A stretch of 64,000 nucleotides of DNA. Origin: Portulaca oleracea (lineage: Eukaryota > Streptophyta > Magnoliopsida > Caryophyllales > Portulacaceae). Every line of letters starts with the position of its first letter. Positions within the stretch are counted from its first letter, which is position 1. This document shows positions 1 through 64,000 of this stretch, piece by piece. Location: positions 17,486,332 to 17,550,331 of the forward strand of contig CM055870.1 in assembly GCA_029582165.1 (NCBI GenBank). The letters are read 5' to 3'. Under the pieces are notes generated by a model. The model saw only the letters and a program-made list of their open reading frames with translations. It was not told where the DNA came from and did not search any database. Position numbers and translations under genes: made by a program.

Positions 1-255
1 CGAAGCATAAGGTATATTTTTCATCTTTTCCTGCTCTTCAGATGTCTGAGGACAATCTGTTTTACCAAGTGATGTGCCATGAACCATGGGAATGAATCCT
101 TTCTTGGAGTTCTGCATGTTGAACCGATTCAACACCTTATCAATATAAGTTGTTTGATTTAATGCAATTAAACGCCTTGATCTATCTCTATAGATCTTTA
201 CTCCAAGAATGTACTGGGCCTCACCGAGATCCTTCATTTGGAAATTTTTCCTAAG
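1..255 (-). pseudogene. Ty1/copia pol: RT region downstream of an in-frame stop, cut by the window edge
   Basis: Translation of the minus strand below position 256 stays in the frame of the preceding RT segment and reads copia RT sequence, including MKDLGEAQYILGVKIYRDR and LNQTTYIDKVLNRFNM, the region that follows the YVDD box in Ty1/copia polymerases. A TAG at 256-258 separates it from the upstream RT. The rest of RT, RNase H and the 3' LTR lie outside the window. It belongs to the same element as the next two entries. Family assignment is firm; the exact lineage within copia is not determined. Confidence 0.85.
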
Positions 256-1119
256 CTATGTCTTACAAGACTCCATCATAGGAATGTCATTTCCAATGAG
301 GAGTATATCATCCACATACAGAACTAGAAAGACTATTTTGCTCCCACTGAGTTTTCTAAAAACACAAGGCTCTTCTTGGTTTTTCAAGAAACCAAACTCT
401 TTGATTACTTGATTAAACCTTTGATTCCAACTCCTTGAAGCTTGCTTGAGGCCATAAATGGCCCTTTGCAGCTTACAGACCTTCCCAAAACCTTTGGGAT
501 CTTCAAAACCTTCAGGTTGTGTCATATACACTTCCTCTTCTAGAATCCCATTCAAGAATGCAGTCTTGACGTCCATTTGCCATATTTCATAGTCATACCA
601 TGCAGCTATGGCAAGGAATATGTTGATTTCCGATGTCATGAGATAACCGTATCTCTCAGGAGGGTGAATGTCCCTACTGGACCTACGAAGGGGTATGTCC
701 ACATACCCTACTTCTTCATCGACCTGTCCCCCGACTACCTGTTCATCATTCCTTTCTTGTTGAGGATCAACGAAGATTGGAATGTAAGTAGTGGTGACAG
801 GGTGTGGGATAAGATTCGAAGTGGTTTGTGGCTCTTGAACTTCACCTAGTTCAATTTCTCTCCCACTCTTTCTCTTAGAGACAAACTCGTTCTCTAAGAA
901 GAAAGCATTCCGAGACACAAACACTTTGTTCTCAGAACGGTTGTAGAAGTAATACCCTTTGGTTTCCTTAGGATAGCCCACAAAGAAAACCTTTTCAGAT
1001 CTGGGTGCAAGCTTGCTGTCAGGTAAAACCTTAACATAGGCTTCACATCCCCAAATCTTTAGAAAAGACAAACTAGGAACTCTTCCTCTCCATATCTCAT
1101 ATGGTGTCTTTTCAGTAGC
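256..1119 (-). pseudogene. Ty1/copia pol: integrase C-terminus joined to RT, internal RT deletion
   Basis: The frame starts after a 1-bp deletion near 1120. It carries the integrase C-terminal GKR-like region (SFLKIWGCEAYVKV, FVGYPKETKGYYFY), then RT motifs WQMDVKTAFLNG, KLQRAIYGLKQASRSWN and LYVDDILLIGND (the catalytic YVDD). Compared with the inverted copy at 4.9-5.7 kb, the sequence jumps from the MTSEINIFL region straight to AIAAWYDYEIW near position 615, so the segment reading IEYDEPETYKQALASPDSKK in the other copy and the following RT fingers are missing. The frame ends at TAG 256-258. This polymerase cannot be functional: frameshift, deletion and stop are all visible. Confidence 0.9.
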
Positions 1120-3035
1120 TTAGTCGGAGTCCTATTTAGAATGAGCGATGCGGTTTCAAGAGCATGCCCCCAAAAGCTAAGCGGTAAATCTGACTCTGCC
1201 ATCATCGATCGTACCATATCTAATAGGGTGCGATTTCTCCTTTCAGATACACCATTGTGTTGTGGTGTTCCTGGAGGAGACAACTGTGAGACAATCCCAC
1301 AAGTTCTTAGATGGTTAATGAATTCTTGGCTCAAATATTCTCCACCTCGATCTGATCGAAGAGTTTTTATTGTTTGGCCAAGTTGATTCTGTACTTCATT
1401 TTGGAATTCTTTGAACTTTTCAAAAGATTCAGATTTATGACGCATTAGGTAGATATACCCATATCTACTAAAGTCATCAGTAAAAGTAATGAAATAGTAG
1501 AATCCTCCTCTAGCATTTGTGCTCATTGGTCCGCATACATCAGTATGTATGAGCCCTAATAAGTCATTGGCCCGTTCACCAGTTCCAGTAAAGGGTGACT
1601 TAGTCATTTTTCCCATCAGACATGCCTCACAAACTTCAAACCTTTCAAAGTTTAAGTTTTCCAGAATTCCTGTACTTTGCAGTTTCTGGATGCGATTCTG
1701 ATTAATATGACCTAGCCTACAGTGCCAAAGGTATGTTTCATTTGAGTCTTTTGTTTTAGCCTTTTTGAATTCGATGTGACAAATTTGTTTATCTAAATCT
1801 AATATGTAGAGGCCATTCATGCGAATACCCGCACCATAAAAGATTCCATTCTTTGTAAATGAAAAACGACCATTCGTAATATTAAAAGAATAGCCTTCAA
1901 TCTCAAGTACAGCTACTGAAATTAAATTCTGACTAATAGCGGGAACAAAATAACAATTATTTAGTTCTAATATAAGTCCTGAAGGTAAAGATAAACTATA
2001 AGTTCCTACGAAGACAGCCGCAACTCTTTGCCCGTTTCCTGTGCGTAGGTTTACTTCATTCTTGCTGACTCGTCTACTTCTGCTTAGGCCCTGTACATTT
2101 CCACAAATGTGAGCTTCACAACCGGTATCTAATACCCATAAAGTAGAAACAGTAAGATTTATATCGATCACATCTATACCTGCTTTGACGACCTTTCCAG
2201 TCTTCAGATCATCTAAGTAGGTGGGGCAGTTTCTTTTCCAGTGTCCTTTGCCTTTACAGTAAAAGCACTCTTCATCTGGCTTAGGTCCTGCTTTAGGTTT
2301 GGCTGGGACAACAGTTTTGTTCTTGCCTTTCTTACTTGCAGGTCCTTTCTTGCTCTTGTTAGCCTTCTTGAATTTTCCTTTCCCCTTGCTGACCACTAGG
2401 ACATTCGAGTTAACCTTATGGGCTATCTTAATGTCCCTCTCTGCCGTAACCAACATCGCATGAAGATCCATTAGAGACTTCTTATGCCCCTGCATGTTGT
2501 AATTCAGCTTGAAGGTGCTGAATCCTTCATGCAGTGAGCTAAGTAGAATGTCAGTAGCTAACTCTGGAGTGTAGGGGAACCCTAGTCGCTCCATGGACTC
2601 AAAAAGACCAATCATCTTCAATACATGGGGCCCAACGGGCTTGCCAATCTCAAGACGGGTGCGAACAATTTGCTCATTGATCTGACATCTCTCAATTCGA
2701 GCGTGTTCTTGAAACATGCTTTTCAGTTGAGTGATTGTTTCATGTGCCTTTTTGTTTTCAAACTGTCTTTGAAGCTCAGGAGTCATAGTAGCCAACATGA
2801 TACAGCTGACTTGGACATCATCATCAGAATGACGCTGCCACTTGTCTTTTTCAGCTTGAGTCGCATTTTCTTTGGGCTTGTTCTTCAAGGCTCTTTCTAG
2901 AACATATTCTTTCTGCTCTGCCCTAAGGACAATCCTCAGGTTTCGGTGCCAATCAAGGAAATTGGCCCCGGTGAGTTTCTTTTTTTCCAAAAGAGAACGG
3001 AGGTTGACAGTGTTATTGGTGGGTGTGTTAGACAT
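1120..3035 (-). pseudogene. Ty1/copia gag-protease-integrase ORF
   Basis: The most likely start is ATG at 3035 (MSNTPTNN); the open frame extends slightly further only through a TTG. Domains in order: copia gag (GANFLDWHRNLRIVLRAE to LHAMLVTAERDIKIAHK), a lysine-rich stretch, a CX2CX4HX4C zinc knuckle (CFYCKGKGHWKRNC), protease with active site LDTGCEAHICG, the integrase zinc finger (WHCRLGHINQNRI ... CEACLMGKM), and the integrase core with first acidic residue in HTDVCGPM, second in SDRGGEY and the glutamate in HNGVSERRNR. After NRTPTK the frame is lost by a single-base deletion near 1120, judged against the inverted copy that has one extra A there. No stop interrupts gag to integrase, so decay is recent or limited. 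Confidence 0.93.
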
Positions 3036-3065
3036 CTTTGATTCTGACAAGACATAAAGGTTCAA

Positions 3066-4870
3066 TTTTAGTTATTAATCACCAAAGAAATTAAACTAAT
3101 TTTAACTTCAAACCAAAACACTTCATCAACTCTCACTTAGTGTTTTAATTTTAACCAAGACCCACAAGACCCATGGGCTCAAGTGGACTTTGGCCCAACA
3201 AAACTCGAGCTCATGTTGCCTTTGGTGGATCATCTTATGATCGATCATTCAAAAATGACTCTTGGCAAGAAATTTGTATCGAATACAATATTTCTCTTCC
3301 TCTGCTCTTGGCCCAAAACTATTTTGATAGCCAATTTGAATTGACCTAGCTCCCACCCTACTTATTAATGATGGACAAATAATTCGCTTTGGCTTTCTTT
3401 ATTTATCCATCTAAGTGGTGTTTCGGTAGGTTGAGCAATAATTCAATTATGAGAGTAGGTTTTATTATCCTAAGCATGCAATTCTAGGTGAATTCTTTCG
3501 AAAAGCACAAAAGGCATAATAAAACATGCAATAACAAAATTAAAGCATAAATAAAACCCCTAGTATGGCCACCTAGACTTAATCAACTAATTTAACTAAG
3601 CCTTGATAGTCTTCAAGAAAGCCTTCTTGGGTCATGCAACTCCATTGGATGGGCTCCCACTCGAATCACCACCTCTATTGCTGTTGGGCTCCCACTCAAT
3701 TTGATGTCTCCAATTACAACCAATTTACAATTTGGACCTCACAATTGAGAATTAAAAATAAACTTAACTGAAATTTTAAATTTAAAATTTAATTCAAAGA
3801 CGGTACGCAGACCGTATTTCACCCAACCCGGTACGCAGACCGGTAAAACTGACTATCTATGGCCATACTAGAAGCACATGCAAACATGTAATATTGCAAT
3901 AAACACATGCTTAAATAACAAATTATAAAGACATATAAATAATTGCAATATAACACATAAGGAAATAAGTACTAAATAAAATTTCCTAAAAGGTTTGCAT
4001 GATTAATAAAGTAAATAAAATCCAAATTTTATCTTAGTTACCTAAACAAATTTAGGATTTTATACCTATACATACAAAATACTTGAATTTCCTAAAATCA
4101 AGGAGTCTAAAAGATACTATATCTTTCAAAAATTATTGTATGTTTCCTAAACTTTACAAAATAATAGATTTTACGCCTATTATCTGATTTAGTAGTAATA
4201 GGATTTAATAATTAATTTCTAAAATTAATTACAAACCCTAAAATGTACGAATTCACCAAAACTGCTGGCAACACGGTTCGTGTTGAACTAACACGGTCCG
4301 TGTTGCTTCCCAGTTTCGGTTAATTTCGTGAATGAAAAACTTAAATAAAACTATCGTAACTTATCGAATTTAAAGATTTCATATCTCAGTGTTATCTAAT
4401 AACCCAATATGAATATTTTCCAGAATTTTAACAATTTTCAAAAGATTGTAAAATTTTAGGGAATTAAACATTTTTAATTCTCTATTTAAGAGGAAAATAA
4501 ATAACAACAGTCCGATAAGTTTAAAAATCAAATTTTATAATTTTCCCATACAGTAGGTTCATCTAATATGCTACTGTAAAAATTTCAGATTTTTATCAAA
4601 TTTCTAAAATTAGAATAAAATTCAGAAAAGTAAACAATTGTACTTTTCTGTTAATTTGAAAATTAAAGGAAAATTAGTAAACGATTTCAAAAATTCACGA
4701 AAATTTTATCCATAACAGGATGGTTACCCAATAACCTATTGTAAAATTTTCAAAAAATTTGCAAATTTCTATAAATATACAAAATTCAGAGAATTAAACG
4801 AATTTTAATTCACTTCAGATCTGAAAACTCAATTAAAAATCCATTTTAATTGGGAAAAATCTAAAAAAAA
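3066..4870. other. AT-rich untranslated block inside the copia locus
   Basis: About 1.8 kb between the gag start and the inverted pol copy, with no coding sequence I recognise. I found no clear copia primer-binding site (the plus-strand form of TGGTATCAGAGC is absent). Two dyad pairs stand out. At 3800-3843 there are two copies of a CGGT-ACGCAG-ACCG word. At 4269-4304 two words of the CAACACGG/CCGTGTTG type have centres 20 bp apart, the same word class as in the LTR at 6.0-6.13 kb. It may be element leader or unrelated filler; I cannot decide. Confidence 0.5.
4269..4304. repeat. pair of CAACACGG-type palindromes, centres 20 bp apart
   Basis: CAACACG-GTT-CGTGTTG at 4269-4285 and AACACGG-T-CCGTGTT at 4290-4304. 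Centres are at 4277 and 4297. The word matches that of the copia LTR at 6.0-6.13 kb. No TATA-like box is obvious next to this pair. Confidence 0.75.
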
Positions 4871-5731
4871 AAAAACTCTTCGATCAGATCGAGGTGGAGA
4901 ATATTTGAGCCAAGAATTCATTAACCATCTAAGAACTTGTGGGATTGTCTCACAGTTGTCTCCTCCAGGAACACCACAACACAATGGTGTATCTGAAAGG
5001 AGAAATCGCACCCTATTAGATATGGTACGATCGATGATGGCAGAGTCAGATTTACCACTTAGCTTTTGGGGGCATGCTCTTGAAACCGCATCGCTCATTC
5101 TAAATAGGACTCCGACTAAAGCTACTGAAAAGACACCATATGAGATATGGAGAGGAAGAGTTCCTAGTTTGTCTTTTCTAAAGATTTGGGGATGTGAAGC
5201 CTATGTTAAGGTTTTACCTGACAGCAAGCTTGCACCCAGATCTGAAAAGGTTTTCTTTGTGGGCTATCCTAAGGAAACCAAAGGGTATTACTTCTACAAC
5301 CGTTCTGAGAACAAAGTGTTTGTGTCTCGGAATGCTTTCTTCTTAGAGAACGAGTTTGTCTCTAAGAGAAAGAGTGGGAGAGAAATTGAACTAGGTGAAG
5401 TTCAAGAGCCACAAACCACTTCGAATCTTATCCCACACCCCGTCACCACTACTTACATTCCAATCTCCGTTGATCCTCAGCAAGAAAGGAATGATGAACA
5501 GGTAGTCGGGGGACAGGTCGATGAAGAAGTAGGGTATGTGGACATACCCCTTCGTAGGTCCAGTAGGGACATTCACCCTCTTGAGAGATACGGTTATCTC
5601 ATGACATCGGAAATCAACATATTCCTTATAGAATATGATGAGCCCGAGACCTACAAACAAGCTTTAGCGAGCCCAGATTCCAAGAAATGGCTCGAAGCCA
5701 TGAAATCCGAGATAGACTCCATGTACGAAAA
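4871..5731 (+). pseudogene. inverted partial copy of copia integrase-RT
   Basis: The plus strand repeats, in inverted orientation, the segment 615-1365 of the minus-strand element: integrase from the second catalytic acid region (RGGEYLSQEF, PGTPQHNGVSERRN) through the integrase C-terminus to the start of RT (YKQALASPDSKKWLEAMKSE). By eye there are about five substitutions and one 1-bp indel over ~750 bp, so the arms are roughly 99% identical. This copy keeps the integrase-RT frame open across the site of the other copy's frameshift, and retains the RT start that the other lacks. It begins abruptly after a poly(A) run (4862-4875) and ends abruptly near 5731, where the RT frame runs into LTR-like sequence. 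Confidence 0.9.
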
Positions 5732-5938
5732 GTCCACGCAGCGCTCCGGGAACCCGATTGCTAGATCGACTCGATCGAGACGAATCTCAATCTAAGATGT
5801 ATGTGAGATTGTTTTAGGAAACTGATAGCGTTTCCTGAAACTAGAACTGCAAAAGGAGAGAGGAACTCAGGAAATCACCCTGGTATCTCTCTAAGAGTCG
5901 AAGGGAGATGGTGTGGAATAATCTCTCCCAGAGACCCC

Positions 5939-5946
5939 TTTATATA
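5939..5946 (-). promoter_or_regulatory. TATA box of the copia LTR
   Basis: Minus-strand CTATATAAAGGGG. It lies about 82 bp downstream, in promoter direction, of the nearest palindrome centre (6028). The plus-strand reading fits the TATA consensus less well, which supports the minus orientation. Confidence 0.7.
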
Positions 5947-6018
5947 GTGTTTAGAAAACCTAGGGAAAGGGTTCAAAACCCTAAAGGGCCGAAAAAGACA
6001 ACGGCGCATCTTCTAGGC

Positions 6019-6129
6019 CCAACACGGTCCGTGTTGGACTCCAGAGAGTCCAAATATTCGGCCCATGGACACCACGGATCGTGGTGTCTCAACACGGACC
6101 GTGTTGAGCCCAATTCGGTCCGTGTTGGG
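6019..6129. repeat. array of four CAACACGG/CCGTGTTG palindromes in copia U3
   Basis: Words: CCAACACGG-T-CCGTGTTGG (6019-6037, 9-bp arms), GACACCACG-GAT-CGTGGTGTC (6068-6088), CTCAACACGG-A-CCGTGTTGAG (6088-6108, 10-bp arms) and an imperfect CCCAATTCGG-T-CCGTGTTGGG (6109-6129). Centres are 6028, 6078, 6098 and 6119, so steps of 50, 20 and 21 bp. A GGACTC/GAGTCC hairpin (6036-6051) sits in the 50-bp gap. Confidence 0.85.
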
Positions 6130-6362
6130 CTGATTTCTCACAGAAATCAGTTTCCAACTTTTCTAAACTTGATACAATATCATTTAGGTTACATACATTG
6201 TTCCAGGGCACTGACTTGTGTGACCCAGTAGGACCAAATAATATAGTTGTAATTAAACATATTTAATTACTAATTATAGAGGTCTCTAGCAAGACATATA
6301 ATCACTATATTACTTTGGTTTAATCTCCGTGTATATCGAACATTGTCGGGACATTCCCAACA

Positions 6363-6970
6363 GGAAGAGCCATTACTTCTTAGCCATAAATGAAAGCAAG
6401 GGTTTCTCCCTCAAATTCTCTCGCTCAAATCTTGTTCTTACTTTAACCTCAATTCATTGTGGTAGCGTTAACAAGTTAATTCCTTTATGGATTAGTGGTG
6501 CTAGTCTTTATCTAATCTTGGTGGAGTTGTAGTTTTGGTGGCGGAATCCTCCGTTACCAAGTCCATATCTTGTGTTTAAGCTTCATTGAAGGTTTCCGGG
6601 TTCAAGGTCTTCTTCCTCCTCAACTCAAGCAAGTCTTTCCCACCATGTCATGCTTCAGAAACTTTGTATTATTTATGTTGGTTGTTTATGAAAATAAATC
6701 AAATAATAAGTGCAAAAAATTAAGAAACTAGGACTAAAAATTCTAATTGATTTCTTGCTCCCGGTGGGAACGGAAGCGGGAGCAAATCTCTAGGTCACAA
6801 CCGGGACCATAACTGGGAGCAAAACTTTGTTTCCGGTCACAACCGGGGCCGGGATAATTACCGGGATCCCAGTCCCGCTCACCTCTAGTTGTAACTCATT
6901 CTCTAATGTTCAACTAATCAAAGTTTCACTGATGTGAATTAACAGTTGTCAATCACTTGAACGAACTTTT
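6363..6970. other. sequence between copia LTR and LINE tail
   Basis: No coding sequence recognised. A direct-repeat-like run of ACCGGGA/CCGGG words occurs around 6755-6880; otherwise unremarkable. Confidence 0.4.
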
Positions 6971-8555
6971 TGTTTTTTTTTTTTGAGGAGAAACACACAA
7001 CGAAAACCATCGCATGCTTATTCATTAAGTGTGTCCATGGACACCAAATGGGAGACTTCCAGAGGAAAAACACCCACCCAAATATTTGAGCGTCTTTGAG
7101 AAAGAGCTAAACGTGCTAAGTTGTGAGCCACCTTGTTACAACTTCTTTTACTAAACAAAAACCGAATTGAAATGAAATATTAGCTAATAGTAAGCAATCC
7201 TTTAGGATCATCTCTATGCTAGAGACGTCCTTTGCTACCCAATGAGTCCATTGAAAACCACTTGACAGTCTGTTTCTACCTCTAACCTTTGCAGGCCACG
7301 GTCTTTTGCTAATTTCCGACTCTCTTGGACTTCTAGCATCTCTGGTTCCTGCGATCCATGGTGTATCTCAAAAGCTGCTGCTAGCACACTGGATCACCCC
7401 CATACGATTCCTGATTATCGCACCCCACCCTTCGTACTTTTCCTTAGTTATGGAGGCATCCGTGTTCCGCTTCCACTATCCTCTCGCCCACCCCGTCCAT
7501 CTCTCCCGACTTCTTCTTGTTTCAGCGAACCTGACCTCATAATTTTGAGCATTCCAAAAGCTGTGAAATACATCTAATGCTCGATTTACTACCTCCATCT
7601 GTTCGCTCTTGAGTCCCTTGATGACCCTTCTGTTTCTCGCGCCCCAAGTTGCCCACACCAGAGTTCCCATCGGCCCCCAACTCCCCTTATCCATCTCCTT
7701 TATTCTCAACTCCAGCGATTGACCCATGCATATCCACAAGCTCTCGGTTATCAACATCAAGTCTGAGGTAGCTACACTTCCACACCAACTTTACCCAGGC
7801 ATAATCCATGAAAATGTGGTTTGATGTTTCATAAGCTTCACCACATGTTTGGCATATAGGATCGATATCCACATTTCATTTTTCGAGGTTCGCCCTAGTG
7901 GGTAGGAAGTCTCCAAGGATGCCATACACATTATTTAACTCTCGGTAGAGCCTCCATTTCCCATATTAGCTGAGCACTTTTCCTCCACTCTCCCTTGAAC
8001 ATTCACCCTTCTTCCTCTAATTCCTCCTATTCATAGTCCTCACAAGTTTGTAAGTCGTCCGCACCGTGAACAAGCCATTGTAGCTCAGTTGCCAAATCAG
8101 CTCATCATTCTTTGAGGTCTCACTCATTGGAATGGACTTGATCTCTTTCCTGGTTTTCTCATTGAAACACAAAGTTAGTAGGTCCTCTCTCGGTCTCTCT
8201 AACATCTTTAGCTCCAAATCAATGAGCTGAGCTACCAACACCTCCCCCACCCCCAATAACTAAGGTGGTGTTCGGACCTCACCTCTTTGCGTTTGCGGGA
8301 GCCATTTATTGCCCCAGATCTAGGTTTTCCTCCCATTCCTAATATGCCATCGAGCTCCTTGCTTGACAAATTCTTTTGCCTCATGTATGTTGTGTCAAGT
8401 AAAGCTTGGTTGGTAACCCACTTTTTCCTGCCACAACTCCCCTTCGTGAAATACCGAGCCTTTAGCACCCTCATTGCAAGAGCATCATGTTTATTGGCCA
8501 ACCTCCACACCCATTTGGCCAACAAGGCCTTATTAAAGCACCTAAATCGACGGAA
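6971..8555 (-). pseudogene. 5'-truncated L1-type LINE ORF2 (zf-RVT and RNase H) with poly(A) tail
   Basis: Read on the minus strand from 8555: FNKALLAKWVWRLANKHDAL, the start of the post-RT domain of plant L1 elements; then a zf-RVT-like zinc region (CQTCGEAYETSNHIF); then LVWATWGARNRRV; then an RNase H domain (LEVETDCQVVFNGL and CNKVAHNLARLALSQRR) ending near 7020. Endonuclease and RT upstream are absent, so the copy is 5'-truncated. Several stops and frameshifts break it. A T-run on the plus strand at 6972-6984 is the poly(A) tail, as expected for target-primed reverse transcription. No target duplication could be defined. Confidence 0.85.
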
Positions 8556-8764
8556 AACTATCCTCCGTCTATTCTTATATTGTCAATGTGTAATCGTATA
8601 TATTAACTCCTCATATAAGTAAATTTATGAGATATATAGAACATATAGTTATCAAATAATGGTATGTAGACTAATGATTTTGTCCTTAATCAGTCTCATA
8701 TTAGTCAAATTTATTATTAGCGTAGGATTATTAAACTATTTCTTTTATAGGAAGATTAGTAAAT

Positions 8765-8950
8765 TTATTCAAAAGTCAATTGAACATTATAAGAATCTTG
8801 TGAAACAAGATCAACACCGTAGGACGACCCGTCATCAGCCCAATTTCTAGTGGGTAGATTGATGGGTTGTATATGAGCTAGAGCATGGACAACTCTATTC
8901 CCGCTTCTTCTAATATGCATAAATAAAATATTATTAGGCAAGGTCATCTT
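8765..8950 (-). pseudogene. second LINE RNase H fragment
   Basis: The minus strand reads FMHIRRSGNRVVHALAHIQP, matching the C-terminal part of plant LINE RNase H domains (the RRxxNxVAHxLA pattern). Only about 60 codons are visible. It is separated from the preceding LINE by ~200 bp of AT-rich DNA and is probably an independent remnant. Confidence 0.6.
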
Positions 8951-9324
8951 TTAAGCAAGGTTTGAGTTGTATGTGTGATATGTATCCAATTAGTCAAATA
9001 AGGATGAAAAGTTCAAAGCTTGTCTACTTTTCCATTCAAACTAATTGAAATTATATATATGCTAAGTGAAAGTTCAAGTCGAGAGACACTTTCATGATGC
9101 ATACTAACTCCTTGATTTCTCGGGTGTTCAAGTTCTCCAAGTGGTGCCATGTATGGCGGGGGTAATCTTACCCAAATGAGCGATCCCGGGCTATTTCAAG
9201 TGCAACTCTTGAAATGACGGGGGATTGTTGTAGTATTTCAAGAGTTAAGAGGCTTAAGGGACCAAGTTATAAGCTAAGGATTGACCGGGAAGGTCAAAAT
9301 CTAGCTTACTAAGTGAAATGGACC

Positions 9325-9650
9325 CAACATGGACTGTTTCATGTATGGCGCGGGTCATGTTGGGGTCTAAAGAGTCAGAAAAAGACTCCCTGGATCAACA
9401 CGGACTGTGTTGTTCCAGTATGGGTCGTGTTAAGGCCAATACGTTCCGTGTTGGAGCCCAGTTGAGTTCTTTTTCAAAATCCCTTGATTTCAGCCTGAAC
9501 ATTAATTCGTAGGGGCATCTTCTAGGATTATTCTTGATTGATATTCTCAGTCAAGATTAACGCTTTAATGACGATCAAAACCCCAGAGACAAAGCTCCCA
9601 AATCATGCTATATTGATTGTCAAGTTTGAATGCTCCAACTCATATAAATA
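9325..9650 (+). promoter_or_regulatory. decayed LTR-type promoter with CAACACGG palindromes and TATA box
   Basis: Degenerate copies of the word seen in the copia LTR at 6 kb have centres at about 9333, 9355, 9404, 9424 and 9445 (steps 22, 49, 20, 21). The clearest is CAACACGG-A-CTGTGTTG at 9396-9412. A canonical TATAAATA lies at 9643-9650 on the plus strand, followed by a pyrimidine-rich leader. LTR ends could not be identified, so this is probably part of an old LTR. Confidence 0.55.
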
Positions 9651-10974
9651 GCGGATTATTTTCACTCATCCAACACACCTCAACTTCTCCTTCTATCTCT
9701 CTAAAGAGCTTCAACACAACTCCTAAGGTGTTGAACTGCAACAATTTCTTGAGAGTTCTTGAGAGATCTTGTACTTTCTTACAAGAGGTTAGGTTTTCCC
9801 TTAAGTCTATTCACGACCTTGTGAACAAGTCTTAAGGGGAGATGAGTTTGACCTTCGGCTCCTAGCTACCCAAGTGATCCCACATCTTGTGCAAGTGACC
9901 GTGTTACCCCATATTTGCAACAACTGCAATCAAGTTTGTCATACTATGGTGTACTTAACTCCAAATCATGAAATGTTAGGCCTACTGGAGTTCAATATGT
10001 CATACTTTGGTTTCACCCAATTCAGTGGTGGTGACTAGAGTTTGATAGTTTCACAATATAATTGGCTTGTTGTGATACAATTTTATTTAAAGTTCAGTTT
10101 ACCACAATCCAAATGCCTAAAGTACGGTAAACTACAACCCAGTTTTCAATTTTTAAAAGAATATTAACTTCAACATTCACGGAGTTCCAAAGAAATCAAA
10201 TACTATCTAAGCGTCTTGTCAAAACCAAGACTTCAATCAACATCCATGGAATTGTTGTTATTAACCATCGTTTCTAATAGAAAAATTATGTTTAGTATAA
10301 TATTAATTGTTTTGTTAAGATGTTTGATGTTCAAACATATTTGGGATCTTTTAGCCCCTTGAACATTCCAACTAATAGTCTCCATTTATTAGACTTTGCT
10401 AATAAAAAGTCACTAAGTTCATAGTATCAATGAAATTTAGTATAACGCGGTTTAAATATCTTTAGATCTTCCACTGAGTTAACCAAAAGATTGTTGGGTT
10501 TGGTACCCTTAAGATGATACTTTGGTTTCGCACCCCTCAAGTTTAATGTTTAGGATTACAACAACACCAACAACAATAGACTCCAATATAATCCCACTAA
10601 CATGGACTCTGAGGGAATCCGAATGTAGGAAACCTTCCTCCATGCATGAGAGTGCATGAAGAGGTTGATTTCGACGGATCCAAAATATCCATTTTGAAAA
10701 TGGATCTCAACGGAGTGATGATCATGAAGGAACACAGTGTTGGCACCCACTTTTATTCCCAAATATTAAGCGAGAGACCGCTACACAATGTGTATCTTGA
10801 CCTCTTCTCGCATATGACATGCCTTAATTAGTAAAATATTTAGCTTTAAAAAGCCTATACACCAATTAGTCTTGCATATGTAGTAATATCAAGATTTTGC
10901 TTCTCAAGAATAACGTAATTGAAAGCCTCACTCAACATTGTTAAACCCCAAGCCTTCGTACCTCTTAATCATAA
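9651..10974. other. non-coding sequence, possible LTR remainder and retroposon trace
   Basis: No recognisable coding sequence. Around 10,555-10,640 a CAACAACACCAACAACAA run is followed by a sequence resembling common plant retroposon 3' tails (a similar one is at 26,968-27,050). The first ~250 bp may be R/U5 of the preceding LTR fragment. Confidence 0.35.
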
Positions 10975-11418
10975 GTAGACCTGTTCAACGAACCAGGGAC
11001 CCCCCTAGTCCGGTTCGAAAAAATGAGAGTTAAGGAAAAAATTTTAGAAGGTGACCCGACCCAACCTGAAAAAGTCAGGGCCCCGAAGCATGGTTGGGTC
11101 GAGCTCGGGCCAGAGGTATGTGACCCGGCTCGGCCCGACGACCCAACTAGATGTATTATTTTTTAAAAAAAAATCACAGATTAGCTTTTAGTTTTTTTCT
11201 GACCCAACCCGACCCGGCCTGACAACCCGAATACATACATTGATTAAATGTGTGAATTTTTAGCTTTTTTTGTATAGAAAAAATTCATCTTGGATAGTTG
11301 TCGGTCTGTTGACCCGACCCATGGCCCATAAGGTCAAGGCTCGGGTCGAAGGTCGGGTCGGGATGACGGGTCAGAAACTTTTAAGACCCGACCTAGCCCG
11401 ACTGTTGAACAGGTCTAC
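10975..11418. mobile_element. 444-bp MITE with 15-bp terminal inverted repeats
   Basis: Termini are GTAGACCTGTTCAAC (10975-10989) and its exact reverse complement (11404-11418). The hexamer TCATAA abuts both ends (10969-10974 and 11419-11424). Subterminal regions are rich in GACCCGACC/GGTCGGGT words, like the hAT-like elements at 30-32 kb that also begin TAGACC. It has no coding capacity. The superfamily is probably hAT, but the 6-bp rather than 8-bp flank repeat leaves this open. Confidence 0.8.
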
Positions 11419-11424
11419 TCATAA

Positions 11425-12290
11425 CTATATTTTCCTTGAAGAGCCAATGAACCTTTCTAACATTCTTATAATGCCCCAACCAATATGTATTTATGGAGGC
11501 TTGGATTTTGTTACATAGCTCAACAGAGAACTTGAATACACTCATAGCATATGTAGCATGGCTTGGGAAACTGCTCTTATTAGCACTTCCTTATTGCCCA
11601 AGAGAGATTTTATTCAACCAATCGTTGATCTACTTGCATGCTATATCAAGCATTAGTATAAGAGCTATTATCTTGGATTTGTTGATGCTAGTAAAGAGCC
11701 CTAAGTATTTATCATAGGCTAGGATCTCTGTTTAGCCAAGTTGTATCTTAATATCATCCTCCTCGAGATAGGAACCCAATGTTGAACACCATGATTGACT
11801 TTGTTGATGTTGATAGCCTGCCTCAAACTTTGCTCGTATTGTCACAAAATCTCATTGACATTAGTTGCATCCACTAAGTTAGCTTGACAGAAAATAATAG
11901 TATCAACAACGAATAAAACTATAATGCCCAATCACCACGAGTCAATCCAGAGTGCTTCATCTTCGCTCACACATTGCCTAGGAAAACTTCCAAGGAGTTC
12001 ACCCATCTTAAGTGGAGCGTTACCAAATTAATTGATGAATGGAATCAACAATCAACAAGAATTTTGGACACCCAAAGGAATGGATATGACCTTGGGCAAG
12101 AAGAGTCCACAACCTTAGGCCTAACACCCCACCATGATTATCATAAAGGATAAACCACCAAATAATCACTAAAGGAATGACTTGAATCACTACCAAATTA
12201 ATTGGATAAAGATAACAAGATTTGAGAGAAAACTAGGGAAAACCCTAAAAATGCATAAGCATAACATCAGCAATCATGAAAAAACTGCTC
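11425..12290. other. unassigned sequence
   Basis: No coding region, RNA gene or repeat boundary recognised. Confidence 0.3.
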
Positions 12291-12306
12291 AAAACAGTGT
12301 AGGGGG

Positions 12307-12661
12307 TATTTATACTAAGAGGGAATTAAAAACAAAACACAACGTTTTGGGAACAAAAACTCGCAAAAGAAAGTAGCCATCGCGGGCGCTACGGAGGGGT
12401 CGGGGGCGCGACGGAGCGTCAACGCAGCAACATCGGCATCCGAGAAGGGAGCGTCCCGGGAGCGACGGACCGGCGGATGCAGCAGTCGTCGTCTCTGGGA
12501 CAGACGCTGGCAACGTCTGTCCAGGCGCTGGCAGCGCCTATCAATGATGCCCAGCCAAGGTTTGCCCAGAGCTGGGTCGCGGGCGCTAACTTGATGGTAG
12601 CGGGCATTACACCCTTTTCCCGGATGGTAGCGGGCGCTACACATGTAGTCGCGGGCGCGAC
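12307..12661 (-). promoter_or_regulatory. LTR-like promoter with four palindrome pairs and a TATA box
   Basis: The minus strand has TATAAATA at 12307-12314. Upstream, at higher coordinates, are eight dyads in four pairs: centres 12385.5/12405.5 (GCGGGCGC type), 12510/12531 (GGACAGACG-N7-CGTCTGTCC and AGGCGCT-GGC-AGCGCCT), 12582.5/12603.5 (GTCGCGGGCGCTAA and GTAGCGGGCATTAC) and 12633.5/12654.5 (GTAGCG-GG-CGCTAC and GTCGCG-GG-CGCGAC). Spacing within pairs is 20, 21, 21 and 21 bp. Further upstream the word CTCCGTTTTAGGCCCATAAG is repeated directly near 12,716 and 12,751. No LTR termini were identified. Confidence 0.65.
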
Positions 12662-13013
12662 CTTCTGGCAGTTTTTTCTGCCAACTTCAAACTAGCATAA
12701 CTTCTTCATCCAGACTCCGTTTTAGGCCCATAAGGTATCAATGAAAATCTCCGTTTTAGGCCCATAAGAGTGAAGGCACGTCCCTATCCTCAACCCATGT
12801 TGATCCCTTTGCGCTTATTCTTGTCGAAGGACTTTGAACCCTTTTAAAGGCCCGAAGTAGGTCCCGATGAGGACCCTTAGCTCCACTCCCATGGTCCAAG
12901 ATCCCATTTGAAGTGGATACCACACCCAACACCGCTCAAATCATGTATCCAGGGTCCCGGGTCCACCTTAAAGTGTACTCCACACTCGACATTGAAGTCG
13001 TTTGGTCCGTGTT

Positions 13014-14220
13014 TTACGAAGGGGGTGTGGGACGGTTTTGCGAACACAGGTTTTGATGTTTGGGTCCTCGCCCGATACGCTCCACTAAATCTACTCCCAA
13101 CCAAGAACACATAACTGTGGAGTTCTCAACGAATGAATTTCCTAAAAGGAATATGCATCTTGGTGATATAAGTAGTAATTTCAATCCTCTTAAGCACATT
13201 AAGCCATATAGCAGGCGTATTACAAAAAACCGCAAATTTTTTGGCGCCAATGGACATACATTATGCCCTAAAACTAGGCCTTCCTCAACAACTTTATACA
13301 ACAAGCTGGATAACCCCTTTGTGGAGAAGAGGAATAAATACAGAGATACTGGATCACCTTGTATCAACTTTATACAACAAGCTGGAATAAATACAGAGAT
13401 ACTGGATCACCTCATCATAAGTTTTGAACATGTCAATCTTTATTGCTATACCCCTTTTTGTCACCTTGCTGATTTTCATTGAATGAAAAATCTCAAATGT
13501 AATCAAAATAGTATTCGAAATCATCCTCCCTGGGGTAAAAGCACCCTAGTTGCCTGAAATAATGCTCCGAAAGAAACAACTCAACCTAATTGTACGTAAT
13601 AGCTTTAGTCACCAATTTATAGTAAACATTGCATAAACTAATAGGTTGAAAGTCACCACTTTTCTTAGGATTTTTCTTTTTCAGAATCAACACTACTTAA
13701 GTATGAAATTTACAAGCATTTCCCCACCATTTAGGATATGAGACACCACCGTCGTTACATCCTTAATTACCCACAATATCCTAAATTTTTTTTTATTAAA
13801 AAATGAGTTTAACAGTCAGGTTTGAGAGCCTTACTAGGATTCATTTGTCTCATAAACGCTTCCACTTCCTCCTTAGAATATGGTTTGTTCAACGAGACAT
13901 TCATCGCATCAGTGAATTTTGGTTAAAGTAGATTTCTGAAATCCTCCAGCCGTGTTGGTTAACCCAATGGAAAAGTTCATCAAAAAAAAATTATGATGAT
14001 CTCCTGCAATTTTCCAGACTCCATTCCTAAGTTGTCATGTGAATCTTTAAGCTCAATGATATGATCTGTAGCTTTCCTGCCGTTCACTTTATACTATGGA
14101 ACCCATCTGAGTTGAGGTCTCTGTGTTTTAAATGTCTGAATGCAGTCTTTGTCACCATAATACAATCCCTATTCTCTTCAAATATTTTTTTCCCAATTCC
14201 AAACATCATTAGTAGTCTTT
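13014..14220 (-). pseudogene. L1-type LINE reverse transcriptase pseudogene
   Basis: Read on the minus strand downward from about 13,920: NKPYSKEEVEAFMRQMNPSK (pre-RT motif), then [20 protein letters not shown] (RT block with PISLCN), then LITFEIFHSMK and KIDMFKTYD (RT motif A region), then GDPVSLYLFLFSTKGLSSLL (the QGDPLSP-like block). The order is that of plant L1 ORF2. Multiple frameshifts and stops are present. A short direct duplication of the segment ending in ATACAGAGATACTGGATCACC occurs at about 13,337-13,413. The YADD box is not recognisable. Confidence 0.8.
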
Positions 14221-14472
14221 AATCGATGCTCACACCGTCTAATCTCAGTTTGGACATGCTTGGACTGGTCAAAATTGCAGGCTTGAAGAGCCTTCATATA
14301 GTTTGTTGTCACATCCTTAAACCGAAAGGTTTCGTTAAGCATTTACAAGGTATTCTAAATGGAGATTTAGGGCTAATAACTTTGTTAAATATCTCTAAGA
14401 TTACTAATTTTGATAAGAAATACATCTTAGCTAATATTTATTACTAAAAACAAAAACACCTTTAATATGTAT

Positions 14473-15378
14473 TGTTGGGACTAGGATCAAGGACATTACA
14501 TCTACATCACCAAGGACCTCAGTCGGAGGTTTGACAAGGACCTCAGGCGAAGTTTTGACAAGGACCTAAGACGAAGTTTTGATATAAAAGATAAAATTAC
14601 GAAAGCAAGAAAGGGAAGTATCTTGTGTTCCAATCTATCCAAAACTTGTATTTATGATTAACCTTGGATATGAATCTTGAAGGAAACAATTCTCAAAGAA
14701 ATCCGAGATTGAAGAAATCAAAGATTGTTGGCACAAACGTGGAAGCAAATCAAAGAATCATATATGGAAAGAATCCTGAGGATCTCCAGCACGGAAGTAG
14801 CCGTTAAAGCATAATGTCACGCCCCACAAAAGGAAGGAAATCAACCCAGGCGACTATAAAGGCATCCCTTAACGTCAATGACAAATGTATTCGGTTCCAC
14901 GTGAAGAAATTGACAGAAAAGTTGTAGGAAGTCAGTGAATGATTTTGAGTGTGTAATCAATTGATATTGATGAGTGTGTAACCAACAAAGGACCTCCAAT
15001 AGATTGTTTCCGAGGACCTCGGTGAGTAGTGTAATAGAAACTAAGTGTTGTAGTTTATGTGAGTGATAATCACCAACATGGTTGGTGGAATCTTTCCTCT
15101 AAAATCACGGCTAGGACAACTTAGTTGAAACACTAGCCAACTTTGTTGGGTTACTAGATCCACTGTAACTATTCTTAGGACATCAGGTCTAAGACATTGA
15201 GACTATTTGTAACCACCTTAGTGTAACGTTTTTGGGGTTGCATTCAATGATATAACTCATATAAGTATTTTGTTACATTGTATTTAAAGCCTTACCGGTG
15301 AGTAAGGTTTGTTACTAACGTCCTCATTGAGTATGCAGAATTCAGTAACCCTATTCATCCCCCTCTAGGGTTCTTTCA
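14473..15378 (+). mobile_element. copia-type LTR, old copy
   Basis: It starts TGTTGGGACTAGGATCAAGG, a copia-like terminus, and is followed at 15,381 by TAGTATCACAGCAGG, which resembles the initiator-Met primer-binding site of copia elements with two differences. Decayed copia gag follows. The 3' limit was set at TTTCA just before the PBS; the termini do not form a long inverted repeat, so boundaries are tentative. A 24-bp repeat (three units) lies near its start. Confidence 0.55.
14511..14582 (+). repeat. 24-bp tandem repeat, three units
   Basis: Units begin with CAAGGACCT at 14,511, 14,535 and 14,559 and end TTTTGA or TTTGA. They differ at a few positions and lie in the U3 part of the LTR above. 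Confidence 0.85.
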
Positions 15379-15439
15379 AGTAGTATCACAGCAGGTCCAC
15401 TCAAGAAGAGAGTAACCATTATGTAGAAAAGATCATGGT

Positions 15440-15670
15440 TGGCATCAACGATGATGATATAGGACAAGGACGTTGCTTGAGCACACCCCCATTATTTTGA
15501 GGATCAAACTTTGCCCATTGGAAGAAGCTTATGGAAGCATTCATCATGAATCAAGGCTATGATCTATGGGACATAATTGAGAATTAAAACTTTGTCCCCA
15601 TGATCAACGAGGGAGAAATCACCAAACCCTAAACTAGATCCAAATATATGATGGAAATCAGCCCACGCTT
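15440..15670 (+). pseudogene. copia gag fragment
   Basis: The plus strand reads RCLSTPPLF, then SNFAHWKKLMEAFIMNQGYD and LWDIIEN, interrupted by in-frame TGA and TAA codons. This is the conserved N-terminal gag pattern of SIRE/Maximus-like copia elements (PPLF-x-G-x-NF-xx-W, then YDLW). Its position just after the LTR and PBS-like sequence supports the call. Nothing of pol follows, so the element is truncated. Confidence 0.7.
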
Positions 15671-16199
15671 GTTCACCTAGGCCCAATCAAGAAGGCCCAA
15701 TTAAAGGTCCATCATACACATATGGTCCTTCATCAAAGGACTACAACTCATACAGGGCCAACAGGGCAAGTTTGGTTCAACTACATCAAGTGGGTCAACG
15801 AAAAGAGATACAAGGTTGAACTACAGAGGCCCATTCATATGGTGTGTTTCATATTTCAAGAGGATGTCCAAACATCCTAGAAGATGGGCCAAGACACACG
15901 CCAAGCCCAAGAGAAGCAAGGGTACACGTCCAAGTCAAGAATACAAGTCCAATTTTATGATCTTGATTTTTGGATGTAATTTAATTAGTTATAGCTTAAT
16001 TATTTTTGGTGTGTTTCTTTTAATTAGGCTAGATTAAACGTGTGTTTCATTTCCTAGATAGGAATTGGCTAATTTTGTAACTAATCCAATTTGGATTAGG
16101 AAAGCCAAAACCAATTAGGATAAGGTTTGTTACAACCAACTCCCCCTAGGATAAGGATTCCTAATCCAAGGAGGAGTAGGAGTAGTTAGACGAGTTCTC

Positions 16200-16300
16200 C
16201 TTGGCTTGCACGCCAAGAGAGAGACTCCTAGGCCTAGTTTAGCTTGGCTTCCAAGCCAAGTAGGAGTACAAGTCCCTTAAGGACTCTCCTAGTATAAATA
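16200..16300 (+). promoter_or_regulatory. palindrome-rich promoter with TATA box
   Basis: Dyads: CTTGGC-N6-GCCAAG (16,200-16,217), CTAGGCCTAG (16,228-16,237), CTTGGCTT-CC-AAGCCAAG (16,243-16,260) and AGTCC-N5-GGACT (16,271-16,285), followed by TATAAATA at 16,293-16,300. Centre spacings are 24, 19 and 26.5 bp. The block probably belongs to a fragmentary LTR at about 15.95-16.55 kb, whose ends I could not define. Confidence 0.5.
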
Positions 16301-17282
16301 GCCTAGGTTTATATTCAATTGATACATCAGTTGAGAAATATGAATCAAGCTTTAAGCTTACCCCCTGAGTGTTTGGATTAACCTCACCCTTCTTCTATTG
16401 TATCTTGGTTTGGCACCCAAGTGGTTAGGAAGAGCTTGATCCTAGGTTGCGGTCTAGGTCAAGTTAGCCCTAGGTTTTCCTTTTTGTGGATTCAATTAGG
16501 AAACCTAGATCTATCCGTTCTTACCTTTCTATCAATATAGTTAAGGTAATTACCCTGTGAGCTTTCTGTCAATACAGTTAAGTCACATTAATCCTAAACC
16601 TACCCCCATTCCCAACGCCATCCCCACCTCCTTAAGCCCCCTTCAATTCGTCACCCACCTCACCAATCCAAATCCTTTTCGCCTTCCCTTCTCTCTCTCC
16701 ATAACAACCTTCCAACAACCTTATCTCTCCATAACAACCTAACAACCTCTCACTCTCCTCCACCTCCAACACCACCCTCTCACCTTCTCTCCCCCTTCTT
16801 ACCTCATGCCACCCTCTCCCTCTCCCCTCTTCCAACGTCAACCCTTCCCCCTCAAATCATCATCCAAGATTCATCACTTTCCCGTTCAAGATTCAACTTT
16901 TCTTGAATCTTGAAACTACAAAAGCCCTCACGGCAAAATAACTTCCACAAAGAACCCTTTTTCACGAGAACCACCCCTTTCTTTTCCACCCTAATCTCGT
17001 GAACCACCCCCACTTCCCTGTTTGGTTACACGTGTTTCATGTATCATTGGAATCAAGAACCTTTCTTGACCCGGTAATACATCAATATACTGTCAAGGAA
17101 GCGGAAAAGGCAAATAAAAATGTTATTATAAAATTTGTTGTAAATCTATAACATTATTATAAAATTATCGATACTTTTGAAATTTATCAGGTTTTTTTAC
17201 ACAAATTCATTACGTAAAAAATCGAACTATTTTATTATATACAGTGAACCTAGGTATATCCTCAACGGTATACAATATAATT
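16301..17282. other. non-coding, pyrimidine-rich stretch
   Basis: 16,560-16,860 is strongly C/T-rich on the plus strand (runs such as CTCTCCCTCTCCCC). No gene was recognised. The small open frames here reflect this composition. Confidence 0.4.
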
Positions 17283-17480
17283 TATGGAGCTAGTAGCTCA
17301 ATGGCATAGCCTTCCGGGTTGGAGTTTATGGAATCAATTCTCATAACTTGCAAGTCTCCTTGTGTAGATATGAGTAAGGCTATGAACCAAGTATTTGGGA
17401 GGATTTGGTTTAGATTTCAATTTGTGTTACTCTAAGGTGAGAGTCTAGTTTGGATGGCCTCGACTTACCCATGTAAAAAA
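17283..17480 (+). mobile_element. tRNA-derived SINE candidate
   Basis: GGAGCTAGTAGCTCAATGG contains a good pol III A-box (TAGCTCAATGG, 17,294-17,304), followed 36 bp later by a weaker B-box-like GGAATCAATTC (17,330-17,340). The unit ends near 17,475 in a short A-rich tail (GTAAAAAAATAG). Length (~195 bp) and layout fit plant SINEs. No target duplication was found, and the B-box is degenerate. Confidence 0.5.
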
Positions 17481-18906
17481 ATAGAAAAGAGAATTGTGTA
17501 GAAACTTAATTTTAACACCATGATTGTATCATATATGAATTTCGTAGAGTTAAGATTCGAAATTTACTATGATCATATTTAAATACCTGATAGTTTAGGA
17601 TAATAAATATTCTTAATGTTTTAAAATAATAATTTATATTAAGGTCTTGTAATCAACCTTTTCTCGTCATAGTAAATTTATATTTTTTTACACCACATGA
17701 AATCATGATGCCGATGCATGTCACCGGATGGTCCGGATCAGATCTTACCCGGCCTACAGAACAATTTTAAAAAATGCAGTATATTCTGTACTATAACCCT
17801 ACAATTTTGCTGTTGAATTCATGCTTTTGTTGGTTGTTTAACATTCTATCCATTTTATATTATTATTGTCACGTCAGTTAATTTTTAAAAATATTGATTG
17901 AAGATCGTGAAAGTTAATTAGACGACAGGTAATGTATGACGGAGGTAATAATTCGACAATTAATAACAGCACATACAACAGCACATACAACGTATTATTA
18001 TCAAAAAATACTACTATTAAATTTATAAAGAAAAATAGTATCTTAAAAACATAACATTATAATATTATAAAATAATTTATAAGAAATTATCAGTAAAATA
18101 ATATGGCCATCAATCAACTGAATGATAAATAACATAAAAAGTAAGGAGCATTCAATAATTATAATAAGGGACGCATATATGGTACTGCTTGTATTACTAA
18201 CGAGTGAGTGGTAATAATTTAAGATTTAAAAATTGCATGTTTAAATAAATATAGGAGGAAATTCCCCACCGACAAGGAAATACAATTATTACGTATGTTC
18301 AAATCAGTAGTAGAAGATGAAAAGTAAGCCCATTTTGCCTTTTTTAAGGGGCCCAAATTTTGTGGGCCTCAAATTCAAATCAAAGCCCTCATTCAATGCC
18401 ATGTGGATAGGTTGGATGGGCCACTCCTGCTTCATTTGTTTTTCCTTTTCTTTTGAATAATTAGATTTTTATTTTTGACCCACGTTTCCTAAACCCAATT
18501 TTATTTGTTAGCTATATTTTATTTTCATTCAATTATTATACACTCAATTGATCCATCTTTAATTTCGTTATTTCGTTTTCAGTATAAAACAAAATGTATA
18601 TGGGCATGTTATGTAATACCAAGGTTAGGTCAAATTCCTAGCTTTGTCGTCCATTTTGGTCATAAATTAATTTTCTTTGACAAATAAATGCACAAAAAAG
18701 AACAAAAAAAAAATCAGATTGTCCTTTTACTAATCACGCTATCATGTAGAACCACAAAGCACCAAATTCAGTTAATTGCACGGAAAATTAAAGTGAAAAG
18801 GAACTGTGAAAGTGGACAGTGGAGTAATATCTGTATTATCTCTGTCTTATTTGTCAACATAATTAAATTTTTTGTCCAGATTTATTTGTTATTTTTACAG
18901 GTTTAA
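17481..18906. other. AT-rich intergenic sequence
   Basis: No coding region or repeat boundary recognised. Confidence 0.35.
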
Positions 18907-18914
18907 TAATTGTG

Positions 18915-19568
18915 ATTAGGGTGAGCAATCTAGATTCGGAACCTGGAATATGATTGGAACTGGTCAAACAGGTAGTTCTGGAACTTGAACCGGTCAAACG
19001 GATACGGATAATGTTTTTTTTATTCAGGAACCTGTCAAATGAATAAAGGTAAGGTTCCTAAACTATTACCCTTAACCGGAACCAGTCAATTATAGTCAGG
19101 TTTTAGGTATTGTTACTGAATTGGAAGCTTTCATGAAATTTTAACCTTGTTATGTGACTTAGTTTATTTTTCGTAAAGTTGTAATTTATGTTGAGACTTA
19201 ATATTTATTAAGATTATTTGTAATTTTGTATCGTTTGTTTAGTAAAACCAACTTGTAAGAATATTTTAAATGTTTGATTCATTTGCACTTTAGTGTAATG
19301 TGGGATTGGTATTTGGTAGTCAATGTATAAATGTTATAGATGAAATAATTATATGTTAGACTTTATTATTCTTTTAAAAAAATATTAGACTTTAACACAA
19401 TAGACTTTTTTTTAAAAAAAGTTAAAAAAATGTAAAAAATATATTTTGTGTATAATTTAGGAACCCGTTTAAATGGGTAAAAATAAGGTTCCTAAATTTA
19501 AAAGTTGGTCAAACAGATAAGGGTAAGGTTCCTAATTTTAGGCGAGGGTACCCATAACCGCTCAGCCG
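18915..19568. mobile_element. hAT-like non-autonomous remnant with 8-bp flanking repeat
   Basis: TAATTGTG occurs directly on both sides (18,907-18,914 and 19,569-19,576). The ends, GGGTGAGCAATC near the left and CGGCTGAGCGGT as reverse complement of the right, share the GAGC core but are eroded. The interior repeats GGAACC/GGTTCC and GGTCAAACRGAT words. It has no coding capacity. Confidence 0.55.
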
Positions 19569-19576
19569 TAATTGTG

Positions 19577-20425
19577 GTTCCATTTTTATCCTTATTTAAT
19601 AAATTATTTATCGTTGTTTACAATTCTAACAACTATTATTTCCAATTAATGTATGGATAAATTGTTTAAAGTACAAACTTTTCACTCTAATTTCAATGCT
19701 TCTTGATTTCCCCAAATTAGTTACTTTGACAAAGTATTTGCAAATCCCGTGGAACTAATCTTTTGGGAAAATTAATGATATCATGCACCTTTCTCCCAAA
19801 AAGAATATTGCCCTCTTTCAACAAACTTGTCCGGTCAAGATGTGTGTTGCACGTACCAAGAGAAAATTACAGGAGAAAAGTTTGGTCTAGGTAGCTCGTG
19901 TGTATATGAAGAAGCGGCTCAACCGAGGCGACCAACAAGCGAGTGACCCGCAAGTTTGTGGGAAGCAGCCAGAAGATTATTACAGTGTGGTTCGGGGTAT
20001 CATCCAGAAGAGACCTGTGACAAGACTAAATCGGTGCAGGGTTTGGCGAAACAAGTCAAGCGAAGCGTAGAAGTCTCTTCACTTGGATTTTTATCTATAT
20101 TTGTAGTTTAACTAGTTATATTTGTGTCTTTGTGTGTTGTGCTCTCTATTCTGACAAAATAAAAAATAAAAATGGATCAAGTGTTTGATTTTATCCAAAC
20201 ATATTGTCGAAAAAACAGTAATGCTTCTTTCCATACCTTGATAAATTTTAATTGGGTCGTTACTAATAAATGTAGTTTAATTGGGCTAAGAAAAGGTACC
20301 AGATCAAAATTTATATTAATACTAATAATTTATAAATTTACGTACTTATACAAATATTTGAGAAGAAATCTTCATTTTCAATGTTGCTTTTCTGAGTAAT
20401 TTACATTGGCCCTAAAAATTTTGCA
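19577..20425. other. intergenic sequence
   Basis: A compositionally normal island at 19,890-20,090 lies in otherwise AT-rich DNA, but I recognise no protein in any frame. Confidence 0.3.
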
Positions 20426-21500
20426 GGTAAGTTGTGATAGGTAAATGACTACCAAAAGTTATCGAAAATTACCGAAAGTTACCAAAATACAAAAGTTTAC
20501 ATTTGAACATTTATTTATTTAGTATTTATTGTTTTTACATTTTTTATTTATGTTTTTTTAGTTTTGTATTTTTGAATTTTAATTTTTAAATTTTCTAAAT
20601 ATAAATGTTTAATTTTATATTTTTAAATTTTAAAAATATTTTAAAATTTTTAATTTTTCAATTTTAAAATTTTAAAATTTTAAAATTATTTTTTTAAACT
20701 TTTGTATTTTTGCATTTTTTATTTTTTAATATTTGATTTTTTTCATTTTTTATTTTTAAATGTTTGAAATTTTAAATTTAAAATTTAAAAATTTAAAAAA
20801 AAATTTTAAAATTTTAGATTTTTAAAATTTTTAAATTTTTTAAATTTTTAAAATTTTAAATTTTAAATTTTTAAATTTTTAAAATTAAATTTTTAATATT
20901 AAATTTTTTTTTAATTTTAAATTTTAAAATTTTAAAATTTTAAATTTTAATATTTTTAAAATTTTTCATTTTTCATTTTTAATTATTAATTTAGGAATTT
21001 TTAAAAATTATTAAATTATTAAATTTTAAAATTTTAAATTTTAAAATTTTAATTTTGATTTTAAACTTTTTTAAAATTTTTAAGTTTTTAGTTTTAAAAT
21101 TTCTAAGTTTTTAAATTTTTAATTTTTAAAAATTTTCTAATTTTTAATTTTTAATTTTTGGATTTTTTCACTTTTAGTTTTTTACTTTTTCAAGTTTTAC
21201 TTTTTCAATTTTAATTTTTTAGTTTCTTTTAATTTTTTAAAATTTTTAGTTTCTAAAATTTTTAATTTTTAATTTTATTAATTTGTAATTTTTATTCTTA
21301 ATTTTTAAATTACTAAATTTTGAAGATATTTGAATGCTCGAAAATATAAAATTTTCAACTCTAATTTTTAATTTGTTCATTTTGTATATTTAACATAACA
21401 TATTTTCAAAAACTCATAAAAACTTAACAAAAGTTACCAAAATCTATCAAAAATTATCAAAATTTACCAAAAGTAACACTTACCATACCTGTCACTTACC
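20426..21500. repeat. AT-only low-complexity block with eroded inverted ends
   Basis: About 20,506-21,420 is almost purely A and T in alternating TTTTAAAA-type runs, able to fold on itself at many registers. It is bordered by GTTACCAAAA/TTATCAAAA words. The outer edges are GGTAAGTTGTGATAGG on the left and, as reverse complement of the right, GGTAAGTGACAGGT, so it may be a MITE whose core expanded. No matching target duplication was seen. Confidence 0.6.
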
Positions 21501-23290
21501 ACTGAACTTTACAGGAAGTTTGATGTAATAATTTTTACACGTACGCTCTACCTTTGGAAAATCATTTTTACCCTATCTTAAGTTTAGTTTAATAATTTTT
21601 ACACATCCTATTTTTGGGAAATGTTTCTATGATAAATGTTGGGCACTATTCATGGGAGAGGTTTCTCACTCATCATGTGGCCAAATTTCTTTTTAGGTTG
21701 TGTTTTACCCGGTCCAATTTTCTTCTTATGGATTGGGTTATATTTGAATATTTTCAATGACACTTTTGATCGATTGAATAAATTTGGTTGAGTGACCACT
21801 AATTATCAAAAAAAAAATTACCTATGATAAAAACTGACGAAACGTGGTTGAAAAGCGTAAAGACGATTTTACACCTAATTATGTACTTTATGAGATCCTA
21901 ATTATGTAAAAAGACGATTTTACACCTTATGGTATTCTAGGAGAAAAACCTTAAATTCCCATGTGAATTAAAAGAAGAATAGTTCTCTCTATATTAGTAA
22001 CCAATAAATCATAATTCTCTCGTGTATGTTGTGAATGTTGGTAAATCTATACATATTTGAAGAAGTAAACAATCTCTATTTGGCGACAGACAATCTCTTG
22101 TCATGTTTGCTGAAGAACGACGTTAGCTTGGGAGTACGAACGCATAGTAAAGGTATGTTGAGAAAGTTTGAATTTATTTGAACTTCAGTTATGTCAAGGG
22201 CCTGTTTGGTGTCAGATGATATAGAAGATTGATAAAATTTATGAATTTAATTGGGTTTATGGTTTCTAGTAGGCTTAAGTTTTTTTTTTCGAAAAATTAA
22301 GGCTTTGTGAGATCAGAAAATTGATGATTTTATTTATTTTTTTTTTTGCCTCCATTTAGGGTCTATTTACCTTTGATGTGTTACATTGATGATCGATCTT
22401 ACATATTTTTTTTGTGAATAGCAAGAGCAATGTGGATGGGGACAAATCGGGCAATGAGATTGAGAAAAGAGAAAAAGGGGATCGTTTGTTGCATTTGAAA
22501 TAGAAAGAAGATGATATAAACAGAAAGGATAAAATAATCATTTTATTAGTATTTCAATAACAAAAATCGGATTTCACCAGAAAATCCTGAAAAAACTTAT
22601 TACAACACATTGGAGGAGGGTAAAAGAATCACAACTTTGGCAAAGGTAAAAATCATTTCTCAAAAGTGAGATGCATAAAAATTATTACAATAAACATTGG
22701 GTAAAACAAATGTAAATTTATCCAATTATGAAATATGGTAAAATTATTTCTTAAAAATAAAATGTATAAAAATTATTACAGTAAATGTAAATACAAATTG
22801 CTCTCTTTTTGCTATCAGTCTGATAATATAGAATCTTTTTAGCACGTTACTATATGGTGCAATACTTGTTGGATATAACGTCTATTTATAATAGAAAGAT
22901 ATTGATGATATGTCACCATCTGCGTGCATGGCCACACACACAGACATGCGACAAATATCAACATGCATGTCGTTGTACACAACTATAATTAACACTAAAT
23001 TTCAATTATTAGTTACTCGGAGGATTCAACCACCAAATTAAATAATCAACATTTGTAGATTATGCTAAGAAAATTAGGGTTGAATGTGACTTTAGGCGCG
23101 ACTAGATTTCTTATGATAATTAGAAGTCATTGGAGGCTAAAATTAGCATAAAAGATGTTAGTACAATGATCTGTCAAATAGCAAAATAACATATACAACA
23201 AGATAACCCACAATAATTAGCAACTAAAAGGTATAACCAAGAAACCCAAAAAAAAAAAATAAACGCTAAATTGTAGTTAAAAGATGCAAA
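21501..23290. other. AT-rich intergenic sequence
   Basis: No coding region recognised. A MITE-like GGGCCTGTTTGGTGTC near 22,200 has no partner end that I can find. Confidence 0.3.
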
Positions 23291-24740
23291 CATCAAATCT
23301 CCAAAATGCCTTCAATTCTTCTTACCTGCTATAACCTTCAAACCACAAATCTTCCTAACCATGATCTTTTTGCACGCAAACACCGCTTCAATATCCTTGA
23401 AATCCTTTAAGTTGCTAGGAGCTTCATTGGTAGTTGACTTCGCCTTTCGAATTGCTTCAATGACCAACCTCCATTTACATTTCACCACGACCCTTTCTCT
23501 CCTCTAACTTCTAGCACCAACTTTCGAACATGCCAAGATGAAGTCCTCAAAGCCAACAGAAACATTAGACATAGATTGGACCAACATTGTGTCCTCGATT
23601 ACTGTTATTAGAAACTTGAACAGACAGCACATCCTGGTGCAATCACGGAGCTGCACAGACTAGGTTTGAAAAAATCTGCTATGAGTTCAAAGAACCAATG
23701 GAGTCACCATCTTGTGGATCGATTGGATTAAGTTGTAAACTCCGAATATAGTCACCAACCACATCACAAGGTCGGTCACACACTAGATGTGGAGATTAGG
23801 CCAACCTACTCTACTTAGATTTAAGAACCTAAATCCACTTGACAAATTGAGACCTCTGCTTCTTGTTGAATTTTACCCAAGAGACATTCAATACAAATCC
23901 AATAAAACACCAACCATTAAGACTTTGAATAACATTCAAACACGCTTGCTTAATTTTGAGTCGCACAAAACTGTATCTCTTACTGTTCCTCCCCACTTTA
24001 TGAAGAATGTAGGCATAAAAAGCACAACCAAAAACATCAAATGAGCTCATTAAACGCACATTGTCAACCACCACAGGTAGATTATCTACAAATAAAGAGA
24101 AAGATCAATAACCATTTCCATTAAAACCAGCATGAGAAGATTTAATAAAGGTTCAAAATGACGATGCACAGATATATTTTCGCACACTGGATCAACAACA
24201 TCACCCCTTTCAGGGACAAGAATCGGGGATTTTGCAACCCTCTTCATACCTGAAAATTCCTTAAGTACACAAACAATTTCACTGGCCCTAGAAAGAGCGA
24301 CAAAAGACACAACATAACAAGAATCACACTCATAAACAACAAAATCAATAATGCCAGAAAACTCACTTTTTCAGAATAGTGCACCTGAAGTCATTGGAAT
24401 TTAGCATTGTTACTTGCAAAGATCAACCTCTATCAAGAAAAGCCACCTAGGAATTGGGTCAGACGAGCACACTAACAAAAGCCATAGATAGACCGAAAGA
24501 AGCGACAATTCTTGAAACACCCAAAAATCATTGACGTACATTCGATGATTGCAGAGAGAACGAAAGCCGAAAAACGAATGTAGAGAACTGGTCGAGGTGA
24601 TGGCAATAGAGGGAAATCGACATGGCAAGTCGTGGGTTGGCAACCCTCGACCTCCTAGGAGGGTGATTATAACTCTAGCATCCAGGGGCAGTGAGCCCAC
24701 CCATCGTCGACACTCAAAGAGACAACTTTGGGAGGCCTAG
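23290..24740 (-). pseudogene. degenerate ORF with RRM-like domain, probably LINE ORF1
   Basis: Minus-strand frames are coding-like over ~1.4 kb but broken. The segment 23,829-24,074 reads VVVDNVRLMSSFDVFG, then RYSFVRLKIKQACLNVIQSL, then NGWCFIGFVLNVSWVKFNKK. This fits an RNA recognition motif: an RNP2-like start, RNP1-like RYSFVRLK, and the LNG...G..L.V.WA pattern. RRM-bearing ORF1 proteins occur in some plant L1-type LINEs. Further downstream, 23,300-23,600 reads EDFILACSKVGAR and KCKWRLVIEAIRKAK, which I do not recognise. A degenerate SR-like host gene is the alternative. Confidence 0.45.
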
Positions 24741-25827
24741 AGTTACCTAAAGGGTTTTCGAAAACGGATGATGGGTAAGGTTGTCTTTTTTTTTAGATGG
24801 TTATTTTTAAGACGAAATTTGTTCCTTATATAAAGTCATATCTCCAATATATATCAAAGCTTTATGATCAATTTTATATAATCAATTACCTGGTCCAACT
24901 GCTATGTCGATAGGAATAGTAGCACGCAGCTGGATAGAATGAACAGTTAAAACAATCAATTTTATCCCACTTTACGACAATTAATTAAAATAAAATAAAT
25001 GTGATTGTTATATTATCTACTCCTATGTTTTGAGTTCATGAGTTAAGTGTCAAATGTGCCTAATAAGCACTGTACAATCCACGTTGGGCGCACATATACG
25101 GTTCAGTGCTTTGCATTGAACCTTAATGCAAACACTAGTTAGCCCACTTTAAGGCTTATTTCTTTTTTTCAATTGTTAGAAAGACCTCTAATCGTAAGTT
25201 TGACTCGTGTTTTATTGAAATCTTGAGCATAGTAACACTCTTTCTATCTATATGTGAATACCCAAATGTTTAGATATGCCGAATTCGCCAAATAATATTT
25301 TCTAATCATTTATTAACAAGACCCAATTAAAAGTCATAATTTTAAGGTTAGTGAGCAATATTGGATTTAGTAACTTTTAATATGCTATATATTTTTAATT
25401 TTAAAATTAACAAGACTATTCTAAAATTTTAAAGTATGTAATGTTTGACTTTTTGATAAGAAAATTGTTAAATTTTTAGTATGCATAAATACTAATATGA
25501 ATATTTATTGATATAATTAATTTTTAGACTGGGTGTATGTGTGTGATTGACCAGATTGATGGAATTGCATAATCCGCGTAGGTAAGTATAAAGTTGATAT
25601 AGAGTGGTGCAAGTAATTATCTATGTAATATATAAAACCAAAGGTGTTTATGGTATGCAAATTTTACTTTGCCCATTTTACCCCTTGCCATTGATGAATT
25701 ATAAGGATATAATAGTAATTACAATATTTTTTATTTGCACCAAAATAATTATCAAAGAAATTGTTACCACTAAAATTTGAACCTCTAATGCAAAGGAAAA
25801 ACCCTCCAGTTTCTATACCACTACACC

Positions 25828-25831
<4 letters not shown>
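24741..25831. other. AT-rich intergenic sequence
   Basis: No coding region or repeat recognised. Confidence 0.3.

Positions 25832-25894
<63 letters not shown>
25832..25894. repeat. (TA)n microsatellite, about 31 units
   Basis: Uninterrupted TA dinucleotide run. Confidence 0.97.
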
Positions 25895-25896
<2 letters not shown>

Positions 25897-26428
25897 TCTA
25901 TTCCCTCTTTCACATTGGAACCGTCATTTACTTCATTTTATTTTTTTGGGGTTTTTATTTACCCTAATTTACATTATATTATTACGTATGTTTTAAATTT
26001 CTTTTAGGTTCATTGTTGTTATCTTAAATTATTTTATTTTTTGATATTTTGTGCAAAGTGTAATATTAACTTTAATCATCTCTATTTCTTTAGAAAATAT
26101 TCAATTTCATTAAAAAGAAGAAGCTATTGTTGTATTATACCTAGAGTATCAACATGTACCTACTTTTCCCTCCAATTTCGTGACTTATTATATTTTTATG
26201 TCATAAGTCAACACACTAATTGTTGTATAATTTCTTATTTGCCTATTTATCTTTCTTTAATTACCGAGCTTATTATAAGTTGAACTAATCTAAACTTATT
26301 TTGTACTTATTATACTCAAACTAACTTGAAATTAGCAGTTAGCTCTTTTTTTAATTCATTTGAAAGAGTTGTTTTGCATATTTATCTTAAACTTATTTGA
26401 CCTATTTAGAGAAACAACTGAAAAGCAA
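25895..26428. other. AT-rich intergenic sequence
   Basis: No features recognised. Confidence 0.3.
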
Positions 26429-27294
26429 ATAGCTTTAACTGCACTGACTCGCCAACATCCACTATGAGCCAAACTCGAACTATTATTTAGGATTTTTATT
26501 TGGAAAATTGGATTTAAATAATTCGAGTTTTGATCATGATAGACTGAATAATATAAACTTTAAAAATATCATTGAATAATCTGAACTTTGACCATATTTG
26601 ATTACAGTATCATGTCAACATTAATTATTTACCCAATCCTCATTTATTTAAAAATATTCTCTCTATTTTTAATTATTCCCTTTATTTATTTAAATTCCAA
26701 TATGGATAAAGTTCATATTCTCAAATAAAATGAGGATTTGGTAAGTAATTATGGTTGACATACTATTGTAATCCAATATAGTCAAAATTCAGATTATTCA
26801 GTGATTTTTTAAATTTAAGATTATTTAGTCTATCACATGTCAAAATTCAAATTATTTATATCTAATTTCCCTTTTTATTTTTAAGAAAAATCAATAGTAT
26901 CAACTGTTTTTTTACATAAACATTCCATTTTCAACAAAGGATTAATATTTATCTTTTTTATTTATGTACAACAACGACAACAACAACTGTCCTCAACATA
27001 GTCCCGCTGTTGTGGGGTTTGAGGGGATTCAGATATAGGCATGCAATCTTCCCCTCATTCACAAGATTACCTCATTTTTTTTATATATTTGGAAAAAAAA
27101 TTGAAAGAAAGATAATGTTAATCGCAAGAGCTATCAATATTCATCTTTACCTGGAGTTGGACTAATATTAAAGATGTTGTTTTTGAAACACATACAAGCT
27201 TAGCGTATATATCAAAACTTTAAGTACATTGGCTCGCCAACATCCATCATGAGGCAAAGTCGAATTATTATTAGGATTTTTATTTTTAAGCAAA

Positions 27295-27414
27295 ACAAGT
27301 TTTATTCGCACGCATTGCATGCATCGATTCTTATATTTTTTTATATGTATATATATATACACACACACAAAATTTAAAAATCGATGCACGCAATGCGTGC
27401 GAATCAAAACTTGT
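27295..27414. mobile_element. hairpin MITE in duplication unit 1
   Basis: Inverted repeat of ~35 bp arms: ACAAGTTTTATTCGCACGCA on the left pairs with the complement ending CGTGCGAATCAAAACTTGT on the right, with few mismatches. The loop contains a short TATA/CACA run. It would form a long foldback in either strand. Confidence 0.75.
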
Positions 27415-28273
27415 AACTTTAACTACACTGACTCGCCAACACCCACCATGAGCCAAACTCGAACTATTATTTATGATTTTTATTTGGGAAATTGGATTTA
27501 AATAATCCGAGTTTTGATCATGATAGACTGAATAATATAAACTTTAAAAATATCATTGAATAATCTGAACTTTGACCATATTTGATTACAGTATTATGTC
27601 AGTATTAATTATTTACCTAATCCTCATTTATTTAAAAATATTCTCTCTATTTTTAATTATTCCTCTTATTTATTTAAATTCCAATATGGTTAAAGTTTAT
27701 ATTCTCAAATAAAATGAGGATTTGGTAAGTAATATGGTTGACATACTATTGTAATCCGATATAGTCAAAGTTCAGATTATTCAGTGATGTTTTTAATTTA
27801 TGATTATTTAGTCTATCACATGTCAAAATTCAGATTATTTATATCGAATTTCCCTTTTTATTTTTAAGAAAAATCAATAGTATCAACTGTTTTTTTTACA
27901 TAAACATTCCATTTTAAATAAAGGATTAATATTTATCTTTTTTATTTATGTACAGCAACGACAACAACTGTCCTCAATATAGTCCCGCAGTTGTGGGGTT
28001 TGAGGGAATTCAGATATAGGCGTGCAATCTTCCCCTCATTCACAAGATTACCTCATATTTTTTTATGTTTGGAAAAAAATTGCAAGAAAGATAATGTTAA
28101 TCGCAAGAGCTACCAATTTTCATCTTTACCTGGAGTTGGACTAATATTAAAGATGATGTTTTTGAAACACATACAAGCTTAGCGTGTATATCAAAACTTT
28201 AACTATACTGGCTCGCCAACATCCGTCATGAGTCAAACTCGAATTATTATTAGGATTTTTATTTTTAAGCAAA

Positions 28274-28404
28274 ACAAGTTTTACTCGCACGCATTGTGCA
28301 TGCATCGATTCTTATATTTATTTTTTATATGTATTTACATATACACATACAAAATAAATAAATTCAAAAATTGGTGCATGCAATGCGTGCAAATCAAAAC
28401 TTGT
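28274..28404. mobile_element. hairpin MITE in duplication unit 2
   Basis: Same foldback as in unit 1, from ACAAGTTTTACTCGCACGCA to GCGTGCAAATCAAAACTTGT, with a slightly longer loop and more mismatches. It is present because the whole unit was duplicated, or each unit ends at a MITE. Confidence 0.75.
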
Positions 28405-29335
28405 AGGTTATAATATGAGTGCATTTTGACAAATGACTTAAAAAGTACACCCTAAATAACTAGTAAGTAAAAAAAATATAAATTACTTTCAAATAGTTTC
28501 AATATAGCACATAAAGTGATAATATTCTTTGAAAATAATAGTCAGTTATTACCAAACCGATTGAATATTCTCATGAAGAGTAAGAGCAATTTATTGACAA
28601 TGCATATATGATGAGTTGGAAAAAAAAAAGAGCCCTTTAGTTTTAGGGTTGTTTATCCCCTTTAAACATGAATACTTTTCGTGTTGCTTAATTAGTAACT
28701 ATTCCTTTTGCCCCTTATTATTTATTATTTTTAATCTATTATGATATTAAAAGTATTTATTATTTTATTTCTAAACTTTAATATAATATATTTGAAAATA
28801 TTATATAAATATACGTATGAAAGTTTTTTTACGATAAATTTAATAACGTTAATTAGTTGTATAGTTTACATAATTACATATATTGATTTATTAATAATTA
28901 AAATTTACAAAATTTTACTACAAATACCTTATAGATATAAGGCATTCAAGAATATTTGAATCAAAATGTTTGATTCAATATGAATCTTTGAGAAACACAT
29001 TATCAGTCTCTTGCCTTGGTGTAATATAACACCATTGGACACTAAGTTGAAAAGAAATGATATAACTAAAACTTATAACTACAATATCATACATAGATTG
29101 CATAAAACTATGCAGAAAAGAATACATATTTTTCAACATTTTTCTTATGCATAATGTTTGAAATTTACAAAAAAAAAAAAAACACAAAGTATATGCTTAG
29201 CTAACGAATGTGTTTGATTCAAATATCATTTATATTCGTTAGCATAATTACCACATGCTAAACTATTTATAATGGTACTAATGAGGTGTCAGCCTAGTGA
29301 AACACACTAAAGTTTCGAGTGCATTGAGGCTATGT
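28405..29335. other. AT-rich intergenic sequence with a small hairpin
   Basis: A perfect GCTAACGAAT/ATTCGTTAGC hairpin lies at 29,200-29,243. No coding region recognised. Confidence 0.4.
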
Positions 29336-29738
29336 TCGGCAATACCGTTTGGGGCAGCGTTTAACATTTTGACCAAGTCAAAACTCTAATTGCATAAATG
29401 TTAGCATTTGGTAAATTAGCGTTTTGGGGAGCGTTTAGCGTTTTAGGGAGCGTTTTGTGAAACGTTAATAATGTTAACGGTTAATGTTTGGAGTACCGTT
29501 TCATATTTTTCGGTCAAAAGATACCCTTTGAAAATTTAATCTTTAGAAATTATTGATATTCTTTTATGTCAATTCACATTAATCTGTTAATTCAACCGGA
29601 AAATTTACCGAACACAATTCTCATTTGAACAATCATCTGCTATCTGCTACTTAAACCGCTGTTCACTACTTAAACCGCTATTTGCTACATAAAACTCTAT
29701 CCGCTATCTAAAACACTAATTTTGCCAAATAGGGCCTT
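29336..29738. mobile_element. MITE-like element with imperfect terminal repeats
   Basis: Left end GAGGCTATGTTCGGCAATA and right end (reverse complement) AAGGCCCTATTTGGCAAAAT share the GGC-TAT-TT-GGCAA pattern seen in many plant hAT-type MITEs. The interior repeats GCGTTTAGCGTTTTGGGGAG-like words. No clear target duplication. Confidence 0.5.
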
Positions 29739-29884
29739 TAAGTCCCAAGTTTAATTGTCCATTCCTCATTGTATAATGCCTTTTGGGGCTCCAATAGATC
29801 TAAGAAAAACTTCTTATAATTAATAATTATTTTTCGCTATAGAAAAACAAGACACAAAAAAAATCTCATTATGCTATATATTAT

Positions 29885-31244
29885 GGCCTTGTTTTTTTAT
29901 GCGGTATGGCGCGGTATGGCGCGGTATGGTGTGGTGAAATTGTGGCGAATTATTGGTATGCTGTAGTGGGTTTTTTTGTATATACTTCCTCCGGTTTATT
30001 TAATGGTCTTTCACGCTTTTTGAGGTCCGTCTTTAATCAACAATTTCATCCACAATACTTTTATAAAGATCTACGATATTATACTTTTCTAATTGTATTT
30101 TTTTATAACGAATCTAACAACACCAATTTTGTATGATAAATCATTATACAAATTAATATAGTTTTTAACACAATTATCATGGTGACAATTAAAAAAAAAC
30201 GGAGGGAGTATATATAAATATTGTATTGATAATTGTGAAAAAGTAATTTGTGGTGGGTTGTGGTTAGACCTGTCAATTCGGGCGAGCGGGCGGGCGGGCG
30301 GGTTATGGGTCGGTCGTATATCGGGTTCGGATAAATACGGGTCGGGTGTATTTCGGGTTCGGGTAAATATGGGTCGGTGTGTATTCTGGTTTCGGGCGGT
30401 TTGGGTCGGGTTTACGGGTCATGACCGCCCTTTTTCTCAGTCGCTTACAACTAATAAAATTGATTATAATTAGTCAAAGACACCTTTGTAATGTACCATT
30501 CTATTCCAAGTTCGATCGCCACGATATGTCATAGTTGTATAGACATATTACTACACACCTAATGGACAAAATTTGGCAATCTTCAAGTCTACAAATGTTA
30601 TGCGGTTTACGTCAACAATCCACGAATAACAGTACTTATGAAATATATAGAGTTTTGGGATGTTAATATACTGAACTTTTGGGATATTGGACAATAATGG
30701 ACTGAACTTTGACATTGGACAATAATACACTATTTTACTGACAGAGAGGAGAGAGGCGAGACTGCAGGAGTTTGAAGGTTCATAGAAAGAGTAAGTGAGT
30801 GACAATGTTAGGGTTTTATTTTGGTCATTTGTTATTTGATTATTTCATTTGTATGTCTCTCTCTACGCATAGCTTTCCAAAGCCAGCAATATTTTACTTT
30901 TGGGCCTTAATTTTCATGAAATGGGCCCATTTTTTTGCGCAAGGCCAAATTAGACAAAACACTTAAAATTAAAGTGCCAGACCCAACGGATCGACCCAGA
31001 CATGACCCGACTTGACCCGTTTTTTACCGGTTCTTTGGGTTGGGTCATTTTCGGGTCCCGGGTCGGAATTTCGTGTTCAAACCCACTTTTTACGGGTCGG
31101 TTTGGGTCGTGTTTCTGGGTGGGATCGAGAATTGCCAAGTCTAGTTGTGGTGAATTGTGGTAGAATGATATTTTGTGGTAGATTGTGACAAACTGCGGTA
31201 GACTATGACACCGTAGTTTGTCAACTGCAGAAAAGAACAGGGCC
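29885..31244. mobile_element. MITE-like element interrupted by a hAT-like insertion
   Basis: The left end GGCCTTGTTTTTTTATGCGG and the reverse complement of the right end GGCCCTGTTCTTTTCTGCAG match at 16 of 20 positions. Three tandem GCGGTATGGC units (29,901-29,930) follow the left end, and GTGGTAGA-like words precede the right end. A separate 879-bp element is inserted between them. Flanking target repeats are AT-rich and imperfect. Confidence 0.6.
30265..31143. mobile_element. 879-bp hAT-like non-autonomous element with perfect 8-bp TSD
   Basis: GTTGTGGT flanks both ends exactly (30,257-30,264 and 31,144-31,151), the target duplication length of hAT transposons. The ends are TAGACCTGTCAATTC and, inverted, TAGACTTGGCAATTC. 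Subterminal regions are packed with CGGGTC/GGGTCGG words, candidate transposase-binding repeats. It has no transposase and is inserted inside the MITE-like element 29,885-31,244. Confidence 0.85.
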
Positions 31245-31511
31245 TATATATACCATCATCCTATGGCCCATATGAATAATTATGGTGCAAAAACCGGTCA
31301 ATTTATGGATGTGATCTAATTTAGAATCTCCCAGGCACAGGCCCAAATGCAGCAATTGTAACCAACAAGATGTTTAGTGCATGTGGTTAATCAAGAAGCA
31401 AATATCAGGATAAGGTACTAATTAATGCACTCACATCTTATACATGTATAATTATTTTTTCATTTAATTAAACTTATTGTCCTAAATTATTTGTTGCTTA
31501 TATATTTTTAA
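31245..31511. other. short intergenic stretch
   Basis: No feature recognised. Confidence 0.3.
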
Positions 31512-32020
31512 TAGACCCGTCAATTTGGTCGGTCGGCGGATTTTGGGTCGGTTGTATATCGGGTTCGAGTTAATACAGGTTGGGTATATTTCGGGTTCGG
31601 GTAAATACATACAATGTATTTCGGTTTCGGATCAATCCAACGTGTTATGATTGCGATTTTTTCCGTTTTTTCTTTTTAAAAATGGTCTATAAATATTACT
31701 TTTTGTACAATATTCATAATAAAATATGATTATCTTCTAGTAATGATAAATTATTGTATCTATTTTAACTTAAATTAGAAAAATAACAAATAAATGAGTT
31801 GTACTTATAGTTTAACAGTTAAAATTAAAATTCCAATGAAAAGTCACAAATTTTGATAAGTTGATGTTAATTTTTCGGGTCAAACGGACGGGTTGGATTT
31901 GACCGCTAATTTTCGAGTTCAGCGTATTTCGGTTTTAATTGAAAAAATCGTGTTTACAACCCAAAAAAACGGGCGGCTTCAGGTCGGGTTATCGGGTCAA
32001 ATAATAAATTGTCAGGTCTA
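31512..32020. mobile_element. second hAT-like element of the TAGACC family
   Basis: The left end TAGACCCGTCAATTTGG and the inverted right end TAGACCTGACAATTTATT agree at most positions. The subterminal parts carry the same GGGTCGG/TTTCGGGT words as the 30.3-kb element. Flanking octamers ATTTTTAA and ATTTGAAT match only partly, suggesting an older insertion. Confidence 0.7.
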
Positions 32021-32639
32021 ATTTGAATTAGTAACAGTTTTACTATTTTTATCTTATAAATGACTTTAAAATTAATAAATGAACAATAATTGATGGTATT
32101 TTTGTCATTTTAATAGATTTCTATTTAAGACTTCGTGTTGCATTAGTTCTCAACTCCTCTCCAAAGTGTCAAATAAAAAGCGACTTAGGGAGTGCTTCTA
32201 TATGTATAAAAAAAAAAAAAGAAAATTAGCACAATTCACAAATTTCTTAATATATATAGTGATTTATTATAGGAAATTATTATCATTAGATTTATATATA
32301 GCCAAAAGCCAATTTCATAAAAGTATAGTCTTATATTTTGCTTTCTGAAAATATATTGAGAAAAACTGATGATCAAAGTCTTACAATAGAGACTAGAAAA
32401 CGTGAAAACTTTACATATATTAAGGAATGGAAGTAGTAGTACGTATTTTATAGTAAGTGTAACAAAGTTTTAAAGTTACAGTTTTTAAATATAATATAAT
32501 GAAGCGAAATTATTTATGTTAGCTAAAATATTTTTATCTTATAATGGAATAAAGAGAACAACTCTTCTTTCAAAGGTTCTGCCTAAAATATCCTCGTACA
32601 ATATGGTATCTAGACTTTTACTTGGTACAACATTTCAAG
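32021..32639. other. AT-rich intergenic sequence
   Basis: No feature recognised. Confidence 0.3.
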
Positions 32640-33420
32640 AAACACTATTACTAAGAGATATATTTACTTGACAAGCCAATCAACAACTCTGTTATTTTGC
32701 CTAATTAAAAGCATGAGATACATTGGGAGAAACACGAGAAGATAAGAAACTTTGGATGTTATAGACTAAGACTTGGATTTCTCACAATGGTTTGGTTTTC
32801 CCAATAACAACGTGGATGAGAGTTTTGTTGTCGCCTTCAACAAAAATATTTTCGTAATTCACTCAGATTGTAGCTTGAAGATCATCCCAGGGAGTAGTAG
32901 ATTCTACTACAAGGATGAAACCACTCCTTACGTCAAAAGTCGAAGCGCTAATAAAGTTTATTTGGCAGTCACTAATAATGAAGCCACATGTGGTGGAGAG
33001 AAGAAGGGAAATGATACAAAAGGTGAAGAAGATTTGAGTAGAATCATTGCGGAAAGTAGCATGGTTTTTCACTTTCCACATACTTCAAAGGAGGGCGATA
33101 AATCGAGCTAGGTTGGAGGGCTTAACCTCAGAAGTTTAGAGATGAAATTGAGCAAGATCTTCTAGATATCTTTGATTTTAGGACAAGTAAAAAAAAATGT
33201 GATTGATGTGCTCACACCAAGAGTTACATTGAAGACAACTCACATTAATATGGATGTTTCTTCTAGTTAATGCTTTCCTTGAATGGGTGGCTATACTAGC
33301 AAACTTGCCACAAAAATACTTTTACTTTAAGCATAATGTCTAGTTTCTTAATCCATCTATACTCACATTATGTAGATATATATTGGTTTTGATCATGAGA
33401 TAGTCAAGTAACTGACTTCG
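32640..33420 (-). pseudogene. LINE 3' fragment: zf-RVT and RNase H region
   Basis: The minus strand reads GKFASIATHSRKALTRRN, then CLQCNSWCEHINHIFF, the zinc-binding region after RT in plant L1 ORF2; then WKVKNHATFRNDSTQI; then LIRQNNRVVDWLVK near 32,700, like the RNase H C-terminus (REANxVADxLAK). Frames shift several times. An open frame on the opposite strand over this interval is explained by this decayed LINE and is not reported as a gene. Confidence 0.65.
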
Positions 33421-34128
33421 TGATAAATAATTTGTTACGGTATTATGAAAAATGGGAGTAGGTTGGATTAATTGGATAGAATCTTCATTAATCAAGGTTT
33501 TTAAAAGAGGGTATTTCGATCTTTCTAAATGTTAACAACATCAACTACACTCATAGAAGTCTTGATCAAGATTAGACTATATATCAATATTGTTTAAATT
33601 TACTAAAATATCTCATAAATTAATTTTAAAACTGTCAGCACCCTTCCATGTGATGTTTTTTCGAAAAATGTTACCAAAACATGACAAATGGTTAAACTTC
33701 TTTTTAAAAAATGGTGAATTATAAGTAGATGAAAAGAAGATAAAGAAATCAAACGGGACAATATCACACTGGATATTTATTAATGTATAAATAAAATAAA
33801 TGAGGAGATTGGATTTTAGAAGATGTGATTCATATAATTGATGGAGGAAGTAGAGGTGGAGGGTGGGGGAAAAGGAGGGCTTAGAAATTGATGGGTCGCA
33901 AGTGACGGTCTGCTACCCAACGTACACGAACACGCCCACAATTTGCATTGACGACTATAACTCACTTGTCATCGTACAACCAACAACACTACGTTTGCTT
34001 CATCCATATCTATATGTTTATCGTGGAGTCCTTAACTAACAACCTCCCACCTTTCAAGGCGGCGGGACAACCAATGGTTTAAGGTTCTGTTCTTTTGTGC
34101 GGATTGTAAAACATGGATAATGGTACGA
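33421..34128. other. intergenic sequence
   Basis: No coding region recognised. Confidence 0.3.
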
Positions 34129-34720
34129 TTAGACCTGGCAAAGCTGATCCGAGATTCGAAAAATCCGATCTTGATCCGAACCCGGAGATAATCCGACCCC
34201 CAATCAGATCTGAATCTCAACCCCAAATTTTACCGAATAAGAAAGAGATCCGAAATAATCCGATCCGATCCAAACTCGACCCGAGCATTGCCAAATCCGA
34301 GTTAACCCGAATCCGAAATTGCCCGAACTGTTTTTTACCTGACCCGAGCCACATCCGAAATAATCTAATCCAATCCGAACCCGACCCAAACATTGCCAAA
34401 TCCAAGTTAACCCGAAATTGCCCCAACTGAATTTTATCTGACCCGAGCCACATCCGACCTGAGCCAAGCCAAATCCGATTTAACCCGAATCCGACAATTG
34501 CCTGAGCTGAATTTTACCCGACCCGAGCCAAGCCAAATCCGATTTAACCTGAATCCGAAAATTGCTCGAACCGAATTTCATCTTATTCAAGCCGCATCCG
34601 ACCCGAATCAAATTTGATTTAACCCGAATTTGAAAATTGTCTGAACAGAGTTTCACCCGTCTCGACGCACATCCGACCCAAATTAGAACCAAACTAAGCC
34701 GACCCGATTATAATTCGACC
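34129..34720. repeat. degenerate tandem array of CCGAA/ACCCGA words
   Basis: Units of roughly 75-100 bp built on phrases such as CCAAATCCGATTTAACCCGA and ATTGCCCGAACTGAATTTTA recur at least five times. The start TAGACCTGGCAAAGC resembles the TAGACC termini of the hAT-like elements, and another TAGACCTG occurs at 34,875, so this may be the subterminal region of a related element. Confidence 0.6.
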
Positions 34721-35326
34721 AATTAGAATAAAAAATGTCCGGTACCATTATAATTTATAAATTATATAATTCAACGTTACTTTTTAGTTGGATTTTTGTA
34801 AAATGTGATGATTGCCTTTAATTTATAAATTATATATTTATTGTCGGTTTTTGAATTCTGAATTTAGAGCTTAGTAGACCTGTACAGTGGGTTGAGCTGT
34901 AACTAAATAAATAGGGCAACAAACCAGCAACAATACATAACCATTAAGTCATTAACTTGTCTTACATTACAATCCAAATCCACACCATCATCAGTCATCA
35001 CATCATGGATAGAAACATTACATAAAATCCCAACTAATTTCAACAAATCTCCAACATAAATAAGTTCCAAGAGACCAAGTCTAGTACAATCCATGACATT
35101 ATGGCTAACATTATACAACATAAGCACACAAAAGCAATAGTTCATAGCTTCAAGCCTTCAATACATAAAGCACAACCCTAGATTAGAATGAGATCAGATC
35201 ATCCAACATTGTTTCATCGATAGCAATTATTGGTTGTTATAAAGTAAGCTCCTTCATGCCTACCAGAAAAAATAAAATTGTGTGAGTAACAAGTTAAAAC
35301 ATAGACAAAACAATAATAATCTATAT
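34319..35326 (+). repeat. ~1-kb direct repeat, left copy
   Basis: Nearly identical, in the same orientation, to 62,826-63,828. It spans part of the CCGAA tandem array, an AT-rich stretch and an open frame of ~80 codons (minus 34,903-35,145) present in both copies but not recognised. By eye the difference is a few percent plus a ~10-bp deletion in the right copy. The two copies flank the nested retrotransposons. Confidence 0.9.
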
Positions 35327-36082
35327 ACTTATAATGGGAAAGTATGTAGCACTTGACAATTTGTAGTGCTTTATGTTTGACCAGGAAGAATAGACAAACA
35401 GAAACCATTAAAGTTACAAACTGAGAAGTGGAAAAACAGGGTGAATTTGGACGTTCCTTCCCATTTCTAAGTACTTGCAGAAAACTTGACATATGGTTTT
35501 GCCTTTGTCTTAGCAGACAATTTGAATGCCTAAAGTAATTTTAAGGTAAAAGTAGCAAATAACCAATATTTTTCAGTGTGATCAAATTATCTCATAAAGG
35601 CTTTTAGCAACTATCTGACAGAAGGAAGACCAATGGTATGGTGGTGTCACAAAAATGAACCATCTGAACTGAAATAGCATTGGCTTCATATACTTTCCAT
35701 TTAACAAGTACTGTGTTGGCCTTAATAACCTTTGACAGCTCAAAATTAAGCATACAAATAAGTAATAGTTTCATATCCCCTTTTTTATCTGTCAACTTCC
35801 ATCACCACCAGAAAAGCATCAATATTTGTGTACTCACTAAGATTGTAGGCAAGTTGGTTACCACCCCAATTCCAAGCTTCCACCAAGGTTCAAATTTTGA
35901 GTCAAATCAGGGGGGAAAAAAAACCCCAATGTGGCCAATTGTGGGGTTTATAGACCATGCTCAGCTCATCATGGACAGCTTAGTACAGAGTGGCAAACGA
36001 GCACAAAAACATTTGTAGCCTCTCGAAGTCTCATCTGACTTTATCATCCGAAGGGGCTAAATCAAATCAAATTAAACCAACC
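35327..36082. other. left flank of the Tat element
   Basis: No coding region recognised. It continues directly into the LTR; the 5 bp before it are CAACC. Confidence 0.35.
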
Positions 36083-37628
36083 TGTAGACACAGGAATTTG
36101 TATCGGTATAAAACCCGACTCACAAAAAATATACAAGCCCAAAATAAATCCAGAATAATTGTTAAAACCCAAAGGGGTTTTATTTTTTATTCATGATCCA
36201 CCTGAAGAAGCGGTAGCGCGCTCGGCGTAACGCATAAAACCCGCCTAGGGTTTGATCCGGCCCAGAAATAATCAAACCCCGCCTAGGGTTTGATTGAGCT
36301 TGCACGCGACGTTGTTTTACGCCAGGTCAGCGATCCGTGTGACGAAAATTGTTATACCCCGCCTAGGCTTTGGTGATTTTAGCGCCAAAAATTTCTGCAT
36401 GCATGCAATTACAATCCCCTGATTTTTGCCCACGTGGTTGACTTTGCCCCTTGACCCCATATACCCCGCCTAGGCTTTGGAATAAAATGGCATGATTTTT
36501 GGGGTATGTCCCCCACCATTTCCCTCCAAAAGCCATACTCCTCCACCTATAAATACCCCCTCCATTCCACCTCCATTTCATCAACAACTCCCACAAAAAT
36601 CATCTCTCACCACCAACAATCATATTCCCACTCTCTCAAATTCTCTTCTTAACTCTATCCTTCCATTATCACCATAATCACATAACCATCCATACCACAC
36701 TTCTCTTAAACCATCCACATTTCTCATCCGGGTTTTAGATCAAGGGGCAACTAAAGGGATCAAGTTCGGCGCCGTCACACCTTAAGCAAGGTTCGATTCT
36801 TTTGTTTAAATTATTGTGTTTAATTAGTAATTCTTTAATCCCATGCTCGTACATTTATTTTGTAAAATAAAATCGCATTGTTTTTATATTGCATGTTCTC
36901 GAATAATAATTCCGCGAAATTAATCAAACTTCTCCCCGCTTTCTTTCTTTTCAATGTTGATTTTAGTAGAGTCTGTTTTTTTTTAAACAGGCGAATTCGA
37001 GAATTCTTATAACTCTCGAATTCGTAACCTTACCCCCGAATCTAGAAATCGGGTTCGTAGACCGGAGTCTTTCTTTTATTTTATGGTTTGTCGATTTCCT
37101 TAAATCGGCTGGCGACTCTTTAATTTTTTATAAATTCGTTAAATCATTTAAAATATTCGATTTCTTACACAAAATTAATTTCAGAAAATGATTTAATTTT
37201 TGTTCAAATGATAAAAATGGCCTTGGTTCGTTGAGAAAATGGCCAGAAATTATTAAATTCTAGGAGGGTTTTAATAATTTCCCCCAATTTTCTTCTGGGG
37301 CCTGGATGCAAGAGGACCGGCCCAGAATTCATCAAACCCTAGGCGGGCTTTGACAAATTCTGATGGTCCGCTCGCTTCTTGGGCCATGACTTGTCAATTG
37401 GGCTGAAATTAAGTTATTTGAGATTATTTTGTGTAATTTTCGGATAATTTAAATAATATAAAATGAGTTTGTAAATAAATAAAGTTTCATGACCCCGAAA
37501 ATGAATTTCGAAATTAAAAATATCCTTATTTAAGGATTAAGAAACCTTAGCCGGCTCCCGATCACAAATGTAGCGCATCCGAGGGAAACACCTCCCTCGA
37601 ACGGGGAGGGATTTTTCCGGGTCCTACA
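36083..37628 (+). mobile_element. 5' LTR of a Tat/Ogre-like Ty3/gypsy element
   Basis: It starts TGTAGACA and ends GTCCTACA, with imperfect inverted ends (TGTAGAC/TGTAGGAC), and is followed after 3 bp by a primer-binding-like sequence. It has a TATA box at 36,548-36,555 and, upstream of it, four words of the type AAACCCCGCCTAGGGTTT; a fifth, inverted, lies at ~37,335. Length 1,546 bp. No matching 3' LTR is found in the window, so the 5' boundary rests on the TG start alone. Confidence 0.7.
36548..36555 (+). promoter_or_regulatory. TATA box of the Tat-like LTR
   Basis: CCTATAAATACCCCC, followed by a C/A-rich leader with typical U3-R appearance. CCTAGG palindrome centres lie at 36,246.5, 36,284.5, 36,364.5 and 36,471.5 upstream. 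Confidence 0.75.
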
Positions 37629-37631
37629 GAT

Positions 37632-37649
37632 TGGCGACTCCACTGGGGA
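37632..37649 (+). promoter_or_regulatory. primer-binding site of the Tat-like element
   Basis: TGGCGACTCCACTGGGGA, 3 bp after the LTR end. It closely resembles the tRNA-Arg-type site used by Ogre/Tat elements; the tRNA assignment is from memory of that lineage. Confidence 0.75.
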
Positions 37650-38913
37650 CTTAAACTTTAAAAAGAGGGTAAAACTTGAAAAAATCAAATTGATTTGAAA
37701 GTGTAAAAGGGAGAAGTTAATTTATTTCGCGCTTTTATTATTATTTTAGGCATCCATTGCATACCGGGCCACTAATCGGGTCTTTTGACACGTTAGCACA
37801 AAGGCGACGATTTAGGTTACCTAGGATTTCCCTTGAGAGAGGGAGGCCACTACTATGGGGATGAACTCTACATCTCTAAGCATTTGGTCGCTCCTCTCCC
37901 GATGTCACACTCCGAGAGCTTCCTTGAAGTTCTTTGAGAAAGACCCTAACTGTTTACCTTATGGTATGTAGAACCGGGGCGAAGGCATGCGGTAGGCTAT
38001 ATACCCAACCCTAAAAGTCCATGAATTTAGAGCCTTGGTTTAGGGTACCCCTTCATATGTATGCTATGTGCTATGTGTATCCCTCCCCTTTTCTTGTCTT
38101 TTTGTAAAGAGTCGACCCTAGTTTTGAGGTTTTGTTTTAGTCCATATAAAATTCATTGGGTTGAGAAAATGATTATTTATTAGTTAATATAATTAACTCA
38201 AAGACATTTTGGTTAGCCCAGGTGGAAGGGCCCATTTATGTTTGAAAGTTAATTATCTTAATTGATAAATAAAAATTGACTCACCTTTGATGATATTACA
38301 TGACCCTCTATGAAATTCTCTCAACAAAGGTCCAAGAAATAATAATTAAAAGTCTAACAAAGTTAATGGATAGCGTCTTAGACTGCATAATAGTCACTAG
38401 GTTTGAGTAAATTAATTTATCGGTTTAATTAATAAGTCCATCATATTTGTGGCCGACCCGTTTTTAGGCCCAACCATATTGGATTTGTCAATAAAAACCT
38501 ATAAATTAATTATGCTCGCTTATTGTTGACTTTATCCATTCCTTTACAATATCTATTCTCCCCGAGTTAAAAAAGAGAAGTATAAAAAGAAAAAGATAAA
38601 AAAAATGGGTTGTCGGTCTTGCTGAACATTATTCTAGTCCGCATAATAGCCAATAATGTTTGAGTTGTCTGAGTTGTTAGACCAAGTTACGGATTCTCCT
38701 TAAAACGGTCGGCCTGTGGATTGGGCCCATCCGAATTGAGAAACACTGACTATAGTCTGCCAACTTATGACCCGCTCGCTATGTTGACTTTATTCGGCCC
38801 TTTATAGTGTTCTGCTTTTAGGTCCATATAGAGTTAGGCCATACACTCCCAAAAGTGGGTGAGTTCACGGTGTCAGCATACATGTGTCAAGGATCATATA
38901 GGTCATCTAGGTC
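37650..38913 (+). other. untranslated leader of the Tat-like element
   Basis: About 1.26 kb between primer-binding site and gag. No ORF recognised. Long leaders are usual in this lineage. Confidence 0.6.
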
Positions 38914-40362
38914 ATGCATGCATCGGGTAGAACATGTCGGAGAATGTCATCGAGTGTCCTAACTTTGAATTTCCATGTAGGCATCATTGGTGATCGACTC
39001 CGAGCCCGCATCCGAGATCCACGAACAGGTCGTTTGGTTCCAAACCCTCGCTACGATCCGTCTGCCACCAGTGACAGCATCATGTCTGGAGAGCAATTCC
39101 AAGAGATTCTAGTCCAGAGCACCGAAGCCAACATCACGAAGCATTTGGATGAACTCTACACCAAAATGCAAGGTCTGGTATTTGCCAATACTTTAGAGCA
39201 AGAGCAGAAGGTGGGCAAGAGGCTAAATGAGCAGCAATAAGTGATGGATGGCATACTGCAAGCCATTACTAAGATCAATACCAAACTGGGGTTAAATGAT
39301 GAGGAAGACGACGAAGAAATACAGGGGTATGAGTCCGAGCCGGAAATCATCAAGACATATTCAGATTCTGGAGGGAATGGGATATCCAAAACCAAGGTCA
39401 ATATTCCTGAGGCATCTAAACTCATGAAAGATCCTGCTGTTAAGGCCCTCGAACAAAAATTAGAAAGCCTTACCAAAGCAATGAGCACTGTACCGGCCTT
39501 TCCTGACAAATATTTGGAAGTGCGAATACCTGTTCAGCCAATTCTGAAGGTTGCTGATAAAGTTGAGGTACCAAACATCAAGTTCAAACCCTCTGAGAAC
39601 CCAATTCATCACATTGAAGAGTTCATGAGGCTAGCACCACTAAACCGAATTGACGCCAGCTTATACTCTACTGTTTTCCCATCCACTCTAGATGGCGAAG
39701 CCAAGGTGTGGTATCATGCTTTACCACTTCGAACCAAGACTGATTGGAATGAACTGTTCAAAGCCTTCATCAATCACTACAGTAGAATCCAGAGGAAGCA
39801 GGCTACGGTAGATGACTTGACCACCATGAAGCAACGCGATGACGAATCCTTCTTGGATTACTTTGAGCGATGGCACACCAAGCTGTCTCACATCAATGAG
39901 ATAATTGCTCTTCGCCTACAGCTGTCTACTTTCAAGCAAGGGCTAAAAAGCAGTTTATCCAAGCACTTGGGATACCACGTCATCAAAGACTTTGGCTACT
40001 TGAAAGAAATCTGTGTCCAACTAGAGGCGATGCATAATGATAAGACTGCTTCGCCTGGATGGAAAGGGTCTAGTTCCAATAGGAGGGCCACTAGTGCGTC
40101 TAGCCACCCTCCTAAGATCATGGAAACTAACTCTATCCAGCGCAAGGGGCCTTTCATACCGAAGTACGAGACTTACACGCCGTTGAATGTCTCTTACTCA
40201 CAAGCTCTTGATCGATTGGTCAAGAAGGGTTTTTTGGTCCTACCTTTGCCAAGGGAAGAATCAGCCACAAAAGGAAAGAACTTGGATCCATTCTTCCGGT
40301 ATCATCGTTGCTGAGGACATGATACTGAGAAATGTTGGTCTCTCAAGAACAAAATAGAGGAC
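38914..40362 (+). pseudogene. Tat-like gag, two in-frame stops
   Basis: ATG at 38,914; MSGEQFQEILVQS at ~39,081 is an alternative start. The retrotransposon gag domain lies around 39,570-40,040 (NPIHHIEEFMRLAPL, GEAKVWYHALPLRTKTDW, FINHYSRIQRKQATVDDL). The C-terminus has the FRYH-RC and GHDTEKCW pattern usual before protease in this lineage. TAA at 39,238 and TGA at 40,312 break a frame that otherwise runs straight into pol with no shift. In family context these positions are probably Gln and Arg codons, so both fit C-to-T changes. Confidence 0.88.
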
Positions 40363-43300
40363 ATGATAAAGGATGGGACACTGCCCATGCCAAAAGCTGC
40401 TCAAAAGCCTACCAATCAAAATAACCCTATGCCCGAGCATACCAACGCTATCTTTCAGGAAGTTTATAGCTTTGATCCTTCCACTTTGATTGTTGAAACG
40501 GGTCAACCTATCCCCAAGATACTCGGATTTCATGAAGACCTCTTCATTCATGGTATTTGGGATAGCGATGACGATGAGCAACATCAATACTCCAAGACAG
40601 AATGGATGGAGCCAGATGAGCCAACGTCAGATGATGTAGCATTTCTCACTCAATCAGGCCGCCATAACAACAGGAACACCACCACCCCAGTGGCTGTCTC
40701 TACACCAATGGCTACCACTGACAATCCTGTCCCGCCTGAAGATCCTCTCCTTACACAATTCAAGAAGACCAAAGCCGAAGTTACCATCTGGCAGCTAATT
40801 TGTACCTCACAGGCACACAGACAGAAGATGATGGATGCTCTTACTGCATTAACAGTATCTCCCATGACAACTCCTGAATCTTTAGTCGCCCATGTGACTA
40901 CTCAGCAAGAGGCTATCACCTTTGGGATTGAAGATCTGCCTCAAGGAGGGGCATCTCACAATAAAGCACTATATCTCACAGTGCAATGTTCCAACAAGAC
41001 TATCCCTCTAGTTTTGGTCGACAATGGCTCAACTATGAATGTGTGCCCTTGGAGGACGGCACAGAAATTAGGAGTCCAACAACAACATTTGGCTCAAAAT
41101 GGTGTGCAGCTTAGGGCTTATGACAATTCTCCTCGAAAGTCGGTTGGGTCCATAATATTGCCCATCACTACAGGCAGCATTACTCGGAATGTGGAGTTGG
41201 TAGTGCTAGACATTCCAGCCTCCTTTAATCTGTTGCTAGGGAGGCCATGGCTTCATGAATGCAATGCCATAACATCTACTTTGCACCAGAAGGTAAAGAT
41301 GTTGGTCCAAGGACATGTCATCACCATCTCGGGAGAATCCATCAATGCTATCTTCACTCCCAAGCAAGCAACCCTTGAGGTAGAACATAGTTCTATGGAC
41401 GAAGAACTTCACAACTTTGAACTTGTGGCGACTTTGAGCCAGGATAAAGCTTCCTTTGACTTCGATCCCTACTCAAACCCTAAAGTGCATGCAATACTCA
41501 GGAAACAAGGACACTTCCCTAGAATGTCGCGAGGAAGGAACCCGAAAAACAAGATTCCTCCCGTATTCAAGACATTTAAACAGAAGGGAAGGTTCGGCTT
41601 AGGTTACAAACCAACTGAGAAGGAAGTTAAGCTCGCTAAGGTAGCCATGGCTGAACAAAAGAGGATGGACAATCCACCTACCTTGTTGAAGCCCTATCCC
41701 CTCACTCTGAATGGGCAGTTCGTTAGGGAAGGTGATGACTTCCCTTACTATGGATTCCCTGAACCTTACTACCTGAAGGACAAGGGAGTTCAAGTTGCCG
41801 GGCTAGAAGTTTTCAATGACTGTGCCATTAATATGGCTACTGTTTTTATCCCCGCTCGGGACAAACAACCACCATTGGAATGGACTCATCTTGCTGGAAG
41901 AAACATATTTGGCATGTTGTTCGGACAAGAAGCTGCTAAGGAAGAACCTGAAGCTAACGCTGTTATTGCTGCATTATCCAACCCAAGCTTTGATCCAAGT
42001 CTCATGATCACTGAAGAAGAAGAAGTTAAGGCGGTCTCGTGGGTCGGTGCTGAGAAGAATAGCTTTGTTTTATCTGTAGGAGAGTCTGTTCCTATAGACA
42101 TAGAGTATGGTCCTAAGAGTCTAGAGTCAAGTGGGTCTGGTCTTGAGTCTGCTGGCGATGTACTCATTTCTGCATTCAATAAAATGAACCTTTCTGCTTA
42201 CTCTGATTCTTCTTTCCCCTCTTCCCTGAACTGCTGCGCTAATAATAATCTGGAATTTAATGAACCCTTAAAAGAATTTTCTAATGAACATGAGCATAAG
42301 ATGGCGGTGTTGGAAGACACCATCACCATAAATGTGGGCACAGAAAAACAACCTAGGGAGTTGAAGTTAGGTAGTTCGCTCACAGCAGAAGAACAGGTGG
42401 CATTTACAGAGCTTCTTCAGGAGTTTGTGGATGTGTTCGCGTGGTCTTACGAGGACATGCCAGGGATTGACAGGGAAATCGCGGAGCACACCATACCTTT
42501 ACTCCCCGATGCAAAACCAGCACGACAAAAGGCCAGGAGGATCAAACCTGAATGGGCTAAGAAAATTGAAGAAGAGGTGATCAAGCAGCTTAACGCTAAG
42601 TTCATCAAAGCGGTCCAATACCCTGAATGGATTGCTAACATTGTCCCGGTACCCAAGAAAGATGGGAAGGTGCGCATGTGTGTGGACTTCCGCGACCTTA
42701 ACAAAGCTAGTCCCAAGGATAGTTTTCCTCTACCTCACATTGATGTATTAGTGGATAACACTTGCGGACATGAGCTTCTATCTTTTATGGACGGATATGC
42801 TGGTTACAACCAAATAAAAATGGCTGAAGAAGATATGGAGAAGACCTCCTTTACTACACCATGGGGAACGTACTGTTATGTCGTCATGCCTTTCGGTCTT
42901 AAAAATGCCGGAGCAACATACCAGCGGACTGCCAGTACCGTACTACATGACATGATGCACATCGAAGTAGAAGTGTATGTTGATGACATGATTGTCAAGT
43001 CCAAGACAAGAGAGGGTCATATTCCTAACCTTCGGAAGTTCTTTCTACGACTTTGCAAATACAAGATGCGTCTCAACCCAGCAAAGTGCACCTTCGGTGT
43101 TACCTCTGGGAAGCTACTAGGTTATGTGGTCAGCCAACGGGGCATTGAAGTTGATCCTTCAAAGATCAAGGCTATCCAACAGTTACAACCACCTAAGACA
43201 GAAAAGGAGATAAGAGGCTTTTTGGGACGTATCCAGTACATCAGGAGGTTCATTTCAAAGCTCACCATGACCTGTGAACCTTTGTTCAAGAAGCTAAAGA

Positions 43301-43653
43301 AAGGAAGCAAAGTAGAATGGGACGATCAATGTCAAGCTGCTTTTGAGAAAATCAAGGAATATTTGCAACATCCTCCAGTTCTCATGCCACCAGTACCAGA
43401 TGAGCCTCTACTCCTTTACCTTACAATGACTCGCTCAACAATGGGGGCTATGCTAGCTCAAAAGGTAAAAAGTCAAGAGAGCGCCATCTACTACCTGAGC
43501 AAGAAGTTCCTAGACTACGAAAGTCGATATGCAGACATAGAGAAAATGGTCATCGCATTAGTTTGGGCCACCAAGAAGCTGAGGCACTACATGCTCTCAC
43601 ACACAGTGTATGTAATAGCTGAGAACAATCCCATCAAATTCATCATGGAGTAA
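40363..43653 (+). pseudogene. Tat-like protease, reverse transcriptase and first (gypsy) RNase H
   Basis: A 1,096-codon open stretch in the same frame as gag. Protease: LVLVDNGSTMNVCP (D-x-G-S active site, ~codon 220) with the later LLLGRPWLHE flap-side motif. RT: VCVDFRDLNKASPKDSFPLP, SFMDGYAGYNQI, MPFGLKNAGATYQR and catalytic VYVDDMIVKS (42,976). The first RNase H is recognisable by LSKKFLDYESRYADIEK, but its leading catalytic Asp is replaced (LLLYLTMTRSTMGAMLAQ), which fits the Tat lineage, where this domain has decayed. It ends at TAA 43,651 in the IKFIME region. Confidence 0.95.
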
Positions 43654-44635
43654 CCAACCATCAACAACCGCATCGCTAGATGGGTAGTCAAGCTTTCTGA
43701 ATTCAATCTTCAATACTTACCCCAGAAATCCATTAAAGGGCGGGTTGTTTCAGATTTTCTGGCTGCTTCACCATCATAGGAACCTCCAAGCACTCACTTG
43801 GAATTCCCAGACGAAGACGTGTTCTTAACTGATGAAGTTACTTGGGAGATGTATTTTGATGGAGCTTCTAATCAAATGGGTTGTGGAATAGGAGTACTGT
43901 TAATATCTCCAGAAGGTGCACATGTCCCTGTATCTGTAAAATTGGATTTTGATGCCACTAATAATGCAGCGGAGTATGAAGCATGTATCAAAGGTCTACA
44001 AGCTGCCTTGGCTTTAGGAATACGCCACATAAATGTCTTTGGAGACTCTAGCCCCATCATTAACCAGGCTAAGAATGCATGGAAAGTTCGAAGTGAGTGC
44101 CTCTTAGCTTACTAGCAGAAGCTTTTGGGACTAGCTGACCAATTTGAGAAGATCAGTTTTCAATACCTTTCTAGGGATCACAATGAACTGGCTGATGCCT
44201 TGGCCAAGTTGTCTTCGATGATATCAATCCCATTGGGCACACTCGAGCTACCAATGATTGTAGGGCGATAGTCTGAACCCGCATATGTCTGTGCCATGGA
44301 AACACAAGATGATGAGACTGATGAATGGTTTCTTGACATATACAATTTCCTTCGGAAGGGAGAATATCCAGCTGAGTTAGATGCTCGAGGACAACGAGCG
44401 ATCAAGGCTTTAGCAGCACAATACTGCTTGATCCAAGATCGTTTATATAAGAAGTCACCTTCAGGCATCAATTTGTTGTGTATTGATGCCAAAAGTGCAA
44501 AAGAAGTCATGACTATTGTACACAGAGGAGAATGTGGGCCTCACATGAATGGTCGCATGTTAGCGAAGAAGATTCAAAGAGCAGGTTACTACTGGACCAC
44601 TATGGAAGCAGACTGCTTGAATTTTGTTCGGAAAT
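43654..44635 (+). pseudogene. Tat-like second RNase H and start of integrase zinc finger, three in-frame stops
   Basis: Same frame as pol. The archaeal/plant-type second RNase H diagnostic of Tat/Ogre elements is complete: WEMYFDGASNQ (Asp), NNAAEYEACIKGL (Glu), VFGDSS (Asp), RDHNELADALAKLS (Asp). A spacer follows (RGQRAIKALAAQYCLIQDRL), then the first half of the integrase zinc finger (VHRGECGPHMNGRMLAKKI ... DCLNFVRK). Stops: TAG at 43,777, 44,113 and 44,269. The Athila-like element interrupts the frame at 44,636 within the finger. Confidence 0.93.
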
Positions 44636-45393
44636 TGTTCGGTTGCGTATTTTTGTGGTTTTATAAGTAAGGATGTCGAACTCGAGGATGGGTGTGAGGT
44701 TTGTCTAGGTTTTTGGCTTGTTAGAGGTTTTCAATTGCAGAAAACATTAAAGTATGAAAATTAAGCGATTAAACTATCCCTAATCATGATACTAAACATG
44801 ACCATTAAAAAGAACACAATCAAACAAGTAATTACTACTATAAATGTAAGAAATCTAAAAGCTTATCAAACGAACATTTAATAAAACTCTAACTACCACT
44901 AAGATCAAAGCAAGCAAATAGCAATTAAATAGCAACTAATTAATCTAAACAAGATTAGAATGTAGTCCATACCCTTGATGACTAGTCAAAATCAATCTCC
45001 ATTCTTCATTCTTCATCTTCGTTTGCAACTTTCCCCGAACAAAATAGAAAGTTGTGAATTAAGTTACTAAGGACCCTCAAATCTTCACTCTAAGTAAGAT
45101 TTGTGGCCCTTAATCCCCCTTTTCACTAAAAGATTGATTGTTTGTGGCTAATCTAAGAACCTTCAAATGCAAACTTCAATGAAATCTAAAGCATAAAGTA
45201 ATGAAGATAAAGGAAAGCTGAAAATTACTTGAAGAAAAGTTGATTACATTCAAAATCTCAAGAACTTGGAGAACAAGGCAAGAGAAAACCCTTAGAGAAA
45301 GAAAGTAAAAGCTTAATTAAGAAATCATTAAAACCACTAATTACAAACTAAAACTTTAGCTAATTGTCCTCTAAAATGGAATCGCAGCTAAGG

Positions 45394-45401
45394 CTCTTAT
45401 A
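45394..45401 (-). promoter_or_regulatory. TATA box of the Athila-like LTR
   Basis: Minus-strand CATTATAAGAGCC. The nearest palindrome starts 67 bp upstream. The same sequence is present in the truncated LTR near 57,160. Confidence 0.65.
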
Positions 45402-45467
45402 ATGACCTAAGTTAGCTGCACAAAACGCAGCATCTCATTTCCAGCCTGTATGCAGAAAACAGAATTG

Positions 45468-45792
45468 GCTCGGGCGAGCGAGTGCTCGAGCGGCGAGCAT
45501 TCAGTCGCGTGTTTCTTGTTCCTCGGCAACTTCTCCTCGGCAGCTCAGCAGCTCAGCTCGGTCGAGCAGGGCCCTTACTCGGGCGAGCTGGCCCTCTGTT
45601 TCTTCATTACCTTAGCCATATTTTTCGAACTTTCCACGGTTGTCGTGCAGAAGCATGGCTCGGCCGAGCCAATATGTTGCTCGGGCGAGCCAGCTTTCTG
45701 TCTCTCCTCTTCTTGGCTCAAAATTAAACGGCAAATCTTGCTGTTTTTCCAGAAGTGTTGCTCAGGCGAGCCAACATGTTGCTCGGTCGAGC
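45468..45792. repeat. array of GCTCG-N2-CGAGC palindromes in Athila U3
   Basis: Words start at 45,468 (GCTCGGGCGAGC), 45,484 (GCTCGAGC), 45,556 (centre GT), 45,577 (first base off, centre GG), 45,658 (GGCTCGGCCGAGCC as perfect 14-mer), 45,679 (GG), 45,760 (GCTCAGGCGAGC) and 45,781 (TTGCTCGGTCGAGCAA). Three pairs, 45,556/45,577, 45,658/45,679 and 45,760/45,781, are each exactly 21 bp apart, and the pairs repeat every 102 bp. Confidence 0.93.
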
Positions 45793-45966
45793 AACCCTTC
45801 TGCCTTCACTCCTGATTTGGTGAGTTTTTGCTCCGTTTTGGCTCCATTTTAGGTCACTCTCTTATTTTCCTACAAAACTACAAAAATCTCATAACTCGAA
45901 TAAAATACGGGGTTAGAACATATAAAAACTCCCTAATAAAGAGAAGAATTCTCAAACGACCGAACA

Positions 45967-46002
45967 CCACTCCCACACAAGGGTTTGCTCGCCCCGAGCA
46001 AA
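45967..46002 (-). promoter_or_regulatory. polypurine tract and adjoining palindrome
   Basis: Minus-strand TTGTGTGGGAGTGG directly abuts the 3' LTR (45,967-45,980). Immediately upstream in element sense lies a 19-bp dyad TTTGCTCG-CCC-CGAGCAAA (45,984-46,002), built on the LTR palindrome word. Confidence 0.8.
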
Positions 46003-47973
46003 CTAAAAACAAAGAAAAGAACTAGAAAGAGAAACTAAAAATCCTAACTCACTTTCGCAGGAATCGCGGATGCATTTAGCATATGCATCAAGCCCTTTGA
46101 ACCCCCCGGCAGCCCGGGTGGACGAGGTAGATCTCGTGAGGGGTTATAGCAACTATACCCACAAAAGCCATAGAAAAAGGAAAGAGGGAAAGTGAAAAAC
46201 AAAACAAGTTTAAAAGAAAAGAAAAAGAGAACTGCTCGTTTCAATGAATCAAGTTGTTTCAATTAAGAAAACGGTATTAATCCTCCAAAAGGAACCGTTA
46301 TGAGCATCTCACAACACCTAACCCAAACAACTGTCAATCTTAGAAATTTTTGATCCCTTACACCTCATGTAGAGTTTAATCCCATTTGAAAGAGTTTTAG
46401 ACAGTTCTAATCGATCCCCGACGACCCAAAAGACTCACACCCGAGCTTACAAAACAGCGAAACGAACAAAGGAAAGGAAAGAGTTGCCCCTCCCCGCATT
46501 TGGTCGCCCTTGGCTTGGTGAGGACCGCAGGTGATGCAAGGAAGAGCCCCTCACTTTATTAACACTTCAAACTTTTTCTTCTTTTTAATGTCGGTATTAG
46601 CCTTATTTTCGGGAATTGGACGGCCCATATAAGGGGTATACCCTCCCAACACGGTCTTTTCCATTCGCCTCTCCGTCGCAAAGCGATATAGGAGGAGGGT
46701 TAAGGGGCATCCGTGCCGTACCACTGATACCGGGCCCGTGTAGGTTGGCTAAGTGTATGGTGGTTGATGTCGTAAAGCCGACACGCCCCTCTTATTCAAA
46801 TTATTTAATTTTGCTGCTATTTTCTTACTTTTGCTTTGGCTTTTGCTTTTTTTTCTCTTTTTTTTTCTTTCTTTTTCTTTTTGGAAAACAAGCTCGGATA
46901 TGAACCCCTAGAATCTCCCAGTTTCAACTAGAACATAAAAGAAGGAATGGGATCTCACTAGACACTTGATGAAAAGAATCTAATTAAGGTAAGTCATGAC
47001 AATCGCCCAAGTTAGGGTCGAAAATGCTCAAACCGGTTTCTTTCAAAGAAGATTAAGAACGGCTTCCTGATTTCAACAACGAAATCCAAGAAACAAAGCA
47101 AAAACAAAAACAAAACGAAAAACGAAAACTTTCAAGGTTTTTCACTCCCTTTTTTTCTCTTTTTCACACAAAATTTTTAAATTTTTCGACACAAACTACG
47201 AAAAACGAAAACAAAGACTCAAAACTGGGTGATCTACCCATGACAAATGGAAGTATCACCCCCCACTCCCACACAAAACTCCACAATGTCCCCATTGTGA
47301 GAAGAAGGGTGTCACAAATAAGGTAGAAAACCTAAAAACACACAACAAACACATTACAAACAATAATTGGTGGCGACCCGAGCCCACACGGCTCCAACAA
47401 CAATAGTTTCCCAACATTCACACTCACGGGGTTCGCCACCCAAAAAGAAAATCAAGCATACCTCATGGATCAACAATATATTCACAATGAGAAGGATGGT
47501 TAAAGGATGATACCTGAGGATCGCCAAGTAAACGCGCATCCCAGCACACGATCCACGAACGTAACACCAGAAAAAGAAACTTCAAATATTCAAACATGTA
47601 CATGATCACTGACTAACCTCAACCCCGAATCTCACTATATGAGGTGGGAATCAAGGGTGAAATGCCTCGCCACTGCCCGGGAACAGCACACAACCCCTCG
47701 CGCATGTATATCTCAAAATTGAAAACACACATCTAATGCAAAATAAAAGAGGGGAGTGTGGAATGCTCACAATCACTGCTCATTACCTCCCGGAGGAAGG
47801 TACGGATAGTAGGGGAAGTAAGTTGGGTAATACTGGTTGATATAGTCGGGCGGTGCTGGCGAATGGTCGGCTATAGCATAGTGATAGTATCCCCAATCCC
47901 TCCAATATTGATTTTGCTGATGGAAGTACTCGTCATAGCGCTGAAAATATCCTTCGTGCCGTTCGAGAGTTGA
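46003..47973 (-). other. untranslated region between env-like ORF and polypurine tract
   Basis: About 2 kb with no recognised coding sequence. A second polypurine-tract-like module lies at 47,257-47,300. Confidence 0.6.
47257..47300 (-). repeat. internal polypurine-tract-like module
   Basis: The minus strand reads CACAATGGGGACATTGTGG, then TTTTGTGTGGGAGTGGGGGG. It matches the module at 50,357-50,402 and the tract beside the LTR. Confidence 0.7.
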
Positions 47974-49261
47974 TTACTGCACACGAAGGAGTTCCTGTTG
48001 ACTCTCCATCAAGTTGTGCGTACTTTGTAGCAAAGTTCGCTGTTCGCGGAGGTCAACACTCAATTGGTCCAATCGGCTTGCTAAGTGCCCCATCGTAATC
48101 TCTTGGGAATTACTACCACTAGCCTCACCCTGGGTTGCCGGCTCCCCCTCTTCTTCCACATTTTCGCGCACAAATGGGTCATCGGGACCCCCAACTCGAC
48201 GGGTGCTCCATGGATTTTCGCCACACGACCAGTTGTGTTGATTGGTCACATCCAACCAACGTGCGGCTCGCTCATGGTCCAAATGAATGGAAGTTGCATA
48301 TTTATCCGAGTCGTGCTTGTAGATATGCTTTGTGTTGTGGCGCTCAAGGATACCCATGCGTTGCAACCGAATACCGTCGATGGGGTCGGGAAAATATCTC
48401 GGGGTGAACTTGCGGATATATCCTCCAAAATGTTGCTTCATCAAAAAGTGGCAAATAATATGCCCCATTCCAATTGTAGAGGTAAGGTGCTTAGAGGTAA
48501 TGTCTTTTAAGCAATGCAAAATGCAAGACCCCGTGTTCACCCGCTTCCCTTGGAGGGTGTTAAAGATGACAAACAAATCGTCCCTCCGCACATTCGCCCT
48601 CCCATCATCTCTTCCGAAGACCGAACTTGAGACTACGCGATGAAAGATTCGAATCGCCAAGTTGCACAAGTCACGAGACTTGGAATTTCTGGTCAAGAAG
48701 GAGCAATCCTCTAGAGCATTTGACTTTTGGTGCTTCCGACGCCAACAAGTAAGACTCTTCATAGCGGTTTGTTCATCAAAGTGTACGCTCTCCTCATGAT
48801 AAAGCCCATTCGCCGGTAACCCAAGTGCTTGAAAAAACTCTTGCACCGTGCAAGTTTTCTCCTTGTTGTCCACTCTATAACGGAACTTAGCGTGGCATGT
48901 ATCAACATCCTCAACTTGGAAAGAACTGAGGAACTCAAGAATCGGTTGATCGTAAAGAGATTCGTCAATCTTGATGAAAGATTCCCAGCTCAAGGTCCTT
49001 ATGATAAAATCAAAACTGGGGCCACAATACACCCTCTTCACTGTGGCTTCATCATATATATCCGGAGCACAAAGTTTCCGGTGTTGATAAAGCTCATACT
49101 TCTCTCGATGATGCTCATCCTCACCAAGTCGCAATTCGGTCACCAAGAAGCGTGGGCGGTTGGGCCTTGTAACGATCTTTATCCACCGCCGCCGATGAAG
49201 ACTCGGGCGGTGGTGAAGGTGTACCTTCCTCATCGGTGCGGGCTCTCTTAGATCGAACCAT
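47974..49261 (-). pseudogene. env-like (third) ORF of the Athila-like element, N-terminal frameshift
   Basis: The probable true start is ATG at 49,261, reading MVRSKRARTDEEGTPSPPPE, a basic, Pro/Ser-rich N-terminus. The frame must shift near 49,170 to enter the long 419-codon frame (RPRFLVTELRLGEDEHHREK). The core has WESFIKIDESLYDQPILEFL, then FRYRVDNKEKTCTVQEFFQA and LGLPANGLY, the pattern conserved in downstream ORFs of Athila-type elements. The C-terminus is acidic, then coiled-coil-like (LASRLDQLSVDLREQRTLL). I see no signal peptide or membrane segment, so an envelope role is doubtful. Function unknown. Confidence 0.8.
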
Positions 49262-49747
49262 TGTGAATTTCAAAACAACACTAGCAACTCAAGAATCTCC
49301 AAATAGCAACCAATACACACAACACTCAAGCCCTAAGTCTGAGAAACAATTCACAAGCAACACCCAACTTAACTTTGAAATTGAACTTTAAAGCACCAAT
49401 TGAATGTTACCTCCCAAATAGCACTAAAGGAAAATGTGGTTGAATTCTCAAGAGCTAAACCACCCCTTTCTAGAAGCCACCCAATCTTGAAGCACGAAAC
49501 CACCACTACACCACCCGCACATCACAGATGCACCACAGCAGCCCAGAAGTGTTGGGATTTCGCTTGTTGACAGCACACAACAGCAGCAGCACAATTAGGG
49601 CACAAAATCCGACCAAGATCTGGAAGAAATCAAAGCAAATAACAAAGATTCAAGAGTTAGGGTTGAATGCTAGGGTTTGGGGAAGTAAGGGAGAGAAATG
49701 AGAGAGAAACGAATGGGAAAAACTAAGAAAAAGTGAGAGAACAACGC

Positions 49748-49755
49748 ATAAATAA
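49748..49755 (-). promoter_or_regulatory. TATA-like box upstream of the env-like ORF
   Basis: Minus-strand TTATTTATGC, about 50 bp downstream of a palindrome array and ~490 bp before the env-like start. It is weaker than the other TATA boxes here. It could serve an internal promoter. Confidence 0.35.
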
Positions 49756-49803
49756 CCCCGACAGAAAAAGATTCTGCCAACGGCTCGCTCGAAGCCGACT
49801 TTC

Positions 49804-50164
49804 CTCGCCGCGAGCAGGATTCGATGCGAAAACAGTTCGTTCAACGATCGCCGACCGAGCAGCAGACACGCCGCTCGAGCCGTTTTCCGACGGCTGGGCG
49901 TGCCTGTCAGACTCTTTCCCTTTGGCGCTTCAGTGGACAAGCTCGACCGAGCAAAGGTGTTGCTCGCCCGAGCAGCTCTTCTGTCGTCCGCCTGCCTTGA
50001 CGCAGAACTCACTCTCAGTTTAGGCACAGTCAACTGGCTCGACCGAGCCAGGTTTTCGCTCGCCCGAGCGACGCTGCTGGAAATATTGCCTTCTCTTTCT
50101 CCTTTACTCATGAAGCTACCTCAGTGAGTGTGCTCGACCGAACCATGTTCTCGCTCGCCCGAGC
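49804..50164. repeat. internal array of GCTCG-N2-CGAGC palindromes
   Basis: Words start at 49,941 (GCTCGACCGAGC), 49,962 (GCTCGCCCGAGC), 50,037, 50,058, 50,132 (last bases off) and 50,153, plus CTCGCCGCGAG at 49,804 and GCTCGAGC at 49,873. Three pairs are exactly 21 bp apart, repeating every 96 and 95 bp. The central dinucleotide alternates strictly AC, CC, AC, CC, AC, CC on the plus strand; the LTR array shows the complementary GT/GG on that strand, so this array is inverted relative to it. Confidence 0.93.
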
Positions 50165-50356
50165 AGTGGTCCTGGCCAATACTTCAAAGAGTTAAAATTT
50201 CTCAAAAGAACTAAGTATTCTCATTTCTACCTAAAATAATTTCAAACTCTCAAACACTCAAAAACCTCCCGGGGCACCCTTAAACCTGAAACACTTAAAA
50301 TCTAACAAAAACTAACCTAAGTAAACTAACCTAAGAGAAGAAAGTCGGCATGCATG

Positions 50357-50402
50357 CCTCCCCACTCCCACACAAAAAGGCCACACTATGTCCTCATTGT
50401 GG
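50357..50402 (-). repeat. polypurine-tract-like module after pol
   Basis: Minus strand CCACAATGAGGACATAGTGTGG, then TTTTTGTGTGGGAGTGGGGAGG. It lies ~300 bp after the integrase stop, upstream of the palindrome array and env-like ORF. Sequences of this kind normally mark the 3' end of pol or the PPT in plant gypsy elements. Confidence 0.7.
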
Positions 50403-50709
50403 CAAGAAATAAAGGAAGACAAACACCCTAAAAGAATAAAAATAAAAAATCTAACAAAAAGAATGAAAAAGAATCTTCTCACCAACTAACTCCAAAGAAA
50501 AAGAAGGATAATACCTGATTAGATCTCAAATAATCATTGCATGACTTGTAAATGGAGATTGAGTATGCAAGCCATGAAATGGTGAATATATGTGAGCAAT
50601 AAATGATCCTTCCTTTTCATTAGTGCATAGTGAAGAGAAGTAAACAAAGAAACAAACAAGAAAAATGAACTAATTTACAATATATACAAGAATGTTACCT
50701 CAATGTTCT

Positions 50710-52290
50710 TCAATCAACAGATGGAACATGGAATGTTACACACTCCACATCCACCTTCTCTGGAAGCTCCAAAAAGGGTTTCAACCTGTGACCGTTAACC
50801 TTCCACACAGATGCATTAGTGGGGTCCTTGATTTCAACTACTCCCGAGGGAAACACAGTGGTCACAATGAATGGGTCGGTCCATCTAGACTTCAGTTTAC
50901 CTGCAAATAAGTGCAAACGTGAGTCATAAAGGAGGACTTTCTGCCCCGGAACGAAGGTTTTTCTGAGGATCACTTTATCATGCAAGACCTTTGATCGCTC
51001 CTTACTCAACCTCCCGTTTTCGTATGCTTCTCTCCTTAACTCCTCTAGTTCACACAGTGTCAACTTTCTAATGTCCCCAGCTGCCGACAGGCCAAGGTTC
51101 AAGGCTTTCAAAGCCCACCACGCCCTATGCTCAAGTTTTACTGGAAAATGACAAGGTTTCCCAAAGACTGCTATATACGGTGACATTCCTATGGGAGTCT
51201 TGTAAGCTGTCCTATAGGCCCATAAAGCATCGGTCAATTTGGTGGACCAATCTTTCCTATTCTTTGACACTGTCTTTTCAAGAATTTGCTTAATCTTCCT
51301 ATTGGAAACCTCAGCTTGGCCATTTGTTTGAGGGTGATAGGCGGTGGTCATTCTATGCTCAACAGAATATTTGCTAAGCAAAGCCGCAAAAGAACGATTA
51401 TTGAAGTGAGTCCCTTGGTCGCTAATGATGGCTTTAGGCACCCCAAACCTAGAGAAAATTTTTTCTCGAAGGAACCTAGTCACAAGTTTGACGTCATTTC
51501 TTTTTGACGGAATTGCTTCAACCCATTTTGACACATAGTCCACTGCTAGAAGAATATACTCATTCCCAAAAGAGGTAGGAAATGGTCCCATAAAATCAAT
51601 GCCCCTAACATCGAATACATCCACAAAGATCTCGGGTTGCAAGGGCATCATGTTTCTTCTAGAGATTTTACTCAAACTTTGACACCTAAAACAGCTCTGG
51701 GCATAGTTATGGGCGTCTCTAAAGATGGTAGGCCAATAGAATCCACTTTGTAAGACCTTATATGCTGTCTTTTTCCCACTAAAATGTCCCCCACAAGGTT
51801 GGTCGTGGCAAAACGAAAGGACATCCATGATAGACTCATCCGGAACACACCTTCTAAGAATTTGATCAGGACAATACTTAAACAGATAGGGGTCATCCCA
51901 TATGAAATTTTTGACAATGTAAAGGAACCTATCTCTATCATGCCTATTCCAATCATTAGGCATTTCTCCCGTGACTTTAAAATTAACAATGTCAGAAAAC
52001 CACGGTTCTACTCCTATGCTAAGAATACGCTCATCAGGAAAACAAGCATCTATAGGAGATTCTATCGCATGTTCAGGCGTTATCCTAGAAAGGTGGTCCG
52101 CTACTGGATTGTCAGATCCTTTCCTATCACGGATTTCACAGCCAAATTCTTGAAGTAACAACACCCACCTAACCAATCTAGGCTTGGACTCTTTTTTCTC
52201 CATCAAATAGCGAATCGCCGAATGGTCAGTAAACACAATCACTTTAGATCCTAACAAATAAGCCCGAAATTTCTCAAATGCATAAACCAC
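50710..52290 (-). pseudogene. Athila-like RNase H end and integrase
   Basis: An open frame of 526 codons continuing pol after a stop. RNase H end: [20 protein letters not shown]. Integrase: zinc finger ([20 protein letters not shown] ... CFRCQ), core with first Asp in the GIDFMGPFP region, [19 protein letters not shown], second Asp in [19 protein letters not shown], Glu in [17 protein letters not shown], then the GPY/F-like C-terminus ([19 protein letters not shown]). No chromodomain follows, consistent with Athila/Tat lineages. This part looks intact from finger to stop. Confidence 0.95.
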
Positions 52291-52644
52291 AGCTAGAAAC
52301 TCTTTCTAAGTTACCATGTAATTCAGTTGTGCTTCATTCAAAGTATGACTTGCATAGTGAATCATGACAGGTTTTTTGTCAATTCATCCTAAGACCACAC
52401 CTATAGCATAGTCGGAAGCATCACACATCAACTCAAACGGTTCCCCCCATGTGGGAGGTTTGAGAATAGGAGGCGATATCAAGGCATCTTTAAGTGTGTT
52501 AAAGGCCTTCAAACACTCATCAGAAAAATCAAAAGTCACCTCCTTGGCCAATAAAGCAGAAAGGGGCTTGGCAATCTTACTAAAGTCACGAATGAATCGA
52601 CGATAAAACCCAGCATGTCCTAAGAAGGACCTAACCTCCTTCAC
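52291..52644 (-). pseudogene. Athila-like RT thumb and RNase H, two in-frame stops
   Basis: VKEVRSFLGHAGFYRRFIRD, then ILKPPTWGEPFELMCDASDY, the RNase H start with its catalytic Asp. TGA at 52,384 (after GVVLG) and TAG at 52,306 (before [11 protein letters not shown]) interrupt a frame that otherwise continues to integrase. It is entered from RT by a frameshift in a run of seven C (minus strand, ~52,650-52,657). Confidence 0.93.
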
Positions 52645-53993
52645 ACAGGTGGGGGGGTCAAGTTCCTAACTAGGTCAATTTTCGCTTTATCCACTTCGAT
52701 TCCATCTTTTGAAATCACATGGCCCAAAACTATGCCCTTTCGTACCATAAAATGGCATTTCTCCCAGTTTAAAGTCAAGTGTTTTTCTTGGCACCGACTT
52801 AAGACTCGACTCAAATTGGACAAACAATCATCAAAGGTGGTGCCAAATACTGAGAAATCATCCATGAAAATTTCAACACAATCATCAACAAGGTCCGAGA
52901 ATATAGACACCATGCACCGCTGAAAAGTGGCGGGGGCGTTGCAAAGTCCGAAGGGCATCCTACGGAAAGCAAACCTACCAAATGGGCATGTAAAAGTCGT
53001 TTTCTCCTGATCACATGGGGCTATAGAAATCTGAGTATACCCCGAATAGCCATCTAGAAAACAAAAGAAGTCATGCCCCGCCAGTGTTTCTAACATTTGA
53101 TCCATGAAAGGTAATGGAAAATGGTCTTTTCTCGTAGCCTTATTGAGTTTTCTGTAATCTATGCACACTCTCCATCCCGATGGAATGCGGGTTGACACTA
53201 ACTCGCCCCTCTTATTCTCCACAACTGTCAACCCGGCCTTTTTAGGGACTACATATATAGGACTAACCCACTTACTGTCAGAAATCGGGTAAATGATATC
53301 ATTGTCTAACCATTTCAGAATCTCCTTCTTAACCACCTCCTTCATTTGGGGGTTGAGTCTCCTTAAAGGGTCCCTCTGGGCCACACTATCATCTTCCAAA
53401 AATATCCTATGCTGCACAATAGATGGACTAATCCCCCTGATGTCTCCAAGTGTCCATCCCAAAGCCCCTTTGTTTATCCTAAGAACCTCGACTAGTTTGT
53501 TTTCTTGGTCCTCTCCTAGGTTCGAAGCTATAATAACCGGGTAAGTCTCACTAGGGCCAAGGAAAACATACTTTAACTCAGAGGGAAGAGGTTTAAGTTC
53601 AAGGGTTTTAGAAGATGGTGGCTCAGGTTCTATTATGTCAGGCACATGCTGAGAGGAAAACAAAGATTCATAAAGCAATTCACCGTCAAACACATCAGAA
53701 TCACACAGTGAGGTTACACAGTCCGGGTCGAATCCTAACTCAACAAGATCACTCACACTAGGGGCAACATCCAGATCAGAAGGGTTACCACTCTCAAGGT
53801 CACTAATCCAATTCACAGCATTACACTCTTGCTCATCATGTCCTAATGGTGACTTCTGTAGGTCAAAAATATTCAATTCCATAGTCAAATTCCCAAAAGT
53901 CAGTTTCATTCTCCCATCTTTACAATTAATCCAAGCATTAGATGTGGCTAGAAAGGGTCTACCTAAAATGACTGGAATCTCACGAGGACTCAA
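52645..53993 (-). pseudogene. Athila-like protease end and reverse transcriptase
   Basis: It begins with SPREIPVILGRPFLATSNAW (end of protease), then a linker, then RT: RVCIDYRKLNKATRKDHFPL, FCFLDGYSGYTQISIAP, RMPFGLCNAPATFQRCM and the catalytic FMDDFSVFG (Athila-type variant of YVDD). It ends LTPPPV at the C-run frameshift. The entry from the upstream protease frame also requires a frameshift near 53,995. Confidence 0.95.
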
Positions 53994-54807
53994 CCCTAGC
54001 CGTCTCTAACACAACAAAGTCTACAGGGAAGACAAAGGTTCCAACTTGGATCAACACATCCTCAACTACTCCCCTAGGCACTCTCGTAGACCGATCAGCT
54101 AATTGGAGAACCATTCTTGTAGGTTTCAATTCCCCCAACTCCAAGGTCTCATACACATGTAAAGGTAACAAGTTGACACTTGCCCCTAAATCAAGGAGGG
54201 CTCTCTCAATCTGATTGTCTCCTATGGTAATGGAAATAGTTGGGCACCCTGGGTCTTTGTATTTCACTGGAACCTGACTAGACAAGATGGAGCTCACATT
54301 AGAGGCCAAAAAGGCCTTCTTAGGAACCTGAGTTGCTCTCTTCGTTGTACACAATTCTTTGAGGAACCTAGCGTAAGAAGGACATTGCTGAATAGCGTCC
54401 AACAAGGGAATGTTGACCTTAACTTGAGAAAAAGTCTCCCTAATCTTTTCAAGAAATTTCTGGTCCTTAGTTCCCCTCAACCTTTGAGGAAAAGGTGGGG
54501 GAGGCTTATACGCCACAGGTTGAACAGGACTGGAATCAGGAAGCACTCTAGGTGAGGTCTTAGGACTCGGGTTGTCACCTAAGTTGGTCAACCTCTCTTC
54601 CTCATACGGCTCATCCTCAACTGACACTAGCTTATCACAAGGTCCAACACTCACATGTTGTTTCCTAGGCGAGTCTGAAGGTAATTCTCGGACCTGATCG
54701 TCTACTTCCTTTGCTGATCTAAGAGTAATCACCGCATTAAGTCCCCTAACATGGTTCGGGTCACAAGAGGACGAACTAGAAGCTTTCCCCTTAGGATTCG
54801 CCTCCGG
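53994..54807 (-). pseudogene. Athila-like protease region
   Basis: ITLRSAKEVDDQV opens the typical gag-protease linker, followed by a Pro-rich stretch (PPPPFPQRLRGTKDQKF) and VNIPLLDAIQQCPSYARFLK. The protease active site is ALLDLGASVNLLPLHVYETL (the DLGAS form used by Athila elements). The frame is the same as gag; TAA at 54,808 separates them. It shifts near 53,995 before the GRPFL motif. Confidence 0.92.
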
Positions 54808-56247
54808 TTATCCAGGAAAAGTTCCCCTATCCCTATTAGACATCATAAGTTGAGCTACACTCTCATTCAATTGTTTCACCATTTTCGCCATGTCACTCAT
54901 CTTATCTTCAACCCTACTCAAACCAGACTCTAACTCTTTAAACTTCCTATCCCCCTTGTCCTCACTTTGGTATCCTGGTGGAGGTCGGGTATGGGCGATC
55001 TGGGGATGGATGGTCTGCCCTCGAGGTGCTTGATAAGCAGCCTGAGGCGGTGGTCTTGGTTGGGTTTGATGTTGGTGAGGAGGAGGTGGGTTTCCTTGGA
55101 AACTTCCTCCTTGGTGCATCGGTGGCCTCAAAACATTTTGATTATCCGACCCGTAAGACAAGAAAGGGTGTTTTGGCATCCCAGGAAATTGGTAGGGCCG
55201 GTACTGGTTAAACATAGCATTAACATTTTCCACATTGGACGACACATGTTGCAAATACAAAGGGCAATTAGCATATACATGGTCGGGTCCTTGGCACCAA
55301 GCACAAATCAAAGAGGATTGAGGGTTCGGAGACATGGGTTGCTCTAAAGAATTCACTTGTATGCAAGGTTGGGTCTTAGTAGATGCCATTTGCTGTTGGG
55401 CTAGGGTTTTTATCATATTCTCTAAAGAAGCAAACCTAGCTTCGTACCCAGTACTCTCACTCACCGCGTGAACCCCTCCCCGTGCATTGGACAACTGTGC
55501 TCCTATGGACTCATCCCTAGTGTTTCCCCATTGCATTACTCTTTCTGACATACTCTCCAAAAAATCCCAAGCTTCCTCTGCAGTTTTGTCCATAAATCCC
55601 CCTTGACACATAGACTCTAAGGTTACTCGGGTTTCCTGATCTACCCCCTCATACACTATTTGGCACAATCTCACTAGGTCAAACCCATGGTGGGGAAATT
55701 GAGACAAAAGATTCTTGAACCGCTCAAAAGCTTTCCAATAAGGCTCCCCCTTATCTTGTCTAAACTTCAAAATGGAATTTCTCATTTGAACTGCCATAGA
55801 ATTTGGGAAATACCTCTTCATAAATACCTTTAAGAAACTATCCCATGAGTTTATGGACCCCGGTTTGATACTATACATCCACCTCTTCGCTGAATCTCGC
55901 AGAGCGAAGGGCATATATTTCAACAGAACATAATCTAAAGGTACCCCTGGTGGTGTGACCATACTAAGGTACTCCTTATACTCTGCTGTCCAGATAAGCG
56001 CCAACCCCGTCCCAGTAAAAAGAGGTAGATTCTGGGTATGATACTGTCTGGGATCAAAGGTAACTCCCTGAGGTAGGGTCGGTAACACAAAACACGATGG
56101 AGGCGGGTCATAAGATGGATAGAGCTGGTCGCTCAAGGTAACCCTCGGTCCCTCCTCACCCATGTTAGGCGGGTCGACTAAAGGTCTCTCTACCCTAACC
56201 AGTCTACTAGTTTCCGGTATTCGAACCCATCCTATCGAATGACGCAC
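54808..56247 (-). pseudogene. Athila-like gag
   Basis: Retrotransposon gag domain: PLDYVLLKYMPFALRDSAKR, SWDSFLKVFMKRYFPNS, GEPYWKAFERFKNLLSQFPH. Then a zinc knuckle CX2CX4HX4C (CAWCQGPDHVYANC), a Gln/Pro-rich segment and a C-terminal coiled coil (FKELESGLSRVEDKMSDMAK). The open frame starts with GTG at 56,247; the first ATG is about 29 codons in (MGEEGPRVTLSDQ), so the initiation codon may be lost. TAA at 54,808 falls where the family usually reads through in frame to protease; the context suggests a former Gln codon. Confidence 0.93.
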
Positions 56248-56381
56248 TTTCTCCTTTTTAGTTGGTTTTTCTATTTTTTAAAATTTTTAGTGATTTTTAA
56301 ACTTGATGTTAAACAAGCAAAGTAATTAAACTATTCACACTATGCACAAACAAACCAATTCTAAACTCCCAAATAACGCCA

Positions 56382-56399
56382 TCCCCGGCAACGGCGCCA
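56382..56399 (-). promoter_or_regulatory. tRNA-Asp primer-binding site of the Athila-like element
   Basis: Minus-strand TGGCGCCGTTGCCGGGGA, one base inside the 5' LTR. It complements the 3' end of plant tRNA-Asp over 18 nt and is the hallmark site of Athila elements. Confidence 0.95.
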
Positions 56400-56400
56400 T

Positions 56401-57240
56401 TGTTCGGTTGCGTATTTTTGTGGTTTTATAAGTAAGGATGTCGAACTCGAGGATGGGTGTGAGGTTTGTCTAGGTTTTTGGCTTGTTAGAGGTTTTCAAT
56501 TGCGGAAAACATTAAAGTATGAAAATTAAGCGATTAAACTATCCCTAATCATGATACTAAACATGACCATTAAAAAGAACACAATCAAACAAGTAATTAC
56601 TACTATAAATGTAAGAAATCTAAAAGCTTATCAAACGAACATTTAATAAAACTCTAACTACCACTAAGATCAAAGCAAGCAAATAGCAATTAAATAGCAA
56701 CTAATTAATCTAAACAAGATTAGAATGTAGTCCATACCCTTGATGACTAGTCAAAATCGATCTCCATTCTTCATTCTTCATCTTCGTTTGCAACTTTCCC
56801 CGAACAAAATAGAAAGTTGTGAATTAAGTTACTAAGGACCCTCAAATCTTTACTCTAAGTAAGATTTGTGGCCCTTAATCCCCCTTTTCACTAAAAGATT
56901 GATTGTTTGTGGCTAATCTAAGAACCTTCAAATGCAAACTTCAATGAAATCTAAAGCATAAAGGAATGAAGATAAAGGAAAGCTGAAAATTACTTGAAGA
57001 AAAGTTGATTACATTCAAAATCTCAAGAACTTGGAGAACAAGGCAAGAGAAAACCCTTAGAGAGAGAAAGTAAAAGCTTAATTAAGAAATCATTAAAACC
57101 ACTAATTACAAACTAAAACTTCAGCTAATTGTCCTCTAAAATGGAATCGCAGCTAAGGCTCTTATAATGACCTAAGTTAGTTGCACAAAACGCAGCATCT
57201 CATTTCCAGCCTGTACGCAGAAAACAGAATTGGCTCGGGC
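56401..57240 (-). mobile_element. truncated 5' LTR of the Athila-like element
   Basis: It matches 44,636-45,474 of the 3' LTR at ~99% and then stops inside the first palindrome (GCTCGGGC | GAGC). About 490 bp of U3, holding the remaining palindromes, is missing. The next base belongs to the outer element's integrase, so the junction is a deletion and not an intact LTR end. Confidence 0.95.
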
Positions 57241-57960
57241 CAAGCACGTGGCCAAATTCATCCTTCAGAACATTATATGCCGATATGGAGTACCTCATGA
57301 GATCATCAGCGATAATGGGAGTCATTTTCGAAAGGAAGTAGAAGTTTTGCTCACCAATTACAAAATTCAGCATCATCGGTCTTCACCTTACCGACCCCAA
57401 ACCAATAGAGTTGTGCCAATAAAACGGTGGCAGGAATCATTTAGAAGATGGTTGTCACTTACAAGGATTGGCCTGACAAGTTAGCATTTGCCTTATGGGG
57501 ATACCGAACCTCAATTCGAACTGCCACAGGAGCAACACCATATTCATTGGTGTATGGGATGGAAGCAGTCCTGCCAATCGAGTTAGCGATCCCATCATTA
57601 CGAATAGTGGCAGAAAGCCAATTGCCAGAAGCAGAATGGGCTAGGGCAAGGTTCGAGGAGTTAATGTTGATGGATGAAAGGCAATTAAGAGCATTACATA
57701 ATGTTCAAGTGTACCAGAATAGGATCACTCGCGCCTTTAATAAAAAGGTGAAAAGTCGTTCGTTTCAAGAAGGCGATCTAATGCTTAAGGAGATGAGGGC
57801 ACCAATACAAGACCCAAGGGGAAAGTTTGCACCTAATTGGAAAGGTCCTTACATGGTTAAGGAGATTTTACCAGGAAGAGCAGCTCGGCTTGCCACTATG
57901 GATGGAGAAGATGTGATTCAGCCTACAAATTTGGATCAGCTTAAGAGATATTATGCTTAA
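57241..57960 (+). pseudogene. Tat-like integrase, continued after the nested insertion
   Basis: It resumes KHVAKFILQNIICRYGVPHE, with the second catalytic Asp in IISDNGSHFRKEVEVLL. The end of the zinc finger and the first catalytic Asp region are deleted at the junction. Around 57,405-57,450 the segment that should carry the catalytic Glu is damaged and shifts frame; the new frame then reads intact to the stop (YKDWPDKLAFALWGYRTSIR, YGMEAVLPIELAIPS, GPYMVKEILPGRAARL, LDQLKRYYA). No chromodomain. Confidence 0.95.
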
Positions 57961-58197
57961 TATAGCCAAGCAACTGAAAAACCAATTTTCAGACACTTGG
58001 TTCATATTCGATTTATGCTCATAAAAGAAGGAAAGATAAAGTTGCAAGGACACAATAATTGTAAACAATACTTCTTCTTTTAATAATGATAAAAAATGCA
58101 AGTACACTGCTTGTAAATAAGAAAATTCAAAAAAGGCGTAATTAAATAAAAGATTATTCTAGCAAAGCAGTTCAGTTCCTTTGCTTTTGTCCATCTT
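57961..58197. other. short spacer between sense pol and antisense ORF
   Basis: Convergent arrangement: plus-strand integrase ends at 57,960 and the minus-strand ORF ends at 58,198. No terminator signal was identified. Confidence 0.5.
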
Positions 58198-58824
58198 CTA
58201 ATCTTGTTTCACCTTCTCTGCGTTGCCAGTAGTCACATGATCAGTCTCCATGTCTTTAGACTCGTTTAGGTCCGTCTCTTTGTTTCTAGGTTTATAGGCT
58301 CGCCTATAGGACTTTCGTGTCTCCACCCTCGGACCAAGCCGGTCCTTTGCCGTCATCCTCGCACCAAGACGATCCTTGATTGTAGAGCGAGGACCCAGTC
58401 TGTCCTTCATGGATGCCCGACTTCTTAGCGCCTCTCCAGCACGGCGAGACTCAATAGCCGCAATTAACCATCCGTTATATTCAGCGTCAGCCACCTCTGA
58501 TATATGTGCCTTGGATGGAGCCTTGAGGGTCGGCCTTCTTGCCCAATACTTCAACCAAGACTCTATCACCGAGCCACGAAGCTTCAGCCGCTCGGGGGCT
58601 TCACATAGTCGTTCAGGGATGGTTTGTTTGCGGCCCATTTGTCGCAATACCCGCTCCGGGAAGTAGAAGGTCATATGTGTAAGGTCGACAATACACACAT
58701 AAGCGTTGCGGGCCGCCTTATTTTGGTTTAAATTGGCCCATTCATGTATTTTTGATGTTCCGGTTTCTATTATCGACCCAATGATGTCCGGCTCTGAAAT
58801 TTTTGCTTGAGCTAGCTCCGACAC
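58198..58824 (-). CDS. antisense ORF with PMD C-terminal-like motif and 10-residue repeats
   Basis: An uninterrupted 208-codon frame with an ATG. YFPERVLRQMGRKQTIPE resembles the conserved C-terminal signature of plant mobile domain proteins (the PxRVxRQFGxxQxIP pattern). SVIESWLKYWARRP and AEYNGWLIAAIESRR follow, then three 10-residue repeats of the KDRLGPRxT type (58,317-58,406) and a charged tail. It lies downstream, in the same orientation, of the PMD exons at 59.6-61.8 kb. It may be a further exon of the same gene or a separate ORF. Extra antisense ORFs are known in Tat/Ogre-type elements. Confidence 0.55.
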   Translation of the reverse strand: MSELAQAKISEPDIIGSIIETGTSKIHEWANLNQNKAARNAYVCIVDLTHMTFYFPERVLRQMGRKQTIPERLCEAPERLKLRGSVIESWLKYWARRPTLKAPSKAHISEVADAEYNGWLIAAIESRRAGEALRSRASMKDRLGPRSTIKDRLGARMTAKDRLGPRVETRKSYRRAYKPRNKETDLNESKDMETDHVTTGNAEKVKQD

Positions 58825-59576
58825 TTAAGTTTTTTGTCCTTTTTTATTTTATTTTCTTTTTGGGGAAGCGGGATTAATTGGAATTAATCCCATCATGTAG
58901 AAAATAATTCGAAATTGCATTAAATAAAAGCGTCAAGTTGTACATACACCAAGTTCGAGTCTTGCATAAAATAAAATAAAATATATTACAAAGAGTCCTG
59001 CATAAAAGAGAGTCTTGCATTGCGTAATAAAAAAAAGGATAAAAAATAAATAAAAAATAGTAAAAAAAAAAGAGAGTCTTGCATTGCATAAAAATGAACA
59101 CCACAGGGAACCGAAATCGCCGCTGTCCTCCGCCAAGTTGCCCCCTGCATTTGAAGCTCTTGTATTGGAAGCGTCGGCCGTGCCGAAGTAGGTATCCCAG
59201 GAATAATAATCAGGCCCGGGAGCAGTCTGCACAGGAGGTGATGGCCCAGTCAAGGGCATTTCCGAGGGACGCACACTCGACGGCGAAGACACAGAGTGCT
59301 CCTACGAAGCAGCCAGCCAGGAATGATCAGAACCTGCCATTCAGCAGAGGGAGTAGGCCATACCGGACCAGTTCCATAGCCGGGGACGGGCCAACCGGAA
59401 GAAGCAGATCCACCCAGTCAAGAGTGCTGAGGCACAGACTCTTGGAAACCTGTGGGCCATGAAGAACTCATCTCGGGAGCATGGATAGGCCATCCTGCAG
59501 AACCAGAACCAAATGATGAAGCATCATAAGGTGCAGGGCGGGAAGTAGCGTCATCCGCTAGGGCCTAACCGCCAGT
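58825..59576 (-). other. degenerate 3' region of the antisense gene
   Basis: The minus strand still reads Ser/Pro/Gly/Trp-rich low-complexity protein (PGPDYYSWDTYFGTADASN) with stops and shifts, so the tail of the preceding exon once extended here. At 58,950-59,100 the word GAGTCTTGCAT recurs several times among A-runs. Confidence 0.45.
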
Positions 59577-60178
59577 TTACCCTACGGATGCACCTGAATC
59601 GCGGTCCCTCACTACCATTTCACGACCACGACGAGCAGAGCGCACTGAAGCCGGGGTGTGACGAGAAGGAGGAGGCCGGTATGTGACGCTCGATTCAGAA
59701 GCATCCTCCACCCAGTAAGGATGAGGCTGAGCATCACCATATCCAGTGCTGTGATATGACCCTCCATGACCCAGTGGTTCCTCCAAGGACATTTGAGCCA
59801 TGTCCTCTTCCATGCTCGGAGGACGACGGCCTCTACTACCGGACCTGCTACGATGGGATCCGGTGGAATGATGACCTTCGATCAGAATTCCTTTGCCCCG
59901 ACCCTCTGGTACAACTGCTAGAGGAGGACGAGAAGACCCTCCAACTTCCTCCCGAGATCGACCTCGAGTGGAATATTCCCCAACTGAAGAGCGACGTGGG
60001 GGCTCGGTACGAGGAGCGCTTGCAGGGGAACGACGAGGCGGCTCTCTGGGAACGGATTCAGCATCGGCCTCCATATCAGCTCGTCTAGCAGCACCACCTT
60101 GATATCTCCCTGAACTAGTGAAGCCCCGATCAATGAACTTCCTCATGGTGCTCCACTCCTTAGTCAGTTGCCGGAGAA
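59577..60178 (-). pseudogene. antisense PMD gene: terminal exon with Ser/Arg/Pro-rich tail
   Basis: A splice acceptor (TATTTTCCAG, minus) at 60,179 opens a frame reading PWWGFLRQLTKEWSTMRK, then a basic, Ser/Arg/Pro-rich disordered tail (RREPPRRSPAS, GRGKGILIEGHHSTGSHRSR) to TAA at 59,577. The phase relative to upstream exons is unresolved because the exon around 60,230-60,391 is ambiguous: one frame hits a TAG at SVASW, another is open to a GGTAAAAC donor. Confidence 0.5.
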
Positions 60179-60454
60179 ATCCCCACCACGGCTGGAAAAT
60201 AGCAAAACCAAGGGGTTATTCACAAGTGGTATACAAGGTAAAAGGAGGCAATATAAAACAAAGTTTTACCGGTTTGTGGTCGAATTCTTGGAGCGCAGAG
60301 CACTCACTACTGTTCTCCACTACCAGGAAGCCACCGATCTTCGTTTTTCTTGAGGAGCCTCCACTTCGGCAGCTGCAGCGTAAGGTTCCAGCTGTAGACT
60401 TACCAGTTAGAAAGCAGCCAAAACATGACAAGGATAAAGAAGGAAGATGCATAC

Positions 60455-61788
60455 CACTCGAGGAGCTAAACGGCTAAGGTAACGGGGGAACTCTTCGTCA
60501 AATTGATCCTGGGGAACGTTGTGCACGAAATCGTCAAATGCTTGACCCCGGACTACATCCCTCAAAATGGTCGGATCAATCCGCCATGGCTCAAATCTCT
60601 GTACTGGAGGATCTAAGGGAATGAGGCCAGGGTAACCTCCCAAAATCTGCCTCGAGGCCCTTTCCCCTAAATACCACACATAGCCGTAAGGCCCTTCAAT
60701 TAAGAGGCGAAGACGGGTGTCGTGTTCCACCCGATCCAAAGGTTGTGGTAGCCCTCTGATGTCGAAATCAGCCCAAAGACGCCAATTTATTTGGTCCTGC
60801 GAGAAAAAGGATACATTTAAACATGGCATGTCGAAGAAAATAGAAAAGGCGTCAGGAGTAAGGACATACCGGCTGCAAGTTATCCAAAATGCCGCGAATG
60901 AGGTCGAGAGCCCCCGACTTGTACTTCTTATCATGTATGCCCTTAATAGTCCAAGCAGCTGGCACTGTCTTGTTCTTGTTTGAGCGAATTCCCAGGGCCA
61001 AGATATACTCATATGCCCACGACTGCATGCACAATATGTCAAACCGGGAATGAAAGATGAATAAGAACATTAGAAAAGAAGGATCGAGCACATACCTCGA
61101 GTACCTTCCACAAGGAAGGACCGTACTGGTTGCGAGCCTGGGCTGCATGGAGGTAAACAGGATCCGCATCCAATGAAAGACATACGCGACGACGGAGCCA
61201 ATGCATGAAGTTGCCATAGGCCGCCTGGCCCCAGTTCAGGTTTCGGATATTATCAAAGTTGAGGAGGTTCTGAAACCAGATTAGGGAAATGTTATCCCCA
61301 TGGTTGGCAAAGAGCGTCGCAGAGATAATACATGTCATAAAAATGAAACGGCGTTGCTCTAGAGGCAGGTTCTGGAAGTTCGCATCGCGAACGGTCACCT
61401 CAAAGTGCTTATAAGCAACATTAGGGAGACCTTGACGACGCCCCAAACGCGCAGACACTGGAACCAGCAAATCCAGAACTACAGGAGGAACATCTGCGTC
61501 GAAGACCACGTCCTGCCCGCCCCAAGGAAGACCTGTGATCATGACAAAATCTTTAGGTATGACTGTCATCTCACCTACCGGGAAGTGGAATATGTTAGTG
61601 GAATCCCACAACCTCTCCGCCATCGCTCGACCAATAGCGCGAAACGTCCTTTTCTTCCAAGCCTCCAAGCATTTCCAGAAAGGCATGAAGCCCGCCGTGG
61701 TCAAAGTCTCTTGAACAAAATTCCCCGGGATTGATTTCGCTGCCTTAAGTGGCTCTTTTAAGGCACCATGAGTTTTCAGGTTGTCCTC
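60455..61788 (-). pseudogene. antisense plant mobile domain (PMD) gene: three phase-0 exons
   Basis: Exon A (61,788 or below, to 61,096) reads DNLKTHGALKEPLKAA, TTAGFMPFWKCLEAWKKR and the PMD signature FHFPVGEMTVIPKDFVMITG-LPWGG. Exon B (61,022-60,870, 51 codons) reads SWAYEYILALGIRSNKNK to RGILDNLQP. Exon C (60,796-60,455, 114 codons) reads DQINWRLWADFDIRG, YGYVWYLGERASRQILGGYP. Both introns are GT-AG, 73 bp, phase 0 (61,095-61,023 GTATGTG...ATGCAG; 60,869-60,797 GTATGTC...TCGCAG). No stop interrupts A to C. PMD proteins occur as host silencing factors and inside transposons; here the gene sits antisense in the 3' region of a Tat-like element. I mark it pseudogene only because the downstream exons look damaged. 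Confidence 0.75.
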
Positions 61789-62404
61789 CTAAGGGTAGAA
61801 TTTCAAGGCATCATTTTAAAATAGGGGCTCTAAGTATAATTTCATGGACCCAAGCTGGACCCAGCACGGACACTGGGCTCATAGCCACGGCTCATGAAGC
61901 AAACAAGCAAGCCCAAACAACACGGCCCAAACCGTTTCAACAACAAAATAAAAAAAAATATTCTATCATTATTTGAGTCCAAAACCCGCCTAGGGTTTGA
62001 TTCAAATAGGCCCACAGTTGCGGCCCTTGTAACGGCCCAGCAGAAAAAAAAAGAAAAAAAGAAAAAGAAGAGCGCGAGTCGAAACCCGCCTAGGGTTTGA
62101 CCCCGCCCAGCCCAATTAGGCGGCTCAGAACAAGCAACGGCCCAGTAGGCCTGGAATTAAAACCCGCCTAGGCTTTAATTCCGCCTAATGGGCCGCTACT
62201 CGATTAACAGGCCCAGAACACATGTTTTTTAAGTCCATTTTGGCAAAAAGCGATTTTCAGATATCTTTTCGGTCAAAATGAATTACTCTACATCCTAACA
62301 TGAATACTTAAAATAGCTAAATATCGACAAAGTATGAAAAAATAAATTCATGCTTGCTCATTTTTACGCTAAACTAAGTACAAGAGGAAGATTAAAAGGA
62401 TTAC
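61789..62404. other. probable intron or 5' region of the antisense gene, with CCCGCCTAGGGTTT words
   Basis: The minus strand has TTCTACCCTTAG at 61,789, a possible acceptor for exon A. Three copies of the CCCGCCTAGG(G/C)TTT word (CCTAGG centres 61,991.5, 62,091.5, 62,169.5) match those in the Tat LTR at 36.2-36.5 kb, in the same orientation and also near GGCCCAG. Confidence 0.45.
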
Positions 62405-62553
62405 CTTGCCATGGAAATGGTAAAACCAAACGTGGATCCAAGATTAGAAGGAGCCAGTTCCATGCTGGGAACAAAGTTGCGTCGCGAGGACCGCTCATGG
62501 GGCCAAGCCGTCGCATGCGGAAGAGGAGGATTGCGATGACCGCGGGGTTGCAT
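62405..62553 (-). CDS. possible first exon of the antisense PMD gene
   Basis: ATG at 62,553 (MQPRGHRNPPLPHATAW) runs open to a good donor, GGCAAG|GTAATCC (exon end 62,405). It lies 106 bp below a TATA box. The 149-nt length leaves phase 2, which does not join cleanly to the acceptor at 61,789, so another exon, or a different start or acceptor, is needed. Confidence 0.35.
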
Positions 62554-62658
62554 CTTTTCAAACCCGAAATTTGCTTCAAGATTCTTTCTAGAGAGAGAAG
62601 TAGTGAGCTAGAGAGATGAGGGAATTGAAGATGTGAAGAAGATGAAAGAAACCCCTTG

Positions 62659-62666
62659 AATTTATA
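62659..62666 (-). promoter_or_regulatory. TATA box of the antisense gene
   Basis: Minus-strand TTTCTATAAATTCAAG, followed by a CT-rich leader (CATCTTCTTCACATC, CTCTCTAG), as in plant pol II promoters. Confidence 0.6.
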
Positions 62667-62825
62667 GAAAGGATGGGTGAGTGTGAGCCGCTCGTTTTTT
62701 GCAACCGCCTCGAGATGCTAAACGCATTTCATTGGTCGAAAATCTAAGAGGTTATCCTTTTGTCACCCAAAAGAGAGGCAGGGTGACGTGGCCCCCTTTA
62801 TGACCACAAGTGGGACGGACCCACT

Positions 62826-63828
62826 TTGCCCGAACTGATTTTTACCCGACCCGAGCCATATCTGAAATAATCTGATCCAATCTGAACCCGACCCAAACAT
62901 TGCCAAATCCAAGTTAACCCGAAATTGGCCGAACTGAATTTTATCTGAACCGAGCCACATCCGACCTAAGCCAAGCCAAATCCGATTTAACCCGAATCCG
63001 ACAATTGCCTGAACTGAATTTTACCCGACCTGAGCCAAATCCGATTTAACCTGAATCCGAAAATTGCCCGAACCGAATTTTATCTTATTCAAGCCGCATC
63101 CGACCCGAATCAAATTTGATTTAACCCGAATTTGAAAATTTTCTGAACAGAGTTTCACCCGGCTCAACGCACATCCGACCCGAAATAGAACCAAACTAAG
63201 CCGACCCGATTATAATTCGACCAATTAGAATAAAAAATGTCCGGTACCATTATAATTTATAAATTATATAATTCAACGTTACTTTTTAGTTGGATTTTTG
63301 TAAAATGTGATGATTGCCTTTAATTTATAAATTATATATTTATTGTCGGTTTTTTAATTCTGAATTTAGAGCTTAGTAGACCTGTAAAGTGGGTTGAGCT
63401 GTAACTAAATAAATAGGGCAACAAACCAGCAACAATACATAACCATTAAGTCATTAACTTGTCTTACATTACAATCCAAATCCACACCATCATCAGTCAT
63501 CACATCATGGATAGAAACATTACATAAAATCTCAACAAATTTCAACAAGTCTCCAACATAAATAAGTTCCAAGAGACCTAGTCTAGTACAATCCATGACA
63601 TTATGGCTAACATTATACAACATGAGTACACAAAAGCAATAGTTCATAGCTTCAAGCCTTCAACACATAAAGCACAACCCTAGATTAGAATGAGATCAGA
63701 TCATCCAACATTGTTTCATCGATAGCAATTATTGGTTGTTATAAAGAAAGCTCCTTCATGCCTACCAGAAAAAATAAAATTGTGTGAGTAACAAGTTAAA
63801 ACATAGACAAAACAATAATAATCTATAT
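62826..63828 (+). repeat. ~1-kb direct repeat, right copy
   Basis: Counterpart of 34,319-35,326. The match starts at TTGCCCGAACTG and ends exactly at CTATAT, where an LTR-like terminus follows. It lacks ~10 bp of one CCGAGCCAAGCC unit present in the left copy. Confidence 0.9.
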
Positions 63829-64000
63829 TGTTTAGACCCGATTTCGCGTCTAAATACCGCCTAAATCCTTAGGCTTTTGACTTGTCTCGTAGCACGTTTT
63901 AATAACTTTTAATGCGTTTTGTTTATTTTTGTAGTTTCCGAAGGTTTTACTCAAAACGATGCTAAATGGCTATTTTTGCACCAATCTTGGGAATCCCGAG
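63829..64000 (+). mobile_element. start of another LTR-type element
   Basis: At the point where the direct repeat breaks off, new sequence begins TGTTTAGACCCGATTTCGCG. A TG start at a clean interruption of a repeat (the left copy continues CTATAT|ACTTATAATG) is what an LTR insertion looks like. Only 172 bp are visible, so lineage and orientation are unknown. Confidence 0.5.

Follow-up and report, generated by a model that had tools for sequence, protein, structure and literature searches.

Paired CpG palindromes about two helical turns apart in Copia-type and Athila-like retrotransposons of Portulaca oleracea

Abstract

We have confirmed that short CpG-containing palindromes occur genome-wide in Portulaca oleracea as pairs whose centres are separated by about two turns of the helix. 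Arrays of these pairs are found in the long terminal repeats (LTRs) of Copia-type elements and in an Athila-like Ty3/gypsy element, where they occupy both the LTR and the region before an accessory gene. The arrays are hypothesized, with a probability of roughly 0.56, to be cis-regulatory operator pairs for cooperating dimers that have grown by tandem duplication and are kept by selection.

Results

Frequency of paired palindromes

The window, that is, the whole stretch of 64,000 nucleotides of contig CM055870.1 that was analysed, was scanned for perfect CpG dyads with arms of at least 5 bp. Six successive spacings fell within 19.5-22 bp (observed values 20-21), against a mean of 0.045 and a maximum of 1 in 200 dinucleotide-preserving block shuffles. 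A looser rule (arm of 6, one mismatch) gave a smaller excess, with 7 spacings against a shuffle mean of 1.89 and a maximum of 6. An independent sample of twenty 10-kb stretches (C1-C20 at 10.0 Mb, 9,464 N) held four pairs at exactly 21 bp, located in 2 of the 20 stretches, while 30 shuffles yielded a mean of 0.13 and a maximum of 2. The sample also contained one unconvincing pair at 20 bp. Comparison with a shuffled background was the check set by an initial annotation of this DNA, and an excess was found in window and sample alike.

That annotation listed 30 dyads: 16 without mismatch, 8 with one, 3 with two and 3 with three, although these tallies vary with the arm length chosen. The three-mismatch dyads at 9,333, 9,355 and 9,424 are doubtful. 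Perfect dyads that had been overlooked include those at 6,028, 45,473.5 and 45,993. The count of steps (eleven of exactly 21 bp, with nine of ten in the last three groups) was right for the positions assigned to the dyads at the time. No pair array was noticed in the own sequence of a further element of the window, element A (34-63 kb).

Pairs of four palindromic words were counted in one genome, that of P. oleracea (1.13 Gb): GCTCG-N2-CGAGC (W1), GTAGCG-N2-CGCTAC (W2), GTCACG-N2-CGTGAC (W3) and AACACGG-N-CCGTGTT (W4). W1 formed 5,196 pairs, 4,478 of them at exactly 21 bp when spacings of 12-42 bp were allowed. W2 formed 976 pairs, and 21 bp prevails among those listed (35 of 50 at 20-21). For W4, 2,255 pairs were counted and 20 bp prevails among those listed (45 of 50 at 20-21), whereas the 522 pairs of W3 fall into two classes, with 32 of the 50 listed at 20-23 bp and 15 at 29-31 bp. 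The proposal of 21 bp as a universal spacing is thus abandoned. Genome-wide reversed-pattern controls returned 0-4 pairs (4 and 0 for the W1 search), and two arbitrary words gave no pair excess across the genome. Spacers of W1 are varied: of the 42 listed pairs at 21 bp, 41 were compared, the 42nd, a duplicate, being left out, and these contain 28 distinct sequences. In the loci read, the usual unit is a pair and not a longer run.

Tandem Repeats Finder detected one short 21-bp array (45557-45595) in the W1 regions of the window, and we rejected the idea that the arrays are plain high-copy tandem repeats. A Pfam scan of ten open reading frames (ORFs) from fetched loci gave three matches, namely an integrase core (L030), a Copia reverse transcriptase (L001) and zf-RVT (L031), and an Rfam search gave no match. 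GTAGCG pairs were also seen in three contigs of the viral_contigs collection (L025-L027); these were set aside and are likely, at a guess from their sequence, to be prophage operators. Searches of the same collection for related loci and for Opie-type word pairs returned nothing useful.

W4 and W2 arrays of the window

Upstream of a Copia gag start lies a pair of W4 (AACACGG-type) words with centres at 4277 and 4297 (4269..4304, unstranded). This is probably not a promoter pair, because the region matches a related locus (L035) in which the pair, at 2754/2774, lies about 720 bp behind an iMet-type primer-binding site (PBS). The W4 array of a Copia-type LTR (6019..6127, minus strand), with dyads at 6028, 6078 and 6098 and a degenerate one at 6119, aligns with L035 and another locus, L033, whose LTRs both have the array, then a TATA box, then an iMet-type PBS. 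Its TATA box, ACTATATAAAGGGG (5939..5946, minus strand), follows the array by about 85 bp and is identical in both loci. On the plus strand, a decayed W4 array (9396..9454; dyads at 9404 and 9445, with 9424 unconvincing as a dyad) is followed about 190 bp later by the TATA box TATAAATA (9643..9650). The pair claimed at 9333/9355, with three mismatches per dyad, is unsupported. A W2-type array (12377..12661, minus strand) combines GTAGCG/GTCGCG-GG-CGC words with two related dyads in four pairs spaced 20, 21, 21 and 21 bp, and the TATA box TATAAATA recurs about 70 bp after it (12307..12314, minus strand). Locus L046 likewise has a W2-type array, then TATA, then an iMet-like PBS. All three TATA boxes of the window described here were found by eye.

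Element B and its accessory gene

Element B (44634..57240, minus strand) is an Athila-like Ty3/gypsy element bounded by repeats at 44634-45475 and 56399-57240 that are 99% identical; its 5' LTR appears to be without its U3. Its primer-binding site is TGGCGCCGTTGCCGGG (56384..56399, minus strand), which agrees with the primer-binding word without mismatch. Pfam domains occur in the order gag, protease, reverse transcriptase, RNase H and integrase, followed by ORF3. On the basis of this domain order, element B has the Ty3/gypsy gag-pol and the extra sense ORF 3' of pol of the Athila lineage. Pfam scans found no additional RNase H in element B, the feature by which Tat is set apart (PMC6317226).

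The arrays near 45.6 and 49.9 kb lie in one element rather than in two: both belong to element B, whose LTR and ORF3 upstream region have a word in common. In the 3' LTR, the W1 array (45468..45795, minus strand) consists of pairs at 45786.5/45765.5, 45684.5/45663.5 and 45582.5/45561.5 and a single word at 45473.5. A TATA-like box found by eye, CATTATAAGAGCC (45394..45401, minus strand), follows about 70 bp later, and a related LTR piece (L040) has a 21-bp pair and a TATA box, there CATTATAAAAGCC, at matching places. The second W1 array, in the interval between integrase and ORF3 (49941..50164, minus strand), has three pairs of exactly 21 bp with 74-75 bp between pairs, and five of the six other regions upstream of ORF3 contain a similar array. 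A TATA-like TTATTTATG with a C/T-rich stretch (49747..49756, minus strand) belongs to the presumed ORF3 promoter; the word TTATTTAT is present in element B, L039 and L041 and absent in L036-L038.

ORF3 (47974..49269, minus strand) is an accessory gene in sense orientation with a weak match to Transposase_32 (E 6e-7, 29.9 bits, under the Pfam cut-off of 45). A protein search with ORF3 gave no match at E 0.001. The genome holds 97 scored ORF3 places, that of element B included, and about half of the 97 listed are without an internal stop. A single-sequence structure model of ORF3 (mean pLDDT 38.6) was unusable. In L030, a relative of element B (50% identity in the integrase and 38% in the ORF, over 142 aa for the latter), a different word occupies the same place as the array of B with the same spacing; this is the only word change seen within the lineage.

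Conservation, phasing and TATA boxes

Six copies of the ORF3 array were compared, with L040 omitted from the divergence count as its ORF3 upstream region does not align. Pairwise differences amounted to 3.3% for the word arms and 26% for the 2-bp core; within-pair spacers differed by 36% and the segments between pairs by 22%. Variable columns numbered 6 of 60 in the arms versus 77 of 152 elsewhere (Fisher p 1e-8). Retention of CpG had been read as a sign of selection or recent amplification. It is high in the word arms (69/72), but also elsewhere in the array (16/18), which makes this sign weaker than stated; outside the words over the whole 1.2 kb, 120 of 162 CpGs are kept.

Distinct spacings are concentrated at multiples of 10.5 bp for W2 (R 0.80) and W3 (R 0.75; n=33 for either word), in agreement with the helical phasing proposed earlier, although the 21-bp mode weighs heaviest in the Rayleigh test, some spacings of 42-44 bp conceal a degenerate middle word, and family copies are not independent. 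With spacings of 19-23 bp removed, R was 0.48 (n=22, p 0.006). The phase from one pair to the neighbouring pair is not constant.

Most arrays had been described as lying upstream of a TATA-like box. By eye this is so for the window groups at 6.0, 9.4, 12.4, 45.6 and 49.9 kb, and the order array, TATA, primer site is seen in four LTR loci (L002, L033, L035 and L046). A blind scan of 31 arrays from the window and fetched loci, which counts TATA words 20-220 bp away and misses degenerate arrays and TATA variants, found one in 11 of 31; the rate at randomly placed positions was 24%, so that the excess is not significant (p 0.11).

Discussion

Within each dyad, a free core of 2-3 bp separates two inverted half-sites that are conserved and end in CG, and the unit is two such dyads with a free spacer sequence. 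We propose that each dyad would be bound by one protein dimer and that the two dimers of a pair, lying on the same face of the DNA, would bind cooperatively, by which the element may recruit an activator. Arrays would grow by tandem duplication of word-plus-spacer units and of larger units, selection would hold the words and their spacing while the remainder drifts, and each family would have its own word. In element B the same operator would precede ORF3 as well as lie in the LTR, so that a single factor could switch the two. Copia-type and Athila-like elements are unrelated and have different words, yet the geometry is common to them; together with the conservation of the arms alongside drift of the spacers and with the phasing, this fits cooperating dimers on one DNA face, as had been suggested; that the dimers cooperate we infer from these patterns. 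Since one word can be common to unrelated elements, host factors are suggested to read at least some of the words. The TATA scan and the CpG retention elsewhere in the array led us to mark this operator reading down and to mark up the possibility that the spacing is a by-product of duplication.

According to the latter, the words are single binding sites or nothing at all, and tandem slippage of 20-21-bp units sets a spacing that has no function. Exact 20- or 21-bp tandem duplications do occur and could fix the spacing in this way. Whole word-plus-spacer units of exactly 20 bp have been gained or lost among the W4 copies of L033, L035 and the window, five consecutive words at one W2 place are separated by the same 7-bp spacer, and weak paralogy between inter-pair segments is seen in 4 of 6 comparisons. 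We nevertheless consider it unlikely, as spacers have strongly diverged and arms have not, spacings of 20-22 bp are common to four different words, pairs rather than longer runs prevail, and the 29-31 bp class lies near three turns. Retention of the dyads as transcript hairpins, feeding small-RNA silencing or protecting RNA, seems very unlikely. All six arrays or pairs that were folded are more stable than the shuffle mean (z -2.7 to -7.8), so that hairpins can form as the initial annotation had envisaged, and palindromes of maize Sireviruses attract small RNAs (PMC10760457, PMC5311732, as far as the available parts of these papers go); but perfect palindromes fold regardless of function, a fixed spacing of 20-21 bp with a free spacer is not predicted, and keeping a silencing target runs against the interest of the element. 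The related idea of a link to 21-nt small RNAs is weakened by the preference of W4 for 20 bp. Chance or base composition, to which the modest window excess under the one-mismatch rule might point, is refuted by the perfect-arm shuffles, the reversed patterns and the arbitrary words, and is given practically no weight.

As a special case of operator pairs, the protein of the Athila-like ORF3 might bind the array of the family to which it belongs and thereby switch its own promoter and the LTR, or remove silencing; word and protein would then co-diverge. This possibility, built on analogy with the VANC proteins of VANDAL transposons (Hosaka et al. 2017, PMC5735166, as partly available), appears quite unlikely to us. 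It would account for the arrays in the LTR and before ORF3 of element B, for the changed word at the same place in L030 and for the many ORF3 places without internal stops, and the available text of PMC11728184 describes an ORF of a sunflower Athila element that partly resembles Transposase_32 and is predicted to be nuclear. Against it, W4 arrays occur in a Copia-type element in which an extra ORF was not noticed (no systematic search was made), the W2 word is also present in LTRs with iMet-like primer sites so that one word serves unrelated elements, the low-confidence ORF3 model shows no DNA-binding fold, and a single word change is known within the lineage. Slightly more doubtful again is the broadest form of the hypothesis, in which two CG-core palindromes about two turns apart would be an operator architecture common to unrelated plant LTR lineages and read by fast-diversifying, tetramer-forming factors; in Athila-like elements the factor would be their own nuclear ORF3 protein, driving the LTR and its own promoter, with word and protein co-diverging in an arms race with silencing.

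The statement that no named system matches these arrays needs revision, as a related kind has been described in Sireviruses, whose 'RM' boxes are CGG-CCG palindromes (Bousios et al. 2010, PMC2829016). In the available portion of that paper, RM boxes are located in LTRs and upstream of env and the motif is termed Sirevirus-specific. Common to both are arrays of CpG palindromes with family-specific words in LTRs, repeated ahead of an env-like or accessory gene, here at 49941-50164. RM boxes of the LTR lie before a TATA box, an order that is seen here in four LTR loci, with no significant TATA excess over the 31 arrays scanned. Unlike RM boxes, the words here are paired at 20-22 bp, a pairing for which no statement was found in that portion, and they are hosted by a short-gag Copia element and by an Athila-like element of the Ty3/gypsy type. 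Sireviruses are Copia elements with a large gag and a coiled coil behind the CCHC knuckle, whereas element B is Ty3/gypsy and the knuckle of the window Copia (aa 268-283) is followed by the next domain from aa 312. The CGG-CCG core is found in AACACGGNCCGTGTT, while three of the four words are without it in general: GTAGCG-N2-CGCTAC and GTCACG-N2-CGTGAC generally lack it and GCTCG-N2-CGAGC has it only with a GC core.

With the targets of VANC, as described in the accessible part of PMC5735166, the arrays have in common short, family-specific non-coding motifs that are multiplied by tandem duplication, as in the exact 20-bp gains and losses and the larger paralogous units here, and that change between families. 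The VANC21 motif is a 9-base word in one orientation in DNA transposons, unlike the palindromic pairs, and no VANC-like protein was identified in this analysis. Palindromes in the LTR cis-regulatory region are shared with maize Opie/Ji, where, from the portions available (PMC10760457, PMC5311732), they are small-RNA hotspots; the arrays here are known from sequence. Sunflower Athila 14 has a comparable sense ORF 3' of pol, and the accessible text of PMC11728184 does not mention a palindrome array or an ORF promoter. Insertion-site palindromes of LTR elements, judging from the part of PMC6911290 available, are a different matter.

Conclusions

The paired palindromes bear on which factors plant retrotransposons recruit and on how promoters function inside silenced DNA. 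A conserved geometry with exchangeable words provides a signature that can be searched for. This signature predicts that two dimers leave a protein footprint on the same face, distinguishes DNA binding from RNA folding, and would allow candidate factors to be retrieved with defined probes. Its occurrence in both groups suggests convergence or exchange of promoter grammars between Copia and Gypsy elements.

Methods

Perfect CpG dyads (arms of at least 5, loops of at most 3) were collected from the window, and their successive spacings were compared with 200 dinucleotide-keeping block shuffles. The surrounding genome, which its retroelements mark as that of a plant (1.13 Gb, 63 contigs), was searched for the same word occurring twice with any gap of 0-30 bases, each search being paired with a control pattern. 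An unbiased sample comprised 20 stretches of 10 kb, located at 10.0 Mb on contigs C1-C20. Conservation was assessed in the 1.2 kb upstream of six further copies of ORF3 (the accessory sense ORF of element B), taken from 97 scored places, and divergence was counted over element B and the five copies that bear an array. Candidate TATA boxes (TATA[AT]A[AT]) were sought blind, 20-220 bp past either array end and pointing away, for 31 arrays, defined as pairs of 19-23 bp with up to one mismatch and drawn from the window and from the loci retrieved from this genome.

Results

The 64-kb window contains 61 perfect CpG dyads, or 59 once overlapping ones are merged, and six successive spacings among the latter fall at 19.5-22 bp, against a shuffled mean of 0.045 and maximum of 1. 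With perfect arms, the recurrent spacing of about 21 bp proposed in the initial annotation thus withstands shuffling; under a looser rule (6-bp arms, one mismatch) the contrast is weaker (7 observed, 1.89 shuffled, maximum 6). Sixteen of the 30 dyads originally listed are perfect and eight carry one mismatch, whereas three have two mismatches and three have three. Two more dyads of a different type (CGGTACGCAGACCG), seen by eye, lie about 29 bp apart at 3800-3845 near the Copia leader pair. Single TGCTCG-N3-CGAGCA dyads occur a few hundred bases from arrays (window 45993, L029 1848 and L045 1978), including in loci with another array word.

Genome-wide, 5,196 pairs of GCTCG-N2-CGAGC (W1) were found against 4 for the control, and in 4,478 of these the spacing was exactly 21 bp (control 0). 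GTAGCG-N2-CGCTAC (W2), GTCACG-N2-CGTGAC (W3) and AACACGG-N-CCGTGTT (W4) gave 976, 522 and 2,255 pairs, each against 0. Two words not taken from arrays showed no excess: GACG-N2-CGTC (1 pair, control 20) and TTCG-N2-CGAA (6 pairs, control 15; spacings, as match length minus ten, of 11, 23, 26, 29, 35 and 40). Among the 50 pairs listed for each array word, which come from the first genome places only and therefore over-represent related copies, spacings were 21 (42 pairs), 20 (3), 22 (3), 19 (1) and 42 (1) for W1; 21 (34), 20 (1), 30 (2), 35 (1), 39 (4) and 42-44 (8) for W2; 20-23 (32), 29-31 (15) and one each at 25, 33 and 42 for W3; and 20 (41), 21 (4), 17 (1) and 41-42 (4) for W4. Counting each distinct spacer once left the picture for W2 and W3 unchanged. 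A step of exactly 21 bp therefore describes W1 well, but W4 is mostly at 20 and W3 at 20-23 and 29-31.

With distinct spacers, W2 and W3 spacings cluster on multiples of 10.5 bp (R 0.80 and 0.75, n = 33 each), mostly through the 21-bp mode. The phase is weaker but still present without spacings of 19-23 bp (R 0.48, n = 22, p 0.006), and for spacings of 24-36 bp alone R is 0.52 (n = 12, p 0.04, mean phase -1.2 bp). Some 42-44-bp cases enclose a decayed middle word. Neighbouring pairs hold no constant phase between them, so the unit is the pair.

In the unbiased sample, two of the 20 stretches held four perfect dyad pairs between them, all spaced exactly 21 bp (shuffle mean 0.13, maximum 2 in 30 shuffles); one stretch has an AACACGG-type word and the other GTAGCG-type words. 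One further pair at 20 bp was unconvincing; a third stretch gained a 21-bp pair once one mismatch was allowed. The word TGACGTCA, chosen arbitrarily and required to recur at a distance of 21 bp, did so at five genome places, and three of the four fetched (L001, L002 and L004) contain W3 dyads 21 bp apart, while L003 is without them.

Element B (44,634-57,240, minus strand) is a Ty3/gypsy element with primer site TGGCGCCGTTGCCGGG, gag, protease, RT, RNase H and integrase, then ORF3 in sense, which matches Transposase_32 weakly; we call it Athila-like by domain order. It has two W1 arrays. The first is situated in the interval separating integrase from ORF3 and precedes TTATTTATG and a C/T-rich stretch; the second belongs to the 3' LTR, where CATTATAAGAGCC comes about 70 bp after it. 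As first proposed, pairs are carried by unrelated retroelements, here Copia-type and Athila-like ones. Most listed ORF3 places match from residue 41-50 on, many with longer open frames than the window copy, whose 5' part therefore probably differs in frame.

At 57,240 the 5' LTR of element B ends inside a dyad, and the integrase of element A, which surrounds it, seems to lack a part there; for these reasons both junctions appear to stem from a single deletion. In this single case (44633/57241 and 45468-45479), the apparent breakpoint lies inside a W1 dyad, and the 5' U3 of element B was apparently lost with part of that integrase. Element A (34-63 kb) has a plus-strand gypsy gag-pol and minus-strand plant-mobile-domain ORFs (60407-61788; a weaker match at 58198-58824) resembling the antisense ORFs of Ogre/Tat; no pair array was noticed in its own sequence. 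Elsewhere in the window there are a tandem duplication of about 984 bp (26430-28405, 93% identity) and inverted copies of a Copia pol piece (613-1375 and 4864-5627, 99% identity).

A W1 array is present upstream of five of the six further ORF3 copies, with pairs of 21 or 22 bp that are mostly separated by 74-75 bp; the sixth copy (L040) has undergone rearrangement, and an LTR piece in it carries a single pair at 21 bp. Across the six array-bearing copies, pairwise difference was 3.3% in word arms (30/900 letters), 26% in the 2-bp core, 36% in the 9-bp spacers and 22% between pairs, and variable columns numbered 6/60 in arms versus 77/152 elsewhere (Fisher p 1e-8). CpG was kept at 69/72 positions in arms, 16/18 elsewhere in the array and 120/162 in the whole piece outside words. 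CpG retention, originally read as a sign of selection or recent amplification, fails to distinguish the words from the rest of the array, since 16/18 are also kept around them; arm conservation does distinguish them.

L033 and L035 can be aligned with the 6.0-kb W4 array; there the array is succeeded by a TATA box about 82 bp further along and then by the primer site, which places these arrays in LTR U3 sequence. The gag of the window Copia is short. At 12.4 kb, TATAAATA lies about 70 bp past the end of the W2-type array, and L046 and L002 (W3) show the order array, TATA, primer site (one mismatch). We take these primer sites to be iMet-type in L033 and L035 and iMet-like in L046 and L002. The proposal that most arrays precede a TATA-like box holds for these particular LTRs, with order and alignment in its favour, but across the 31 arrays there was no significant excess: 11 had one, compared with 24.3% at 8,600 places drawn at random from these sequences (p 0.11), in a scan that overlooks TATA words of non-standard form and splits or misses degenerate arrays such as the left portion of the one at 12.4 kb.

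Discussion

The motif grammar, CG-core palindromes paired about two helical turns apart, is real and abundant. The arrays themselves were made by duplication: W4 copies differ by exact 20-bp units of word plus spacer, one W2 place has five consecutive words with one spacer, and between-pair segments show weak paralogy in four of six comparisons. In VANC systems, motif arrays likewise grow by tandem duplication (PMC5735166). The main rival reading is that duplication also sets the spacing; against it, 20-22 bp is common to four words, and the spacers have diverged. That words diverge while geometry is kept is borne out by a single case, in which L030 has a W2 array between an integrase 50% identical to that of element B and an ORF 38% identical to ORF3 over 142 aa, so that the word has changed with place and spacing the same.

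The paired arrays resemble the RM boxes of Sireviruses, which are palindromic with a CGG-CCG core, lie upstream of TATA in LTRs and upstream of env, and are called Sirevirus-specific (Bousios 2010, PMC2829016); the passages on RM boxes there state no box-to-box spacing. Compared with these, the arrays described here have a wider host range and a fixed pair geometry. Small-RNA peaks have been reported on maize palindromes (PMC10760457, PMC5311732), and nuclear localization is predicted for a sunflower Athila ORF that partly resembles Transposase_32 (PMC11728184). No paired geometry appeared among the titles and abstract openings listed for retrotransposon, LTR, Sirevirus or Athila palindromes, palindromic motifs with factor binding, or helical spacing. 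Its novelty is provisional, because most subscription papers lie outside the literature covered and this is the one plant genome searched.

Three viral contigs (L025-L027) have GTAGCG-N2-CGCTAC pairs at 23-26 bp; we guess that these are possibly bacterial repressor operators of similar geometry. LTRs whose primer sites are iMet-like (L046 and L047) contain the W2 word as well, which speaks for host factors reading the words. The function of the pairs is most likely that of a putative operator for cooperating dimers.
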